Part shown: piece by piece, positions 1-59,083 of the stretch
Layout: each line of letters opens with the position of its first letter
Numbering within the stretch: position 1 is the stretch's first letter
From: an uncultured Clostridia bacterium
Lineage (GTDB): Bacteria; Bacillota; Clostridia; Oscillospirales; Oscillospiraceae
Assembly: GCA_947058885.1 (NCBI GenBank)
Contig: CAMSIF010000003.1
Span: 1-59,083, forward strand
DNA: 59,083 nt
Direction of reading: 5' to 3'
The notes under the pieces: model-generated
Told to the model about the DNA's origin: nothing
What the model saw: the letters and a program-made list of their open reading frames with translations, nothing else
The model's database searches: none
Made by a program: the position numbers and the translations under genes

Positions 1-380
1 CTGTCCTCAATGGAAAGCATGCAGTTGGGGAACTCGTCCATAATAGTGCGGGCAATATCTGGGATAATGAGGGCGCTTCTGTAGGGAGCGACGCCTATGC
101 GCACATGAATGCGGGGGTTAGAGACGATGCTGGATATTTTTCGGTTGATCTGGGCCTCGGACAGGAGAACCTGCTGAGCGAATTCGATATAGATTTTTCC
201 GGCGTAGGTAGGGGTAATAGGATATGTTTTTCTATCAAAAAGAGGGGCGCCGAGGTTTGCTTCCAGATTTTGGATGCTCTGACTCAGCGTTGGCTGGGAA
301 ACATAAGCAGAGCGGGCGGCCTTGGTAAAATTCCTCTCCTGCGCAACCGCCACAACGTACCGGAGTGTATTAAAGTTCAT
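1..380 (-). CDS. LysR-family transcriptional regulator, N-terminal part (truncated by window edge)
   Basis: Reading the minus strand from an ATG at 380 gives MNFNTLRYVVAVAQERNFT, followed by KAARSAYVSQPTLSQSIQNL, the winged helix-turn-helix of LysR regulators. The start of the effector domain follows (HVRIGVAPYRSALIIPDIAR). About 126 codons are present and the frame runs off the left edge without a stop, so the C-terminal part is missing. A GGGAGGT ribosome binding site lies at 387-393. The gene is divergent from the peptide-uptake/hydrolase operon that starts at 782, which is the classical layout for a LysR regulator and its target operon. The effector is unknown; a peptide or acyl-amino-acid ligand would fit the neighbours but is inference. 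Confidence 0.9.
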   Translation of the reverse strand, partial: MNFNTLRYVVAVAQERNFTKAARSAYVSQPTLSQSIQNLEANLGAPLFDRKTYPITPTYAGKIYIEFAQQVLLSEAQINRKISSIVSNPRIHVRIGVAPYRSALIIPDIARTIMDEFPNCMLSIED

Positions 381-402
381 AGTGATACCTCCCAATAGTA
401 AA

Positions 403-441
403 ATGCTATAAAAACGGAATGTCTTTTTTATATTATAGCAT
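403..441. promoter_or_regulatory. inverted repeat, candidate LysR operator over its own promoter
   Basis: ATGCTATAA (403-411) and TTATAGCAT (433-441) are perfect 9-bp inverted arms separated by 21 bases. The right arm coincides with the -10 element of the LysR promoter, so a protein bound here could autoregulate. This assignment is by position only. Confidence 0.45.
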
Positions 442-461
442 ACTTCCTAAATTCTGCGCAA
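432..461 (-). promoter_or_regulatory. sigma-A-like promoter of the LysR gene
   Basis: On the minus strand TTGCGC (456-461) is followed after 18 bases by TATAAT (432-437), preceded by TGC (extended -10). The predicted transcript would start about 45 bases upstream of the ATG at 380. Confidence 0.55.
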
Positions 462-550
462 GAAGTAATCCGCAGAATTTTTATTTTTATCCGGCAAGAA
501 TAATAGTTTTTTTCTATTTACTCATGCGAGAGCAATGGAGATGGCTTGAA

Positions 551-573
551 ATTGTGTAAAATTTTTATACAAT
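551..573. promoter_or_regulatory. 23-bp near-perfect palindrome, candidate operator
   Basis: ATTGTGTAAAA, a central T, then TTTTATACAAT: 10 of 11 arm positions pair. It lies about 105 bases upstream of the -35 element of the hydrolase operon, a plausible site for the divergent LysR activator. Confidence 0.4.
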
Positions 574-678
574 TTTATAGCGAATAAACGGATGAAAAGA
601 TTGTATATAGTGAATAAACAATAATATGGCTCATAGGAAATACAGCCTTGCGAAACGGTTAATTATAAAAATTGCATA

Positions 679-707
679 TTGACATGCTGCGGCGAGACCT
701 TTACAAT
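679..707 (+). promoter_or_regulatory. sigma-A promoter of the peptide-hydrolase operon
   Basis: TTGACA (679-684), a 17-base spacer and TACAAT (702-707): near consensus. Transcription would begin near 714, giving a leader of about 68 bases before the ATG at 782. Confidence 0.75.
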
Positions 708-781
708 GAAAAAATCAAAATCCGGATTTGATGTATGCGTCAGTAGTGGAAAGAACAGCGAAATTATAGGAGGAATTTATT

Positions 782-1822
782 ATGAGTGAAATCACGATTC
801 ACGGTTACACAGCAAGGCCCGGCCAGCACGCTTTTTACCGTATGCCTGTGTCCAAATTAGCCAGCGGCCTGGAATTACAGCTGCCCTTGCACATCCTCCA
901 CGGCGAAAAGCCCGGCCCCCGGCTGATGCTGACGGCAGTGTCCCACGGCGACGCTACCACTGGCTTTGAGGTGATCCGTCAGGTGATGGAGCAAACGGAC
1001 CTGAAGGAACTCTGTGGGACTATCATTGCCATTCCCATGCAGAACCCCCTCGCCTTTGAGTGGGATTGGCGCAACACGCCCCTGGATTGCTACAACATGA
1101 ACCGCACCTATCCAGGCAATGACCGGGGCTGGGTGACGGAACAGATGGCGGCGGTGGTTTCTCCCTTCTGCGACGAGGCCGACGCGCTCATCGACTGGCA
1201 CGGAGGCGGATACGGCGACGCAATCAACTACGTCCTCTGCAAGCTGGGCGCGGACGAGGTGGAGGAGGACAGCCTCCTGAATAAAATCAACCATATGGGC
1301 AAGATTTTCGGCTATGAGTTCATGTACGGCGGAAAACCCGCGGGACCCGCCGCGGCATACGCCGGCTCTCTGACAGACTATATGATTTGCAAAGGCAAGC
1401 CCGCTATTGTGGCCGAGGTGGGCACAGGCCTGGCCTCCCTGCACGAGCGTTTTGTCAGCGACAGCGTGCGCGGCGTCTTCAACGTCATGAAGGATATGGG
1501 CATGTATCCCGGCAAGCCGGTGCTGCCGAAGACGCAGTGGCTCGTCAAGACCCGCTCTGTCACCCGCCCGAAAAACGGCGGCATGTTCTATCCGGTTATC
1601 GGGCCGGAGTATATCAACCGCACAGTCCCCAAGGGCACCCTGATTGCGGTGATTCGCGACCCTCTCTCCACGGAAATTATTGAGGAAATGCGCGCGCCCT
1701 TTGAGAAGACCGTTTTCCTTGATATCCGCGCTATGATGACAAAGGTCCATCCAGGGGACTACGCCTACATCATGGCGGACATGACGGATGCGGAACGTTT
1801 TGATAACGAGGCCGGTGCGTAA
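782..1822 (+). CDS. succinylglutamate desuccinylase/aspartoacylase-family deacylase (M14-like)
   Basis: The 346-residue protein belongs to the AstE/AspA zinc deacylase family, which hydrolyses N-acyl amino acids. Visible family features are SHGDATTG (His55), RNTPLDCYNMNRTYPG near 97-112, DWHGGG with His140, and AEVGTG with the putative catalytic Glu212. The usual HGxE zinc motif reads HGDA here, so the glutamate ligand at position 58 is alanine. The protein may use another ligand or be altered in activity. No signal peptide is seen, so it is cytoplasmic. AGGAGG at 768-773 fixes the start. It is the first gene of an operon with an ABC peptide importer and three more hydrolases. The natural substrate cannot be read from sequence. 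Confidence 0.85.
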   Translation: MSEITIHGYTARPGQHAFYRMPVSKLASGLELQLPLHILHGEKPGPRLMLTAVSHGDATTGFEVIRQVMEQTDLKELCGTIIAIPMQNPLAFEWDWRNTPLDCYNMNRTYPGNDRGWVTEQMAAVVSPFCDEADALIDWHGGGYGDAINYVLCKLGADEVEEDSLLNKINHMGKIFGYEFMYGGKPAGPAAAYAGSLTDYMICKGKPAIVAEVGTGLASLHERFVSDSVRGVFNVMKDMGMYPGKPVLPKTQWLVKTRSVTRPKNGGMFYPVIGPEYINRTVPKGTLIAVIRDPLSTEIIEEMRAPFEKTVFLDIRAMMTKVHPGDYAYIMADMTDAERFDNEAGA

Positions 1823-1879
1823 CGGCCCGCCGGAGGACCGGCGGCGTACCGGGACGCCCGGAGGAGGGCTGGTGTCGCT

Positions 1880-2815
1880 ATGGTAAAATATCTGATAAAA
1901 CGCCTGCTGCAAACGGCGCTGGTGCTGTTTCTGGTGATGACGCTGGTATTTGTCATCCTCCGCGTGGTAGGCGATCCGGCGAAAATGATGGTTACGCCCG
2001 AAAGCACCTACGAGGATTTGGAAAATATCCGGCGCATGCTGGGCCTGGACCAGCCAATATGGAAGCAATATATCCAGTATCTCTCCGATATCTTCCGGGG
2101 TGACTTTGGAAATTCCTACTACTTTGACCGGCCGGTAATCGAGCTGCTGCAAGAGCGGCTTCCGGCAACGCTGAAGCTGGGCTTTATCTCCATGCTTGTG
2201 TCCATCCCGCTGGCGGTCCTCTTTGGGGTTCTCTCGGCGGTCAAGCGGAATTCCCCGCTGGATAACGCGGTTACCGCCCTGGTGGTAACTGGCCGGTCGG
2301 TCCCGGCGTTCTGGTTCGGCCTGCTGATGATTCTGGTTTTTTCCGTGAAACTCCAATGGCTGCCCGCCTCCGGATATGGAGAGGCCAAGCAGCTGGTCAT
2401 GCCGGTTATCGTCATGGCCTCGGGGATGGGAGCCAGCGTCACCCGGCTGACCCGCTCCTCCATGCTGGATGTCATGCGTCAGGACTACATGACAACAGCG
2501 CGGTCCAAGGGGGCGGACGAGCCGTCGGTTATCATGAAGCACGGCCTGCACAACGCGCTCTTGTCGGTGGTGACGTTCGTTGCGCTGCAAATCGGCTATA
2601 TGTTTGCCGGTTCCGTGGTAGTGGAGTCCGTATTCGCGCTGCCGGGGATAGGCCGCCTGATTGTGACGGCCATCAAGGATTACGATTTTCCGCTTATTCA
2701 GGCCAGCACACTGGTGTTTGCGCTGATCTTCTCCTTGACAAACTGCGTGGCGGATATCTGCTACACGCTGATTGACCCGAGGATATCTTACAAAAGCAAG
2801 GGGGGAGCTGGGTGA
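1880..2815 (+). CDS. ABC transporter permease, dipeptide/oligopeptide type (DppB/GsiC-like)
   Basis: This 311-residue membrane protein starts with MVKYLIKRLLQTALVLFLVM, the typical first helix of DppB/OppB permeases. It carries the inner-membrane ABC permease segment near the C-terminal third (GASVTRLTRSSMLDVMRQDY, then the EAA-like loop TTARSKGA). About six membrane segments can be seen. It should pair with the next permease to form the channel of a peptide or nickel-type importer. Its stop overlaps the GTG start of the following permease by four bases, so the two are translationally coupled. Confidence 0.93.
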   Translation: MVKYLIKRLLQTALVLFLVMTLVFVILRVVGDPAKMMVTPESTYEDLENIRRMLGLDQPIWKQYIQYLSDIFRGDFGNSYYFDRPVIELLQERLPATLKLGFISMLVSIPLAVLFGVLSAVKRNSPLDNAVTALVVTGRSVPAFWFGLLMILVFSVKLQWLPASGYGEAKQLVMPVIVMASGMGASVTRLTRSSMLDVMRQDYMTTARSKGADEPSVIMKHGLHNALLSVVTFVALQIGYMFAGSVVVESVFALPGIGRLIVTAIKDYDFPLIQASTLVFALIFSLTNCVADICYTLIDPRISYKSKGGAG

Positions 2816-3711
2816 AAAAGGTCTGGAGCGTCATAGCGGGAGGAACCCGGACGGCTAAATTCGGCCTTGTCGTGGTAGCCTTCTGGATTGTGGTAGCGGT
2901 CTTCGCCCCGCTTCTTGCGCCCTACGGCGTCAACGATATTGATATCGCCCAGCGGCTCGCGCCGCCCTGCTGGGCGGAGGGCGGAACCATGGCCCACATC
3001 CTGGGAACGGACCAGTTGGGCCGCGATGTCCTCTCGCGGCTGCTTTACGGTTCCCGCATTTCTCTGATGGTGGGCGTGGTGGCAGGGTGCGTAGGGCTGG
3101 TCATCGGGGTGACGCTGGGCCTGCTGGCAGGCTACTTCGGCGGCTGGGTTGACGCGGTGATTTCCCGGATGATCGACGTTATGCTGTCGTTCCCATTTAT
3201 TTTTCTGGCGATGCTCCTGGTGGCGGTGCTGGGTTCGAGCCTGGTCAACGTCATCCTGGTTTTGGGCATCACAGGCTGGGTGCCCTATGCCCGGACGGTT
3301 CGGGCCCAGACCCTCTCCGTCCGGGAAAAAGAGTTTGTCAAATCTGCCGGAGCCATGGGGTGCGGAAGCCTGCGGATTATTTGCAAGCACATTCTCCCCA
3401 GTGTAATTGACTCCGCGATTATCCTTGGCACCATGGACGTGGGTACCAACATCCTCTCGGAGGCGTCGCTGACCTTCCTGGGGCTGGGCATTCCGCCGGG
3501 TATCGCCACCTGGGGCAACATGATTGCCACGGGCAGAGACTATATCTTCACAGCGGGCTGGCTGACGGTTATTCCCGGCGTCGCGCTGCTGGTGGGATGT
3601 CTTTCCATTAACTTCGTCGGCGACTGGCTCCGGGACATCCGGGACCCGCGCCTGCGCGGTGTGGATAACACAAAGGCGAATCAAAACCTTGAAAGGGAGG
3701 AAGCAACATGA
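2812..3711 (+). CDS. ABC transporter permease, dipeptide/oligopeptide type (DppC-like)
   Basis: This 299-residue permease has the DppC/OppC layout: an N-terminal helix (FGLVVVAFWIVVAVFAPLLA), the conserved periplasmic-side motif HILGTDQLGRDVLSRLLYGS, and the EAA loop REKEFVKSAGAMGCG. It starts with GTG inside the stop of the upstream permease (GTGA overlap) and ends in an ATGA overlap with the substrate-binding protein. The three genes are therefore one tightly coupled unit. It forms the heterodimeric channel with the upstream permease. Confidence 0.93.
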   Translation: MKKVWSVIAGGTRTAKFGLVVVAFWIVVAVFAPLLAPYGVNDIDIAQRLAPPCWAEGGTMAHILGTDQLGRDVLSRLLYGSRISLMVGVVAGCVGLVIGVTLGLLAGYFGGWVDAVISRMIDVMLSFPFIFLAMLLVAVLGSSLVNVILVLGITGWVPYARTVRAQTLSVREKEFVKSAGAMGCGSLRIICKHILPSVIDSAIILGTMDVGTNILSEASLTFLGLGIPPGIATWGNMIATGRDYIFTAGWLTVIPGVALLVGCLSINFVGDWLRDIRDPRLRGVDNTKANQNLEREEAT

Positions 3712-5321
3712 AAAAACTTACAAAACGGCTGGCGCTTCTGCTGGCTCTGTGCCTGCTCGCGGCAGCTGCCGCGGCTTGTACCAGCAGCAGTCCCAAAGAG
3801 GAGGATAAGCCCCAGCCGGACTCCGGCACAACGCAGACCCAACTCCCTGCCGGAGACGATGGCGCGCCGTTCACCCTGACCATCGCTCAGAGCTCCGACC
3901 CGCAGACGCTGGACCCCCATAAGAGCTCGGGAGATATCGGCGCGAACGTGTTCCGGAATGTCTGCGAGACATTGATTTTCTATGATGAGGATTGGAATAC
4001 GTACTGCCTGCTGGCGGACTCCTACGAGCAGGTTTCAGATACGGAGTGGCTGTTTCACCTTCGGGAGAACATCCAGTTTTCCAACGGAGAACCCTTTGAC
4101 GCTGAGGCGGTAATCTGGAACTTTGAGCGGGCCGCCTCCGAGGAATACGCCCGCCAGAGCTTCGAGTATAAGAAATATATTTCCGACATAGAGGCGGTTG
4201 ACAGCCTCACGGTAAAATTCACCCTGACCCAGCCGGATATTTTCTTCGTTCAGCATGTTGCTGAGGTTCCCATGCTTGCGCCCGCGCACAGCCAGGAGAT
4301 TGGCGAGGAGGCTATTGGCAGGGATATCGTCGGCACCGGCCCCTACGTTTTCGTGTCCTGGGAGGCGGATACCAAGATTGTCTTGGAGCGGAATCCCGAT
4401 TACTGGGGAGACGCGCCCGCTATTGACAAAGTCGTGTTCCGCACCATTCCGGAGGCGGCCACCCGGGTGGCGGAGATGGTCAACGGCAACGTGGATATCA
4501 TCATGAACGTGCAGTATGAATCCACCGCCATGCTGGAGAGTTCCGGCAGCATTTCCGTCATCCCCAAGAAGATGAACCGCACGGAGTATATCGGATTCAA
4601 CACCTACGATTGGTGCGAGACGCCGGCCCTCCAGAATAAGCTGGTTCGTCAGGCGCTGAACTATGCGGTAGACGTGGATGCCATCATTGAAAACATCATG
4701 GGCGGCTTTGGTGAGCGGGTGTCCACCATCTGGCGGTCCGACTACGCGGGATTCAACGAGGAACTGGCCCAGCGGTATACCTACGATCCGGACAAGGCCC
4801 GCAGCCTGCTGGAAGAAGCGGGGTACAAGGACGGCTTTGACGTCACGCTCATGACGGATACGGATAACCACGCCAAGGCCCAGGAGGTTACGGAGGCTGT
4901 GGGAGCGTATTTGACGGCTATCGGACTGAACGTCGACGTGCAGGTATTGGACGATACCACCGCCTACGCGATTATCGTCAACGGACAGGACGCCAAGCAG
5001 TGTCCGGGCCTCTTTGACTGGAACTGGGGCTCCAAGCCGGGGCTGTACGAGTCCACGCTCACCGGCGTTCTCAGCTCCGAGGGCATCAGCTCCTACAACC
5101 GGATTCCCGGTTACGACGAGCTGGTAAACAAGATTATAGCGGAATCCACGCCCGAGGGACGGGAACCCTATCTGGCGGAGCTTCAGGAGCTCCTGGCGGA
5201 CGATCCTCCGGCGCTGTACCTGTTCCGCCTGTACGACATCTACGGCGTGAGCTCCCGGGTGGACTGGGATCCCAACAGCCACTACGCCATGCTGGTTCGG
5301 GAGATGCGTATAGCGAAATAA
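3708..5321 (+). CDS. peptide-type ABC transporter substrate-binding lipoprotein (SBP family 5)
   Basis: The 537-residue protein begins with a basic, hydrophobic signal (MKKLTKRLALLLALCLLA) ending in an AAAC lipobox at Cys24, then a Ser/Pro/acidic linker. It should be lipid-anchored on the outside of the membrane. The mature part matches family 5 solute-binding proteins (DPQTLDPHKSSGDIGANVFR, FHLRENIQFSNGEPFDAEAV, GTGPYVFVSWE, LVRQALNYAVDVDAI). It captures peptides or similar ligands for the two upstream permeases and downstream ATPases. The ligand is unknown; the accompanying hydrolases suggest a modified peptide or N-acylated compound. Confidence 0.94.
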   Translation: MKKLTKRLALLLALCLLAAAAAACTSSSPKEEDKPQPDSGTTQTQLPAGDDGAPFTLTIAQSSDPQTLDPHKSSGDIGANVFRNVCETLIFYDEDWNTYCLLADSYEQVSDTEWLFHLRENIQFSNGEPFDAEAVIWNFERAASEEYARQSFEYKKYISDIEAVDSLTVKFTLTQPDIFFVQHVAEVPMLAPAHSQEIGEEAIGRDIVGTGPYVFVSWEADTKIVLERNPDYWGDAPAIDKVVFRTIPEAATRVAEMVNGNVDIIMNVQYESTAMLESSGSISVIPKKMNRTEYIGFNTYDWCETPALQNKLVRQALNYAVDVDAIIENIMGGFGERVSTIWRSDYAGFNEELAQRYTYDPDKARSLLEEAGYKDGFDVTLMTDTDNHAKAQEVTEAVGAYLTAIGLNVDVQVLDDTTAYAIIVNGQDAKQCPGLFDWNWGSKPGLYESTLTGVLSSEGISSYNRIPGYDELVNKIIAESTPEGREPYLAELQELLADDPPALYLFRLYDIYGVSSRVDWDPNSHYAMLVREMRIAK

Positions 5322-5384
5322 TCCGGCGGACCCTGCGGCGGGACAGCCCTGCTGCGGGGCCCCGCGAGGGGAAAGGGGGAACCA

Positions 5385-6365
5385 ATGGGAACGGACACAA
5401 TTTTGGAGGTTAAAGGCCTGAAAACCTATTTTTACGCCGCTGGAGGCCGCGAAATCCCGGCGGTAGACGGCGTCAGCTTCCGGGTGCGCCGGGGAGAAAC
5501 AGTCTGCATCGTCGGGGAGAGCGGATGCGGAAAGAGCGTCACATCCCTCTCCGTCATGCGTCTGGTGGCCACGCCTCCGGGCCGGTACGTATCCGGGGAA
5601 ATCCTGTTTGAGGGCAGGGACTTGCTGCGCCTGCGCCCAAAGGAAATGCGGGCCCTGCGCTGCAAGGAAATCGCCATGATCTTCCAGGAGCCGATGACGG
5701 CCCTCAACCCGGTTCACAGAGCTGGAACACAGATTGCGGAGGCAATCCGTATTAATGAAAAGCTGTCGAAAAAGGAAGCTGGAGCCAAGGCGGTAGAGCT
5801 GCTGCGCATGGTAGGCGTACCGGACCCGGAACGGTGTGCGGTATCCTTTCCGCACCAGCTCTCCGGCGGGATGCGCCAGCGGGTCATGATTGCCCTGGCG
5901 TTCAGCTGCTCGCCGAAGCTGTTGATTGCGGACGAGCCTACCACCGCCCTGGATGTGACAATCCAGGCCCAGATTCTTGATTTGATCCAAACGCTGAAAG
6001 AGCGCAACGGCATGACAGCCCTTTTTGTCACCCATGATTTAGGCGTGGTGGCGGAGATTGCCCAGCGGGTCATCGTGATGTACGCGGGGCGCGTAGTGGA
6101 GGACGCCAGCTGCGGGGAGCTGTTTTCCAACCCGCTCCATCCCTACACCAGCGGGCTGCTGCGCTGCATTCCCAGAATTGACGACGAGCGGGACACGCTG
6201 GATATTATCAGCGGACAGGTACCCACGCCGGACCGTTTTCCGACCGGGTGCCGCTTCCATCCGCGCTGTCCTATGGCAACAGAGCTGTGCGCCAAAGAGG
6301 CGCCGCCGCTGTCCGGAGGGGAAGACCACCGGGTAGCCTGCCACCTGTACGCATCCAAAAGGTAG
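5385..6365 (+). CDS. ABC transporter ATP-binding protein (DppD/OppD-like)
   Basis: The 326-residue ATPase has Walker A GESGCGKS (44-51), signature LSGGMRQR (159-166), Walker B LLIADE (179-184) and a switch histidine in FVTHDLGVV. The C-terminal oligopeptide/dipeptide extension follows, with HPYTSGLL and the cysteine pattern [14 protein letters not shown], which some family members use for an Fe-S cluster. It energises the importer with the next gene product. It lies 63 bases after the substrate-binding protein gene and a few bases before the second ATPase gene. Confidence 0.94.
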
Positions 6366-6377
6366 GAGGTGCTGCAA

Positions 6378-7385
6378 ATGGAAAACACGCGGACAGGACG
6401 CCTCCCGCTGCTGGAGGCCAGCCACCTGAAGACCTATTTCCCAGTATATGGCGGTATGTTCTCAACCCTGCAAGGGTATGTCCATGCGGTAGACGACGTG
6501 TCGCTGACCGTCTATCAGGGGGAGACGCTGGGCCTTGTGGGAGAGTCCGGGTGCGGGAAGAGCACGCTGATGCAGACGGTCATGCGTATCACCCCGGCTG
6601 CAGGGGGACAGGTCTTCTTTGACGGCAGGGATATTCTCTCGCTGAAGCGCAGGGAACTGCGAAATCTCCGAAAGGAATTTCAAATTATTTATCAGGACCC
6701 CTTTTCCTCCTTGAATCCCCGTATGCAGGTGGGGGAAATCATTGCCGAGCCGCTTTTAGTCCACGGGGTCAGGGACCCGGCGGAACGGAAGAAACGGACC
6801 TTGCAGGCTATGGCGGATGTGGGGCTGGAGGAATCCTTCCACGACCGCTACCCCCACGAGTTTTCCGGCGGACAGCGGCAGCGGATTAGTATTGCCCGGG
6901 CGTTGATTCTGCGGCCAAAGCTGATTTTGTGCGATGAGCCGGTCTCGGCCCTGGACGTCTCTATTCAGTCGCAGATTTTGAATCTGCTCAAGGATCTGCG
7001 GCGGCAGTACGGCCTGACGTATATTTTCGTCTCCCACGCGCTGAATGTGGTGCGTTACCTCTCCGACCGTATCTGCGTGATGTATTTAGGCAGGATTGTG
7101 GAGATAGCGGAGACAAAGGAGCTCTTTGCCCGCGCGGCCCATCCGTATACGCAGGCACTGCTGTCGGCGGTTCCGGTGCCGGACCCCACCCGTAAGCGCA
7201 GCCGGGTCCTGCTGCAAGGGGACATAGCCAGTCCCAAGGATTTGCCCCAGGGGTGCCGGTTCCATACCCGCTGCCCCAAGGCCACGGACCGCTGCAGGCG
7301 GGAGGAGCCGGAGCTTGCGGAGATTGGCCCCGGACACCAGAGCGCATGTTTTTACAGCGGACAGGCAGAGGGAGGGCTGTCATGA
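6378..7385 (+). CDS. ABC transporter ATP-binding protein (DppF/OppF-like)
   Basis: This is the second ATPase of the importer, 335 residues from the ATG at 6378. That start is preferred over a GTG at 6369 because AGGAGG (6364-6369) then sits eight bases upstream. It has Walker [10 protein letters not shown], signature FSGGQRQR, Walker B LILCDE, switch FVSHALNVV and the C-terminal HPYTQALL / CRFHTRCPKATDRC extension. Its last four bases overlap the start of the S9 peptidase gene (ATGA), which ties the importer to the hydrolases at the translational level. Confidence 0.93.
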   Translation: MENTRTGRLPLLEASHLKTYFPVYGGMFSTLQGYVHAVDDVSLTVYQGETLGLVGESGCGKSTLMQTVMRITPAAGGQVFFDGRDILSLKRRELRNLRKEFQIIYQDPFSSLNPRMQVGEIIAEPLLVHGVRDPAERKKRTLQAMADVGLEESFHDRYPHEFSGGQRQRISIARALILRPKLILCDEPVSALDVSIQSQILNLLKDLRRQYGLTYIFVSHALNVVRYLSDRICVMYLGRIVEIAETKELFARAAHPYTQALLSAVPVPDPTRKRSRVLLQGDIASPKDLPQGCRFHTRCPKATDRCRREEPELAEIGPGHQSACFYSGQAEGGLS

Positions 7386-9334
7386 AGCGAAGATTAGAAA
7401 TAGAAGACATTTTGGCGTACAAGTTTCTCTCCTCCCTCCGGGCGTCTCCGGAGAAGGAGCGGTGCGTTTTTTGCGTAAGCCGTCCGGACGGGGAGGCAAA
7501 CCGGTACCGGACAGACCTCTGGCTGTATGACGCGGACCAGGTTCGGGCTCTGACCTCCCACGGACAGGCGGGACCGGCCCTGTGGCTGACCGGCGGCGTT
7601 CTGCTTTTCCCCAGGGCGGAGGAAGAGACCCCTCCGGCGGCGCGTACCAGATACTACTCTCTGAATCTGGAGACCGGCGCGGAGGAGTTTTATATGGAAA
7701 TTCCGGCGGCAGTTACCTGGATCAGCCGCCTGGAAAACGGGAAATTTGCGGTTTTGATAAAATCGTACCTTCCGGACCGGGACGCTCCTGAGCAGGGGGA
7801 CTGCGGTGCGCAGCCCTCTCAGGACCCGGACTATATTGCGGCGGACGAGCTGCCCTTCCGGCAGGACGGCCTGGGGATTACCAACGGTATGCGGTTTCGC
7901 TGCTGTCTGTTCGACCCGGCGGCGGGGAGTCTGACGCCGGTATCGGACCCCTGGCAGAATATTGAGTCTATCTCCGCAGAGGGAAACCGGATTATTTTCA
8001 GCGCGCGCAGATTCGAGAAAAACAGCAAATATCTGTTTTACGGCGATGTGGAGGTATATGACGCGGAAACTGGACGGTTAGACGTGCTGATGGACGACGG
8101 AACGTACCGGGTCTACTGGGAGGGCTTCCTGGACGGAACGCCGGTATTTGCGGGTACCCGCGGCCTGCTCCATGGGTATCAAAACGAGAATAGTTCCTTT
8201 TACCGGTTTGACGGCGGGGACGGTCCCTCGCTGTTCTGCGCAAATGACCGGAGCGTCCATAACACAGTGGGGACGGACGTGCGCTACGGCGGGACCACGT
8301 CGTTTATTCCAGCGGACGGCGGAATCTATTACATCGGTACAGAACATGGCAGTGCGCCGTTAAAATTCGCGGGTCCCGGCGGACAGATTCGCACGATTGG
8401 CGGCGAGGGAACCGTAGACGACTTTGCCGTTCTGAAGGACAGGATTCTTTACGCGGGCCTGCACGACAACCGTCCGGAGGAGTTGTACGTCCTGAAGGAC
8501 GGATGCCGGACGCTTGCCAGCGGTTTCCATGAAAAGCTTCTGGCGGAACGCACGCTCAGCGCCCCTGAGACATTCCGGTTTTCCAGCGCGGGTCTGGAGC
8601 TGGACGGCTATGCCGTCAAGCCCGTGGACTTTAATCCGGAAAAGAAATATCCGGCGATTTTATACATTCATGGCGGTCATAAATGTGCCTTTGGTCCTGT
8701 GTACTACCACGAGATGCAGGTGTGGGCCAACCGGGGATTTTTTGTCCTCTACTGCAATCCCCGGGGAAGCGACGGCAGGGACGATGTCTTTGCGGACGTG
8801 ATTGGACACTACGGCTTTTGGGAGGAGGAGGACCTGCTGGCCTTCCGGGAGGCGTGCCTGGAGCGGTACCCCCAGATTGACCCGGCGCGGATGGGGATTG
8901 GCGGCGGCAGCTACGGCGGATTTTTGACCAACTGGATGATTGGCAGGACGCACTGCTTCCGGTGCGCGGTGTCCCAAAGGGGAATTGCCAGCTGGATGTC
9001 CATGTTCTTTACCTCCGATACTGGCTATCTATTCCCTTGCTGGGATTTTGTGACGGATGTCTGGATGGACCCTGAACGGTACTGGAGCCACTCTCCGCTG
9101 AAGTACGCCGGGATGTGCGATACGCCAACTTTGTTCATCCATTCGGAGAACGACTACCGCTGTCCTTCCAGCGAAGGCGTGTCCATGTTCCATGCCCTGC
9201 AATACCGGGGGGTGGAGTCCCGTTTATGTATTTTCAAGGGGGAGTCCCACGGCCTGAGCCGGGGCGGAAAGCCCCGCAGCCGGATTAAGCGTCTGAAGGA
9301 GATTACCAGATGGTTTGAAGACCATCTGCTCTGA
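7382..9334 (+). CDS. S9-family (prolyl oligopeptidase-like) serine peptidase
   Basis: The ATG at 7382 overlaps the upstream ATPase stop and has GGAGGG before it; the 650-residue length fits acylaminoacyl-peptidase-like S9 enzymes. The N-terminal two thirds look like a beta-propeller. The C-terminal alpha/beta-hydrolase domain shows the triad Ser510 (GGGSYGG), Asp591 (SENDYRCP) and His623 (KGESHG). There is no signal peptide, so it should act in the cytoplasm on imported peptides. The propeller would limit access to short oligopeptides. It forms one transcript with the importer and the two following hydrolases. Confidence 0.9.
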   Translation: MKRRLEIEDILAYKFLSSLRASPEKERCVFCVSRPDGEANRYRTDLWLYDADQVRALTSHGQAGPALWLTGGVLLFPRAEEETPPAARTRYYSLNLETGAEEFYMEIPAAVTWISRLENGKFAVLIKSYLPDRDAPEQGDCGAQPSQDPDYIAADELPFRQDGLGITNGMRFRCCLFDPAAGSLTPVSDPWQNIESISAEGNRIIFSARRFEKNSKYLFYGDVEVYDAETGRLDVLMDDGTYRVYWEGFLDGTPVFAGTRGLLHGYQNENSSFYRFDGGDGPSLFCANDRSVHNTVGTDVRYGGTTSFIPADGGIYYIGTEHGSAPLKFAGPGGQIRTIGGEGTVDDFAVLKDRILYAGLHDNRPEELYVLKDGCRTLASGFHEKLLAERTLSAPETFRFSSAGLELDGYAVKPVDFNPEKKYPAILYIHGGHKCAFGPVYYHEMQVWANRGFFVLYCNPRGSDGRDDVFADVIGHYGFWEEEDLLAFREACLERYPQIDPARMGIGGGSYGGFLTNWMIGRTHCFRCAVSQRGIASWMSMFFTSDTGYLFPCWDFVTDVWMDPERYWSHSPLKYAGMCDTPTLFIHSENDYRCPSSEGVSMFHALQYRGVESRLCIFKGESHGLSRGGKPRSRIKRLKEITRWFEDHLL

Positions 9335-9373
9335 GGACGCGGCGGTCCATCTAAATAAATTCAGGAGGCTACT

Positions 9374-10132
9374 ATGATTATTGACTCTCACACCCATATC
9401 CGGGAGGGCAACGACGATATTTCCGCGTTTCTCAAGGGGATGGACGAGGCTGGGGTGGATATGTCCATCGTCAGCCCTATTGCTCCCGTAACCCTTGGCT
9501 TTCATGACAACACCTATGTGGCGGGACTGGTCAGGCAGTACCCGGACCGGATTATAGGGTACTGCTCCGTACACCCCGCTGACGCCAACGCTCTGGATGA
9601 GCTTCGCCGCTCGGTGGAGGACTACAGACTCAAGGGCTTGAAGCTCCATCCGCCTATCCAGAATTTCTCCATGCTGGACCCGCGGCTGGGGCCTATTATT
9701 GAAGCCTGTATTGGCTACGATATACCCATTTTGGTTCACACGGGACCCGTTTACTCCAGAGAATCCAGGATGGTGTTCAGCAATTCGGTGGACATTGACG
9801 AGCTGGCGATACAGTACCCCAGAGCGAAATTTATCATCGCCCACGGACATCCCTTTGGCATAGACCCGGTGATGGTTGCCAAACACGAGAACGTGTACAT
9901 GGACACCACCAGCACTACGTCGGAATATCTGACGATGTTTCCCCAGCTGGCGTCCATGCTCTACGAGTGGATGCGCGGGGATGGAAAGATTCTCTTTGGC
10001 TCGGACGCAAACCAGAACCATCCCGAGCGGTTCGCCAGCGACCTCAAGCCGCTGCGGGCAATGGATATTCCGCAGGAGAGCAAAGAGAAGCTGTTCTCCG
10101 GCAACATAAAGAGTCTTCTGCACATGGCCTGA
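9374..10132 (+). CDS. amidohydrolase family protein (TIM-barrel metal-dependent hydrolase)
   Basis: The 252-residue protein starts MIIDSHTHIREGNDD, giving the HxH metal motif at His6/His8. Further expected residues are His122 in VHTGP, His157/His159 in IIAHGHPFG and Asp211 in FGSDANQNHPE. This matches the amidohydrolase-2 family, whose members are hydrolases or decarboxylases on small organic substrates. It lies between the S9 and M20 peptidase genes, so a role in trimming the released product, such as an amide or lactam, is plausible but not shown. AGGAGG precedes the start closely. Confidence 0.85.
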   Translation: MIIDSHTHIREGNDDISAFLKGMDEAGVDMSIVSPIAPVTLGFHDNTYVAGLVRQYPDRIIGYCSVHPADANALDELRRSVEDYRLKGLKLHPPIQNFSMLDPRLGPIIEACIGYDIPILVHTGPVYSRESRMVFSNSVDIDELAIQYPRAKFIIAHGHPFGIDPVMVAKHENVYMDTTSTTSEYLTMFPQLASMLYEWMRGDGKILFGSDANQNHPERFASDLKPLRAMDIPQESKEKLFSGNIKSLLHMA

Positions 10133-10182
10133 CTGGCGGGTGGAGAAAACCACAGTGAAAACGACCTGAAAGGGGAGCGCAT

Positions 10183-11616
10183 ATGGAAAACTGGCTGGAA
10201 AAAGTTTACGGCATTATTGAAAGGAGGTTCCAGGAGGAACATCTGCCAAACATTCTGAAGCTGGTCCGCCAGCCCAGCATTGCCGGAACAGGCGAGGGCA
10301 TTGAGGAGTGCGCCAATATGGTTCTGAAAATGCTGGAGGATATCGGCTGCGTGGAGGGACATCTGGAGCACTACGTCCACAGCCCGGTGGTAAGCGCGAA
10401 ACTCTATTCGGAACGGCCTGACGCGCCCACGCTGGTCATTTATGGCATGTACGACGTTCAGCCGCCGGAGCCGCTGGAGGAGTGGCGCGTTCCTCCCTAC
10501 GAGGGCGCGGTCCTGGACGTGGAGCCCTACGGGGAGTGCGTTGTGGCCCGGGGTATTGCCAATTCTAAAGGACCGCTGGTGTGTTTTATTAATACAGTGA
10601 AGGTAATCAAGGAGGCATTGGGATATTTCCCGCTGAATCTCTGGTTTGTCATTGAGGGGGAGGAGGAGATGGGCAGTGAGAGCCTTGTGCCCTTCACCCA
10701 AAAACATGGGGAAGAGCTGTCAAAAAGCGTAGGCGTGTATCTCCTCTCAGCCAGACAGGATGAAAACGGTAAGCCCTTTACCACCCTTGGGAATAAGGGC
10801 ATTCTTTACTTCGAGCTTGAGGCCAGGGGCGGAGAGTGGGGCGGCCCATCCCGGATTGACGTTCACGGCAGCAATGCCGCCTGGGTGTCTAACCCGCTCT
10901 GGCGGCTGGTGAACGCCCTTGCTACCATGCGGGACGAGGACGACAATATTCTCATTGAGGGGTTTTACGACGAGGTTGCGCCGCTCAATGAGATGGATGA
11001 ATACTATACCAACAAAATGGCCGAAGTCCTGGACGAGGATATGTACTTGAACAAACGGTTTTTCGCCAGTCGGTTTCTCCACGGCCTCCACGGCAAGGAC
11101 GCGCTGCACGCCTTGTTATGGAATCCTACGCTGAATATCGACGGCATCTGGGGCGGCTATACGGGCCCCGCTACCAAGACGATTCTGCCCTATCACGCTA
11201 CCTGCAAGATTGATGTGCGGATGGTACCCGATATGCGGGCGGAGACGGTCCTGGAGAAAATCCGCAGGCATTTGGACAGCCACGGTTTTTCAGATATCGA
11301 AATCAGGGTGCGTCAATGCACCCCCTACTCCAAGGTTGACGCCAACAGCGCCCTGGCCCGCGCCTGTATCGCGGCCATGGAGCAGAGCGGATATCCGGAA
11401 AATACGGTATGGCCTATTTTTCCCGGTTCCGGACCGGCCTATCTTTTTACAGATCCGCCGGTCTCCCTGCCTCTGGTGGATTACAGCCTGGGTATCAGCG
11501 GACAGATTCACGCGCCCAACGAATATTTTACCGTGAAGGGCCTGAAGGAGAACGAGATGTCCGTTGCGGCGGTCTTGTGGAACCTCTGCCGCATTTTGGA
11601 AGAGGACAAGCAATAA
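10183..11616 (+). CDS. M20-family peptidase homologue with substituted metal ligands
   Basis: The 477-residue protein has the M20 dipeptidase/carboxypeptidase fold signatures. Compared with the canonical metal-site pattern, GHYDVQP reads GMYDVQP (Met89 for His), the bridging-Asp motif ADDKG reads ANSKG (Asn127) and the later Asp is Ala190. The EGEEE pair (Glu161/Glu162) and the C-terminal His443 in IHAPNE remain. It is either a subfamily with a different metal arrangement or a weakened enzyme. The lid-domain segment lies around 200-330. It is the last gene of the operon, followed by a strong hairpin at 11630-11670. Substrate unknown; a dipeptide-like product of the upstream enzymes would fit. 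Confidence 0.82.
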   Translation: MENWLEKVYGIIERRFQEEHLPNILKLVRQPSIAGTGEGIEECANMVLKMLEDIGCVEGHLEHYVHSPVVSAKLYSERPDAPTLVIYGMYDVQPPEPLEEWRVPPYEGAVLDVEPYGECVVARGIANSKGPLVCFINTVKVIKEALGYFPLNLWFVIEGEEEMGSESLVPFTQKHGEELSKSVGVYLLSARQDENGKPFTTLGNKGILYFELEARGGEWGGPSRIDVHGSNAAWVSNPLWRLVNALATMRDEDDNILIEGFYDEVAPLNEMDEYYTNKMAEVLDEDMYLNKRFFASRFLHGLHGKDALHALLWNPTLNIDGIWGGYTGPATKTILPYHATCKIDVRMVPDMRAETVLEKIRRHLDSHGFSDIEIRVRQCTPYSKVDANSALARACIAAMEQSGYPENTVWPIFPGSGPAYLFTDPPVSLPLVDYSLGISGQIHAPNEYFTVKGLKENEMSVAAVLWNLCRILEEDKQ

Positions 11617-11629
11617 CGGACTGCGCTTG

Positions 11630-11670
11630 ATAAGCCGAAGACCCGCCATGCAGGCGGGTCTTCGGCTTAT
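11630..11670. terminator. strong hairpin terminator between convergent genes
   Basis: An 18-bp perfect stem (ATAAGCCGAAGACCCGCC at 11630-11647 and its complement at 11653-11670) with loop ATGCA. It lies between the stops of the M20 gene (+) and the M24 gene (-) and probably serves both. The T-run after it is short. Confidence 0.8.
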
Positions 11671-11700
11671 ATTTCTCCCCAACAGTGAAAATCTTCGCGC

Positions 11701-12771
11701 TTACAGCTCAATGAGGTCATGGGGGACGCTGATCAGATTTTGATTTCCGCCCTCCTGGATGATGACCTGATCCTCAATGCGAACGCCGCCCCAGCCGGGA
11801 ATGTACAGGCCGGGCTCGATGGTGGTTACCACGTTTTCCTGATAGACGTCCGGAGCGTTCTGCCGGATAAAGGGAACCTCGTGGACAAAAAGGCCGATAC
11901 CGTGGCCGATACCGCCGTAGTGATACTGGAAGTAGGGCGTGTCCTTGATAGCCTGAATGGAAGCCTCGTATACATCCGCGCACTTTGCGCCCGCCCGCAT
12001 AACCGCGAGAGAATCCTCCAGCATCTGCTTTTCCAGGGCATAGACTTCCTTCTGACGGCTGCTGGCTTTCCCTACCACCACCGTGCGGGTCATATCGCTC
12101 ATGTAGCCGTTAAATTGACAGCCGTAGTCCATCAGTACAAAATCTCCGTACTGAATGGCGCGGTCGGATGGAATTCCGTGGAGAAGGCTGGTGTTAGGTC
12201 CGGAAATGAGGATGTTGCCGTAGGGCTGCGTATCCGCCCCCTCAAACACCATATAGGAGGACAGCTTTGCCGCCAGCTCCTTTTCCGTGACGCCAACGCG
12301 GATGTCGTCCAGAATGCGGTAGAAGGCCCGGCAGGCGATATCGCAGGCGGCCCGCAGGTATTCCACCTCCTGGGGCGTTTTGACGCTGCGAAGCTGCTCA
12401 ATCACATTTTCCGTGGGCAAAAGCTCCGCGTCTGCCGCATCGCTTAAGGCGCGGTGTTCGTTGAAGCTCAAGACATCCGCCTCAAAGGCCATGCTCTGGA
12501 GCTTCTGCTCCTTCAGGATGTGGGCAACGGCTTTCATGACGCTGCCGCCGGTGGACCGCCAATCGACCACGGTAAAATCCGGCGCTTCTAGCCCCGCCTG
12601 TTCGGTGTAACGGGGATCTGTAATCAGGAAGCCGCCGTTTGGGGTCATGAGCACGTAGGAGTCCGCCCCCTTGAAACCGCTGGCCCAGCGGACGTTAGGC
12701 CCTTTTTTCAAAAAAATTGCCTCCGGGGCGTTTGGCTCGTTGAACCATGGCAGCAGCCGTTTGTTGTACAT
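11701..12771 (-). CDS. M24-family aminopeptidase (Xaa-Pro peptidase type)
   Basis: The 356-residue protein has the creatinase-like N-terminal domain (1-125) and the pita-bread catalytic domain. All five dinuclear metal ligands can be placed: Asp215 and Asp226 (MDYGCQFNGYMSDMTRT), His290 (GIGHGIGLFVHE), Glu319 (TIEPGLY) and Glu333 (VRIEDQV), plus His198 in LLHGIPSD. It removes N-terminal residues before proline, or splits Xaa-Pro dipeptides, in the cytosol. The ATG at 12771 has AAGGGAG upstream. It is a stand-alone gene convergent with the hydrolase operon, so functional linkage to that operon is possible but not evident. Confidence 0.93.
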   Translation of the reverse strand: MYNKRLLPWFNEPNAPEAIFLKKGPNVRWASGFKGADSYVLMTPNGGFLITDPRYTEQAGLEAPDFTVVDWRSTGGSVMKAVAHILKEQKLQSMAFEADVLSFNEHRALSDAADAELLPTENVIEQLRSVKTPQEVEYLRAACDIACRAFYRILDDIRVGVTEKELAAKLSSYMVFEGADTQPYGNILISGPNTSLLHGIPSDRAIQYGDFVLMDYGCQFNGYMSDMTRTVVVGKASSRQKEVYALEKQMLEDSLAVMRAGAKCADVYEASIQAIKDTPYFQYHYGGIGHGIGLFVHEVPFIRQNAPDVYQENVVTTIEPGLYIPGWGGVRIEDQVIIQEGGNQNLISVPHDLIEL

Positions 12772-12886
12772 AGAATGTTCTCCCTTCTGTTTTTATCATT
12801 ACGTGAACTTTCTATTTTCCCGCCCCTGCGTATGGGAACCGCCGCAGGGGCAAAGATTTTTTCGTTGAGGCGCGATATGAGGAGGC

Positions 12887-12913
12887 CCGCCGTCTCCCAG
12901 CGGGAGCCGGCGG
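12887..12913. other. GC-rich hairpin just after the stalk-domain gene
   Basis: Twelve-position stem with one mismatch (12887-12898 with 12902-12913, loop 12899-12901), starting 18 bases beyond the stop at 12931. It could end the minus-strand transcript, but no T-run follows on that strand. A second 9-bp hairpin lies at 12822-12851. Confidence 0.4.
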
Positions 12914-12930
12914 ACGTATCTCGTTTTATT

Positions 12931-14652
12931 TTACGCGTTGATGCTGTAGAACAGTCTCCCGGCTTTGGCGTTGACGTACCAAAGGACCTCTCCGTCTTTG
13001 TATATGGGCTGGCAGTCGTAGGAGAGCCGGGCGTCTGCCACGGACCGGACTTCTGTCAGCGGATGGCCGCTCCCGTCTACTTCCACATAGCGGACGCCGT
13101 TGTCCATCACACCATAAGCGCGGGAATTGGTTTCGTAATAGGAAAACTCCTCCCACAAAACCATGAACCGGTCTTCCGCCAGCTTCACCAGGTAGGGGGT
13201 GCTGCCCAGTTTCCCGGAGCCAACGTAGTCCGTCAAAACGGTTTGTGTAACCTCACTGGTGTTATCTTTGCCGCAGGAGAGCAGGACAATCTCCCGCTCG
13301 TCCGGGGACAGGCCCTCCAGGGTGTAGTCCGTATAGACTGTCACCAGCTGGTGGTCCACAGAGTTGATAGCCGCCAGGTAGCTGCTGCCCGAAATCTCAA
13401 AGCCGCCTACCGTAATACCGGTGCAGCTGGCGGCGTTGTCGCCGGGGATGGGCAGCAGCATGGAAGCGTCATAGGACGCGCCGGTGTACTGATGCAGTAC
13501 GAGACCGCGCGTGGAGCTGGTTGTGTGGTCCAGAAGGACAAACAGACCGCCGTCGTGCCGGACAAACTGGTTATAGGAGGGGGTAACATAGTTGCCCTGG
13601 TACAGGCCCAGGTCGTTGACAATCTCCATGGTATCCGTGTTCAGAATAATCGTCAGCTGGGATTCGTGGTCCAATTTCTCTCCCGCGGCGTTTGTGGCCC
13701 GCGAGGTGTGGATGACCAGCTCAGACCCCCACTCGCTCATCCGCAGGGTACCGGCGTCAAAGGGCCGAAGCGTGGCGCATTGCGCACTGGTGATAAAGAC
13801 CTCGCCCAGACGGTCAAAGTCCTTGCTGTACTTGACAATCCGGATGACCTCCTTGCTACTGTCCTCCTCAATGTTATTGCAGCCGAAGACGATATAATTA
13901 TAATGCTCCCCGGCATAAAAACCGCCGAAGAAATCCAGCTCCATAGGTACAGTTGTGGAGGAGAGCAGCGTAAAGGAACCGCTGTCGTAGGTGTCCACAG
14001 AGAGCGTCTCTCCTTGCCCATCCTGGGAGACGTCAAAAACGGAAATGGTCCCCGCTTCCGCGTAGAGATAGGAGTAGCAGGTTCTGCCCCAACGCTGAGT
14101 ACTCTTCTCACGGTTCATGACCCGCAGGTTGCCGCCGGAGGTCTCCGCGAGACGCGCCGTGCCGCCCAGACCGGTGTAAAGGCAGATGCTGTCCTGCTCC
14201 GGGAGCCAGCGGACATCGAAGCCCAGAATCTGCCCCAAATCCCGCAGGCTGTAGAAGTTGCTGCCCTGCACGACATAGGCGGCGAGTTCCATAGCCTGAC
14301 CATCCACAAACAGGCTTGACGTGGAGGGGGCCGCCCAAACGGCGTCCGTCAGTTCGCTGTCCGCACTGCCGCCTGTGTAGGAGGTACCCGTGGACAGCTC
14401 TACCCGGTTCTCCACGCCGTTCCAAATAACGTCAAACTGGCTGGAGGTTCCCGCAAGGGCCGCCGCCAGATCCCGTAAACGGAAGTAGTTGCTTCCTCCT
14501 ATATAATAGCCGACAATATCTGCGGGCTGGTCGTTGACATAGACTGCGGAGGTGGAGCGGAGTGCGCTCGCTGTCTCCGCCGCGCGGGCCTGCGGCAGGG
14601 CGAACAGGACAGCAAGGCACACCGCCGCCAATAATCTTCCCCAATATTTCAC
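12931..14652 (-). CDS. secreted protein with two copper-amine-oxidase-N-like stalk domains and a propeller-like C-terminus
   Basis: The 573-residue product starts with a GTG and has a signal peptide (RLLAAVCLAVLFALPQARA). Two copies of the stalk domain follow: GYYIGGSNYFRLRDLAAAL near 48-66 and AYVVQGSNFYSLRDLGQIL near 125-143. Despite the Pfam name, this repeat is a small extracellular module found in many Firmicute surface proteins and implies no copper chemistry. The remaining 400 residues are rich in short beta strands with repeated blade-like motifs and no catalytic motif I recognise. It is a single-gene unit with its own promoter (14717-14745). Function unknown; an extracellular or cell-surface binding role is likely. 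Confidence 0.8.
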   Translation of the reverse strand: MKYWGRLLAAVCLAVLFALPQARAAETASALRSTSAVYVNDQPADIVGYYIGGSNYFRLRDLAAALAGTSSQFDVIWNGVENRVELSTGTSYTGGSADSELTDAVWAAPSTSSLFVDGQAMELAAYVVQGSNFYSLRDLGQILGFDVRWLPEQDSICLYTGLGGTARLAETSGGNLRVMNREKSTQRWGRTCYSYLYAEAGTISVFDVSQDGQGETLSVDTYDSGSFTLLSSTTVPMELDFFGGFYAGEHYNYIVFGCNNIEEDSSKEVIRIVKYSKDFDRLGEVFITSAQCATLRPFDAGTLRMSEWGSELVIHTSRATNAAGEKLDHESQLTIILNTDTMEIVNDLGLYQGNYVTPSYNQFVRHDGGLFVLLDHTTSSTRGLVLHQYTGASYDASMLLPIPGDNAASCTGITVGGFEISGSSYLAAINSVDHQLVTVYTDYTLEGLSPDEREIVLLSCGKDNTSEVTQTVLTDYVGSGKLGSTPYLVKLAEDRFMVLWEEFSYYETNSRAYGVMDNGVRYVEVDGSGHPLTEVRSVADARLSYDCQPIYKDGEVLWYVNAKAGRLFYSINA

Positions 14653-14716
14653 GACAAAATCCGTCCCTTCTCCCGGGCGGCATGTCTAGACGCGGCCCGC
14701 AGCAAGTATTTTCAAC

Positions 14717-14745
14717 ATTGTAGCATAACTTTGGAAAAGAATCAA
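14717..14745 (-). promoter_or_regulatory. promoter of the stalk-domain protein gene
   Basis: On the minus strand TTGATT (14740-14745), 17 bases, TACAAT (14717-14722), with TGC just before the -10 (extended). Well placed about 65 bases upstream of the GTG start. Confidence 0.7.
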
Positions 14746-14789
14746 CGGATTTGCCGCATTGTAAAGAACTTGTAACGAAAACAGGGACG

Positions 14790-16118
14790 TTAGTACTGAT
14801 AAGTCCGCCGGTTGGCGGCAAGACAGGCCAGCGTAACGGCAAAGGCCGCCGCCTCCGCCGCCACGATGGAGAGCCAGACCCCGTCCAGCTCCAGAAAAAC
14901 TGGCAGGATGAGAACGCTGGCGCACTGGAAGACCAGGGTTCGCAGGAAAGAGATAAGGGCGGAGATGAGGCCGTTGTTCAGGGCGGTGAAGAAGGAGGAG
15001 CCGAAAATATTAAAACCGCTGAGCAGGAACGAGAATGAAAACAGCTGGAAGCCGTGGACCGTCATCTGGTAGAGGTCCTGGTCGTAGCCCACAAAAATCT
15101 TGGAAAGAGGCGCGGCGGCCAGCGTTGCCAGCAGAGCCATAGCCGCCCCTGAGACCGCCGTCAGAACCACGCTTTTACGCAGAAGGCTTTTCAGTTCATC
15201 TGTGTTTTCCGCGCCGTAGTGGAAACTGATGACGGGCGCGCTGCCCACGGCATAGCCGATAAAAATCGCGGCAAAGATGAAAGCGACATACATAATGGCC
15301 CCGTAGGCGGCGATGCCGTCCTCCCCGGCCAGCCGCATGAGCTGGAGGTTATAGAGAATGGTCACCACGGAGGCGGAAATATTGCTCATCAATTCCGAAG
15401 AGCCGTTGGCGCAGGTTTTCAGCAGGATTTTTCCGTAGAATTTTGTTTTGGTGAGACGCAGGAGGCTGTCGTTTTTCCGGAGAAAGTACAGAATGGGAAC
15501 CAGACCGCCCACCATCTGACTGAGGGCGGTAGCGGCTGCCGCGCCCGCCAGTCCCATAGGGAATACCGCCACCAACAGCGCATCCAGAACGATGTTGGTC
15601 AGACCGGCCCCTACAGTGACATAGAGGCCCAGCTTGGGCTTCTCGGCGGTAACAAAAAAGCTCTGGAATATGTTTTGCAGGATAAAACAGGGATTTGCGG
15701 CGAGGATAATTCGGGCGTAGAGCACGCAGTCCTCCAGCATCTGGCCCTCCGCGCCCAGGGCCGCCGCAACGGGCCGGACAAACAAAATGCCCAGTACCCC
15801 TACCGCTGTGCCGCCAATGAGTCCGGTATAGACCAGCAGAGAAAAGTACTGATTGGCCAGCTCCGGTTTGCCCTCGCCGAGGGTTTTCGCCACGATGGCG
15901 GTGCCGCCGGTACCAATCATGAACCCCAGAGCCCCCAGGATAATCAGCAGGGGCATGATAAGGTTTACTGCGGCAAAGGGCGTTTTACCAACAAAGTTGG
16001 ACACAAACACGCCGTCCACTACGCTATAAATGGAGGTGAAAATCATCATGATAACGGATGGGAAGGTAAAACGCAGTAATTTTGAGTAGGTAAAATGCTC
16101 AGATAATTGAATTCTCAT
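14790..16118 (-). CDS. MATE-family multidrug/solute efflux transporter
   Basis: The preferred ATG at 16118 lies four bases after the stop of the MarR gene and has AGAGGA upstream, giving 442 residues; a TTG at 16157 would overlap MarR and lacks support. About twelve hydrophobic segments in two halves and the N-terminal LRFTFPSVIMMIFTSIYSVV, then DGVFVSNFVG, are typical of MATE sodium- or proton-coupled exporters. Co-transcription behind a MarR repressor suggests induction by the exported compound. The substrate is not predictable. Confidence 0.92.
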   Translation of the reverse strand: MRIQLSEHFTYSKLLRFTFPSVIMMIFTSIYSVVDGVFVSNFVGKTPFAAVNLIMPLLIILGALGFMIGTGGTAIVAKTLGEGKPELANQYFSLLVYTGLIGGTAVGVLGILFVRPVAAALGAEGQMLEDCVLYARIILAANPCFILQNIFQSFFVTAEKPKLGLYVTVGAGLTNIVLDALLVAVFPMGLAGAAAATALSQMVGGLVPILYFLRKNDSLLRLTKTKFYGKILLKTCANGSSELMSNISASVVTILYNLQLMRLAGEDGIAAYGAIMYVAFIFAAIFIGYAVGSAPVISFHYGAENTDELKSLLRKSVVLTAVSGAAMALLATLAAAPLSKIFVGYDQDLYQMTVHGFQLFSFSFLLSGFNIFGSSFFTALNNGLISALISFLRTLVFQCASVLILPVFLELDGVWLSIVAAEAAAFAVTLACLAANRRTYQY

Positions 16119-16122
16119 ATAA

Positions 16123-16581
16123 TCAGGGTTCCTCTTTCTTAGAAAATTTTCCGGCAAAGGCCGCCCTCAGTTGGGCGACGTAGTACTCCATTGCCGGGAC
16201 CACCTCCTCCGGAAACAGCCGGAGAGTAGCCGCCATGGCGGCGTCCTCGGTATGGTACAGCTCCTCCAAGGCCTGACGGGCATAGGCCCTGCCGGCTTCG
16301 GTGAGGCAGATCCGTCGCTGCCGTGGCTGGCCCGGCATATGCTCCAGGGTGAGATAGCCCGCCTCCTGGCAGGCTTTGACCACCGTATTGAGGGTGGTTT
16401 TAGGGATGAGGTATTCCTCGCTAATCTGCTTCTGGGAGTGGGGAAGGCCGTCGTCCAGCGCGTAGAGGAGAGCAAGGGTATGGCCGGATACACCGGATCG
16501 GCGGGCCCAGCTGTAATAAAAGCCGTCCATCAGGTTAACGGCTACCATCAGGCGGCGGTTCAGAGCACGGCAGTTTTCCAT
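16123..16581 (-). CDS. MarR-family transcriptional regulator
   Basis: The 152-residue winged-helix protein shows the MarR core: LPHSQKQISEEYLIPKTTLN (recognition region about 49-68), then VVKACQEAGYLTLEHMPGQP and the wing RQRRICLTEAGRAYA. AGGAGG precedes the ATG at 16581. It is the first gene of a two-gene operon with the MATE exporter. The promoter is overlapped by a direct repeat and a dyad (16601-16650), which fits autorepression relieved by a small ligand. Confidence 0.92.
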   Translation of the reverse strand: MENCRALNRRLMVAVNLMDGFYYSWARRSGVSGHTLALLYALDDGLPHSQKQISEEYLIPKTTLNTVVKACQEAGYLTLEHMPGQPRQRRICLTEAGRAYARQALEELYHTEDAAMAATLRLFPEEVVPAMEYYVAQLRAAFAGKFSKKEEP

Positions 16582-16600
16582 AGGCAGGGGTTCCTCCTTG

Positions 16601-16638
16601 AGTACGGTTTCGTACTACAGGAGTATAGTACGGTTTCG
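16601..16638. promoter_or_regulatory. candidate MarR operator (12-bp direct repeat plus dyad)
   Basis: AGTACGGTTTCG occurs at 16601-16612 and again at 16627-16638, a 26-base period. Between and across the copies, GTACTA...TAGTAC (minus-strand reading) forms a dyad spanning the -10 element. Occupancy would block RNA polymerase. Confidence 0.6.
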
Positions 16639-16650
16639 GATTAAAGTCAA
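16622..16650 (-). promoter_or_regulatory. MarR-MATE promoter
   Basis: TTGACT (16645-16650), 17 bases, TATACT (16622-16627) on the minus strand: close to the sigma-A consensus. Confidence 0.8.
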
Positions 16651-16805
16651 TAGGGAACTTTTCGCGTGCGCTGTAATCCATAGGTTCTCGTTTCCAGCGT
16701 GGAAGCCCAAACAGCTCCCAAAAAAATTTACAGTCATTCTATGGAAAATGTGCGGAAAATGGTATATACTAGGAGGGATTTGACTAAAGAAGGAGAAACC
16801 CGAAC

Positions 16806-18062
16806 ATGACGCGGCAACAGATTGGCGCAAATATGTATTTGACTTATGTCCCATCAGAAAAATTCAAAACCAGCTTTCTCAGCGCACAGCTGGCGGTGCC
16901 CCTGCGCCGGGAGACGGCGGCCCCTAACGCTCTCTTGGTAAACGTCCTCAGCCGGGGGACAGCCCGCTTTCCGGATATGACGTCTCTGGGCCGGGAACTG
17001 GACATGCTCTATGGGGCCCGCCTGGAGCCCACGGTACGAAAAAAGGGGGAAATACAGCTGCTCGGCTTTGCGGCCAGCTGTATAGACGACAGATACCTCC
17101 CCTCCGGAGAGCGGCTGCTGGAGCCCCTGACAGACCTGCTGGGAGAGATGCTTCTCTCTCCAGCCCTTCAGGACGGACATTTGAACGCCGGGTATATTGC
17201 CAGCGAGAGGGAAAATCTGGCGGACCTCATCCGCAGCACTGTCAATGACAAACGCTCTTATGCATCCCGCCGCCTGATAGAGGAGATGTGCGCCGGGGAG
17301 CCCTTTGGTATAGGCCGTATGGGCGCGGCGCAGGATGTGGAAGCCGTCACCCCGGAGGCCCTGGAGGCCCACTACCAGTCGATTCTGCCCCGGGCCCGGC
17401 TGGAGCTCTTTTACTGCGGCAGCGCACCGGAGGAACGAGTAAAGGGCGCGTTTGTCCAGGCTTTCTCCACGCTGCCCCGTGAGGGGGAAATCCGGCTGGA
17501 ACCCGCCCTGCGGCTTCCGGCCCGCCCGGAACACCGCGTGGTGACGGAGGAAATGGATGTCACTCAGGGCAAACTGTGCATCGGCTGCCGGACGGAGTGC
17601 GCTGACAGGCCCGCCAACATGATTATGAACGCCATGTTCGGCGGCACATCCAGCTCCAAGCTGTTTCTGAACGTACGGGAAAAGCTGTCCCTGTGCTACT
17701 ACGCGGACAGCACCTACTACTGGACAAAGGGGCTGATTACGATCTCGTCCGGCATTGAACCCAGAGACTATGATAGGGCTATGGAGGAAATCCTGGCCCA
17801 GCTGGAGGACCTGAAGAACGGTGTTTGGGCGGACTGGGAATTTGAGGCCGCCAGGACATCCATTCGCTGTGCCCTGCGCTCCGTGGAGGACTCCGCCGCT
17901 TCGCTGGAGGACTTTTTGATAGGCTGCGGGGTTTTGAAGGACGCGGGAACTCTGGAGGAATTGAAAGAAGGGATACTCCCCGTAACCCGGGAACGGGTTA
18001 TGGCCGCAGCGGCGGCGGTCCAGCCCGATACAGTCTATTTCCTGAGAGGAAGGGAGGCCTAG
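16806..18062 (+). CDS. yfmF: M16-family non-catalytic subunit (YfmF-like)
   Basis: The 418-residue protein has the M16 fold pattern (MTSLGRELDMLYGARLEPTV, GGTSSSKLFLNVREKLSLCY) but no HxxEH zinc motif, as expected of the YfmF partner in bacterial M16 pairs. Its gene ends two bases before the catalytic partner gene yfmH. In Bacillus relatives the pair is annotated with EF-P 5-aminopentanol modification; carrying that role over here is inference. AAGGAG lies ahead of the ATG, and TATACT at 16765-16770 may be the -10 of the operon promoter. Confidence 0.87.
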   Translation: MTRQQIGANMYLTYVPSEKFKTSFLSAQLAVPLRRETAAPNALLVNVLSRGTARFPDMTSLGRELDMLYGARLEPTVRKKGEIQLLGFAASCIDDRYLPSGERLLEPLTDLLGEMLLSPALQDGHLNAGYIASERENLADLIRSTVNDKRSYASRRLIEEMCAGEPFGIGRMGAAQDVEAVTPEALEAHYQSILPRARLELFYCGSAPEERVKGAFVQAFSTLPREGEIRLEPALRLPARPEHRVVTEEMDVTQGKLCIGCRTECADRPANMIMNAMFGGTSSSKLFLNVREKLSLCYYADSTYYWTKGLITISSGIEPRDYDRAMEEILAQLEDLKNGVWADWEFEAARTSIRCALRSVEDSAASLEDFLIGCGVLKDAGTLEELKEGILPVTRERVMAAAAAVQPDTVYFLRGREA

Positions 18063-18064
18063 GC

Positions 18065-19336
18065 ATGAGTATAAAGGAGTACCCCCGCCTGGGGGAAAAG
18101 GTTTTCCGGCGGCAGCTTTCTAACGGACTGGAGGTTGTGGTGGTTAACAAGCCCTGTCACGCTAAGAGCTACGCCTTTTTTGCCGTCCGGTACGGCGGCA
18201 TGGACATGCGCTTCCAGCTGGGGGGACAGTGGCAGGATACTCCGGCCGGTATTGCCCACTATCTGGAACATAAGATGTTTGACAGCGAGACGGGCGACGT
18301 TATGCAGGCCTTCGCAAAGAACGGGGCTTCGGACAACGCCTTCACCAGCAGCGCTATCACCGCTTACTATGTCACCTGTACGGAGAAATTTTATGAAAAC
18401 CTGCGCATTCTGCTGGAATACGTCTCTACCCCCTACTTCACCCAGGAGAGCGTTGAAAAGGAGCGGGGCATTATTGGCCAGGAAATCCAGATGACGGAGG
18501 ATGACCCGGACTGGCGGGTCTATTCCAATCTGATGGGATGCCTGTACAAGGACAGTCCCGCCCGCGTCTCTGTGCTGGGCTCGCAGGAGAGCATCCGCCT
18601 TATTACCCCCCAGACCCTCTACGACTGCCACAAGGCGTTCTATACACCCTCCAATATGATTCTGGTCTGCGTGGGGGGCATGGACCCGGAACGTGTGACA
18701 GCGGAGGCGGAAGCCATCCTGCCCCGGGAAAGCGGTCCCGCCGCTCTCCGGGACTACGGCCAGGCGGAGGACCCGTTTCCCGCCAGAAAAGAGGCCCGGA
18801 TGACGATGGAAATCTCCATGCCTATGTTCCTTGCGGGCTACAAGTGCCATCCTCCGGCGGAGGGCGAGGACCATCTCCGTCAGAGTATCATCGGCGACAT
18901 GGCCTGCGATGTGCTCTTCGGGGAGAGCAGCCCTCTCTATACCAGACTCTACGAGGAGGGGGTTATTAACGGCAGCTTGGGCGGGAATTTTGACCTCCTG
19001 CCCGGCGCGGCCTACCTCTACGTGGGCGGTGATACCAAGGAACCCCGCCGCGTGTTTGAGGAGATTACCTGCCAGGCCCGGCGGCTGGGGGAACAGGGGA
19101 TCAGCGGGACGTTCTACCAGCAAATCCGCCGCGCCGCCCAGGGGCAAATGATCCGCAGCCTGAATTCCTTTGAGAATATCGCCGTCAGCATGACGGAGGG
19201 ATATTTCCATGGCTATGACTACTACCACTTCCCGGAAATTTTCGACTCTGTCACAAAGGCGGATGTGGAGGCGTTCCTGCGGGAGAACGTCACGGAATGC
19301 CGCGCCGCTTTCTCCCTCATTGAGCCAGGGAACTGA
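18065..19336 (+). CDS. yfmH: M16-family zinc metallopeptidase (YfmH-like)
   Basis: The 423-residue catalytic partner of the preceding gene has the inverted zinc motif HYLEH (His65, Glu68, His69) and the distal ligand Glu140 in GIIGQEIQM. The two M16 halves are present (second half around EISMPMFLAGYK). It probably works as a heterodimer with YfmF in the cytoplasm. The gene sits between yfmF and lgt with no gap for a separate promoter. Confidence 0.9.
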   Translation: MSIKEYPRLGEKVFRRQLSNGLEVVVVNKPCHAKSYAFFAVRYGGMDMRFQLGGQWQDTPAGIAHYLEHKMFDSETGDVMQAFAKNGASDNAFTSSAITAYYVTCTEKFYENLRILLEYVSTPYFTQESVEKERGIIGQEIQMTEDDPDWRVYSNLMGCLYKDSPARVSVLGSQESIRLITPQTLYDCHKAFYTPSNMILVCVGGMDPERVTAEAEAILPRESGPAALRDYGQAEDPFPARKEARMTMEISMPMFLAGYKCHPPAEGEDHLRQSIIGDMACDVLFGESSPLYTRLYEEGVINGSLGGNFDLLPGAAYLYVGGDTKEPRRVFEEITCQARRLGEQGISGTFYQQIRRAAQGQMIRSLNSFENIAVSMTEGYFHGYDYYHFPEIFDSVTKADVEAFLRENVTECRAAFSLIEPGN

Positions 19337-19361
19337 CGCGCCGCTAAGGAGGAAATAACGT

Positions 19362-20339
19362 ATGTATGCAAGAAGCGATATGCCCATCAGTTTTCCCGGT
19401 CTCTTCGGAGACTGGGAGTTTAACCCATCCACCGTGGCGGTGAACATCGGCAACGGTATCCGCTGGTATGGAATTATCATCTGCCTGGGGTTGATTTTAG
19501 CGGTGCTGTTCTGCTGCCGCCGGGCAAAGGACTATGGTCTCACAGAGGATAATGTCTACGATATGATAATCTGGCAGATTCCTCTTTGTATCATTGGAGC
19601 TAGAATCTACTACGTGTTGTTTTATCTGGACCTCTACCGCACTGCGGATGGAGGTCTGGACGTTGGCCGGATGGTGGCCATTTGGGACGGCGGTCTGGCC
19701 ATCTACGGCGCGGTCATTACCGCCTATATTGTTTTGAAGATTTTTTGCAAAAAGAAGGGACTTTCCTTCGGTGCCTTTGCGGACCTGGGAGTCATGGGCC
19801 TGCTCATTGGACAGGCGGTGGGCCGCTGGGGGAATTTTGTCAACCGGGAAGCCTTTGGCGGAGAAACCACCGTCCCTTGGCGGATGCGTCTGTGGACCTC
19901 CACCACGGAATTTATTGAGGTTCACCCTACCTTCCTCTACGAGAGCCTGTGGAATCTTGTAGGCCTGCTGCTGATTGTGTTTGTCATCGCCAAGGCCCGC
20001 ACCTTCGACGGAGAGAGCGCCTGCTTCTACTTCATCTGGTATGGCATTGGCCGTACCTGGATTGAGGGAATGCGCACAGACAGTCTCTATCTCTTTGGCT
20101 GGAAGCTGTTTGGACAGCCGGTCCGGGTCAGCCAGCTGCTCAGCGTATTGCTGGTGGCAGCGGCGCTGGCCGTATTGGTGGTGAATAAACGTAAGTACCC
20201 CCATGGCCGGGAGGCTCTGTTCGTGACGAAAAAAGCGGCCCTGGAGGCACAGGCCCTAAAGCCGTCCGAAGAACAGGAGCCCGCTCCGGCGGAGGCCGCT
20301 GTTCCGGACGCGGCCCCGGAGGAGCCCAATGGGAAATAA
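19362..20339 (+). CDS. lgt: prolipoprotein diacylglyceryl transferase
   Basis: Lgt transfers the diacylglyceryl group of phosphatidylglycerol to the lipobox cysteine of prolipoproteins in the membrane. The 325-residue protein has about seven membrane segments and the family signature GRWGNFVNREAFGG, with IWDGGLAIYGA and HPTFLYESLWN. The C-terminal 45 residues are a low-complexity Ala/Glu/Pro tail (EEQEPAPAEAAVPDAAPEE), longer than in most Lgt proteins. The gene overlaps the next by eleven bases, so it is part of the M16/tetrapyrrole operon. It would lipidate the substrate-binding protein encoded at 3708. Confidence 0.95.
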   Translation: MYARSDMPISFPGLFGDWEFNPSTVAVNIGNGIRWYGIIICLGLILAVLFCCRRAKDYGLTEDNVYDMIIWQIPLCIIGARIYYVLFYLDLYRTADGGLDVGRMVAIWDGGLAIYGAVITAYIVLKIFCKKKGLSFGAFADLGVMGLLIGQAVGRWGNFVNREAFGGETTVPWRMRLWTSTTEFIEVHPTFLYESLWNLVGLLLIVFVIAKARTFDGESACFYFIWYGIGRTWIEGMRTDSLYLFGWKLFGQPVRVSQLLSVLLVAAALAVLVVNKRKYPHGREALFVTKKAALEAQALKPSEEQEPAPAEAAVPDAAPEEPNGK

Positions 20340-20775
20340 ACGTTTTCCGCTGTTTATTGACCTGACGGGGCGGGCCGCCGTGGTAGTGGGCGGCGGGACC
20401 GTGGGCCTGCGGCGGGCCAATGTCCTGCGGAGATTTGGCGCGGAGGTTACGGTCATATCGCCACAGCTGGCCGGTCCGGCGGAGGGGGTCCGGCATATTC
20501 CCCGCCCCTACCGGACCGGGGACTTGGAGGGCGCGTTTCTGGCGGTGGCCGCCACGGACGACCCCCAGGTTAATGCCGCCGTGGGCCAAGAAGCCCGTCA
20601 GGCGGGCCTGTTCTTCAACCGGGCGGATTGTCCGGCAGACTGCGGCTTTTTCTTTCCCGCCATCTGCGAGGGAGAGGGGCTGGTGGCTGGCGTGGCGGGG
20701 GACGGCCGCCGCCACAGGCGGACCGCCCAGGCCGCCCGCCGTATCCGGCAGGTTCTGGAGGAGATGGACGGATGA
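20329..20775 (+). CDS. precorrin-2 dehydrogenase (SirC/CysG N-terminal type)
   Basis: The 148-residue protein matches the NAD-binding half of CysG/Met8: LFIDLTGRAAVVVGGGTVGL has the GGGxVG nucleotide-binding loop, and DCGFFFPAICEGEGLVAGV the following active-site region. It oxidises precorrin-2 to sirohydrochlorin. The short length means the chelatase/dimerisation part is reduced, so iron insertion may need another protein. Its stop overlaps the hemC start (ATGA). The position links it to the cobA-hemD product two genes downstream, which makes precorrin-2. Confidence 0.9.
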   Translation: MGNKRFPLFIDLTGRAAVVVGGGTVGLRRANVLRRFGAEVTVISPQLAGPAEGVRHIPRPYRTGDLEGAFLAVAATDDPQVNAAVGQEARQAGLFFNRADCPADCGFFFPAICEGEGLVAGVAGDGRRHRRTAQAARRIRQVLEEMDG

Positions 20776-21653
20776 AACTGACAATCGGAAGCCGGGAGAG
20801 CCGTCTGGCGGTCATTCAGGCGGAGCTGGTGATGGACGCCATCGCCAGGGCGCATCCGGAAATAGAACTGCAATTACTTACCATGAAAACCACAGGGGAC
20901 CGGATTCTGGACCGGCCCTTGGACAAAATCGGCGGCAAAGGCCTTTTTGTACGGGAGCTGGACGCCGCCCTCCGAGAGGGCCGGGCGGACCTCTCGGTCC
21001 ACAGCTGCAAAGACCTTCCTATGGACCTTCCGCCGGATTTGCCGCTGGCGGCCTTTACCCGCCGGGAGGACCCGCGTGACGCCCTGGTGCTGCCCCTGGG
21101 GACTGCGGAGCTTCGGGGCCCTATTGGCTGTTCCAGCCTGCGGCGGCGGTTGCAGCTGAAGGAGCTGTTCCCGGATATCGAAACCGCCCCTATCCGGGGC
21201 AATGTGCTCACCCGGCTGCGAAAGCTGGACAGCGGGGAATACGGGGCCCTGGTTTTGGCGGCGGCTGGGCTGAAACGGCTGGGACTGGAGGGCCGTATCA
21301 GCCGGTATTTTTCGGTGGAGGAAATCCTCCCCGCTGCCGGGCAGGGAATCTTGGCGGTCCAGCGCCGCGCTGGTTTGGATAGTTCGGTTCTGGAGTGTCT
21401 CAGGGAGCGGAACGCGGAGGACTGTGCCTTGGCGGAGCGGGCTTTTGTCCGCGCTCTGGACGGCGGCTGCTCCTCCCCCGTGGCCGCCCACGCGGTGACA
21501 GAAGACGGCGTCATTACCATTACCGGATTGTACGTAGACGGGGCAGAACGGATGAGCCGGGACCACGTCAGCGGTCCCCGTTCCCAAGGGGAGGAACTGG
21601 CCCGGGAGTTGGCCCGGAGAATGAAGGAGGCGGCGGTATGCCGGGAAAAGTGA
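20772..21653 (+). CDS. hemC: hydroxymethylbilane synthase (porphobilinogen deaminase)
   Basis: From the ATG at 20772 (overlapping the upstream stop) the protein has 293 residues, the normal size. MKLTIGSRESRLAVIQAELV is the canonical start. Catalytic and substrate regions are VHSCKDLPMD and PIRGNVLTRLRKLD, and Cys233 in DGGCSSPVAAHA attaches the dipyrromethane cofactor. It joins four porphobilinogen units into hydroxymethylbilane. The gene overlaps cobA-hemD by 16 bases, consistent with one coordinated tetrapyrrole operon. Confidence 0.96.
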   Translation: MKLTIGSRESRLAVIQAELVMDAIARAHPEIELQLLTMKTTGDRILDRPLDKIGGKGLFVRELDAALREGRADLSVHSCKDLPMDLPPDLPLAAFTRREDPRDALVLPLGTAELRGPIGCSSLRRRLQLKELFPDIETAPIRGNVLTRLRKLDSGEYGALVLAAAGLKRLGLEGRISRYFSVEEILPAAGQGILAVQRRAGLDSSVLECLRERNAEDCALAERAFVRALDGGCSSPVAAHAVTEDGVITITGLYVDGAERMSRDHVSGPRSQGEELARELARRMKEAAVCREK

Positions 21654-23116
21654 CATTGGTGGGAGCGGGTCCCGGCGACCCGGGACTGCTGACCTGCAAG
21701 GGCCGGGAAGCTCTGGCGGCGGCGGATGCGGTGGTGTTTGACCGCTTGGTAAGCCCCGCTGTGCTGTCGCTGATTCCGGCGGCGGCCCGGCGGATTGACG
21801 TAGGGAAATCCGCCTCCAACCACCCGGTCCCTCAGGATGCCATCAACCGCATTCTGCTGGAGGAGGCCCAGGCGGGCCGGAACGTGGTGCGGCTGAAGGG
21901 GGGCGATCCATTTGTTTTTGGCCGGGGAGGAGAGGAACTGGAGTTTTTGTTCCAAAACGGGGTGGAATTTGAGGAGATTCCCGGCGTCACGTCCGCTGTC
22001 GCGGCGGCGGCTTACGGCGGGATTCCCGTGACCCACCGGGACTACAGCTCCTCCCTTCACATTATCACTGGCCATGCCCGGGCGGGCGGGGAGCTCTCCC
22101 TGGACTTCCAGGCCATGGTCCGTCTTGGCGGAACGTTGGTGTTCCTGATGGGCGTGGCGGCGATGCCTGCGATTACTAAGGGACTGCTGGATGCCGGAAT
22201 GGATGCCGGGACCCCCGCCGCCATTGTGGAAAACGGCACAATGGCCTTTCAGCGGCGGTGCTCCGCCACGCTGGGGACACTGTGCGCTGGCGCGGAGAAG
22301 ATGGACATCAGGAGTCCCGCCGTTCTGGTGGTGGGAGGCGTGTGCGCTCTGGCGGAGAAGCTCTGCTGGTTTGAACGTCTGCCTCTCCACGGAAAGAGGA
22401 TTTTGGTGACTCGTCCCAGGGAACGGTCCGGAACCCTGGCGGGTAAGCTGCGGGCTCTGGGGGCGGATGTAGTGGAATACCCCTGCATAGAGACGGTTCC
22501 TATTGTCCCCTGTCCTTCCCTGGAGGACTTGAAAGACTATGAATGGCTGGCCTTCACCAGCGCCGCCGGAGTGGAAGCGTTCTGGGACTGCCTGGAGCGG
22601 ATGGGAAAGGACGCGCGGGCTTTGGGAGGCGTGAAGCTGGCGGCAATTGGTCCCGGCACGTCCGCCGCGCTGAAGGCCTGCGGCCTGACCCCGGATTTGG
22701 TTCCAGACATATACGACGCCGCCCATCTGGGCAGCGCGCTGGCGGAGGTGGCCGACGGGAAAATCCTGCTGCTGCGGGCGGAGGAAGGCTCCTCCGCTTT
22801 GACGGACGCTCTGGCAAAGGCGGGACGGGCGTTTCGCGATACCGCTGTCTACCGCACAGTCTGCTGTAACTCCCTCTCGCCGGAGCTGCGCGATGCGCTG
22901 GAGGCTGGACGTTTTGACTATGTTACCTTCACTTCCGCCTCCACAGTCAAGGGCTTTTCCGCCGCCGTAGGCGCAGACGCGGATTTTTCCAAAATCACCG
23001 GCCTTTGCATCGGGGAGCAGACCGCCGCCCAGGCCCGGCATTACGGAATTCCTGTCCAGGTAGCGGAACGGGCCGCGATTGACGCGCTGGTGGAGATGGC
23101 AGTAAAAGTGAGGTAA
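21638..23116 (+). CDS. cobA-hemD: fused uroporphyrinogen-III methyltransferase / uroporphyrinogen-III synthase
   Basis: A 492-residue fusion. Residues 1 to about 240 are the SAM-dependent methyltransferase (VTLVGAGPGDPGLLTCKG, VVRLKGGDPFVFGRGGEE, GIPVTHRDYSSSLHIITGHA). From about 250 the HemD domain follows (GKRILVTRPRERSGTLAGKL, LAFTSAAGVEAF, FDYVTFTSASTVKGF). The HemD half closes the linear tetrapyrrole; the CobA half methylates the product to precorrin-2. This fusion is common in Clostridia. AAGGAGG at 21625-21631 supports the ATG at 21638. Confidence 0.95.
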   Translation: MPGKVTLVGAGPGDPGLLTCKGREALAAADAVVFDRLVSPAVLSLIPAAARRIDVGKSASNHPVPQDAINRILLEEAQAGRNVVRLKGGDPFVFGRGGEELEFLFQNGVEFEEIPGVTSAVAAAAYGGIPVTHRDYSSSLHIITGHARAGGELSLDFQAMVRLGGTLVFLMGVAAMPAITKGLLDAGMDAGTPAAIVENGTMAFQRRCSATLGTLCAGAEKMDIRSPAVLVVGGVCALAEKLCWFERLPLHGKRILVTRPRERSGTLAGKLRALGADVVEYPCIETVPIVPCPSLEDLKDYEWLAFTSAAGVEAFWDCLERMGKDARALGGVKLAAIGPGTSAALKACGLTPDLVPDIYDAAHLGSALAEVADGKILLLRAEEGSSALTDALAKAGRAFRDTAVYRTVCCNSLSPELRDALEAGRFDYVTFTSASTVKGFSAAVGADADFSKITGLCIGEQTAAQARHYGIPVQVAERAAIDALVEMAVKVR

Positions 23117-23120
23117 AGAA

Positions 23121-23525
23121 ATGGATATTTGGGAAAAGCTGTATACCGCCGCCCGGCAGGTCCAGCATGACAGGACGATTTCCCCCTTCATAGAGGCTGG
23201 CGGCGTGGCCGCCGCGGTGCTGACAAAGGCGGGAAATATCTACCTAGGGGTGTGCATTGATACTGCCGCCTCTCTGGGCATGTGCGCGGAGCGTAACGCC
23301 ATTGCCAATATGATTACCAATGGCGAGAGCCAGATTGATAAGGTGGCGGCGGTCATGCCGGACGGGACGGTAGGACCGCCCTGCTGCGCCTGCCGGGAAT
23401 TCATGATGCAGCTGGACCGCGGCAGCGGCGATATTGAAATTCTGCTGGACTATGCCAGCAGGAGGACTGTCCGCCTCCGGGAGCTGGTACCCCACTGGTG
23501 GGGCGGCGGCCGGTTCGCCGGATAA
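23121..23525 (+). CDS. cytidine deaminase-like zinc protein
   Basis: The 134-residue protein has the cytidine deaminase zinc site: Cys-Ala-Glu in GMCAERNAI, and PPCCACREFMM (PCxxC type). Short tetrameric CDAs and blasticidin-S deaminase-like proteins share this layout. It would deaminate cytidine or a related aminopyrimidine or heterocycle. The C-terminal Trp/Gly-rich end (PHWWGGGRFAG) looks unusual. It lies between cobA-hemD and hemB, four bases after the former, so it is co-expressed with tetrapyrrole genes for no obvious metabolic reason. Confidence 0.85.
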   Translation: MDIWEKLYTAARQVQHDRTISPFIEAGGVAAAVLTKAGNIYLGVCIDTAASLGMCAERNAIANMITNGESQIDKVAAVMPDGTVGPPCCACREFMMQLDRGSGDIEILLDYASRRTVRLRELVPHWWGGGRFAG

Positions 23526-23555
23526 ACAACCTTGTTTGTGGAAGGAGACCCTTTT

Positions 23556-24539
23556 ATGGAACTGACCAACCGTCCCCGCCGCCTGCGGCGGACAGAAGAG
23601 ATCCGCCGGCTGTGCCGGGAGACCCGCCTGAGCCCGGACGCGCTTATCTACCCCATCTTTGTGGATGAGGCCCTCTCCGGCGTCCGCCCCATCCCCAGCC
23701 TGCCGGGACAAAACCATTATGGCCTGGACAGTGTGTGCCAAGCAGTGGAGGAGTGCCTTGCTCACGGCGTCTCCCGGTGCATCCTTTTCGGACTTCCGGC
23801 TCATAAGGACGCCTGCGGCTCCTCTGCCTGGGTGGAGCGGGGCGTTATCCAGGAGGCTGTCCGGGCAATCAAGGCCAAGTATCCCGCTTTCTGCGTCATT
23901 ACGGACGTGTGTATGTGTGAGTACACGGACCACGGCCACTGCGGCATCCTCTGCGGCCATGACGTGGACAACGACCAGACCCTGGACATCCTCTCCCGGA
24001 TTGCTGTCAGCCACGCCGCCGCCGGGGCGGACATGGTAGCCCCCTCGGACATGATGGACGGCCACGTGGCCGCGCTGCGCCGGGCCCTGGACGAAAACGG
24101 TTATCAAAATACGGCCATTATGGCTTACTCCGCCAAGTACGCATCCGCCTTCTATGGTCCTTTCCGCGAGGCCGCCGGGTCCGCTCCGGCCTTTGGGGAC
24201 CGGAAGAGCTACCAGATGGACCCCCACAACCGCAAGGAGGCCCTGCGGGAGTGCGCCCTGGACGCGGCGGAAGGGGCGGACATTCTGATGGTGAAGCCCG
24301 CCCTGAGCTACCTGGACGTGATCCGGGAGTGCGCGGACACTTTTGACCTGCCTCTGTGCGCCTACTCGGTTTCTGGGGAGTACGCCATGATTAAGTCCGC
24401 CGCTGCCGCCGGACTGGTGGATGAGAGGCGTATACTGTGCGAGACAGCCCTTTCTGTCTTCCGGGCCGGGGCAAATATGCTCATCACCTACTACGCCAAG
24501 GAGCTGGCGGACGCCATCCGCCAGGGGGAAATCGGGTAG
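23556..24539 (+). CDS. hemB: porphobilinogen synthase (delta-aminolevulinate dehydratase)
   Basis: The ATG at 23556 is preceded by GAAGGAG; a TTG at 23532 lacks such support. The 327-residue enzyme condenses two 5-aminolevulinate molecules. The cysteine cluster DVCMCEYTDHGHCGIL marks the zinc-dependent type, and Schiff-base lysine regions are MAYSAKYASAFYGPFREAA and MVKPALSYLDV. It is the last gene of the operon and is followed by a terminator. Glutamyl-tRNA reductase (hemA) and hemL are not in this window. Confidence 0.96.
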   Translation: MELTNRPRRLRRTEEIRRLCRETRLSPDALIYPIFVDEALSGVRPIPSLPGQNHYGLDSVCQAVEECLAHGVSRCILFGLPAHKDACGSSAWVERGVIQEAVRAIKAKYPAFCVITDVCMCEYTDHGHCGILCGHDVDNDQTLDILSRIAVSHAAAGADMVAPSDMMDGHVAALRRALDENGYQNTAIMAYSAKYASAFYGPFREAAGSAPAFGDRKSYQMDPHNRKEALRECALDAAEGADILMVKPALSYLDVIRECADTFDLPLCAYSVSGEYAMIKSAAAAGLVDERRILCETALSVFRAGANMLITYYAKELADAIRQGEIG

Positions 24540-24559
24540 AAGCGTCCTCCGGATACAAA

Positions 24560-24597
24560 AAGGCCGGGACCGCCTTTGCGGTCCCGGCCTTGTCTTT
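24560..24597. terminator. bidirectional terminator between hemB and the ybjQ-like gene
   Basis: A 14-bp perfect stem (AAGGCCGGGACCGC, 24560-24573, with 24578-24591), loop CTTT, followed by GTCTTTT on the plus strand and preceded by an A-run that serves the minus strand. Confidence 0.85.
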
Positions 24598-24603
24598 TCA
24601 CAA

Positions 24604-24924
24604 TCAAAATGTCTTTTTCAGCTTCACCGCCGTACCGTAGGCGATGACCTCGGCGGCCCCCTGCATCACAGAGGACGATCCAAAGCGGATATTGATAATG
24701 GCGTCGGCCCCCAGGGCTTCGGCCTCGTCCACCATACGTTTGGTGGCTATTTGACGGGCCTCCACCAGCATCTCCGTGTAGCCGGTAATTTCGCCGCCTA
24801 CCAGGGTTTTCATCCCGGCCATAAAGTCCTTGCCAAAGTTTTTCGACTGTACCACAGTCCCCTTCACAATCCCAAGGGCCTCGATTTCACTTCCAGGCAC
24901 GTGGTCAATATTGAGCAGCAGCAT
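24604..24924 (-). CDS. YbjQ/UPF0145-family protein
   Basis: The 106-residue protein matches the YbjQ family: GIVKGTVVQSKNFGKDFMAG, then RMVDEAEALGADAIINIRFG and GAAEVIAYGTAVKL. The family forms compact oligomers of unknown function, sometimes called heavy-metal-binding by similarity. The start ATG lies inside the last codons of the upstream small membrane protein (20-base overlap), behind AAGGAGGAGAAG. It is the last gene of the MerR/membrane-protein group. Confidence 0.88.
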   Translation of the reverse strand: MLLLNIDHVPGSEIEALGIVKGTVVQSKNFGKDFMAGMKTLVGGEITGYTEMLVEARQIATKRMVDEAEALGADAIINIRFGSSSVMQGAAEVIAYGTAVKLKKTF

Positions 24925-25180
24925 CTTCTTCTCCTCCTTGAATTTCTTTTAATCTTGTCCGAAGACTTATCCAGATGGGGAGTACGCTCCCCAGATCCAG
25001 CACAGCAACCAGCAGAAGCAGCTTGGAGACAAATCCGGAGGGGGTAGTACTGGTGCGCATCCACAGCAGCACCCACGCCGCCAGCAGGCGGAACAGGGTG
25101 GACAAAACCGCGCTGAGAATAGCGGAATTCCGCCGCTGAGCCTGCCGCTGGGCCCTATTGGCATCAATATTTTTTGGCAT
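24905..25180 (-). CDS. small membrane protein with GGE..DA tail (copy 2)
   Basis: The preferred ATG at 25180 gives 91 residues starting MPKNIDANRAQRQAQRRNSA; a longer version to 25243 has no ribosome site. Two membrane helices (SAVLSTLFRLLAAWVLLWM; KLLLLVAVLDLGSVLPIWI) are followed by the tail RLKEIQGGEEDAAAQY. That tail aligns without gaps to the tails of the next upstream protein and of the MerR regulator. Function unknown; topology and tail suggest interaction with, or descent from, the MerR membrane part. Confidence 0.75.
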   Translation of the reverse strand: MPKNIDANRAQRQAQRRNSAILSAVLSTLFRLLAAWVLLWMRTSTTPSGFVSKLLLLVAVLDLGSVLPIWISLRTRLKEIQGGEEDAAAQY

Positions 25181-25445
25181 CTTCTTCCTCTCCGCCGTCA
25201 ATCTCCTGAAGCCGCTGGGCCATAGCCCACAGCACGCCCACAATCACCGCGCCGCCAGCAAAGGCGTACAGCAGCAGGAAGGGAGCGATAGCCCCAGCTC
25301 CAGCGCCGTCCACCAGCCCCGCCGTCATAGCCAGCATACCCACCATCGGGCCCACATACAACACAACCAGCACCGCTACCACAATGGGGGCAATTTTCTT
25401 TTTGCTCCGGCTGCCCGGAGGCGTCATATTAGTATTTCTTTGCAT
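25164..25445 (-). CDS. small membrane protein with GGE..DA tail (copy 1)
   Basis: The 93-residue protein has a basic N-terminus (SRSKKK), two hydrophobic helices (IAPIVVAVLVVLYVGPMVGM; LLLYAFAGGAVIVGVLWAMA) and the tail RLQEIDGGEEEDAKKY. The ATG at 25445 overlaps the MerR gene by 17 bases and uses a ribosome site encoded in the MerR tail. Its own tail encodes the ribosome site and ATG of the next gene. It resembles the C-terminal membrane portion of the MerR protein without the DNA-binding domain. Function unknown. Confidence 0.75.
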   Translation of the reverse strand: MQRNTNMTPPGSRSKKKIAPIVVAVLVVLYVGPMVGMLAMTAGLVDGAGAGAIAPFLLLYAFAGGAVIVGVLWAMAQRLQEIDGGEEEDAKKY

Positions 25446-26079
25446 CGTCGGCCTCTCCTTTGCTAATTTCTCTGATCCGCTGGAACAACGCCAGCAGAAC
25501 GCCTATTATCGGAAATATCAAAACCGCCAGCAGGACCACAACCGCCGCCAGGGGCGGCGCGTTCGCGGAGTCGAGCAAAAGGCCCCACACAAAAAGACCA
25601 GCGAGTGCCGCCAGCACCACCACCGCTGCCGCCGCGATGGCAATAGGCGCAATGTAGCGGATACGGATGTCCTGCTGCTGCTTGTTCTGGAAAGTCGCGC
25701 CGGACTGCTCCAGCATCTCCATCTCTTCCAGTACGCTCTGGGCGTCCAGCTGGCTGAGGGGCATCTCCTTGTCCTTCAGCAGGGCGCACAAGCGCACGGC
25801 CTCGTCGATGTTCTGCCGCTCCCGCTCCAGGGTTACCAGGTGGCGGCGCATACCGTCTCCCACAGTCTGGGTCCCCTCCTGCATCCGGCGGATTTCATCA
25901 ATGGGAACCCCGAGCTTCCGAAGAAGCTTGATACGCCGGAGAACGTCTACCTCGGCCTGCCCGTAGTCCCGGTAGCCGTTCTCACTGTTGCGGCTGGGGG
26001 ACAGAAGGCCCTTTTCCTCGTAGAACCGGATATTTTTCTTTGTGATGCCCACCAGGGCCTCTACCTCGTTGATCTTCAC
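25429..26079 (-). CDS. membrane-anchored MerR-family transcriptional regulator
   Basis: From a GTG at 26079 with GAGGTG six bases upstream, the protein has 216 residues beginning MKINEVEALVGITKKNIRFY. The N-terminal 70 residues are the MerR winged helix, followed by a coiled coil (about 75-120) and a glutamine-rich linker. Two membrane helices (about 142-168 and 176-200) and the tail RIREISKGEADDAKKY end the protein. A MerR domain on a membrane anchor suggests sensing at or in the membrane. A longer start at 26148 is possible but lacks a ribosome site. Confidence 0.85.
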   Translation of the reverse strand: MKINEVEALVGITKKNIRFYEEKGLLSPSRNSENGYRDYGQAEVDVLRRIKLLRKLGVPIDEIRRMQEGTQTVGDGMRRHLVTLERERQNIDEAVRLCALLKDKEMPLSQLDAQSVLEEMEMLEQSGATFQNKQQQDIRIRYIAPIAIAAAAVVVLAALAGLFVWGLLLDSANAPPLAAVVVLLAVLIFPIIGVLLALFQRIREISKGEADDAKKY

Positions 26080-26131
26080 GGGCCGCACCTCAACTTTCAG
26101 CCCTATTATATACCTTCCACCAGGGGGAACG

Positions 26132-26890
26132 TCAAGGGTTTTCCTCATTTTCCGGAAGATTTTTGTAGATTCCCGCCGCCAGAAGGACCGCCAGAACCGT
26201 CACCGCCAGGGCGGCCAGCTCCGCCGCCAGTACGCCAACCTTGGCGTTCAAAACCACCGCGAGGAAATTGGCTGCGGCGTGGATAGCGATAGCGGTTGGG
26301 AGAAGCCGCCGCTTTCCCGGCTGTGTGGCGGCGGCGAACACCAGAACAGAGTTGGCCATGTGCAGCCCGATGGCCGATACCCGCTCAAATCCGGCCCACA
26401 GGAACATCCCGGCTGGAACCGCCGCCAGCTGTGCCGCCGCGTCCTGGACTTCCGGCGGCAGCGTACCGCCCCGGTTGACGGTAAGGGCCAGCATCAGGTT
26501 GTTAGCCATTGTGACGCCTGTCAGCAGCAGGGCCTCAATGCCCCCGTGACCCGCGCCGTAGCAAAGGGAAGCGAGACGTCTGGCGGGTTCCCGCAGCGCC
26601 AGCTTGAAGGCGGCGAACCGGCCCAGCTCCTCAAAAATTCCTGCCGCCAGCCCTCCGTACAGGGCGTAGAGCCAGATATTTCCTGAAATCACCTCCCCCA
26701 GAGAACTCCGGAGGACCATGGCGTGGACCGACTGCTCCAGCCCCAGCGCAAAGAGCGGAAACGTAACCGCTCCCACCAGGAAGGGAAACCACCGTCCGCC
26801 CCGTTTGCGCAGGAACAGCATAATGCCCAGCGGCAGGGCTATGGACAGGACCATTACAAAAAGGATTGCCGCAATTGATGCCATAGACAT
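26132..26890 (-). CDS. YhfC-family intramembrane metalloprotease-like protein
   Basis: The 252-residue membrane protein has about seven hydrophobic helices and the conserved intramembrane motifs GIFEELGRFAAF, YGAGHGGIEAL and FERVSAIGLHMANS, as in YhfC/CPBP-like proteases. The Glu-Glu and His residues would bind a metal in the membrane. AAAGGAGG precedes the ATG at 26890. It is the first gene upstream of the membrane MerR regulator, 52 bases apart, so a protease-regulator signalling link is an attractive inference. The substrate is unknown. Confidence 0.82.
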   Translation of the reverse strand: MSMASIAAILFVMVLSIALPLGIMLFLRKRGGRWFPFLVGAVTFPLFALGLEQSVHAMVLRSSLGEVISGNIWLYALYGGLAAGIFEELGRFAAFKLALREPARRLASLCYGAGHGGIEALLLTGVTMANNLMLALTVNRGGTLPPEVQDAAAQLAAVPAGMFLWAGFERVSAIGLHMANSVLVFAAATQPGKRRLLPTAIAIHAAANFLAVVLNAKVGVLAAELAALAVTVLAVLLAAGIYKNLPENEENP

Positions 26891-26943
26891 TTCTTTCTCC
26901 TCCTTTCACGGGGCCGCCTCCAGCGGTCCCGGCGTCTAAGCAC

Positions 26944-26974
26944 ATCATACGCCCTCCAGCAGATGGAAAGTCAA
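26944..26974 (-). promoter_or_regulatory. candidate MerR-type promoter with 19-base spacer
   Basis: On the minus strand TTGACT (26969-26974) and TATGAT (26944-26949) are separated by 19 bases, the long spacer typical of MerR-activated promoters. The spacer contains a small dyad TCCA-N5-TGGA. It lies 54 bases upstream of the YhfC start. Confidence 0.45.
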
Positions 26975-27048
26975 GGGGGGGTTGAAAAATTTTTCCGCCT
27001 CGGGGCTGGTTCCTCCCGCCGGAAGGTTCTGTCTTGGATATTTGGCCT

Positions 27049-27077
27049 TTGACAAGCGGCTCTTTTCGGGGTACAAT
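27049..27077 (+). promoter_or_regulatory. sigma-A promoter of the thioesterase gene
   Basis: TTGACA (27049-27054), 17 bases, TACAAT (27072-27077). Transcription should start near 27084, which rules out translation starts further upstream. Confidence 0.75.
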
Positions 27078-27102
27078 AGCTTTACGATTACTGGAAACAG
27101 GA

Positions 27103-27840
27103 GTGATATGTACGCCATATTTTACCTATGAAACCGATGTCATCTACCCGGATATTGGTCCCGACCAGCGGATGAACCATCGGGGCCTGCTGCGGGTTTT
27201 GCAGGAAGCTTCCGCCATTGCCTCCGACGAGCGGGGCTTCGGCATGAAGGACATCCCCCGCAACGGCGTGTTTTGGATTCTCAGCGGCTGGCGGCTGGAG
27301 ATGCTGGAGCGGCCCCAGTGGCGGGACCATCTGACTGTGCAGACCTGGCCCCGGGCCATGGACGGCTTTACCTCCGTCCGGGATTTTCTCGTCTACAATG
27401 GCGGGACACTGGCCGCCCGGGCCACCTCCCGGTGGATTTTGGTGAACACGTCTACTGGCAGAGCGGCGCGGGTCAGCAGCGAGGTCCGGGCCGCCTATGA
27501 GATGGATGAACGGGCTTTGTTCGACACCCCCATCCCCAGCAACGGCAAAACCCCTGAGGGTACGCCCACCGCCTTTGCCACCACCGCAGGACGCCGGGAC
27601 ATTGATACCAACCACCATGTCAATAACATCTGTTACTATGACTACGCCCTGGAGGCCCTGCCCCAGGAGGTCTACGAAAACCTCCCCGCCACAGTGGAGG
27701 TGGCGTTTCGCCGCCAAATCCTGCTGGGAACCCCTGTCCGCTGCCTCTACGCCCAGCTGGAGGACGGCCGGCATCAGGTGGAAATCCAGAGCGGACAGGG
27801 AAAGGAGACTGTCCATCATGCCTTTGTTTGGTTCTACTAA
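27103..27840 (+). CDS. acyl-ACP thioesterase (FatA/FatB type)
   Basis: A protein of about 245 residues with two hotdog domains. The N-terminal one begins FTYETDVIYPDIGPDQRMNH and the C-terminal one contains DIDTNHHVNNICYYDYALEA, holding the family Asn/His residues. It releases fatty acids from acyl carrier protein in the cytosol. The start is uncertain. GTG at 27103 is in frame but poorly spaced from a ribosome site, whereas ATG at 27108 follows AGGAG yet is out of frame unless one T is removed from the run 27120-27123. The gene has its own promoter and is followed after 30 bases by the M18 gene. Confidence 0.85.
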   Translation: MICTPYFTYETDVIYPDIGPDQRMNHRGLLRVLQEASAIASDERGFGMKDIPRNGVFWILSGWRLEMLERPQWRDHLTVQTWPRAMDGFTSVRDFLVYNGGTLAARATSRWILVNTSTGRAARVSSEVRAAYEMDERALFDTPIPSNGKTPEGTPTAFATTAGRRDIDTNHHVNNICYYDYALEALPQEVYENLPATVEVAFRRQILLGTPVRCLYAQLEDGRHQVEIQSGQGKETVHHAFVWFY

Positions 27841-27870
27841 TTTATATTTATATTTTGGAGGAGATGCAAC

Positions 27871-29148
27871 ATGAACGATCTTTTGACCTTTATCGCGGAG
27901 AGTCCCAGCCGGTTCCACGCGGTGGAAAATCTGGGGAGGGAGCTTCAGGCGGCGGGATATACCCGTCTGGCTGAGAGTCAAACCTGGCTGCTGACCCCGG
28001 GCGGAAAATATTATGTCACCCGCAACGGCTCCGCCTTGCTGGCCTTCCGGGTGCCGAAGGAGGATTTTACCGGCTTCATGATTTCTGCCAGCCATTCCGA
28101 CGCCCCAACCTTCCATGTCAAGGAGAACGCCGAACTCGCCGGGCCGGAGGGATATGTGCGCATCAATACGGAGCGTTACGGCGGTATGCTCTGCGCACCC
28201 TGGCTGGACCGTCCCCTGACTGTGGCGGGCCGCGTGCTGGTGCAGACGGCGGATGCCATTGAGTCCCGGCTGGTATATGTGGACCAGGACCTGCTCCTCA
28301 TTCCCAATGTGGCCGTCCACATGAACCGGGAAGCCAATAATGGCTATAAATACGACGCCAAGTGCGATACCATCCCTCTGATGGGACTGGGAGATGAGAA
28401 GGGGACCTTCCGCGCCCTTGTAGCCAAGGCGGCGAACTGTGCGCCGGAGGATATTCTGGGAACGGACCTGTATCTTTGCCTGCGCCAGCGGGGCCTGACA
28501 TGGGGCGCTGAGGGAGAATTCCTCTCCTCCCCCCGGCTGGACGACCTCCAGTGCGCCTATGGCTGCTTCCGGGGATTCCTTGCCGCGCCGGACAGCGGCA
28601 GTGTGCCCCTCTACGCCCTTTTGGACAACGAGGAGGTGGGGAGCCTCACCAAGCAGGGGGCCGACGGAACCTTCCTCAGCGATGCTGTGGACCGTATTTG
28701 CGCCGCCCTGGGCCGGGAGCGGGCTACTGCCGTGGCCAACAGCTTTATGGTCTCCGCTGACAACGCCCACGCCGTCCACCCCAACCACCCCGAGTACCAC
28801 GACGCCACCCACCGCCCTGCCATGAACGGCGGCGTGGTTATCAAGCACGGCGTGCGCTACGCCACCGACGGCCCTGCCCAGGCGGTTTTTACTGCTCTGT
28901 GCAAAAAAGCGGGCGTGCCGGTACAGCATTTCTCCAACCGATCCGATTTGGCCGGCGGCGGCACGCTGGGACTTATCGCCAACGCCCATGTTTCCATGAA
29001 TACCGTGGACGTCGGATTGGCGCAGCTGGCTATGCATTCCTGCTTCGAGACCGCTGGGGCCAGGGATACGGACTACCTTATTCAGGCCATGACCGCCTTC
29101 TACGGCGCGTCCTTCCGGGAGGTAAACGGACGCTTTACGCTGGAATAA
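27871..29148 (+). CDS. M18-family aminopeptidase
   Basis: The 425-residue enzyme has the M18 layout. SASHSDAPTFHVK carries a metal His and Asp, then LIPNVAVHMNR, DNEEVGSLTKQGADG with the catalytic Glu pair, SADNAHAVHPNHPEYHD, and a C-terminal HFSNRSDLAGGGTLG. M18 enzymes are large cytosolic dodecameric aminopeptidases, often preferring acidic residues. GGAGG precedes the ATG. It is probably co-transcribed with the thioesterase and ends before the terminator at 29238. Confidence 0.93.
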   Translation: MNDLLTFIAESPSRFHAVENLGRELQAAGYTRLAESQTWLLTPGGKYYVTRNGSALLAFRVPKEDFTGFMISASHSDAPTFHVKENAELAGPEGYVRINTERYGGMLCAPWLDRPLTVAGRVLVQTADAIESRLVYVDQDLLLIPNVAVHMNREANNGYKYDAKCDTIPLMGLGDEKGTFRALVAKAANCAPEDILGTDLYLCLRQRGLTWGAEGEFLSSPRLDDLQCAYGCFRGFLAAPDSGSVPLYALLDNEEVGSLTKQGADGTFLSDAVDRICAALGRERATAVANSFMVSADNAHAVHPNHPEYHDATHRPAMNGGVVIKHGVRYATDGPAQAVFTALCKKAGVPVQHFSNRSDLAGGGTLGLIANAHVSMNTVDVGLAQLAMHSCFETAGARDTDYLIQAMTAFYGASFREVNGRFTLE

Positions 29149-29237
29149 CGCCTCTTGCAGAGCGAAAAAGGACGGCGGACAACTGTGGACGGTTGTAAAA
29201 AGCCATACTTTTCGATACCATGAATGTAGCATTTTTA

Positions 29238-29276
29238 AGGGACGGCGTGGCTTTAGCCACACCGTCCCTCTCTTTT
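29238..29276. terminator. hairpin terminator between M18 gene and glycan operon
   Basis: Stem AGGGACGG-GTGGCT paired with AGCCAC-CCGTCCCT (one internal mismatch), two-base loop, followed on the plus strand by CTCTTTT. It sits between two convergent genes and probably serves both. Confidence 0.85.
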
Positions 29277-29309
29277 AATCATAAAGGTAAATTCACTAGC
29301 AGTATCTCG

Positions 29310-30383
29310 TCATACCTCCACAAAGTTGTTTGAACCAACGCTGGTTTCAATAATCTTGATGTAGTTGTCTTTTTTCCTGTACATAATGTCCAAACCGCAC
29401 TTTATCTGCTCCAAAGAAAATCTGTGAGTAATAATGTCAGTTGGATGAATTCGGCCCAAAGCAAGCCGCTTCAGAATATAGTTCCAATCATCGTCCGAGG
29501 TATGAGTGAAGCTGGAGTTCCAAGTCCCAATGACCGTCAATTGATTTCGCAGGATCTTCCAATATGTATTTTTGTCCAGCGTCATGCCGGAGTAAGGATT
29601 ACCTGCTAAACAGACCCGCCCTCTTGGCGCGGAGGCATCAATCGCCTGCAAAACGGTCTCATTTTTCCCGACACACTCAAAGAACACATCTGCGCCGCGG
29701 CCGCCGGTCTTGTCCATCAGCCACTGAACGGCATTCTCCCTGCTGCTGTCACAGAAGTTTTCCCCGGTGATGTGCTGCTTTGAAAGCATATATTTCTGAA
29801 ATTCCTTGTTTCCTATAGCCAGAATATTTTTTGCCCCTGCATCCCGCAGAAACATAATAAGCAGCATGCCAATCGTCCCCAGCCCGCATACCGCAACAGT
29901 CTCCTCCGGTCTGGGACTAAGCCTTCGCAGGGCATGTACCGCTACCGCCATAGGCTCCAGCATCGCCGCCTCCTCGAAGGTTATACTTGCGGGCAGTTCC
30001 AGCAGATTCTCCGCCGGAACAGCTGCATATTCCGCAAAGCCGCCGTTCTGCCGGGAACCAAGATAGCTGTAATTCCTGCACATTTCGTACATCATTTTCC
30101 GGCAGGGCGCACATGTTTTACAGGGAATCAGCGGGAAAACGCCTACCCGTTTTCCCTGCCAGCTGCCGTCCGCCTCCGGCCCAACCTTTACAACTTCACC
30201 AGAAAACTCATGCCCTGGAATTGTTGGAAAGGAATAGGTCCCCGTTTTATAAATACGTGGAATATCCGAACCGCAAATGCCTGCCGCCCGGACTTCCACC
30301 AATACTTCCCCGGCTTTTAGCTCCGGTACTGGGATTTCCTCCAGCCGCAAATCATTTACTCCATGCAGTACCCAGGCCTTCAT
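29310..30383 (-). CDS. zinc-dependent alditol-phosphate/alcohol dehydrogenase (TarJ/GatD-like)
   Basis: The 357-residue medium-chain dehydrogenase has the catalytic zinc motif AAGICGSDIPRI with PGHEFSGEVV, the structural zinc cysteines CKTCAPCRKMMYEMC and the NAD(P) loop VCGLGTIGMLL. It overlaps the cytidylyltransferase gene by four bases (ATGA). TarJ-type enzymes reduce ribulose-5-phosphate to ribitol-5-phosphate for CDP-ribitol, and the neighbours (IspD/TarI-like, pentulose-phosphate epimerase) support that kind of role. Sugar specificity is inferred; galactitol-1-phosphate dehydrogenases are close relatives. It is the last gene of the glycan operon. Confidence 0.85.
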   Translation of the reverse strand: MKAWVLHGVNDLRLEEIPVPELKAGEVLVEVRAAGICGSDIPRIYKTGTYSFPTIPGHEFSGEVVKVGPEADGSWQGKRVGVFPLIPCKTCAPCRKMMYEMCRNYSYLGSRQNGGFAEYAAVPAENLLELPASITFEEAAMLEPMAVAVHALRRLSPRPEETVAVCGLGTIGMLLIMFLRDAGAKNILAIGNKEFQKYMLSKQHITGENFCDSSRENAVQWLMDKTGGRGADVFFECVGKNETVLQAIDASAPRGRVCLAGNPYSGMTLDKNTYWKILRNQLTVIGTWNSSFTHTSDDDWNYILKRLALGRIHPTDIITHRFSLEQIKCGLDIMYRKKDNYIKIIETSVGSNNFVEV

Positions 30384-31081
30384 TTGCGATACCTCCCCGC
30401 GATTTCCTGAAAACGAGCCAAATCCGTCTGGGTCGTAATCTTAAAATTCCCCTCGTCACCCGGGATTAGGCGGATGTCCATCCCTGCTAGGACTGCCGGT
30501 TCGGATGCGCCGTTAATCTGTAAAAGCTTATCTGGCGGCAGCATGATGTTCGCTTCATAATACTTGCCTAATTGGAATATCTCCGGCGCTTGTCCGGCAA
30601 AAAGCTCTTTCCGATTCAGCAAGGATGAGATAGCCATTCCATCCAGGCTTGCATATACGGTATCTTTCATTGGCAGCGCCGGCAGCACGCCGTCGTAGCC
30701 TGTGACCGCTTTAAGACACGCGGAAATTAACGCCTCGGTAAGCATTGGGCGCGCGGCATCGTGTACGAGCACATAATCTGTATCTGCCGCGTACCGGCGG
30801 ATATCCTCCAGTCCATGCAGGATGGACAACTGCCTGTTCTCTCCGGGCAGAGAGAATCCCATAAACTTTTTCTCCAGGTGTTCCGCTGGTATCCAACGCC
30901 GGACCGCTTCCTGCCACATTGGGTCCGCTGCAATCTGGACCGCTTCGATTCCTTCGTGCCTGAACAGCCGCTCCAGACTCCAAGCGATCACCGGCCTTCC
31001 GCTCACCTCTATGTACTGCTTTGGGATCTCTCCCCCCAGTCTTGTCCCGGTCCCGCCGGATAAAAGAAGCCCTATGTTCAT
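30380..31081 (-). CDS. IspD/TarI-family cytidylyltransferase
   Basis: From the ATG at 31081, which shares one base with the upstream stop (TAATG), the protein has 233 residues. It shows the IspD/TarI nucleotide-binding signature LLLSGGTGTRLGGEIPKQYI, VLVHDAARPML, and FKITTQTDLARF near the end. IspD makes CDP-methylerythritol; TarI makes CDP-ribitol. Coupling on both sides to a pentulose-5-phosphate epimerase and a TarJ-like dehydrogenase favours an alditol-phosphate substrate. It would supply an activated alditol-phosphate for the polymer made by this operon. Confidence 0.88.
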   Translation of the reverse strand: MNIGLLLSGGTGTRLGGEIPKQYIEVSGRPVIAWSLERLFRHEGIEAVQIAADPMWQEAVRRWIPAEHLEKKFMGFSLPGENRQLSILHGLEDIRRYAADTDYVLVHDAARPMLTEALISACLKAVTGYDGVLPALPMKDTVYASLDGMAISSLLNRKELFAGQAPEIFQLGKYYEANIMLPPDKLLQINGASEPAVLAGMDIRLIPGDEGNFKITTQTDLARFQEIAGRYRK

Positions 31082-31743
31082 TAAAAACGCAGCTCCCTGA
31101 TGTTCTCTAATGTTTCCCCGTAAGGCTTTCCGTGTCCAAACAGCAGCGTTGTCCCCAGAACAAATCCCTTTACGCCCTTCGGCGCGAACTCCAGAATCTT
31201 TTCCGCGCTGCACGCCCCATCCCAGTAGATTGAAAAGTCCATGTCGTCCTTGAGGGAAATAAGCTTTGTGATTTTCTTCCCCACGTAAGGCAGGTACATC
31301 TGTCCCGCACTGCCCGGGTTCACCGACATCACCAAAACTTTTTTCACAATCCGCAGCATTTCCAGCACAGTTTCAACTGATGTTCCGGGATTGATGGCAA
31401 TCCCCGGCACCATCCCCGCGTCAATGATTTTTTTCAGAGTCGTAGATGGATGATACTCCGCTTCCGGATGAATATACACCGTATCTCCCGGCCGCAGTCC
31501 CTTCAAGAACAGCCCCACGCAGTTGCTCGGATGCTCAATCATCAGGTGAACATCCATCGGTTTCAAGGAGGCCCCCGCTATGTAACGCATATCGTTCAAA
31601 GACATGGCAAAATTGGGCACGTACCGTCCGTCCATGATGTCAATATGAAACGAATCGATGCCTCCTGCCTCCAGATCCCGTACCTCCTGCTCCAGATTTC
31701 CAAAATTGGCGCACATCATTGACGCCATCAGTTCAAACTCCAT
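31081..31743 (-). CDS. ribulose-phosphate 3-epimerase family protein
   Basis: The 220-residue TIM barrel keeps the epimerase metal and proton-transfer residues: His33 and Asp35 (FHIDIMDG), His66 (DVHLMIEHP) and the later Asp in IYWDGACS. It interconverts ketopentose 5-phosphates such as xylulose- and ribulose-5-phosphate. It differs from housekeeping Rpe in loop sequences (SVNPGSAGQMYLPYV). Its location in the glycan operon next to the cytidylyltransferase suggests that it feeds the CDP-alditol branch rather than the pentose pathway. Confidence 0.88.
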   Translation of the reverse strand: MEFELMASMMCANFGNLEQEVRDLEAGGIDSFHIDIMDGRYVPNFAMSLNDMRYIAGASLKPMDVHLMIEHPSNCVGLFLKGLRPGDTVYIHPEAEYHPSTTLKKIIDAGMVPGIAINPGTSVETVLEMLRIVKKVLVMSVNPGSAGQMYLPYVGKKITKLISLKDDMDFSIYWDGACSAEKILEFAPKGVKGFVLGTTLLFGHGKPYGETLENIRELRF

Positions 31744-31773
31744 ACCTGCTCCCTCCTTTTTGACTGCGTATAT

Positions 31774-32865
31774 TCATGTCAGGAATCTACACCCTGTATG
31801 GACAATATTCAGTCTATCCTGGTTATACATAAAGTACAGCGTTTCCAACGTTTCCCCTATATAACCGATGTATCTGTCATGACGCTCCCAACCTTTTGGG
31901 ACGCTGAGCTGTTCAATCCGCTCAAGAATTGGGAACAGCCAAGCGCAATAGTCCGCCAGCACATTTCCACGCGCCAGGATGATGTTATAGTTATAAAAAT
32001 ACTGCTGCCCTAATATCTTGGGAAGACCTTCCGCATAGTCCGGCTGAAGCTCCCGAAGAGCCGCCAGCGCTGCGTTCCAATCAGATTCGGATAAATAACG
32101 TCTGTGGTGGGACGCAATGTCCGGCTCATACGGCATGGGATAAGGCAGAACGGCATCCACGTCGTTGTCTGACAGTTTTAATATATCGTCCGCTGTCAGC
32201 CGCAAAATCCTTCGGTAATGCGCCAGCCCGAAATACTCCTCTGGGCCGCCGGAGGTTGTGTTCATCAGGAGGTTTTTCCATATCCAATACAAGGCTGTCA
32301 GCTCAGAATAATTGCTGTTTTTAGAGGAGATATTTTCCCCGTCGCAGTCCAGAAGGTCCGCGACCCGCTCTTTGCAGAGCTGCGCTCCCACTTGTATAGG
32401 CGTTATCCATTCCGGTTTATCAAAGGCTTCCGTTAGCGCGGGGTCTTTATAAAATTTTGCCATAAACATATGGAGCTGTGGTCTATGCCAGCCGATGGGC
32501 AGCGCCGCCAGCGGCATGCAGACTTTTTCCTGTGCATAGTAATAGCCCATAAGGTCTGCCCAGCGAAGAGAAGTCAGTCTGCTGTAGCAGCGAAGGCCGT
32601 TTTCCTCCAAGGTATTCTCAATACCATCCATTACGTTCTCTGGAGTGGCGATCAACACCTCAACGTTCTCTTTTTCTGATTTTGATAATCCTCGGGCAAA
32701 GCCGGCAACCTCCAGAACCGGGAGTCCTCCCAGGAGCTGCGGGTCCTTTCCAAACTTTGACACGAGGAAACACTGCGGCTTCCTCCTTGGGTATAACGCG
32801 CAAATTGCCCTGTATGCGCCCAAGGCGATTCCCTGCGCGCCGAATATCACCAGTTCCATGTCCAA
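31774..32865 (-). CDS. Rossmann-like module fused to DUF4422 glycosyltransferase-like domain (1)
   Basis: Residues 1 to about 110 form the recurring nucleotide-binding-like module (MELVIFGAQGIALGAYRAI). The C-terminal 250 residues are DUF4422, seen in NISSKNSNYSELTALYWIWK and YFGLAHYRRIL, a domain found in capsule and glycan transferases. The first codon is TTG at 32865 (GAGAGG seven bases upstream) or ATG at 32859. It is a likely cytosolic sugar transferase. It resembles the gene at 34129 in architecture, and the two flank the UDP-glucose dehydrogenase gene. Confidence 0.8.
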   Translation of the reverse strand: MDMELVIFGAQGIALGAYRAICALYPRRKPQCFLVSKFGKDPQLLGGLPVLEVAGFARGLSKSEKENVEVLIATPENVMDGIENTLEENGLRCYSRLTSLRWADLMGYYYAQEKVCMPLAALPIGWHRPQLHMFMAKFYKDPALTEAFDKPEWITPIQVGAQLCKERVADLLDCDGENISSKNSNYSELTALYWIWKNLLMNTTSGGPEEYFGLAHYRRILRLTADDILKLSDNDVDAVLPYPMPYEPDIASHHRRYLSESDWNAALAALRELQPDYAEGLPKILGQQYFYNYNIILARGNVLADYCAWLFPILERIEQLSVPKGWERHDRYIGYIGETLETLYFMYNQDRLNIVHTGCRFLT

Positions 32866-32877
32866 CCGTTTACCTCT

Positions 32878-34116
32878 CTAATCCCTTTTAAAAAGATCTC
32901 TGGTATATACTTTTTCTTTTATATCATCAAGACAGCTCTCATATCGATTCGCAATAATGCAGTCTGACATTTTTTTGAATTGGGAAAAATGATTGACAAC
33001 CTTGCTTCCCAAAAAAGTTGTTCCATCTTCCAGAGAGGGTTCATATATAATCACTTCCGCCCCCTTTGCTTTGAGCCGCTTTATAACGCCTTGCACAGAA
33101 CTCTGCCGGAAATTATCGCTGCCGGATTTCATTGTAAGCCGGAAAATGCCGATGACGACGCTCTTTTCCAGCGACAAATCATATTCCATCTTTTCACTAT
33201 AAGAATAGTATCCCGCTTTTTTCAGCACCTGATCCGCTATAAAGTCCTTTCGTGTCCGGTTGGATTCTACAATCGCCCTGATTAATTTTTCCGGAATACT
33301 GCTATAGTTTGCCAATAGCTGCTTGGTATCCTTGGGAAGACAGTATCCTCCGTATCCAAAGGATGGGTTGTTATAGTGGCTGCCAATACGGGGATCAAGG
33401 CATACGCCCTCTATAATTTCCGCGCTGTTGAGCTCCTTTACCTCCGCATAAGTATCCAGTTCGTTAAAAAAGCTCACTCGAAGCGCAAGGTATGTATTAG
33501 AAAACAGTTTGACCGCTTCCGCCTCCGTTGTTCCGATCAGCAAAACCGGCACGTCCTCTTTCAGCGCCGCCCCGCTGAGCAATCCGGCAAATAATCGGGC
33601 GCGTTCCCTTGCGTCTTGGTCCGCCGTATTATGTCCAACAATAATGCGCGAAGGATATAGATTATCGTGAAGCGCTCTGGCCTCCCGCAGAAACTCGGGG
33701 CTGAATAAAATCCGGGAGGTCTGGCGGCTCTGTATCATCCGGTTCGTGAACCCCACGGGAATAGTTGACTTGATTACGACGGTTGCGCTTGTGTTTACAG
33801 ACAGGACCTTCTCGATGACGCCCTCCACCGATGACGTATCAAAATAATCCTTCTGGCTGTCATAATCCGTAGGAGTCGCTATAATGACAAGCTCCGCCTC
33901 CCTGTAGGCTGTTTCAGCGTCCGTTGTTGCGGACAGCTTTAAATGCCGCCCCCGCATATATTCTTCAATTTCTTTGTCCCGGATGGGCGAAATCCTGCTG
34001 TTGACCTGCCTGACTTTATCCTGACAAATGTCCACCGCCGTCACGTCATGTTTCTGCGAAAGTAAAACAGCCAAGGACAGCCCAACGTATCCTATGCCCG
34101 CAACTGCAATCTTCAT
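32878..34116 (-). CDS. ugd: UDP-glucose/nucleotide-sugar 6-dehydrogenase
   Basis: The 412-residue enzyme has the NAD site [20 protein letters not shown], the [19 protein letters not shown] region and the catalytic Cys259 in [11 protein letters not shown]. It oxidises UDP-glucose to UDP-glucuronate. With the epimerase at 35257 this gives UDP-galacturonate. GGAGG precedes the ATG. It sits between the two DUF4422 genes in the glycan operon. Confidence 0.93.
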
Positions 34117-34128
34117 TTTTATCCTCCG

Positions 34129-35244
34129 TTACCTGACGAAGTGTTTTCTTGCAATGTAAATTCGGTAGTTCTTCTCATGGTGCATAAAGTAAACCGACAT
34201 CAGCCGCTCAGCCAAAAATCCGATAAACCGCTCCTGATACCGGTCCTTATGGACAGCGCAATTCTTTTCACAATAGTCCAGAATAGGAAAAAGCCACTGG
34301 CAGTAATTGTCGAAAATCTCCCGCCTGGCCAGGAACATATTGTACGCGTAGTAGTACCTGGAACGCCCCAAAAAACGAAGGTCCTCTTCATACTCGGGTG
34401 CTAAACGCTTAACGGCCGCTTCCATGGCGGTCCAGTCCGTCTCCGCGTGATCATGGCAATAGACGCTTTTAACGTCAGGGAAATTCACTACCGGCGTAGT
34501 GAGGATGACATCCACATCTGAGCTGGGAAGGGCGTCAATATCCTCTTTTGAAAGGCAAAAGTGCCTGCGGTAATGGCAGATTCCCTTATATTCCGCACGA
34601 TCATGTTTCCAAATCCAATATAATCCGGTCAGTTCACAATACTGCGGGTTTTTCTCTGATATATTGTCTCCTATGTCGTCACGTATATCGCATAACCTCT
34701 CCGCACTGAGACTCGCGCCAACCTGAAGCGGAATCTCCCAGTCCGGCTCATACTGCTCCATCAATTTCTTGTCATAGATGCTTCTTACAGAATAAACATG
34801 TGTTGAACCTGTAACAGGGTTCCCGCCGCTTACAAACGGCTGATACGGTCTATAACACCTATTTTTCCCCGCACAGTAGCTTCGCAGATAGAGATCCTGC
34901 ACCTCGCTCCACTCGTCGCTTTCAAACGTCAGGGGAAGAATATTCATGAAACCAGACTGCCGCAGAAGATCCGCTATTGTTTCAAGATGCCGGTCCATAC
35001 ACGCGATTACCATCAGCGAACCGTCTAAATCCCGTTTTGCCAAGTCCTTCAAATCCACCACAGGCCGCCCTAACAGCGTCTGCGGATTATCCCCCTTGGC
35101 AGAGACGGCAAATTCGGCGATATTGCAGTGAAAAGGTTCATCCATCAAGCACCGCGCCACTTCTTCAGCAACCAGATGCGCGCCAAATATGTAAATGTTC
35201 CGAGCCTGCTTCAGCCGGCATATGATTTTGCTGTCATACTTCAT
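34129..35244 (-). CDS. Rossmann-like module fused to DUF4422 glycosyltransferase-like domain (2)
   Basis: The 371-residue protein has an N-terminal module (ARNIYIFGAHLVAEEVARCL, up to about residue 115). A linker follows, then DUF4422 (NISEKNPQYCELTGLYWIWK, YKGICHYRRHF). The glycine pattern of the module is degenerate (FGAH), so it may not bind a nucleotide. It is probably a cytosolic transferase paired with the gene at 31774. Donor and acceptor are unknown. Confidence 0.8.
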   Translation of the reverse strand: MKYDSKIICRLKQARNIYIFGAHLVAEEVARCLMDEPFHCNIAEFAVSAKGDNPQTLLGRPVVDLKDLAKRDLDGSLMVIACMDRHLETIADLLRQSGFMNILPLTFESDEWSEVQDLYLRSYCAGKNRCYRPYQPFVSGGNPVTGSTHVYSVRSIYDKKLMEQYEPDWEIPLQVGASLSAERLCDIRDDIGDNISEKNPQYCELTGLYWIWKHDRAEYKGICHYRRHFCLSKEDIDALPSSDVDVILTTPVVNFPDVKSVYCHDHAETDWTAMEAAVKRLAPEYEEDLRFLGRSRYYYAYNMFLARREIFDNYCQWLFPILDYCEKNCAVHKDRYQERFIGFLAERLMSVYFMHHEKNYRIYIARKHFVR

Positions 35245-35256
35245 GCTTCGTCCCCG

Positions 35257-36363
35257 TTATTTTCTATTCCCTTCTGGCGGCGTCTCCAGTCCGCAGCCAT
35301 AAAATTCCTTATACCATAGCGCAAATTTTCGGAGGCCGGTTCTCAAGTCCGTGCTTGGCTTATATCCCAAGTCCCGCTCCAGCGCGGATGTGTCCGCGTA
35401 TGTTTCCGGAACATCCCCTGGCTGCATAGGAACCAATTCCCTGTACAGCTCAAACTGATAGTCTGCGGGAAGCACCTCTGCGTTGACCAGCTCCTGCTGG
35501 AGAACCGTCACAAAATCCAACAGATTTTCTGGATGTCCATGGCCTACATTGTAGATTTTATATGGAGGAACCGGAACGCCGTCTTCCTGCCTGCGGCCCG
35601 GCGGACTATGCAGCATAACTCGCATAATACCCTCTACGACATCATCTATATAGGTAAAATCCCTCTTGCAGTTGCCATAATTAAAAATTTGTATAGACTG
35701 TCCTCTGCGCAGTTTGTCCGCAAACCCAAAGTAGGCCATATCGGGACGGCCCGCCGGTCCATATACCGTGAAAAAACGCAGGCCCGTTACAGGCAGGTCA
35801 TATAGTTTAGCATATGCGTAGGCCATCAGTTCGTCGGATTTCTTAGTTGCCGCGTATAACGACACCGGCGTGTCCACTTGGTCCTCTTCGTGGAAGGGGA
35901 CTTTCCGGCTGCCGCCGTATACCGAAGAGCTGGATGCATATACAAGGTGCTGCACGCCGGGCGCACCATGGCCGCGAGAGTGGCGGCACGCCTCCAGAAT
36001 ACGGTGAAACCCTACGAGATTCGATTCAATATAGGCGTCCGGATGGGAAATGCTGTGCCGCACCCCCGCCTGGGCGGCCAGATTGACAACGATGTCAAAC
36101 CGGTACTCTTCAAAGAGTCTGTCTACCAAGTCTTTATCCGCAATACTGCCATTGATGAATTTCCAAATGCTCTTGCTGTTTTTCGCAGTCTGCTCCAAAA
36201 CAGACAGACGATATTCTTTCAGTCGGGGATCATAGTAGTCGTTCATGCTGTCGAGGCCCACAACCGTGCACTGCGAGGCATCTGCTAAAATGCGTCCGGC
36301 CAGATTGCTGCCGATGAATCCCGCAGCGCCCGTAAGTAAGATTGTCATATGGTTTAATGTCAT
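35257..36363 (-). CDS. NAD-dependent epimerase, UDP-glucuronate 4-epimerase type
   Basis: The 368-residue short-chain epimerase has ILLTGAAGFIGSNLAGRIL (NAD loop), YASSSSVYGG and SLYAATKKSDE (catalytic Tyr-x3-Lys), and GLRFFTVYGPAGRPDMA with RDFTYIDD. These are typical of CapI-like UDP-glucuronate 4-epimerases rather than GalE. It would convert UDP-glucuronate, made by the dehydrogenase two genes downstream, into UDP-galacturonate for the glycan. Confidence 0.9.
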   Translation of the reverse strand: MTLNHMTILLTGAAGFIGSNLAGRILADASQCTVVGLDSMNDYYDPRLKEYRLSVLEQTAKNSKSIWKFINGSIADKDLVDRLFEEYRFDIVVNLAAQAGVRHSISHPDAYIESNLVGFHRILEACRHSRGHGAPGVQHLVYASSSSVYGGSRKVPFHEEDQVDTPVSLYAATKKSDELMAYAYAKLYDLPVTGLRFFTVYGPAGRPDMAYFGFADKLRRGQSIQIFNYGNCKRDFTYIDDVVEGIMRVMLHSPPGRRQEDGVPVPPYKIYNVGHGHPENLLDFVTVLQQELVNAEVLPADYQFELYRELVPMQPGDVPETYADTSALERDLGYKPSTDLRTGLRKFALWYKEFYGCGLETPPEGNRK

Positions 36364-36377
36364 AGTATTTCTCCCTG

Positions 36378-38531
36378 TTATCCGAGACCGTCCATCAGAT
36401 TGCAGATTGGCGTGTTCCCATCGTATGGGTCGCTAAAAGAGAATTTTGCGCGAAGCGTATGCGCCATATCCGTGTGCTTGCTATAGAGCATACGCATTGC
36501 AGACAGCGCAAACTCCTTTGAAACCGCCTCCCAATGAATGTCTTTGCAATTTTTTATAAGCGTGGACAGTTCGTTTTGTGTGTCCCGCAGCAGTTCCGCG
36601 TTATACTCTGTACCGGGTACTGTAACCGCGCAGCCAGATTCTGAAAATCCTCCAAATTGGCCTTCTTCAGAAGCGTACAGCATCTCCAGGAAAAGGTGAA
36701 GCTGAGAAACATCCGACAGGCTGTAAACGGAATCATGCCACTTTTCGTTTATGTTCCCCCACACAGATGAGACAAACTGCAAATTACTGACATAATCGTT
36801 CGGCAGGGCAGACGTCCCCAACGCTATGAGGTGGATTTGCCTGCCTAGTATGTTCGAGAGTCCATAAACAAGCGTCCCGTGCGTGACGATATCAACGATA
36901 GCAATCTTTTCAAAGCGGTCCACCCCAAGCTCATGAATATATTGGAGATACAGTCTGCGGTTTTTCTCGGATTTTTCAAAGATAGCGGCTTTGTTTGAAA
37001 GGAGCTTCTTTCGCAGTCCATCTTTTCCCCATTTTTCGACCGCCTCTCCGCTGGTTATGTCATATTCTTCAGAGACCTCTATTTGAAATTGATTCCTCAA
37101 AAATTCCCTCAAATTCAGCCCTTTATTTACAAAAAGCTTACTGCAAAAAACAAGGATATCTTTTTCATTGAAAACGGCGGCGCTGCTTACTGCTGACCGG
37201 GATGCATAAAAGTAGAACGCTTCTGGTAAACTCTCCAGCTGCCGCTCTTCTCTGGCCTTACAGTAGAGTTTATGAAGGAAAAATCCATCCCGGGATGGAA
37301 ACAGAACCGCGTCATACCGGCTTGCCTGGCTAATAATAAAGGAAAAAAACAATCCCGTTACCGGCAGGAAAAATAACGCCAGTTCATGGCAGGAGTTAAT
37401 CTGGAGCTTCCCCTCGTACCCATGCAGGGAGAAGGGGGCGTTACAGAGGTCCGCTATCATCGTTCCCAGCAGAAGGCGGTCGTCAAAGCTCTTGGCGGAA
37501 TCAACCAGATAGGCGGCGGACGAAGACGAGAGCATGTCGCGGCCACTCATGACCTGATAGGAATCGACTCCATGCTCGACAGCCTGTTTTATGTCGGCCT
37601 CACGATGATCCCCGATATGCAGAATATCGTTCTCCGGAGCCTTTGCTTTCAGGATTTCATATAATCCGCCGGTCTTCTTACTTGCCCCCCAATCACAGGA
37701 AATCAGGGTGTCGTGGCAGCCGGTGATCCCGCATGTTTCAAGGAGGTTTTGGATAGTCTCCTTCGGGTAATACATATCAGAGGTCAAATATACAGCTTTG
37801 CCCTTTTTTAATGCGTATCGGAAGATGTCTGCCATGGCCTTTCTGGGCAAAAGCACCTGTTTCTCTATTCGAAGTTCCAGTTCTTTTGCCAGCTGGATAC
37901 CGGTTTCGTCAAGCGCGTATTCACGGCGCAGGCTTTCATAGATCATATCCACGGAAGGACTGACAGTTTCTTTACCGCATATCTGTTCAGCGGATATCCG
38001 CCAACGGGCAAAAGGAATATTCACTCCCTGATCATGCAGGGCTCTTTCAACCAGCTGGAACACATCAGCTGGCCAGAATACCCTCCGCGTAACCAGTGTG
38101 TCAAACATGTCAAAGGAAATCACACTGTGCCTGTCAATTTGCTCCATTAGTTCCGCCGGCGACTGTTTCCAGTAGGGATTCTTTTTATAGTACTCCTCTC
38201 CCGTCAGCCGGTACCCGCGCATATCAAAAACGGGTATTTCTTCTGGAATCAGATGCCGGATTCGCTGGTAAATAATACTTGTGGATGCGGGCGCGGCGGC
38301 AATCAAAATCATCTGCGTTTTTTCTGCCGCCTCCTCTATGGAAATAATTTCTTTTCCATACCGCGTTTCTCCTATATGTTCCGCAGCAATCAAGGCGGGG
38401 AAATGATATCCTTCCGCATTATTTAGTATAATTTCAGCATTTTGACCAATTCCGTATATTCCTACCGGCACATTCTTATATCCGCCAAAATAGCTGTCAA
38501 AGGTTCTTTTGAACTTGTCATTTCCATCCAT
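36378..38531 (-). CDS. Rossmann-like module + HAD hydrolase (COG5610-like) + unknown C-terminal domain
   Basis: The ATG at 38531, with AGGAG seven bases upstream, gives 717 residues; a longer start at 38585 overlaps the previous gene without a ribosome site. The N-terminal module starts VPVGIYGIGQNAEIIL. A HAD domain follows (SFDMFDTLVTRRVFWPADVF with DxxD, VYLTSDMYYPK, ILHIGDHREADI), then about 380 residues of unknown fold. Related large HAD proteins are common in polysaccharide loci, where they may act on sugar-phosphate intermediates. Its precise role here is unknown. Confidence 0.78.
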   Translation of the reverse strand: MDGNDKFKRTFDSYFGGYKNVPVGIYGIGQNAEIILNNAEGYHFPALIAAEHIGETRYGKEIISIEEAAEKTQMILIAAAPASTSIIYQRIRHLIPEEIPVFDMRGYRLTGEEYYKKNPYWKQSPAELMEQIDRHSVISFDMFDTLVTRRVFWPADVFQLVERALHDQGVNIPFARWRISAEQICGKETVSPSVDMIYESLRREYALDETGIQLAKELELRIEKQVLLPRKAMADIFRYALKKGKAVYLTSDMYYPKETIQNLLETCGITGCHDTLISCDWGASKKTGGLYEILKAKAPENDILHIGDHREADIKQAVEHGVDSYQVMSGRDMLSSSSAAYLVDSAKSFDDRLLLGTMIADLCNAPFSLHGYEGKLQINSCHELALFFLPVTGLFFSFIISQASRYDAVLFPSRDGFFLHKLYCKAREERQLESLPEAFYFYASRSAVSSAAVFNEKDILVFCSKLFVNKGLNLREFLRNQFQIEVSEEYDITSGEAVEKWGKDGLRKKLLSNKAAIFEKSEKNRRLYLQYIHELGVDRFEKIAIVDIVTHGTLVYGLSNILGRQIHLIALGTSALPNDYVSNLQFVSSVWGNINEKWHDSVYSLSDVSQLHLFLEMLYASEEGQFGGFSESGCAVTVPGTEYNAELLRDTQNELSTLIKNCKDIHWEAVSKEFALSAMRMLYSKHTDMAHTLRAKFSFSDPYDGNTPICNLMDGLG

Positions 38532-38547
38532 ACATATACTCCTGCGT

Positions 38548-39687
38548 TCAGGTGGAGTTTGCGATTTTCCGGCTCTCCCCGCCATGCTCCTTCTGATATA
38601 AAAGGCTGCACGTTTTGACGTTTGCCCCTAAAGCGGTCAAATCGAGCAGTGTCATACCGTTCTTCCATACTGCGTACATGAAGGACAGCTGATCCCGCTG
38701 CGCTCCGCAGTCAAACTCCCGCCACCAGTCTTCCAAAATCTTTCTGCACTCCGGCTTGGCGTGTTCCATCGCAATAACCGGCATTTCAGGCATTCCGTAG
38801 TGGAGGGGCATTCCTTCTTCTAAATAACGCTCCATCTGCTGGCAGACATCTGATGGGACCACCCGCCTGAAATTCACGATGGTAATCGCTTCATAAAATA
38901 TGCAGTCCCTTTTGGGGTGCATAAAAACGGATATACCGCTCTTGTTGTGGTGGACAAATTCTGTAATATCCCCGGTAACGCCAATATTACCGTCAAGATA
39001 GATAGAATATTTATAGTCCGGAAACAGAAGATGCGGATGCATTTTTATGTAGCGGTTTCGCTTTATTGGAGACGATAGAATCTCTGGTATTACGCGCTTT
39101 GCATCCATCCAGTGAAACGGCCCAATATCTCCAGGATCATGGTCGGATACAAAAAAGTAGTCAATGTTGGACGGATGGACGCGAGGTATATGCACCTCGT
39201 CATATCCTCCGAAGATTCCAGTATATACCGCAATCCTGTCCCCGCAGAAATCGCCTGGACCCACAGCCGGGGCCGTATTCAGCGGCAGATGATAAAAAAT
39301 GTCCGCAGCATCAAGTGACGCGTACAGTTCTATCATCTTCAGATAGACGTCCCGGTAATGAAGGATAATATCGTCTATTACATCCGTAAAATCTGCCGTC
39401 TGAAAGCGTTCCTTGACACTATTTAACACTGAAAGATACTGCTCTGACGCAATACAAACAAACACAAGGAGATCCTTGCTCCCTGACAGCCCGTCCGGGT
39501 TACAGCACGGAACACCGTCTATCTCCGTGTTCCACTTTCCACTATCGCTATCCAGGTAGAGACTGGTCCGCACACCAACAAGTCGTAAAATGCGGGAAAA
39601 GTGTTTCCCATGGGTCCCCGCGCAATAGACGCCAATCTTCTTACCGCTCTCCTGCCACTGTCTTAGATAATCTATTGTTACATGCAT
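38548..39687 (-). CDS. Rossmann-like module fused to DUF616 (TOD1/MUCI70-like) glycosyltransferase domain
   Basis: The 379-residue protein has an N-terminal module (KKIGVYCAGTHGKHFSRIL) and a C-terminal DUF616 domain recognisable from RIAVYTGIFGGYDEVHIPRV, YKYSIYLDGNIGVTGDI, MHPKRDCIFYEA and RDQLSFMYAVWKNG. The DGN motif may be the metal-binding site of a GT-A-like transferase. It is cytosolic. The gene stops 16 bases before the HAD gene start. Confidence 0.82.
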   Translation of the reverse strand: MHVTIDYLRQWQESGKKIGVYCAGTHGKHFSRILRLVGVRTSLYLDSDSGKWNTEIDGVPCCNPDGLSGSKDLLVFVCIASEQYLSVLNSVKERFQTADFTDVIDDIILHYRDVYLKMIELYASLDAADIFYHLPLNTAPAVGPGDFCGDRIAVYTGIFGGYDEVHIPRVHPSNIDYFFVSDHDPGDIGPFHWMDAKRVIPEILSSPIKRNRYIKMHPHLLFPDYKYSIYLDGNIGVTGDITEFVHHNKSGISVFMHPKRDCIFYEAITIVNFRRVVPSDVCQQMERYLEEGMPLHYGMPEMPVIAMEHAKPECRKILEDWWREFDCGAQRDQLSFMYAVWKNGMTLLDLTALGANVKTCSLLYQKEHGGESRKIANST

Positions 39688-39700
39688 AGGCTACCTCTTT

Positions 39701-41461
39701 TTACTTGTTAATAATTCCGAAAACCCTGCCGCTGACAGCCTCAATCTGTTTTTGTATTTCTACCGCCGCCTGGTCCCTTGCCGCAATAATAAACGGCATA
39801 TCTTTCACCGCGTCGCCTAACTGGATACAGCGGATACTTCCCAGTATCTCTTTTCCCCACAATTCCGGATTATTGTCACAGAAAGCGGCAACCTGTATCC
39901 CCTGCGATTGCAGCTCCTTGGCGGCGTACACACCATTGAGGCCCGCGCCGAAGATGCAGACCGTATTCCCGTTTTCGCGTATCCGTCTATATAAGTCGTC
40001 CCGGTATCTGCTTCCCAGCTTTGGCAGCCAGCCAAACGAGGGCTGAAATTTCAGAGAGGCATGTTCCCGAATCTCATCCAGGCTTTTTCGGTCCCAAAGC
40101 ACTTCGTTGGAAATAATCTCCGGCTCAGAGAAATCCGATATAGGATGATCCGGCTTGACAAGTTCCGTGTTGTTCAAGGTGGGGATATCCCGGAAATCAA
40201 ATCCCATGAGCGAGCAGACGGCTTGGTCAAACTTCAAGGGATCATCCCCCAGAACGATTGCGCCTGGATAAACAGGCGACGGCTCCAGAGGCCCTTCCTT
40301 TTCCCCTGAGACGATCATATCGCCTACAATAAATATCTTCCGCTGTCTCGTGTCCATGACGGTCCCATTTTTATCCGCATACAGCAAGATCCGATTCAAA
40401 TCCAGAATCGTTCGCCAAATGGTGTCGTTTCCATACCAGCTGCCCTCCCAGAACAATTCGTCAACGCGCTCTCGTCCGGCGGCCATAAGATTGTTGTAAA
40501 AAGCTTCCGCCTGAGACGCCAAGACAAACTCGCCCTCCTGAACCAGTTCGTTTTTGATATCAAGCGTCTGGTTTGCCATCTCAAGGAGAGAACTGGTATG
40601 TAAGTAGGCATCCCCGCCCTCGGCTTTGCTTCCGGCTGTATGGTGCGGCAGAAATTCCTTGTTTGCGTTAATCCCAACAAGATTTTTCAACGAAATGGTC
40701 ACGCCCGCCTTTCGGTGGGTCTTTGGCTTGGGCATATTGATGATCACGTCGGCGTCCAAAACATATTTTGATATGTTATACTCATGCGTTTTTCCATGGT
40801 GATGCCTCTGTAAGATCCTCGGGTCGTAATTTGTAATCCGGAGATTCCGCATTCTTTCTGGAGAAACATCCGCGAAGGCACTGTTTTCACCCAGATTGAC
40901 GACGATGCCTTGGCTCCCTTGTTCCTCTTGGAGGTAATGAAGCCCTCCCTTTTCGTATGTTTTAATATTCCGGAAGTCTGCCAGCTCAATCTCTATCCCT
41001 TTTTTACGATAAAAATCTATCAGGATTTTATATCCCGCCTGGTTTATAAGTGTCTTAAAATTACATTCTTGCAGCGGCGCGTCGCCAATTACGATTTTTC
41101 CGCGCCCCTTCAGCGCAATACAGACATAATCAACTACCGCCGCGACTAGAGAGGGGTTGGTATACAGGCAGTCTACGCCCCCGCCGCTTTTGTTTTCGTG
41201 GAGCACTAGATTGGGCTTAATCAGCACCGTATTCCCAGGTTCGACGGTCCCGCCAAAGGGATTCCAGCACGGTTGACCAATGTTTTCCGCGTCAAGCCCC
41301 AGCATGGCCAGCCCTTCCCGCACCATGTCGTATACAGGATTTTCCTCTTTGCTGATATCCCCGCGGAACAGATATTCCGGGTATTCCACCGACGGTCTGA
41401 AAAGGGTCTTTTTATCCGGATATTCCCCTATCGCTCTTTTCACCACGCATACCAAACTCAA
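39701..41461 (-). CDS. DUF362 protein with C-terminal Rossmann-like module
   Basis: The preferred TTG at 41461 lies four bases after the upstream stop with AAAGGGGA before it, giving 586 residues; a TTG at 41527 would overlap by about 60 bases. The DUF362 part (VLIKPNLVLHENKSGGGVD, VIGDAPLQECNFKTL, INMPKPKTHRKAGVTISLKN) covers about 430 residues. No ferredoxin-type cysteine cluster is seen. The C-terminus is the recurring module (TVCIFGAGLNGVYAAKEL), here placed last. DUF362 proteins are functionally obscure and unusual in a glycan operon. Confidence 0.75.
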   Translation of the reverse strand: MSLVCVVKRAIGEYPDKKTLFRPSVEYPEYLFRGDISKEENPVYDMVREGLAMLGLDAENIGQPCWNPFGGTVEPGNTVLIKPNLVLHENKSGGGVDCLYTNPSLVAAVVDYVCIALKGRGKIVIGDAPLQECNFKTLINQAGYKILIDFYRKKGIEIELADFRNIKTYEKGGLHYLQEEQGSQGIVVNLGENSAFADVSPERMRNLRITNYDPRILQRHHHGKTHEYNISKYVLDADVIINMPKPKTHRKAGVTISLKNLVGINANKEFLPHHTAGSKAEGGDAYLHTSSLLEMANQTLDIKNELVQEGEFVLASQAEAFYNNLMAAGRERVDELFWEGSWYGNDTIWRTILDLNRILLYADKNGTVMDTRQRKIFIVGDMIVSGEKEGPLEPSPVYPGAIVLGDDPLKFDQAVCSLMGFDFRDIPTLNNTELVKPDHPISDFSEPEIISNEVLWDRKSLDEIREHASLKFQPSFGWLPKLGSRYRDDLYRRIRENGNTVCIFGAGLNGVYAAKELQSQGIQVAAFCDNNPELWGKEILGSIRCIQLGDAVKDMPFIIAARDQAAVEIQKQIEAVSGRVFGIINK

Positions 41462-41465
41462 AACG

Positions 41466-42761
41466 CTATTCCCCTTTCGGTAATTCCATCCATTCCCCCA
41501 TTGTAAGATCATATTCCTCCGGTTCAAAGGTCTCTATGCCGCTCCCATGGGTAAATGTCATCTCGCCAAAAAATATTCGATTGCCACAGATATAAAAATC
41601 AACTCTCACATGGATAAATCCTTCCGCTAAAATTTCTGCCATGCGGATCATCTCTTCCAAACACGCCGGTTTATCAATCAAAACATCCGGTGCTGCCGGA
41701 TACTTAATCGAGCACGGCACATACTCCCATTCCGGTGTGTATAGGTTTCTCCTGTGCGTATGGTTCCGGTCAAGATCTACCTGTATCAGCCTCGCGCGTC
41801 CATGGAAAACAAATACCTTGTAATCCCGCAGATCTCCGCCGTCTTCCGTCTCCAGCAGCTCCTCCGCAATGATTCTGGGCACAATCTCCGCATAATGCAG
41901 CTCAAAGCCTGACATAAGAGAATAGTCCATGTCCATCCAACGCTCAAATTCCCGCTTGGCCTCAGCATAGTTCAGCTTAGATTTATCCGTTACAATTAAA
42001 TTTGTGCCGCTGGCATGTGTGCATTTCAATACAAACTGATTGGGAAGCAGAGAAAAATCAATCTCTGAGAAAGAATTCCATACACCCAGAAGCGGTATTA
42101 AACATGTCTCCCCAATCTTTTCCGACACATATTCCCTCACAGCAAATTTATCCGCCAATCTCGACTTTTGGGGCTGACTATCATACAGCTTCAGCCACTG
42201 GATTTTTTCGTTGAAGGTCTTGGGGTGCTCCAGGTCGATGTCCTTGCCTGTGTGCAGCCTGTACCAATCCACAAGTTCCGCTTTTATGTCAAGGTTCTTG
42301 CGGGTCGAATAATATTCTCCGCTTATAGGCTCAATATGTGGAAACACAAGATTTTTAAACCCATATTCTTGCAGGGTACGCACAACCTCATCTTGATACT
42401 TGCCGCTTACGCCTACAACGACCGCCGTTTCATGGGGGGGATACTTCAGGTCTGGTATTTCCCTGATTGGTACACCAAGGAAATCCGTTTCCTCCGGCTT
42501 CCGGCTTGTTACTACAAAGCAGTCAATTTTTATTTCTTTTGAGAGTCTAAGGTAAATCATTCTCCCAACATATCCTGCGCCGTAAATAACAACATAGCGA
42601 GAATGGCTCAAAACCGCTTCCTCCCCGTGCAAGGTGTTTTCCTGTTTTTTGTCTTTACCGCAAGCTTCCATGACATCTATCTGTTGGTCCATAATCTGAT
42701 GGTTTATATATTGTTCCATATACGCCAAGCCATTCTGCCCAGAGCTCTTATAAAAGTTCAA
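41466..42761 (-). CDS. Rossmann-like module fused to TupA-like ATP-grasp protein
   Basis: The 431-residue protein starts at TTG 42761 inside the end of the upstream gene, with GGAAGGA close by; ATG at 42719 is an alternative. The module (YVVIYGAGYVGRMIYLRL) covers about 50-150. The rest is the TupA-type ATP-grasp family: HPKTFNEKIQWLKLYDSQ, PNQFVLKCTHASGTNLIV, DYKVFVFHGRARLIQVDLDR, IHVRVDFYICGNRIFFGEMT. Such enzymes can ligate amino acids to glycans, or act in teichuronopeptide-like polymers. A role in decorating uronic acids supplied by Ugd and the epimerase is plausible. Confidence 0.82.
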   Translation of the reverse strand: MNFYKSSGQNGLAYMEQYINHQIMDQQIDVMEACGKDKKQENTLHGEEAVLSHSRYVVIYGAGYVGRMIYLRLSKEIKIDCFVVTSRKPEETDFLGVPIREIPDLKYPPHETAVVVGVSGKYQDEVVRTLQEYGFKNLVFPHIEPISGEYYSTRKNLDIKAELVDWYRLHTGKDIDLEHPKTFNEKIQWLKLYDSQPQKSRLADKFAVREYVSEKIGETCLIPLLGVWNSFSEIDFSLLPNQFVLKCTHASGTNLIVTDKSKLNYAEAKREFERWMDMDYSLMSGFELHYAEIVPRIIAEELLETEDGGDLRDYKVFVFHGRARLIQVDLDRNHTHRRNLYTPEWEYVPCSIKYPAAPDVLIDKPACLEEMIRMAEILAEGFIHVRVDFYICGNRIFFGEMTFTHGSGIETFEPEEYDLTMGEWMELPKGE

Positions 42762-44184
42762 GAAATCCTTCCCATAACTGCAAATGCGGCCCCATCAAGC
42801 TTTTAGGAAAAACCGAATCATGCGCAAGCTTTCCCATTTCCTTAAGACGGCTTTTGTGTCTGAAAAGATATTCTATTTTAGACGCCGCTAATTGATAATC
42901 TCCGATGGGAACGATATATCCGTTTACATCATTCTCGATATCTTCCCTCACCCCAGACGTCTCGGTTACAACTGGTACGGCTCCACTCCCCATTGCTTCA
43001 ATAATACTGATGCACCGGCCCTCGGAGTCGGACAAATTTACGCAGACATCCTGCCGCTTCCAGAACCGCGAGATTTGGGAGCGATCCAAACTCCCCAGAA
43101 AACGGACCTTTTCCTGTAGTCCGCTGGCCTGTACCCATCTTTCCATCTCTGTCATTGAGGGGCCGTCTCCAGCAAGTTCAACTTCAAAAGCAATTTCTCG
43201 CTTGGCAAGAACAGCAAAAAGCTTTAAGAGCAAATCCGTTCTTTTGGAGGCCGTATCCAGCCTCCCGGCAAATCCTATTCGGATAGGTTCTGTCCCCACT
43301 TGGGAATATGTACGGCTTAAATTTTCTTCGCAGGCGAAGGGACATTCCATAGCAGAAACCAAATGCTCGGTCACGCCCCTTTCCAGCATAGCCGATTTTA
43401 TATCCTGGCTTACTCCTACCACTAGGTCCAAACACTCGATAAATTCTAAATATGCAGCGTATACCCTTTCGTTTCCTTCGTGAATTACAGAAATAATTTT
43501 AACCATTTCGGGATACTGCAATTTTACCAGATAAGCCGCCAGCATAAGTTCATTTATCCACGAGGTAACTACCCTGCATGGCAATTTGCTCATAATAATT
43601 TCTATCTGGTCCTGTATAATACTCTTTGAAAATATATCTTCATGCTCCCTATATACGGGAATAATGTGGTCTTGCAGGATGGGCGGAGTATCGTACTCAT
43701 TTTGGTCCGAAAGAATAAAGACATCCTTATGTCCAGCATATATCAGCGCCGAACAGATATCCCTCGTCCAGGACTGGACGCCGCCCAGGCTGAGCCCGTT
43801 GGGGCAGTCGAACAACACCGCCGGATGGGAGCCGCCTATATGGGCATGGGGAGTCAACGCTTGCTTCAGTTCAGGAGCCGCTTTATATGCTTCTAACAGA
43901 AGTTTAGCATATGGCACTTCCTGCTCAGGGCGGAAATGATATTTGTAAATAAGTCCGTCCCTTATTTTACTGGATATCTGATCGTTTCCAATTGTTATGC
44001 AGTACTGCGCATCAAAAAACTGGGGCAGCAGCTCTGGGGGCTGAACTTTTATCGCGCCGATTTTTTCATTCCATTTATCTGGCGCACTGTCAAAAATCCC
44101 TGCAATTGCAATGCCGCATTGGGTTAGGAGTTCGCACAGCTCCCTGCCGCGTTTTCCAGCGCCATATAGAACTAATTTTTCCAC
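42748..44184 (-). CDS. Rossmann-like module fused to GT4 glycosyltransferase
   Basis: The 478-residue protein starts with GTG. The module is KLVLYGAGKRGRELCELL (1 to about 95). The GT4 part spans about 115-478, with the C-terminal donor-binding region IRIGFAGRLDTASKRTDLLL and the ExxxxxE-type motif EGRCISIIEAMGSGAVPVVT. It is a retaining glycosyltransferase using a nucleotide sugar; the sugar is unknown. It lies three bases after the GT2 gene stop. Confidence 0.88.
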   Translation of the reverse strand: MEKLVLYGAGKRGRELCELLTQCGIAIAGIFDSAPDKWNEKIGAIKVQPPELLPQFFDAQYCITIGNDQISSKIRDGLIYKYHFRPEQEVPYAKLLLEAYKAAPELKQALTPHAHIGGSHPAVLFDCPNGLSLGGVQSWTRDICSALIYAGHKDVFILSDQNEYDTPPILQDHIIPVYREHEDIFSKSIIQDQIEIIMSKLPCRVVTSWINELMLAAYLVKLQYPEMVKIISVIHEGNERVYAAYLEFIECLDLVVGVSQDIKSAMLERGVTEHLVSAMECPFACEENLSRTYSQVGTEPIRIGFAGRLDTASKRTDLLLKLFAVLAKREIAFEVELAGDGPSMTEMERWVQASGLQEKVRFLGSLDRSQISRFWKRQDVCVNLSDSEGRCISIIEAMGSGAVPVVTETSGVREDIENDVNGYIVPIGDYQLAASKIEYLFRHKSRLKEMGKLAHDSVFPKSLMGPHLQLWEGFLELL

Positions 44185-44187
44185 AGT

Positions 44188-45309
44188 TTAGCCCCCTTTT
44201 GCGGCGTAATGCATAGCTTTGTAATACTGAATAGAACAATACTCCCGAATGCTGTTCTCATATAACTGATGCATAATATCATATGTTACGGCCTTATCGT
44301 AAACTGCGATGAAAACGGGATGCCGCTCCGGAGCCCGCAGCATTTCGTCAAACGAAATCACAGCTTTTCCATGGATTGCCGTCCCTGATTTCCCGGCGTC
44401 ATTATCCACAAAGCAAACCGCACGCGGACCTAAAATGTCAAGCGCATACGCCCCCATTTCTCCAGCTCCAAAAATATAATACCGTTTATCTGGGCAATAT
44501 CTCTCGATGCACAGTTCAGGAACATGCAGGAATATCTTTTGCCGCACTTTTTCCGTGTTATACGCATTTTCTTGAAGCTCGTAGTACAGTTGACAGATGT
44601 ACCGCTTCTCTTGCTGTAGGTTTTCCAGGAAAAAATCAATGTAGGTTCCCTTTAGCTCCGCCAGCTGAGACAGGATCTTTTGCTGTTTTTTTTCGGTCAG
44701 GCTCTCTGGATGGCATCTGTAAAGATATAAGGTCTTGCTGATATGTCCGATTCTTCCATAGCGCATTTTTATCCGCAGCCAATATTCATAATCCTCCACA
44801 TATATCATCTGCGAATGGTATTCGCCCACCTCCCGCAATACCTCAGCGCGGTAAAGGAAGCACGCGCCTACTGAATTGCGCCGTGCAAACAGACTGTCAT
44901 TGTATGGGTCTGCCTTCTGGATTATTTGACCAGCCCAATCTATCAGCGCCATGTCCGCGCATACCATACAGACGCTTTCTTCTTTCAAAAGCCAGCGGTA
45001 CATTGTCTCCAAGGCTTCTGGAAGATAAGCGTTATCGTCAGAGGTCCATGTAAGGAACTTTCCCTTTACCTGCCGGAAGCCAATGTTCAATGACTCCGGT
45101 AGCTTCTGGTTTGTTGTATTATGGATTACCTGGATTCTGGGGTCCATTGCCGCGTACTCTTCCGCTATTGCCGCTGTCCCATCTGTAGAGCAGTCGTTGA
45201 CAATAATCAGCTCCCAATCCCCGAAAGTCTGCTTGAGAATGCTGTCTACGGCATCGCGTATGTACTTGTCTCCGTTATAACTTGGGAGGACTATTGATAT
45301 TTCAGGCAT
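44188..45309 (-). CDS. GT2 glycosyltransferase with C-terminal Rossmann-like module
   Basis: The 373-residue protein opens with ISIVLPSYNGDKYIRDAVDS, then IIVNDCSTDG, LTWTSDDNAYLPEAL (DDN motif) and YVEDYEYWLRIK, a standard inverting GT2 domain to about residue 260. The C-terminus carries the module (RYYIFGAGEMGAYALDIL, then VCFVDNDAGKSGTAIHGKAV). It is a cytosolic transferase extending the glycan. AAGGAG lies eleven bases before the ATG. Confidence 0.9.
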   Translation of the reverse strand: MPEISIVLPSYNGDKYIRDAVDSILKQTFGDWELIIVNDCSTDGTAAIAEEYAAMDPRIQVIHNTTNQKLPESLNIGFRQVKGKFLTWTSDDNAYLPEALETMYRWLLKEESVCMVCADMALIDWAGQIIQKADPYNDSLFARRNSVGACFLYRAEVLREVGEYHSQMIYVEDYEYWLRIKMRYGRIGHISKTLYLYRCHPESLTEKKQQKILSQLAELKGTYIDFFLENLQQEKRYICQLYYELQENAYNTEKVRQKIFLHVPELCIERYCPDKRYYIFGAGEMGAYALDILGPRAVCFVDNDAGKSGTAIHGKAVISFDEMLRAPERHPVFIAVYDKAVTYDIMHQLYENSIREYCSIQYYKAMHYAAKGG

Positions 45310-45348
45310 GGCTCAGCGATCTCCTTATATACATATCCCGCCTGTGCG

Positions 45349-47169
45349 CTATTTGTTTATCATTCCAATCCAGGCGGAAAACAACTTATCTCCGGTGTGT
45401 CCCTCATACGATATATTTTCGATAACCTCCACCAGTGAACAGTACTTGGACATAAGTGACCTCAGCTCCCCGGCTTCAAACCAGATTTCCCATTCTCCAA
45501 TCTCCATCCGTCCAAGTTCGTTCCTGTTTTTATCGATAACTACGATTTTTCCGCCGGGCTTGGTCACTCTGGCCATCTCTCTGACCGCACTCTCAACGTC
45601 AATCGCATGTTCCAAAGCCTCGCAGGTGTATACCATGTCAAAATAGTTGTCCGGATAAACAAGGTTTGTTAAAGTTCCCTGCTTTTTAATAACCCGATCA
45701 TCGGTAATAAACCTCATGACGCGCTTGGATAGATCTACAGCGTAGTAACTGTTTTCAGGCTCGTCCTCCAGAAGGTTTCGCAAATACCGTCCCTTTCCAC
45801 AGCCAGCATCCAGTATACGAAGACGCTTCTTCTCATTCTCACATCCGGCTGCGGACGCAACGCTGTTACGAACAATCTGATAACGTCCATCCGTCTTTTC
45901 TATGGTGTCCAGGAATGAATCTGCTTGCCTTTCAAATTCCGCAAGATTCTTATAGTATAGGGCGTCCAGAAAATACTTCACCGCCCAGCTGATCTCGCTG
46001 GTTGGGAAATATGTATTTTCTTCATCTGCGTTTTCCTCTGACAAATAACTCCCATACCATCCGCCAGATTTATTTTGCAGCTTACACGCGTAGGTAAACG
46101 CCCGGTTGGCCCGCTCAATCTCTCCCAGCCTGAACCAGACTAAAGCAAACTGGAACAGTCCGGTGGAGCACACCCACTCTACGTCGTTATAGGCGGGCGC
46201 CGCTCCGCTTTCTTTTTGCAGCTTCGCAACATTGTCCATAGCTTCACGGACCATCCCCTCTTCGCCCATGTCCAATAATCCCTCCATTACATAGGCATAA
46301 AAGTGGGACAGCAGTCCGAAGCTCATAATCTCCTCACGGCGGTTTGTTTTATAGTAATCCAAGATACGGTGCGCGGCCGCCTTATACTGTGGCATATGAA
46401 GGACTTCCGCCGCGTCTGCAAGAGGGGACAGGCAGTAGAGATGGATTAATTCAGAGCAGGTCTTTGCGTCCCCCCACGCCTCCTCCGTAGGCGTAACCAG
46501 CCGTCCGGTATCCTCCATACGGCTCAAAATCCAATTACAGCCCGCAATAATGTGGCTGTCAGCCTCCGGATAAAGTTCGCGGACCGCCAGCAGGCCCTTT
46601 AGAATTTGGGCGGTGTCGAATATATATGGGGATTCATCGTCTGTATCGTACCAGGAGCCGTCCGGCTTCTGAATATCGCACAGCCATTTGGCAAAGGATA
46701 CCGCTAATTCCCGATATCCCCAGCGCAGCAGCGTAGGTATGTAATAGCCTGTTACCTCCGGATAGCCCAATCGTTTATCTGTGTTGCAGATGATGGCTTG
46801 ACCGTCCACAGTGCCGCGGTGTACCCAATCAATTGCGCGTTGATATATTGCAATGTAGTCTGGGCGGCCCTGGATTTTTTCCCTGGTAATTCTGGCCTGT
46901 AATTCGGACATTGTCTCTGTGTTTGTAATCCCCGCCGCCGCAAGCTGCTGTCTAATCTCCGCCTGGTACTGTTCGGAAACCGAGATGATAATGGGATATT
47001 GCCGCGCTTCCTCTACGTAATCCGGAAAATAGCGCACCGGAATTCCCTCTACGCCGCTTCCGGACTTGGTAATATTATTGTCTGCCAAAAATGCAATCTT
47101 ATCTTTTCCCAGCAGCTTGATTACCATCCTGGCAGACGCGCCGGCCCCAAATAAGACATATTTTTTCAT
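45349..47169 (-). CDS. three-part protein: Rossmann-like module, alpha-toroid, SAM methyltransferase
   Basis: The ATG at 47169, just past the upstream stop and behind GGAG, gives 606 residues. Residues 1 to about 95 are the module (KKYVLFGAGASARMVIKLLG). About 100-430 form helical repeats with QKPDGSWYD and QNKSGGWYGSY, reminiscent of QW motifs of terpene-cyclase-like alpha toroids. About 435-606 form a class I methyltransferase (RILDAGCGKGRYLRNLLED, YFDMVYTCEALEHAIDV). Methylation of a glycan or lipid-linked intermediate is a reasonable guess. I do not recognise a named family for the whole protein. Confidence 0.82.
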   Translation of the reverse strand: MKKYVLFGAGASARMVIKLLGKDKIAFLADNNITKSGSGVEGIPVRYFPDYVEEARQYPIIISVSEQYQAEIRQQLAAAGITNTETMSELQARITREKIQGRPDYIAIYQRAIDWVHRGTVDGQAIICNTDKRLGYPEVTGYYIPTLLRWGYRELAVSFAKWLCDIQKPDGSWYDTDDESPYIFDTAQILKGLLAVRELYPEADSHIIAGCNWILSRMEDTGRLVTPTEEAWGDAKTCSELIHLYCLSPLADAAEVLHMPQYKAAAHRILDYYKTNRREEIMSFGLLSHFYAYVMEGLLDMGEEGMVREAMDNVAKLQKESGAAPAYNDVEWVCSTGLFQFALVWFRLGEIERANRAFTYACKLQNKSGGWYGSYLSEENADEENTYFPTSEISWAVKYFLDALYYKNLAEFERQADSFLDTIEKTDGRYQIVRNSVASAAGCENEKKRLRILDAGCGKGRYLRNLLEDEPENSYYAVDLSKRVMRFITDDRVIKKQGTLTNLVYPDNYFDMVYTCEALEHAIDVESAVREMARVTKPGGKIVVIDKNRNELGRMEIGEWEIWFEAGELRSLMSKYCSLVEVIENISYEGHTGDKLFSAWIGMINK

Positions 47170-47170
47170 T

Positions 47171-47395
47171 TCATTTGTCTCCAAGCTTCTTTAACGAAAG
47201 CAGCTGCCGGCGGGCTGTTGCCACAACAGACGCAAGCTTCATATAGTCCTTGTCTGTCAGATAATATTGAAGGGATGAGCTTTGTATATGTATATCAAAC
47301 GGGGCGTAATTAGGGTCGTAGCCCTCGTTGAGTTCAATTACAATCCGCTCATTTTTTATATGAAATGTACTGAGATCCTTGATTTTTTCACCCAT
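47171..47395 (-). CDS. small protein, domain shared with the 453-residue neighbour
   Basis: The 74-residue protein contains FDIHIQSSSLQYYLTDKDYM and KLASVVATARRQLLSLKKL. The N-terminal region of the protein at 48038 has the same strand-strand-helix pattern (IHVHIGEFRITFSIAEFLEA). No membrane segment and no known motif are present. It is translationally close to the gene at 45349. Function unknown. Confidence 0.6.
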   Translation of the reverse strand: MGEKIKDLSTFHIKNERIVIELNEGYDPNYAPFDIHIQSSSLQYYLTDKDYMKLASVVATARRQLLSLKKLGDK

Positions 47396-47453
47396 AGTTC
47401 ACAATCATACCTTTCCGAAAAGCTTGCGTTTTACTTGCGAGTGCAGTGTGATA

Positions 47454-48017
47454 TTACATTTGTAAAAAGTTCTCGCGATTAAGATAAACCCCTGTGTCCG
47501 AAGGAACTGTGCAACGGTAACCATTTTGCTGCATAAACCGATACAGCAGCTCCTTTTGTACGGACAGATCGCCCCAGGCTTCGCCAAACAAGTTCTTCAG
47601 CTCACGCTCATATTTACCAGTGTCCGAAGCCCTTTTATGGAGTAACATATGGTATAGCAGTGAATAAGGATAATCAGCATCCGACAAAACGTAATAATTC
47701 TTGCAGGGAACTCTTCTCTGCAACATATTCAGTTCCCACTGGGCGTCATAATATCCATCGCCTATTGTCCTGATATCCATCAATACGCGTACAGAACCGA
47801 CGGTTGTATAATAATTATAACATGGCTGTATATTGGATAGAGGCTTTGCGGCGGAACGATTCACAAAACGGTCTTTGTCCCGGCATAGAATATCCAGATC
47901 CTCTCCCTCTAAACAACGCTTTGTAATGGACTGATGGTTGCGTAGAATCACATACTCTTCCGTATTAACTGCCTCAAATAACGCGTCTACAGAGACCCAG
48001 CCGTTTTCCATTGCCAT
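47454..48017 (-). CDS. nucleotidyltransferase-like protein
   Basis: The start ATG at 48017 has AAGGA six bases upstream; ATG at 48023 has none. The 187-residue protein shows VILRNHQSITKRCLEGEDLD, then ILCRD and a later VLMDIRTIGDGYYD, the acidic pattern of MNT-like nucleotidyltransferases found in glycan loci. A helical tail follows (YPYSLLYHMLLHKRA). It may transfer a nucleotide or phosphoryl group to a glycan precursor, but the assignment rests on a short motif. Confidence 0.55.
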   Translation of the reverse strand: MAMENGWVSVDALFEAVNTEEYVILRNHQSITKRCLEGEDLDILCRDKDRFVNRSAAKPLSNIQPCYNYYTTVGSVRVLMDIRTIGDGYYDAQWELNMLQRRVPCKNYYVLSDADYPYSLLYHMLLHKRASDTGKYERELKNLFGEAWGDLSVQKELLYRFMQQNGYRCTVPSDTGVYLNRENFLQM

Positions 48018-48037
48018 AATCATTCCTTTCCTCTTGC

Positions 48038-49399
48038 TCAGTAGGTTATATTTGTCAGATAACCCTCCGCGACTTTATCATATTCCTGAGCTAAAAGCTG
48101 TTCAACTATCTTTCCCGCACACTGAAAGAACACCTTCTCAAGTAAATATAAGAGTTCCTGCGAACGCAGCATTTCCCGGCGTTTTTGGATAAACGCAATG
48201 TCCTGTTCACGAAAAGCTCCCAGATTAAATACACAGCTTGCAACAACAAAAACCAAAGCGGTACAATCGTCCGCTTCCACAAAGCCCTTTGAGGCGTTCT
48301 TCCTTCTCTTACTCCAGCCATGCTTATTGACTTCTTGATCCAAAGGAAGGAGCGCGTTTTGAAACATACTTTTACAATACAGCCGGTCACAAACAAGGAT
48401 TTTGCTGTCAGTAAATTGGAATACGAGCGGTGAGGGAAGTCCATATAAAAGGGAGTACTTTTTAAAAGCATCGCGACTGCCCGCCTGACCAGCTATAGTT
48501 TTGATTTTTCCCGTACTGTTTGCTTCCGTAATCAACAACTTATCTGCAATTGTTTCACCGGTTTTATTGAATATTTTATAATCAACTACATAATACTCTA
48601 AGCCAACTGCCTGTATCTTTTCTATAAAACAAGGAAAATCCATATCAGGCTTAATGTCCTCTTTTTCTGCTCCTCGCGAAGGAGCATTCTCAGTTTTTTT
48701 CGGGTTCGCAGAAAACCTTTTCTGCTCATATATGGATATTTTTTTCCGCTCTTCTTCCTGACAGTCCTCTATGCTGGGCTCGCCCTCAAAGGTTATTTTT
48801 AAGACAGGTACTGTAGATTCGCCGCCCAGTAAATGATACAGACACGCGGCTCTGTGGTCTCCATCAAAGATTCGCCCATATTGATTTATCATGATATATT
48901 TGTTATCAAAGGGGTACCCGGCCCTTTTAATCAGGTCAAGCATGTTAAATAGTCTTTCTTCATTGCTCACATTAAACAAATTGATTTGTTTGAATGTGCG
49001 CATTTCTTCTTTATTTCCACATAAAGCCCGTACCAGCCTCGATTCAGATAGCGGTACGATTCGATCAAGCTCTTCCCGGTTATAGACACGTTGTATGGTA
49101 TATAAGGTATTGAGCGGACGTTCCTCGTACTCAACTTTTTGAATTATGTCGTACCGGCTGAGCCAATCCCAGTCCAAAGAGCTTAAGTCAAATTTGTACA
49201 AGGATAAATCCTTTAGTTGTAGGATTTGGTCCGCAGCATTCAAAATACTTTCAGCTGCCTCCAAAAATTCTGCTATCGAAAATGTAATCCTGAATTCACC
49301 TATATGAACGTGAATTGACTCGCCAAGATTATCTTCAATCTGAATTCTCTTTCCTTGAATAGTTGTTTCAGCTAATAAGTAAACCGCTGGATTAGACAT
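48038..49399 (-). CDS. unknown protein with ParB-like DGDHR motif
   Basis: The 453-residue protein has three visible parts. The N-terminal strand-helix region (1-60) is shared with the 74-residue neighbour. A ParB/sulfiredoxin-like segment, IMINQYGRIFDGDHRAACLY near 170-190, is of the type that in other families binds nucleotides or phosphoryl groups. After a charged linker (about 210-250) comes a 200-residue C-terminal domain with YYVVDYKIFNKTGETIADKL and CDRLYCKSMFQ. I do not recognise the full architecture. Very AT-rich codon use compared with the flanking chromosome suggests transfer. It overlaps the upstream frameshifted gene by eight bases. Confidence 0.65.
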   Translation of the reverse strand: MSNPAVYLLAETTIQGKRIQIEDNLGESIHVHIGEFRITFSIAEFLEAAESILNAADQILQLKDLSLYKFDLSSLDWDWLSRYDIIQKVEYEERPLNTLYTIQRVYNREELDRIVPLSESRLVRALCGNKEEMRTFKQINLFNVSNEERLFNMLDLIKRAGYPFDNKYIMINQYGRIFDGDHRAACLYHLLGGESTVPVLKITFEGEPSIEDCQEEERKKISIYEQKRFSANPKKTENAPSRGAEKEDIKPDMDFPCFIEKIQAVGLEYYVVDYKIFNKTGETIADKLLITEANSTGKIKTIAGQAGSRDAFKKYSLLYGLPSPLVFQFTDSKILVCDRLYCKSMFQNALLPLDQEVNKHGWSKRRKNASKGFVEADDCTALVFVVASCVFNLGAFREQDIAFIQKRREMLRSQELLYLLEKVFFQCAGKIVEQLLAQEYDKVAEGYLTNITY

Positions 49400-50020
49400 A
49401 GAAATCCCTCCCCTTGGGTGCAGTCGTTACCGTATTGCCATTGGAGAACATGGTTTTTGATATGAACATTCCTGCTAAGATGAGGCAGTCTGCTGCGCAA
49501 TATTCCTGCGGGAGAAATCTTGGCAGAAACCCTTTCTGCTTCAACTCTTGACCGCTTCCCTTTATGCTGTTATTGACATAGAAGTGCGTCATATTCCCCC
49601 CACAGCCGATGCTTGCCTGTGGAAAGACGTTTTTTATGAGTTGTAAAGCCCCTATGTCAATAAAGGTCTCTCCGACATTAGTGAACCAGCAGTTGTTGTC
49701 ATATATTATTTTCATATTGCACCAATTTCTTAATCTTACATAATTTTGAGACAAGTCTGATATTTGCGTTGCGCCGCTGTCCGATAACATATCGCGCATT
49801 TCCAGTTCTACCTTTAGATCGACAGTTCCAAGCAAGACCGGCTTTCCATGTATGCGCTGCTTAGCTTCTTCTAACGGAATAATTGGCGCCTCTGCTTTAC
49901 AATGTTGCTTACTTTTATCATTATCAATAAAAACTCGACTTCTCCATTGAGAACCGAAAAGGCTGCTTTTCCCGCAAATCCGGCACCAAAAATAATCCAC
50001 TTGGAGTTCTCCCTTCCCAT
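49392..50020 (-). pseudogene. Rossmann-module protein interrupted by a probable 1-nt frameshift
   Basis: The natural start is ATG 50020, with GGAGG upstream, reading KWIIFGAGFAGKAAFSVLNG, the module seen throughout this operon. The frame then breaks at the five-A run 49929-49933 (T5 in the gene). Adding one T restores EVEFFIDNDKSKQH and an open frame to 49392. Without repair only a misframed 214-codon version from 50036 exists. The C-terminal half has SIGCGGNMTHFYVNN and is of unknown family. The shift may be a sequencing error or a real inactivation. Confidence 0.75.
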
Positions 50021-50045
50021 TAGAAGCCACCTCCATCCTTTGACT

Positions 50046-52556
50046 CTATTTTGAGGGTAGTATAGCCGCCCAGATGTCCGCGCCTATGTTTGGACGGGAC
50101 GCTTGTTTTGGCGGCGCGTCTCTTTGTATACCTGTACACACCTTCAGCAAATAGTCTATTGAGCAGAACTCATTTTCTTCAAGCGGCTGCTTGGGATTTT
50201 CACAAGCAAGCTCTGCCAATACTTGGGTTTGTGCATATGTCAATATAAAAGAATATTCACGCACCTGACCATTTTCCTGTACTTCATAAAGCACGGATTC
50301 ATTTCTGTCAAATAAATATTGTTTACCCATGTATCGTTCATAGAGTATACCGTTGCAGTAATCATACGCAAGCGCGTATTCTTCATGGCTTCTATTTTTA
50401 TCGTGACAGATAAGACTGCCGTCTCTGCCCATAACGTACAAACACTTCTCGTTTAATGGATCAATAATAATATCTCCATTGAGAAGACAGGTAAGCGAAA
50501 CACGAGAGAACGGAACTGGTGCTGCGCCGGAAACGGCGTCTTGGTCTATGGAATATTTTAATATCCGCTGGTTGTTGTAATCGTTGATGTACAGGAATTC
50601 TCCGTCAGAGGTTAAGGCTGTTATTTTTGCGTCGTCCAACGGCAGCTTTTTCCACATGAGTCTGTCCTCAGCCATGTCATATAAGAACAATTCATTACTC
50701 CCAGACCGTGTTCCAATGATTATTTTTTCTCTCCACCTTAACGAGGCTGATGTAAACTGTAAATATGGTGAAATTCCAGTTTTTTGGACCGGCGAGAGAT
50801 ATTCAATCTCCAACGACTCCGTATTTATCCTGACTATGTGTTTGTAGTAACACGGAATACAGTATATATAGTTTCCGTATATATACGCATTAATAAAGGA
50901 GAGCGGGAAATTATCTCCGCTGATTCCTCTGATTTTACAACTTGTGAATTGCCGGGTAAGCGTATCAAATACGCAGATATTTTTGTTTAGAGCAGGGATA
51001 AGGAAAATGCGATGTCCTCTTTTCTTTATGGATATATACGTTCTTCCGACGACACTTTTTTCACCGGGAATTTTCCCAATAATCTCTAGTTCTCCCTTGG
51101 ACATATCATATTTCATCAGAACATTTATTTTTCCATGCACAAACCAAACAGAACGCTCATCTATACAAAAATGAGTTGCCCAAACAGGAAAACATCTCAT
51201 GAACGGATGATTCATATTTTTTACCTTGCTGTTTTGAATCATCACTGGCTTCCCGCTGTTTTCGCATAGGTGGGCTACAGAACTCGGGTCCCCATAGTAG
51301 GCGTCGCAAAGCTCCAAAGCCCGGTTCATGTCGGAGGAATCATCATAGATCCCCCAACCCTCAGTCCGATATTGCTTCACAATCCGCTGATACTCGAGCC
51401 AAAGCTGAGGCCGCATGGACTCGATGGTAGCTTGAATCAGAGGATGAGGACGCCATAGCAGCGCCGCCTCATCCTGGTTATCTTTGAAAATCCGAAGAAC
51501 GTATCGGATTTTATCCAGCATTTTATCGCTATGCTCCAGGAGAGCGGTAACACTGGTGTTATACAAAATAATTTTCTTCCAACTGCCATCCGGCTTCTGG
51601 ATGATCTTCAGCCAGTCCTTCGGGACAGTAATATCCTCCAGTTTAGTGCTTTGAATTTTATCGAATTTAGGAGACCCTAAGCCCAGAATCTTCTGTTCCC
51701 AACCGAGCCTGGTCTGTTCTCCAAATTTGTTTACGAGTATATTAATATAAGCCTGGCGCATGTCTTCAGACTGAACAATAGTCATATCTGAGAAAAAAAC
51801 GCCAGACGACGCACAAAAGTGCTCAATTTCCTGCCCTGCGGCATCGTCGTCCGGATGAATCTCCTCCAGGACAAAATAAGGGATGTATACCAGTTTTTCT
51901 GTGAACTTTTTCAGATTTTTCGTATAGAAAAAGGGCTCGACGGTGGTGACAAAATTGCATTCGTCATATGGGTTGTGGATAAATACGATATCTGGCCTGC
52001 GGCTGGCAAAATCATAGTCTTTATACCAGATTACCGGCACATCCTTGGGATATTGCCCACCCTCGTAGTGCAATTCCCGGAAGCTGCCATCCGGGTTTTT
52101 GTCATAGTAGGGAATCGGAATGACGTACGCATCACAGGTGGGGTCCGCGTTTGCTGCCTGCCATACGCTTTCTAATGAATCCCACATGGAAGCTTTGTAA
52201 GGAAGAAAAACGACCTCTTTTCGTACTGCGATATCTTTTTCCACACTCGCCTTTGCCTGCATCAGGGTCCCATCCAAAAGCTTCTGGGCCTTCTGGACGG
52301 AGATCTCTTCCGGAATACCTATGCTCACCTGGTACAGCCTCTCACAGTAGGCCTCCAACAGCAGTACAGCGGGGTGCTCCCCACCCTCACTCTCCTCTAT
52401 GGTCTCACCGATTTGGAGTGCGCTTTGTTGGCACTCCTCCAAAAGAGCGCGGGCTGTATCCAATTCATTCCTTTTGATATATTTTTTTATTGCGTCATGG
52501 GCCTCCAGTAATGTCTGGAGAATCTCCATTATCCGTGCCTTCTGTACTTTCTTCAT
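50046..52556 (-). CDS. TagF-like (CDP-alditol phosphotransferase) domain fused to a beta-propeller-like domain
   Basis: The 836-residue protein begins with a coiled coil (about 1-110). A GT-B-like region follows (about 110-465) whose second half, LLWRPHPLIQATIESMRP and CDAYYGDPSSVAHLCENSGK, resembles CDP-glycerol glycerophosphotransferases. The last 370 residues are repeated beta segments (INDYNNQRILKYSIDQD, YVMGRDGSLICHDKNR), likely a propeller. The phosphotransferase assignment fits the TarI/TarJ-like genes in the same operon but is by similarity pattern only. It is the first gene of the glycan operon. Confidence 0.72.
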   Translation of the reverse strand: MKKVQKARIMEILQTLLEAHDAIKKYIKRNELDTARALLEECQQSALQIGETIEESEGGEHPAVLLLEAYCERLYQVSIGIPEEISVQKAQKLLDGTLMQAKASVEKDIAVRKEVVFLPYKASMWDSLESVWQAANADPTCDAYVIPIPYYDKNPDGSFRELHYEGGQYPKDVPVIWYKDYDFASRRPDIVFIHNPYDECNFVTTVEPFFYTKNLKKFTEKLVYIPYFVLEEIHPDDDAAGQEIEHFCASSGVFFSDMTIVQSEDMRQAYINILVNKFGEQTRLGWEQKILGLGSPKFDKIQSTKLEDITVPKDWLKIIQKPDGSWKKIILYNTSVTALLEHSDKMLDKIRYVLRIFKDNQDEAALLWRPHPLIQATIESMRPQLWLEYQRIVKQYRTEGWGIYDDSSDMNRALELCDAYYGDPSSVAHLCENSGKPVMIQNSKVKNMNHPFMRCFPVWATHFCIDERSVWFVHGKINVLMKYDMSKGELEIIGKIPGEKSVVGRTYISIKKRGHRIFLIPALNKNICVFDTLTRQFTSCKIRGISGDNFPLSFINAYIYGNYIYCIPCYYKHIVRINTESLEIEYLSPVQKTGISPYLQFTSASLRWREKIIIGTRSGSNELFLYDMAEDRLMWKKLPLDDAKITALTSDGEFLYINDYNNQRILKYSIDQDAVSGAAPVPFSRVSLTCLLNGDIIIDPLNEKCLYVMGRDGSLICHDKNRSHEEYALAYDYCNGILYERYMGKQYLFDRNESVLYEVQENGQVREYSFILTYAQTQVLAELACENPKQPLEENEFCSIDYLLKVCTGIQRDAPPKQASRPNIGADIWAAILPSK

Positions 52557-52648
52557 ACTTTCACCTATTATTTAGGTACTATTTAATGCTCTGGACAGTT
52601 CCCTTATCTGGGCACACATTCCAGACGTCTGAAAAACATATTGTCAGT

Positions 52649-52677
52649 AGTATAACCGCAATCAGGCAAAATTTCAA
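52649..52677 (-). promoter_or_regulatory. promoter of the 23-kb glycan operon
   Basis: On the minus strand TTGAAA (52672-52677), 17 bases, TATACT (52649-52654). The leader before the first ATG (52556) would be about 86 bases. Confidence 0.75.
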
Positions 52678-52717
52678 GTGGTAATTTGTATAAGATCCTA
52701 TTTACCGCCTGAAACGG

Positions 52718-52757
52718 GAGTTGACGGTGAAGTAATTCCTTACTCCACCGTCAACTC
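52718..52757. repeat. 40-base inverted repeat across the stop of the desulfurase gene
   Basis: GAGTTGACGGTG (52718-52729) pairs with 52746-52757, and inner AGTAA/TTACT (52731-52735 and 52740-52744) extend the stem to 17 bp with one mismatch and loop TTCC. It includes the stop codon and may act as a terminator, though no T-run follows. Confidence 0.7.
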
Positions 52758-53879
52758 TTGGACTGCCTGGATAGCCGCATCCACGTCCTCTTCTGTGTTG
52801 AACCAGGAAAAGCTGAAGCGTACCGCGCCCTGGTCCATGGTACCCAGGGCCTGGTGCATCCGGGGAGCGCAGTGGGCCCCCGGACGGGTGGCAATTCCAT
52901 AGGTCTCGCTGAGCTCGTCGGAAATAGCGGCAGAGTCGTAGTCCCGGATATTCAACGAGACGATGGCGCTCCGGCGGGCTTGGGTGAAGTCACCGTAGAC
53001 CGTCACGCCCTCCATGGCGGACACCGCCTGGAAGAAACGGTCCATCAGCATATGCTCTTTCTTCTCAATGGCGTCCAGACCCACCTCGTTGATGAAATCC
53101 AAGGCCGCTGATAGACCAGCAATGCCGTGGCCGTTGAGGGTACCCGCCTCCAGACGGGTGGGGTACTCCGCCGGCTGCTGTTTGTCATAGGAGTGGATGC
53201 CGGAACCGCCTACCTTCCATGGGGCAATCTCCACCCCCGGACGAATGCAGAGTCCGCCTACGCCTTGGGGCCCCATGAGGCCCTTGTGCCCAGTGAAGCA
53301 GAGCACGCTGATAAGCATTGCCTCCATGTCAATAGGGATGGCTCCCGCAGTCTGGGAGGCGTCTGCAATCAGGAGAGCTCCATGGCGGTGGGCAATCTCT
53401 CCTATACGGGTAATGTCCAGTATATTGCCCGTCAGATTGGAGGCGTGGGTGCAGACAATCGCCCGGGTGTTAGGACACATCAGCCTCTCAAAGTCCTCGT
53501 AGTCCACCCGGCCTTGGGCATCCGCTGGGACAAAGCTCAGCTCCACCCCGCGCTCCGCCTCCATCCGGTAGAGGGGCCGCAGAACGGAGTTATGCTCGCA
53601 GCTGGTGGTAATGACGTGGTCACCGGGGCGCAGAATACCGCTGATGGCAATGTTCAACGCCTCGGTTGCGTTGGCGGTAAAGACTACATGGTCTGGCCGG
53701 GGACAGCCGAAGAGCTTTGCCAGCTTTACACGGGCGTTGTAGACAGTCCGCATGGCCTCCAGCGCGCCGCTGTGAGCGCCCCGGGCGGCGTTTCCCATGT
53801 CTGTCATGGCGCGGACTACCGCGTCTATGACTTGAGGCGGTTTGCGCAGCGTAGTAGCCGCGTTGTCTAAATAAATCAC
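52740..53879 (-). CDS. cysteine desulfurase family protein (class V aminotransferase fold)
   Basis: The 379-residue PLP enzyme starts with GTG behind GGAGG. MIYLDNAATTLRKPPQVIDA is the family start. Cofactor residues are in TSCEHNSVLRPLY, ADASQTAGAIPID and the lysine motif CFTGHKGLMGPQGVG; the catalytic cysteine is in RPGAHCAPRMHQ. Such enzymes release sulfur from cysteine or selenium from selenocysteine. Coupling to selD, yedF and the DUF3343 gene points to selenium delivery. It is the last gene of the selenium operon. Confidence 0.92.
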   Translation of the reverse strand: MIYLDNAATTLRKPPQVIDAVVRAMTDMGNAARGAHSGALEAMRTVYNARVKLAKLFGCPRPDHVVFTANATEALNIAISGILRPGDHVITTSCEHNSVLRPLYRMEAERGVELSFVPADAQGRVDYEDFERLMCPNTRAIVCTHASNLTGNILDITRIGEIAHRHGALLIADASQTAGAIPIDMEAMLISVLCFTGHKGLMGPQGVGGLCIRPGVEIAPWKVGGSGIHSYDKQQPAEYPTRLEAGTLNGHGIAGLSAALDFINEVGLDAIEKKEHMLMDRFFQAVSAMEGVTVYGDFTQARRSAIVSLNIRDYDSAAISDELSETYGIATRPGAHCAPRMHQALGTMDQGAVRFSFSWFNTEEDVDAAIQAVQELTVE

Positions 53880-53882
53880 CTT

Positions 53883-54119
53883 TTACACCTCCAGCACCCG
53901 CATGGCCGACCACAGCAAACCGGCCTTTTTTAGTTCCGCGGTAATCTGTTCCTCCGCTTCTACGGGCGCTTTCCACGCCAAACCACACCCCGCCGTAATC
54001 TCACGAGGGACAGGGATAATACGGCCAGGGAGTTGGCGGGACAGACAGAAGCTTTCCGCCTCCATTGCGGCGGCGGTGGTGGCGAAGGTGATAATAAGGG
54101 CTGGTTCTTTTTTTCGCAT
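53883..54119 (-). CDS. DUF3343 protein (selenium-operon associated)
   Basis: A small protein of 78 residues starting MRKKEPALIITFATTAAAME at 54119, three bases after the yedF stop. ITAGCGLAWKAPVEAE contains the single conserved-looking cysteine and matches DUF3343, a family commonly found between yedF and a desulfurase. It may carry or hand over reduced selenium or sulfur. A longer start at 54146 would overlap yedF. Confidence 0.83.
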   Translation of the reverse strand: MRKKEPALIITFATTAAAMEAESFCLSRQLPGRIIPVPREITAGCGLAWKAPVEAEEQITAELKKAGLLWSAMRVLEV

Positions 54120-54120
54120 A

Positions 54121-54741
54121 TCAGGGCTTGACCACCAAATCCGCACTGGTTAGCTTCTCTACAATGGAATACATATTGGTGATTTCCCCAACCCGCAGTT
54201 TCTCCGTCAGACCGTAGAAGTCCAGGCAGGTGCCGCAGGTCATGATTTCCACACCTTGGGCCTCCAGGCTCTTCAGGTCCTCCAGGGAGGCGGAGTCCTC
54301 GCAGGTGATGGCCGCGCCGCCGTTGTAAAACAGGATGGTTTGCGGCAGTATGTCCTGCTGGCCCAGGGCGTAGAAAAAGCCTTTGAGGAGCGTTTGGCCA
54401 AGCTTCTCCGCGCCCACGCCCATGGTATCGGAGGAGACGGCTACTACAATGTTCTTTTTCTGTCCGCTGGGGACGATGCATTCCGTGGGCTCACTGCTGC
54501 TAATCTGCTGTGCCCCGCCCTCGCCTATGGTCATGGTAACCTTGAATTGGTTTTCGCTTAGTTTCTCGCTTTTGACGCCGTAGCCCTTTTGGTTGGCCAT
54601 TTTGGTCAGGTTTTGTACAGAGATTTCGTTGTCTACCAGGGTTTCCACCACGCCGCCGGACTGGCCCAGTTCCTTGATGGCGTTTTTCGTCTTAACTACA
54701 GGGATGGGGCAGGTATCGCCCATTGCATTGATTTGAATCAT
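54121..54741 (-). CDS. yedF: sulfurtransferase-like selenium metabolism protein YedF
   Basis: The ATG at 54741 with AGAGGA upstream gives 206 residues. The N-terminal TusA/SirA-like domain has the cysteine motif MGDTCPIPVVKTKNAIKEL. The C-terminal DsrE-like domain follows from about 100 (VAVSSDTMGVGAEKLGQTLL) with two further cysteines in EIMTCGTCLDFYG. This two-domain protein regularly accompanies selD and is thought to deliver selenium. An upstream extension to 54831 is repeat-derived sequence and unlikely to be translated. Confidence 0.92.
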   Translation of the reverse strand: MIQINAMGDTCPIPVVKTKNAIKELGQSGGVVETLVDNEISVQNLTKMANQKGYGVKSEKLSENQFKVTMTIGEGGAQQISSSEPTECIVPSGQKKNIVVAVSSDTMGVGAEKLGQTLLKGFFYALGQQDILPQTILFYNGGAAITCEDSASLEDLKSLEAQGVEIMTCGTCLDFYGLTEKLRVGEITNMYSIVEKLTSADLVVKP

Positions 54742-54770
54742 TTTCTGGTTCCTCTCATTTTTAATTTTTT

Positions 54771-54843
54771 CGCAGGGGCAAAGCGAAGCTTTGCGATTAA
54801 AGTTTTTCTTTTGATTCTTTTCTTTGTTCACAAAGAAAAGAAT
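54771..54843. repeat. two-hairpin REP-like intergenic element between selD and yedF
   Basis: Two palindromes in a row: GCAAAGC-GAA-GCTTTGC (54778-54794), and a 13-bp perfect stem ATTCTTTTCTTTG / CAAAGAAAAGAAT (54814-54826 with 54831-54843, loop TTCA). The flank CGCAGGGGCAAAG (54771-54783) recurs at 12843-12855, another intergenic site. Confidence 0.55.
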
Positions 54844-54849
54844 GTATGC

Positions 54850-55881
54850 CTAGTCTTTTGTCACCAGGATTTCCGTTTCCCCGCGTTCCGTAATCTCCCC
54901 GATAACAGCGGCAGGCGCACCGGCGGATTGCAGTTCTGCCAACAGGCTTCCGGCATCGTCCGCGCTCACGGCAACGAGCAGTCCGCCGGAGGTTTGGGGG
55001 TCAAAAAGGACCTCCTCCATGGCAAAGGGAATCCCCTCGAAACGGACAAAGGGGCCTGTATGGTTCCGGTTGCGCTGGGCTGCTGCCGTCAGGAGGAATT
55101 CGCCAGCGTAGGCGAGGGCCTGCGGGATAACAGGAACGCTTTCGGCGTAGAGGTGACAGGAGAGCCTGCCGTCCATCATCTCGTGGAGGTGGCCTAAGAG
55201 ACTGAAGCCCGTTACGTCGGTACAGGCGTGGATATCGAAACGGCGGCAGCAGGCGGCGGCGTATTTGTTCAGGGTAGTCATAGAGGCGACGGCTTCCTCC
55301 AAAGCCTCGCGGGAGGCCTCGCCAACCCGGTTTGCCGTACAAATGATGCCTACGCCAAGCCGCTTGGTCAGGATGAGCTTGTCGCCCACTTTGCCGCCGT
55401 TGTTGCGGTAAATGCGGTCTGGGTGGACAATACCTGTGACGGAGAGGCCGTATTTTACATCGCTGTCAGCGATTGAGTGTCCGCCGGCCAGAGCGCCGCC
55501 GGCCTCAATGACCTTTTCCGAGCCGCCCCGCATAATCTCGCCGAGGATGTTGAGGTCCATCTTTTCTGGGAAACAGACGATATTCAGGGCCGTCATGACC
55601 TCGCCGCCCATAGCGTACACATCGCTAAGGGCGTTGGCGGCGGCGATGCGGCCAAACGTGTAGGGGTCGTCCACCATAGGAGGGAAGAAGTCCAGGGTCT
55701 GGACAACAGCGATTTCATCCGTTACCCGGTAGACGGCCGCGTCGTCCCGGCTGTCAAAGCCTACCAAAAGATTCCCATTCGCAGGTCCTCTGGGAAGACG
55801 GTCAAGTACCCGCTCCAGGATACCGGCCCCCAGCTTCGCCGTACAGCCGCCACCCTTGCAAAAAACTATTTTTTCGTCCAT
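54850..55881 (-). CDS. selD: selenide, water dikinase
   Basis: SelD makes selenophosphate from selenide and ATP. The ATG at 55881 has GGAAGGA upstream and gives 343 residues, the normal length. The N-terminal catalytic segment [11 protein letters not shown] carries Cys13 (codon TGT, not a selenocysteine TGA) and Lys16. Further family motifs are [38 protein letters not shown] and [15 protein letters not shown]. It heads the selenium operon and has its own promoter at 55933-55961. Confidence 0.95.
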
Positions 55882-55932
55882 AAGTCCTTCCTTTCCGGCC
55901 AATATCCGGGACCATGCCGCCCCACTTTTTGT

Positions 55933-55961
55933 AGTATATCGACAAGACACGCATTTGTAAA
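55933..55961 (-). promoter_or_regulatory. promoter of the selenium operon
   Basis: On the minus strand TTTACA (55956-55961), 17 bases, TATACT (55933-55938). A small dyad ATTGT-N5-ACAAT lies just upstream at 55962-55976. Confidence 0.7.
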
Positions 55962-56048
55962 ATTGTTATTCACAATGAATTGCAACATATTTATCGAGAA
56001 AATCTATCTATCTATCCTTTTCCAATATAAAGCACACTTAATAGAAGT

Positions 56049-56082
56049 AAGCCGGTTAGGGGAATTTTTTACTAACCGGCTT
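56049..56082 (-). terminator. probable terminator after the hybrid kinase gene
   Basis: An 11-bp perfect stem (AAGCCGGTTAG, 56049-56059, with 56072-56082) six bases beyond the kinase stop. The following minus-strand sequence is AT-rich (CTTCTATTAAG) but has no clear T-run. Confidence 0.55.
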
Positions 56083-56087
56083 GCCCC

Positions 56088-58688
56088 TTATTTTAAATAT
56101 TTTTGCAGTTTATAGGCAACGGCCTGCACATCAATCGGTTTTGCCAAATGGTCATTCATCCCACATTCTAAACACTTTTGAATATCTTCTGAAAACGCGT
56201 CGGCAGTCATTGCAATAATAGGAAGATCCGCGTCCTCGCGTTCCAGCCCCCGGATAGCTGCGGTCGCTTCGTAGCCGTCCATCATAGGCATTCGCACATC
56301 CATAAGAATCGCGTCATAATACCCAACTGGGGATTCCCCAAATTTCGTGACACAAATTTGCCCGTTCTCAACCCAATCCAATTCCAGCTCAAGTACAGAA
56401 AGCATTTCCCTTGCCACTTCCCAGTTAAGTTCATTATCCTCCGCCAGTAAAATACGCTTCCCCCGAAGAACCGGATCAACCTGTTTTTCGTTACCGGCAG
56501 CTTCTTCAACATCAGTACCAGCAAAGGCGTTCAGCGCGTCGAACAAAGTAGACCGAAACAACGGCTTGGAAATAAAGCCGGAAATCCCCGCTTCTTTGGC
56601 CTCGTCCGCCATCCCGCTCCAATCACAGGCCATAAGCAGCGCTGCCGGACTGTTTTCCCCGCAGTGCAGCCGGATATCCCGGGCGGCTTCCAACCCGTTC
56701 ATGTCCAGCAGCTTCCATCCCAAAAGGAGCAGCTGATAATGGCCGCCAGCAAGCCGTTCCATTGCCTGCCCGGCACCCAGACACCATTCAGAGTGAATGC
56801 CGGCAGATTCTAAAAGCCGAACCGTATTGGCGCATAACCGCTGGTCGCCATCAACCACCAGGACCTTCCAGTCCGGGAACGCCGTATCCATCTCCCGCTC
56901 CGCCGCTTTTTCCAAGTCAAGCACAACATGGAACTCGCTGCCCTTGCCCTGTTCGCTGCGGACAGAAATGGAGCCGCCCATCGCGTCTACAATGTACTTG
57001 GTAATCGTCATTCCCAGCCCGGAACCCTCTGTTTTCTGTACCCGCTTGTTGTCTTCTCTGCTGAAAGATTCAAATATTACCTTTTGATACTCTTTTGACA
57101 TGCCAATTCCCGTATCGCTTACCAAGAAATGGGTACGGACATAGGAAGGAGCCTCCGGAAGCGCCTCCTGGTACACCGTCACTTGAATTGAGCCATTTTC
57201 GGGAGTAAATTTGACGGCGTTGCCCAGCAGGTTAATCAATACCTGATTCAGCCGCACGCTGTCACAGCGTACATCTTCCGAAAGGATTTCGTAGGCAGCC
57301 GCGTTGAACTGTTGACTTTTTGCTTTGACCTGGGGCTGCATAATATTGACAATGCAGGCCATCACCTCTCTTAACGACACCGGCTCAATATTTAACGCCA
57401 TTTTGCCGCTTTCAATCTTGGATATATCCAGTACATCGTTGATAAGTCCCAGCAGATGCTTGCTGGACAGCGCAATTTTACGCAGATAATCCTGAACCTG
57501 CTCCGGATTATTTGCGTTGTCTATGGCCAGGGAAGTCATTCCGATAATGGCGTTCATAGGGGTGCGTATGTCATGGCTCATGCTGGAAAGGAAGTCCTGT
57601 TTGGCCGTATTGGCCTGCTCCGCCTCTTTTCTAGCCCTCTCAGCGTCTTTCCTGGCCAGATCCATTTCCGCGTTCAGAAGCTTCAACTCGGATACCTGCT
57701 TCCGGAACAGCTTCAAATATTGGAAGAATATATAGAGGAGCATACCAATCACCGCGAAGGAGGCGGCGTAAACAATGGTAAGCCAATGACTGCTCATTCC
57801 CGCAATCGCAGAATCCAGCTTGTCAAAGGGGAGGACCGTCACCAGATACCAATCGCAGTAGGAAAGGCCGGTGCAGTACAGATGGCGGCGCGATTCGCCG
57901 CTTTGCAGAATAACGGAATAATCTTCATTCGCGCTCATGGCCGCCGTCAGCTGTCCGACATAGGAAGCGGTTTCCCCGTCCTGATTTTCAAACATACTGT
58001 AAAGTCTGTCAAAATAATTTCCATGGCCGTCGTCCTCGTTCCCAACAACGTAGCTGCCGTCCTTTCGTATGACAAAAGAATAGCTCAATGAGTCGTCTGA
58101 ATCAAGGAAGAGAACCTCGCCCATATATTGGGTAGAAAGTCCTACCACCATGGCAAGGCTGCTGCCTCCGCCGGACATGGGATATTCACAGGGGACGCCG
58201 AACAAAATCACGCCCTCCCCGCTGCTGTCAACAGCGGACGCCGTTTTGCGCTCCCCGTTCCGCAGGCTCTCCAAAAAGGTCTCAGGGTGGATGAGCTCCA
58301 CAGGATCGCCATAAACCATCTCAATTTCGCCATCGGGCGAATATAGGGCGGCGCATAAAAAATGCCTTGCCCTTGCGCCGTATTCGATTTCATCCTTTGA
58401 GCCGTAACTGGAATTTCCGTCTCCAGCCGCAATATGCGCGATGGATTCCGCCATCGTCAGGCGGAGCTCAATAATTGTTTCAAAGTGTAAAGATACCTGC
58501 TCGTTCATTCCGGACATATAAGCGGTGCCAATATCCTCAATCGTGTTTTCGCTTATATGGTGAATGGACATTCCAAGAAAGGAAAACACGAAAATAGTGA
58601 AACAAATAATCACCGCAATGCTTATTTTAAAAGAACGCGGCAAAGCCTTGTTTTTCATATTTTTTTCCATCTCCACAGTTTTCAACAT
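56088..58688 (-). CDS. hybrid sensor histidine kinase with two receiver domains
   Basis: The 866-residue membrane kinase has a helix at about 22-48, an extracellular sensor region (about 50-300, dCache-like in layout), a second helix near 310-330, a coiled coil, and the H-box SSMSHDIRTPMNAIIGM with His372. The ATPase boxes follow (LLGNAVKFTPENGSI, DTGIGMSKEYQK, GSGLGMTITKYIVDAMGG). Receiver 1 (about 610-725) has Gly657 where the phosphoacceptor Asp belongs (LLLLGWKLLDMNG). Receiver 2 is intact with Asp797 (AILMDVRMPMMDG). The start may be 58688 or ATG 58658. Signal and output unknown. Confidence 0.93.
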   Translation of the reverse strand: MLKTVEMEKNMKNKALPRSFKISIAVIICFTIFVFSFLGMSIHHISENTIEDIGTAYMSGMNEQVSLHFETIIELRLTMAESIAHIAAGDGNSSYGSKDEIEYGARARHFLCAALYSPDGEIEMVYGDPVELIHPETFLESLRNGERKTASAVDSSGEGVILFGVPCEYPMSGGGSSLAMVVGLSTQYMGEVLFLDSDDSLSYSFVIRKDGSYVVGNEDDGHGNYFDRLYSMFENQDGETASYVGQLTAAMSANEDYSVILQSGESRRHLYCTGLSYCDWYLVTVLPFDKLDSAIAGMSSHWLTIVYAASFAVIGMLLYIFFQYLKLFRKQVSELKLLNAEMDLARKDAERARKEAEQANTAKQDFLSSMSHDIRTPMNAIIGMTSLAIDNANNPEQVQDYLRKIALSSKHLLGLINDVLDISKIESGKMALNIEPVSLREVMACIVNIMQPQVKAKSQQFNAAAYEILSEDVRCDSVRLNQVLINLLGNAVKFTPENGSIQVTVYQEALPEAPSYVRTHFLVSDTGIGMSKEYQKVIFESFSREDNKRVQKTEGSGLGMTITKYIVDAMGGSISVRSEQGKGSEFHVVLDLEKAAEREMDTAFPDWKVLVVDGDQRLCANTVRLLESAGIHSEWCLGAGQAMERLAGGHYQLLLLGWKLLDMNGLEAARDIRLHCGENSPAALLMACDWSGMADEAKEAGISGFISKPLFRSTLFDALNAFAGTDVEEAAGNEKQVDPVLRGKRILLAEDNELNWEVAREMLSVLELELDWVENGQICVTKFGESPVGYYDAILMDVRMPMMDGYEATAAIRGLEREDADLPIIAMTADAFSEDIQKCLECGMNDHLAKPIDVQAVAYKLQKYLK

Positions 58689-58709
58689 TTAAATTGTCCG
58701 GCCGTCCGC

Positions 58710-59036
58710 TTACTGATCCTGCCAGCCCCTCAACCGGCTCATGACCTGGAACATTTTACGAAGATCCACCGGCTTCGCCAAATGTTCATTCATCCCGGCA
58801 TCCTTTGCCAGCGCAATATCCTCGTCAAACGCGTTGGCCGACAGAGCTACGATGGGCACAGTTTGCGCGTCTTTCCGTTCCAGGCCGCGAATTACCCGCG
58901 CCGCCTCATATCCGCTCATGACCGGCATCATCAAATCCATAAGCACGCAGTCAAACGCCCCCGGCTCAGCCGCCGCGAACGCATCCACAGCGGTTTTTCC
59001 GTTGTTGGCAATTACAACTTCCACGCCTGCGTTCCT
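58710..59036 (-). CDS. C-terminal receiver domain of a second signalling protein (truncated at contig end)
   Basis: About 108 genuine codons remain: a receiver domain with phosphoacceptor Asp in DCVLMDLMMPVMSG, the Thr/Ser region in VPIVALSANAFDEDI and the Lys motif HLAKPVD. The stop lies 21 bases before the hybrid kinase gene. The open frame continues upstream only into adapter sequence, where the apparent start MLFRSR is an adapter translation and not protein. The real gene extends beyond the contig and is probably another hybrid kinase. Confidence 0.88.
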   Translation of the reverse strand, partial: RNAGVEVVIANNGKTAVDAFAAAEPGAFDCVLMDLMMPVMSGYEAARVIRGLERKDAQTVPIVALSANAFDEDIALAKDAGMNEHLAKPVDLRKMFQVMSRLRGWQDQ

Positions 59037-59083
59037 AGATCGGAAGAGCACACGTCTGAACTCCAGTCACACTAAGATATCTC
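59037..59083 (+). other. Illumina TruSeq adapter contamination
   Basis: From 59037 the sequence is the 34-base TruSeq adapter (begins AGATCGGAAGAGC, ends CTCCAGTCAC at 59070). An 8-base index-like ACTAAGAT (59071-59078) and ATCTC, the start of the standard P7 tail, follow. The genome ends at 59036. Confidence 0.98.

Follow-up and report, generated by a model that had tools for sequence, protein, structure and literature searches.

Results

Gene layout of the glycan operon

The window, i.e. the whole stretch of DNA analyzed, comprises 59,083 nt from an uncultured Clostridia bacterium (assembly GCA_947058885.1, contig CAMSIF010000003.1, positions 1–59,083) and harbors a glycan operon that lies entirely on the minus strand; the region under study spans 29310..52556. 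A precursor cassette at 29310..31743 codes, according to Pfam, for a zinc-type dehydrogenase, which we take to be TarJ-like, an IspD/TarI-like cytidylyltransferase, and a ribulose-phosphate epimerase. Genes of the UDP-glucose dehydrogenase type (32878..34116) and the NDP-sugar epimerase type (35257..36363) were likewise assigned by Pfam. These two genes lack the module described below, and module profiles matched none of the genes in the cassette. Also module-free are the genes 47454–48023, 48038–49399, and 50046–52556 (span 47454..52556), for which no Pfam family was found at E ≤ 0.05; a disrupted gene (49392–50036) sits among these three.

Ten genes carry a Rossmann module

A Rossmann module of approximately 93 residues was identified in nine intact operon proteins and in the frame-disrupted gene, all on the minus strand. 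It is N-terminal in the two DUF4422 proteins 31774–32865 (module at 32557..32865, FxVS type; DUF4422 Pfam E-value 5.8e-39) and 34129–35244 (34906..35205, FxVS type), in the HAD-like protein 36378–38585 (38187..38492, a divergent copy recognized by profile searches), in the TOD1_MUCI70 (DUF616-type) protein 38548–39687 (39346..39648, D type), in the GT4 protein 42748–44184 (43876..44184, D type), and in the toroid-methyltransferase protein 45349–47184 (46891..47172, D type). The C-terminal copies belong to the DUF362 protein 39701–41527 (39704..39973, D type) and the GT2 protein 44188–45309 (44212..44490, D type). This matches the placement given in the original prediction except for the TupA-like ATP-grasp protein 41466–42761, whose module (42315..42605, residues ~53–149, FxVT type) follows an N-terminal extension. 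The "toroid" label rests on a match to Pfam SQHop_cyclase_C, and the HAD label is weak (NCBIfam TIGR01549 with 23.8 bits versus a cut-off of 23.3; Pfam Hydrolase_like below its cut-off). Three-frame translation of the disrupted gene located strand 1 and the GAG loop at 49931..50002, in a frame other than that of ORF 49392–50036, and the remainder from FIDND onward at 49761..49946 within this ORF.

Profile searches traced the module to all ten genes for which it had been claimed. A profile built from 150 module segments of other loci contained no window sequences, the segments having originally been gathered with profiles that included window copies; among the 126 window ORFs of at least 100 aa it found nine of the ten module genes and no other ORF (E ≤ 10). 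E-values were 9e-20 for the TupA protein, 2e-17 for DUF4422 (34129), 3e-17 for GT2, 4e-17 for the toroid-methyltransferase, 7e-15 for DUF362, 1e-14 for GT4, 2e-13 for MUCI70/DUF616, 3e-13 for DUF4422 (31774), and 1.3e-7 for the disrupted gene, where the match falls on the second piece; the HAD-like protein was not matched in this search. A profile from a second random set of 150 segments, devoid of window copies and HAD-type proteins, was applied to ten HAD-type proteins with E-values set for 126 ORFs, and detected the window HAD-like protein at 6.8e-6; the nine homologues of this protein scored between 1.6e-14 and 2.1e-7. In a leave-one-out analysis within the window, 8 of the 10 copies were recovered, the HAD-like protein and DUF4422 at 31774 being missed. 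The genome of the bacterium yielded 17 module matches at E ≤ 1e-3, nine of them within 16 kb at this locus and six within 8 kb on contig C45; in 20000 random placements of 17 matches, more than five never fell within 16 kb.

Motifs and pocket types

The originally proposed motif is a loose one; its strict form, (V/I)x(F/Y)GAGxxG, fits three of the ten copies as judged by eye (GT4, TupA, and the disrupted gene). Four copies (both DUF4422 proteins, TupA, and HAD) do not show the predicted acidic D-N/S spot. Judged in the same way, a GxGxxG loop together with an acidic residue ending strand 2, the general signature of NAD(P)-type Rossmann folds, is present in 3 of the 9 intact copies (GT4, GT2, DUF362). 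The TupA module has GxGxxG without the Asp, the toroid module GxGxxA with it, the MUCI70 module a CxGxxG-type loop with it, and the HAD module GxGxxA without it; both DUF4422 modules have neither GxG nor Asp. In the disrupted gene both elements are present, distributed over its two pieces. Among 494 module segments, 282 were assigned to an FxDN-like and 142 to an FxV(S/T) pocket type, leaving 70 others. Well-conserved positions lie in the loops that follow strands 1 and 2, part of the canonical ligand face, with conservation of the strand-2 letters arising partly from how the pocket types were defined. The existence of two pocket types argues against one ligand common to all modules, and gating by "a common nucleotide or sugar" as originally worded is thus not upheld.

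Predicted fold and relatives

AlphaFold models of two divergent single modules, those of the GT2 protein (m06b21bd14350) and of DUF4422 34129 (m7af6b992c241), each compared with known structures, point to one and the same fold, as had been anticipated; one of them is among the most divergent copies. The models come nearest to the regulatory domain of WbaP, to 3nkl, to the NAD(H) domain of Rex, and to the platform for NDP-sugars in PglD-type acetyltransferases. Profile and Pfam matches bear out the predicted resemblance to PglD-N and CoA-binding-like domains. Of these relatives, some are reported to sense nucleotides and to dimerize (PMC10942596), and others to bind UDP-sugar (PMC8040287).

The module has the fold of the WbaP DUF (CoA_binding_3, PF13727), but direct Pfam matches to PF13727 are nearly absent (1/83 modules at E ≤ 1). 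The CoA_binding_3 DUF is described on two enzyme types, large phosphoglycosyl transferases (WbaP, PDB 8t53) and PglF-like dehydratases, behind a four-helix membrane bundle; the module, in contrast, is joined to ~20 enzyme types, most of which have no predicted membrane segment, and in one form is free of the bundle. A Pfam scan found no combination of four-helix bundle with a PGT or dehydratase among the window module proteins, and among module proteins of at least 220 aa four predicted membrane segments occur only in L077, a PglF-like dehydratase. With PglD_N (PF17836; PglD, VioB, PerB, WeeI, Pcryo_0637) the module shares the fold, the Gly loop, and the FxDN motif (VioB), and 32/83 modules match this family at E ≤ 1. 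The GT4 protein scores 24.9 bits against a gathering cut-off of 23.4, and the other nine window proteins give no PglD_N match at E ≤ 10. PglD_N serves as substrate platform of a left-handed β-helix acetyltransferase, whereas many other catalytic domains take that place here: Hexapep, the left-handed β-helix acyltransferase family, was absent from the ten window proteins in the Pfam scan, and a sample of 110 related module proteins included two that have it.

The C-terminal NAD(H) domain of Rex ranks among the top profile and fold matches of the module. The module differs from it in its glycan operon context and by only 12–20% identity in structural alignments, and no Rex-type N-terminal DNA-binding winged helix was found in the ten window proteins (Pfam scan, E ≤ 10). 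A phylum-wide census of the module was diluted by frames of ~210–235 aa, Rex-like by length. Further relatives are PDB 2g6t, the N-domain of the FkbM methyltransferase 2py6, and C2185-like_N (PF22674, presumably named after the 2g6t protein), all single proteins without recorded function; PF22674 matched 5/83 modules at E ≤ 1 and none of the ten window proteins at E ≤ 10.

The module in related loci

The module is not peculiar to the window operon and is spread over many related genomes. A contig scan for related loci with the window GT4 protein gave no relative; a pair of DUF4422 proteins, a family reported to be of the GT111 type (PMC12269835), retrieved relatives. In the best 79 DUF4422 loci (60 from Lachnospiraceae), the suggested co-occurrence count amounted to 390 module proteins from ~20 enzyme families, including FkbM methyltransferases and radical-SAM enzymes. 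Of the GT2 and GT4 genes in these loci, many are module-free, as were all 146 ORFs homologous to the five precursor enzymes of the window; among other precursor enzymes, a few exceptions carry the module. Placement is fixed within some partner clusters (DUF4422, N-terminal in 115/115; RgpF-type, C-terminal in 21/21, with one member scanned).

Copies sort by partner enzyme (56 label changes versus 90.8 in shuffled data) and not by operon (120 locus label changes versus 117.6). Copies with different partners share 19.75% identity within an operon versus 19.50% expected across operons, an excess of 0.25 percentage points that was reached by 7/300 permutations. As copies are hardly more alike within than between operons, the modules hold no strong docking code peculiar to their operon, and an operon-specific sequence code, which was searched for, is very weak at most.

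Some related loci contain a small enzyme-free copy of the module with a hydrophobic N-terminus, apparently membrane-anchored, which retains the Gly, the Asp, and a Thr after strand 4; the genome of the present bacterium lacks such a copy. A linker motif preceding the module (W...GK...YF) was discarded as a general feature, being found mainly in the anchored family (21/484 proteins versus 0.6 by chance).

Discussion

A search of openly accessible papers returned no account of this repeated fusion. The original prediction of a shared docking or ligand-sensing function is partly supported by the fold, the conservation in the loops that follow strands 1 and 2, and the published relatives that sense nucleotides and dimerize or bind UDP-sugar, and the anchored copy fits docking. 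Sensing might suffice: each module would feed back on its own enzyme, without any shared complex, in response to a cofactor, a nucleotide-sugar, or one of the nucleotide by-products UMP, UDP, and CMP. The WbaP precedent, the two conserved loops, and the evolution of copies with their partner enzyme and not with the operon are consistent with such a gate. However, an anchored enzyme-free copy has nothing to gate, and FkbM methyltransferases and radical-SAM enzymes are not expected to use a nucleotide-sugar; we regard gating alone as unlikely. The same enzyme-free copy with its hydrophobic N-terminus would suit a pure protein–protein adaptor whose nucleotide site is a relic, as would the loss of the second glycine and the Asp in DUF4422 copies, the module-free homologues of the five precursor enzymes, and the sheet-to-sheet dimerization reported for the WbaP DUF. 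Docking alone nevertheless appears distinctly improbable: the Gly loop and, partly by type definition, the strand-2 letters are among the best-conserved positions, Gly, Asp, and Thr are kept even in anchored copies, and no operon-specific signal of note was found.

It is more doubtful still that the module belongs to the active site of each enzyme and holds the nucleotide half of the donor as in PglD and PerB. The homologous domain of Pcryo_0637 is the UDP platform of an active site, and the constant placement in some partner clusters would be in line with this role. GT2, GT4, and DUF4422 enzymes, however, are expected to own complete donor sites, many GT2 and GT4 genes of related loci do without the module, and methyltransferases and radical-SAM enzymes are among its partners.

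The best reading, to which we give about an even chance, makes the module a domain of the WbaP-DUF/PglD_N type that binds nucleotides, acts in regulation and assembly, and has been put to use on many assembly enzymes. It groups with the regulatory DUF of WbaP, the N-domain of PglD, and the NAD(H) domain of Rex among small Rossmann domains of the nucleotide-binding type, and would have been fused repeatedly, at either terminus, to enzymes that build or decorate glycans. Its GxG/strand-2 site would bind a nucleotide or nucleotide-sugar, modules would pair with like domains and thereby gather soluble enzymes near the membrane, and the bound ligand would modulate activity or assembly, an effect already proposed for UMP on WbaP. 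A broader version, possible but on the unlikely side, sees the module as a plug used throughout a modular glycan assembly line: soluble enzymes, among them transferases, methyltransferases, radical-SAM enzymes, and ATP-grasp enzymes, would be recruited to the anchored enzyme-free copy or, lacking that, to each other, their assembly would be switched by nucleotide by-products, and an enzyme would enter a pathway by acquiring the plug.

Were the module to sense nucleotides or bring enzymes together, it would provide one testable handle on the coordination of a dozen unrelated enzymes acting on one glycan, and feedback of the sort suggested for WbaP and PglF would reach beyond the initial steps into much of the pathway. 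It would also indicate what function to seek in the N- or C-terminal "nucleotide-binding" domain carried by many glycan enzymes of Lachnospiraceae and their relatives.

Module proteins of the glycan operon

By Pfam content, the glycan operon on the minus strand (29310-52556) encodes precursor-type enzymes (a zinc-type dehydrogenase, an IspD/TarI-like cytidylyltransferase, a ribulose-phosphate epimerase (RPE), and UDP-glucose dehydrogenase-type and NDP-sugar epimerase-type proteins) together with proteins containing DUF4422 (two), TOD1_MUCI70, DUF362, TupA ATP-grasp, GT4 and GT2 domains, and a squalene-cyclase-like toroid joined to a methyltransferase. The dehydrogenase is presumably TarJ-like, and the HAD assignment of the HAD-like protein is weak. 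The gene products of 47454-48023, 48038-49399, and 50046-52556 matched no Pfam family at E ≤ 0.05. As originally noted, many of the operon proteins share a Rossmann module: it was identified with a length of approximately 93 residues in nine intact proteins, seven of which have it in their N-terminal part, whereas it is C-terminal in the GT2 and DUF362 proteins. The copy noted in the disrupted gene (49392-50036) was also confirmed; it is spread across two frames by either sequencing error or decay.

The dehydrogenase/IspD(TarI)-like/RPE gene set (29310-31743) recurs in DUF4422 loci, with homologues in 26, 41, and 41 of 108 sources, respectively, and hints at a CDP-polyol precursor.

Statistical support and distribution

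Scores of window copies against alignment A1 are circular because A1 contains them. A profile of 150 nonwindow module segments, themselves originally recruited by profiles that included window copies, was searched against the 126 window ORFs (E ≤ 10). It matched eight of the intact copies with E values between 9e-20 and 3e-13, the disrupted copy at 1.3e-7, and no other ORF. The HAD copy was found neither by this profile nor in a leave-one-out analysis, which recovered 8 of 10 window copies. With a second nonwindow set excluding HAD-type proteins, it was matched at 6.8e-6 in a search of only ten HAD-type proteins, and nine homologues of it at 1.6e-14 to 2.1e-7.

The source genome, a 76% complete assembly of 2.40 Mb in 178 contigs, gave 17 module matches at E ≤ 1e-3, nine in the window, six on contig C45, and a single one on both C106 and C123; in 20,000 random draws, at most 5 of 17 matches fell inside 16 kb. 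Contig C45 carries another glycan locus; its six module proteins include a tandem DUF4422 pair of its own that parallels the window pair (31774-32865 and 34129-35244; 49% identity for one pair).

Among 60 genomes including the source genome, 34 had a match at E ≤ 1e-3, part of these being frames as long as PglF-like proteins or Rex. At least five matches at E ≤ 1e-5 were obtained in 12 genomes other than the source genome (299 genomes sampled across the phylum, up to 17 candidates scored each). Named genomes were also scanned with two DUF4422 proteins, and the best 79 loci among the matches listed derived, judged by the NCBI family of the record title, from Lachnospiraceae (60), Clostridiaceae (7), Eubacteriaceae (5), Lactobacillaceae (1), and organisms without an NCBI family (6). 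Module proteins, 390 in total, were present in 78 of these loci (each up to 21 kb), with a median of five per locus; since the bait itself carries the module, at least one per locus is expected by design.

Partner enzymes and inheritance

The window and 107 further loci contained 484 module proteins. Portions of this set were scanned with Pfam, which identified as partners GT2, GT4, DUF4422, TOD1_MUCI70, GT-D, GT90, Gly_transf_sug/Caps_synth, RgpF, LicD, Glyphos_transf, FkbM, TylF, other methyltransferases, pyruvyl transferase, radical SAM, TupA ATP-grasp, DUF362, MptE-like, Hexapep, CTP_transf_like, and xylose-isomerase-like barrel proteins. DUF4422 has been described as a GT111 galactofuranosyltransferase domain (PMC12269835). 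The module was N-terminal in all 115 proteins of the DUF4422 cluster, C-terminal in all 21 of the RgpF-type cluster, and of mixed placement in the large glycosyltransferase cluster (81 C-terminal versus 12 N-terminal). One protein (L143:3297-5675) combines it with radical SAM and polysaccharide pyruvyl transferase domains; another of 620 amino acids (L058:730-2592) matches the module twice in tandem, only weakly at the first site (E = 0.004), and gave no Pfam family at E ≤ 0.01.

A tree was built with FastTree from 141 modules of 22 loci, 18 of them random and four selected. Partner labels required 56 changes on it, compared with a minimum of 46 and a mean of 90.8 after shuffling; locus labels required 120, compared with a minimum of 21 and a mean of 117.6 after shuffling. 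Module pairs with different partners within one locus shared 19.75% versus 19.50% expected, the observed value being reached in 7 of 300 permutations. The module is mostly passed down together with its enzyme.

Precursor enzymes largely lack the module, which was detected in none of 146 distinct ORFs from these loci homologous to the five window precursor enzymes (26 dehydrogenase, 50 IspD/TarI-like, 41 RPE, 12 UDP-glucose dehydrogenase-type, and 17 NDP-sugar epimerase). Exceptions were two CTP_transf_like proteins and a PglF-like dehydratase (L077) with the known PF13727 domain. Within the clusters of 67 loci with at least four module genes, 110 of 137 module-lacking genes were sampled (GT4 18, GT2 9, Epimerase 9, radical SAM 8, IspD 6, and UDPG dehydrogenase 5), as were 110 of 311 non-DUF4422 module genes (GT2 38, GT4 10, FkbM 7, RgpF 6, and radical SAM 6 among the 25 commonest families). 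GT4 and radical-SAM genes were as common without the module as with it. Thus, the module marks many, not all, assembly and tailoring enzymes.

Putative ligand pocket and enzyme-free copies

Strand 2 ends with Asp in 57% of cases and with Val in 33%; by this letter, 494 segments comprised 282 of D type (FxDN-like) and 142 of V(S/T) type, with 70 belonging to neither. V(S/T)-type modules outside DUF4422 proteins kept the two loop glycines in 71/72 and 70/72 cases. VioB has FLDN at the position of the module consensus fvdn. As described in PMC8040287, Pcryo_0637 has Asp40 and Ser11 at the ribose, binds uracil through Asp41, and points main-chain amides (Cys13 and Ala75) toward the phosphates. Mean conservation was highest in strand 1, followed by strand 4 and the Gly loop, for both the D and the V(S/T) set; for the DUF4422 set, it peaked in the Gly loop and in strand 1. 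Helix 2 was the least conserved element of every set, and D-type modules do not show strong conservation of the loop after strand 4. Because the strands form the core, only loop conservation bears on the ligand. On balance, these sequence patterns favor a retained ligand site that has two or more specificities, and NAD(H) or CoA is a possible ligand.

Two clusters of approximately 160-residue proteins consist of a mostly hydrophobic N-terminal stretch, a conserved linker (e.g., MMNQWVKVKQEGK), and the module, with no enzyme. A profile built from eleven founder proteins of these clusters matched 28 short proteins (<260 amino acids), of which 19 from 16 loci exceeded a hydropathy of 1.4 over the first 60 residues, a simple hydropathy call for membrane anchoring; nine failed, including two founders. 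Such apparently anchored copies are found at L130:4000-4476, L151:1601-2077, L084:1650-2126, and 16 further positions; L158 and L159 also have such proteins. All 19 lie on the same strand as the nearest other module gene, 12 within 60 bp, and they retain the Gly, the Asp, and a Thr after strand 4. Two family members scanned (L089 and L114, the latter failing the hydropathy rule) gave no Pfam domain above the cut-off. In whole genomes, the profile gave hits in 2 of the 60 and in 3 of the 299. Two of these hits are additional copies, one from the genus of the window (G011, 183 amino acids) and the other from elsewhere within the phylum (G245, 161 amino acids); the three others were longer frames. 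A profile search of the source genome found no anchored copy.

Proposed function

The fold and single fusions are already known, with PglD_N, CoA_binding_3, and C2185-like_N as Pfam families. In the literature searched, no account came up of repeated use on approximately 20 enzyme families within single loci, of two pocket types, or of an enzyme-free form. The closest studied relative, the DUF of WbaP, is reported to supply most dimer contacts and to be stabilized by UMP, UDP, and UTP, and UMP inhibits full-length WbaP at 4.1 μM; the authors suggested that PglF-like dehydratases are subject to the same feedback (PMC10942596). A model of EpsZ has this domain touching a regulator that promotes dimers (PMC12802240).

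The anchored enzyme-free copy leans toward a docking function and the retained pocket toward ligand sensing; that the module both senses a nucleotide and assembles the enzymes has, in our judgment, an even chance of being correct. Judged by homology, the best reading of the module is a putative nucleotide-responsive domain that would serve in the assembly and control of glycan enzymes.
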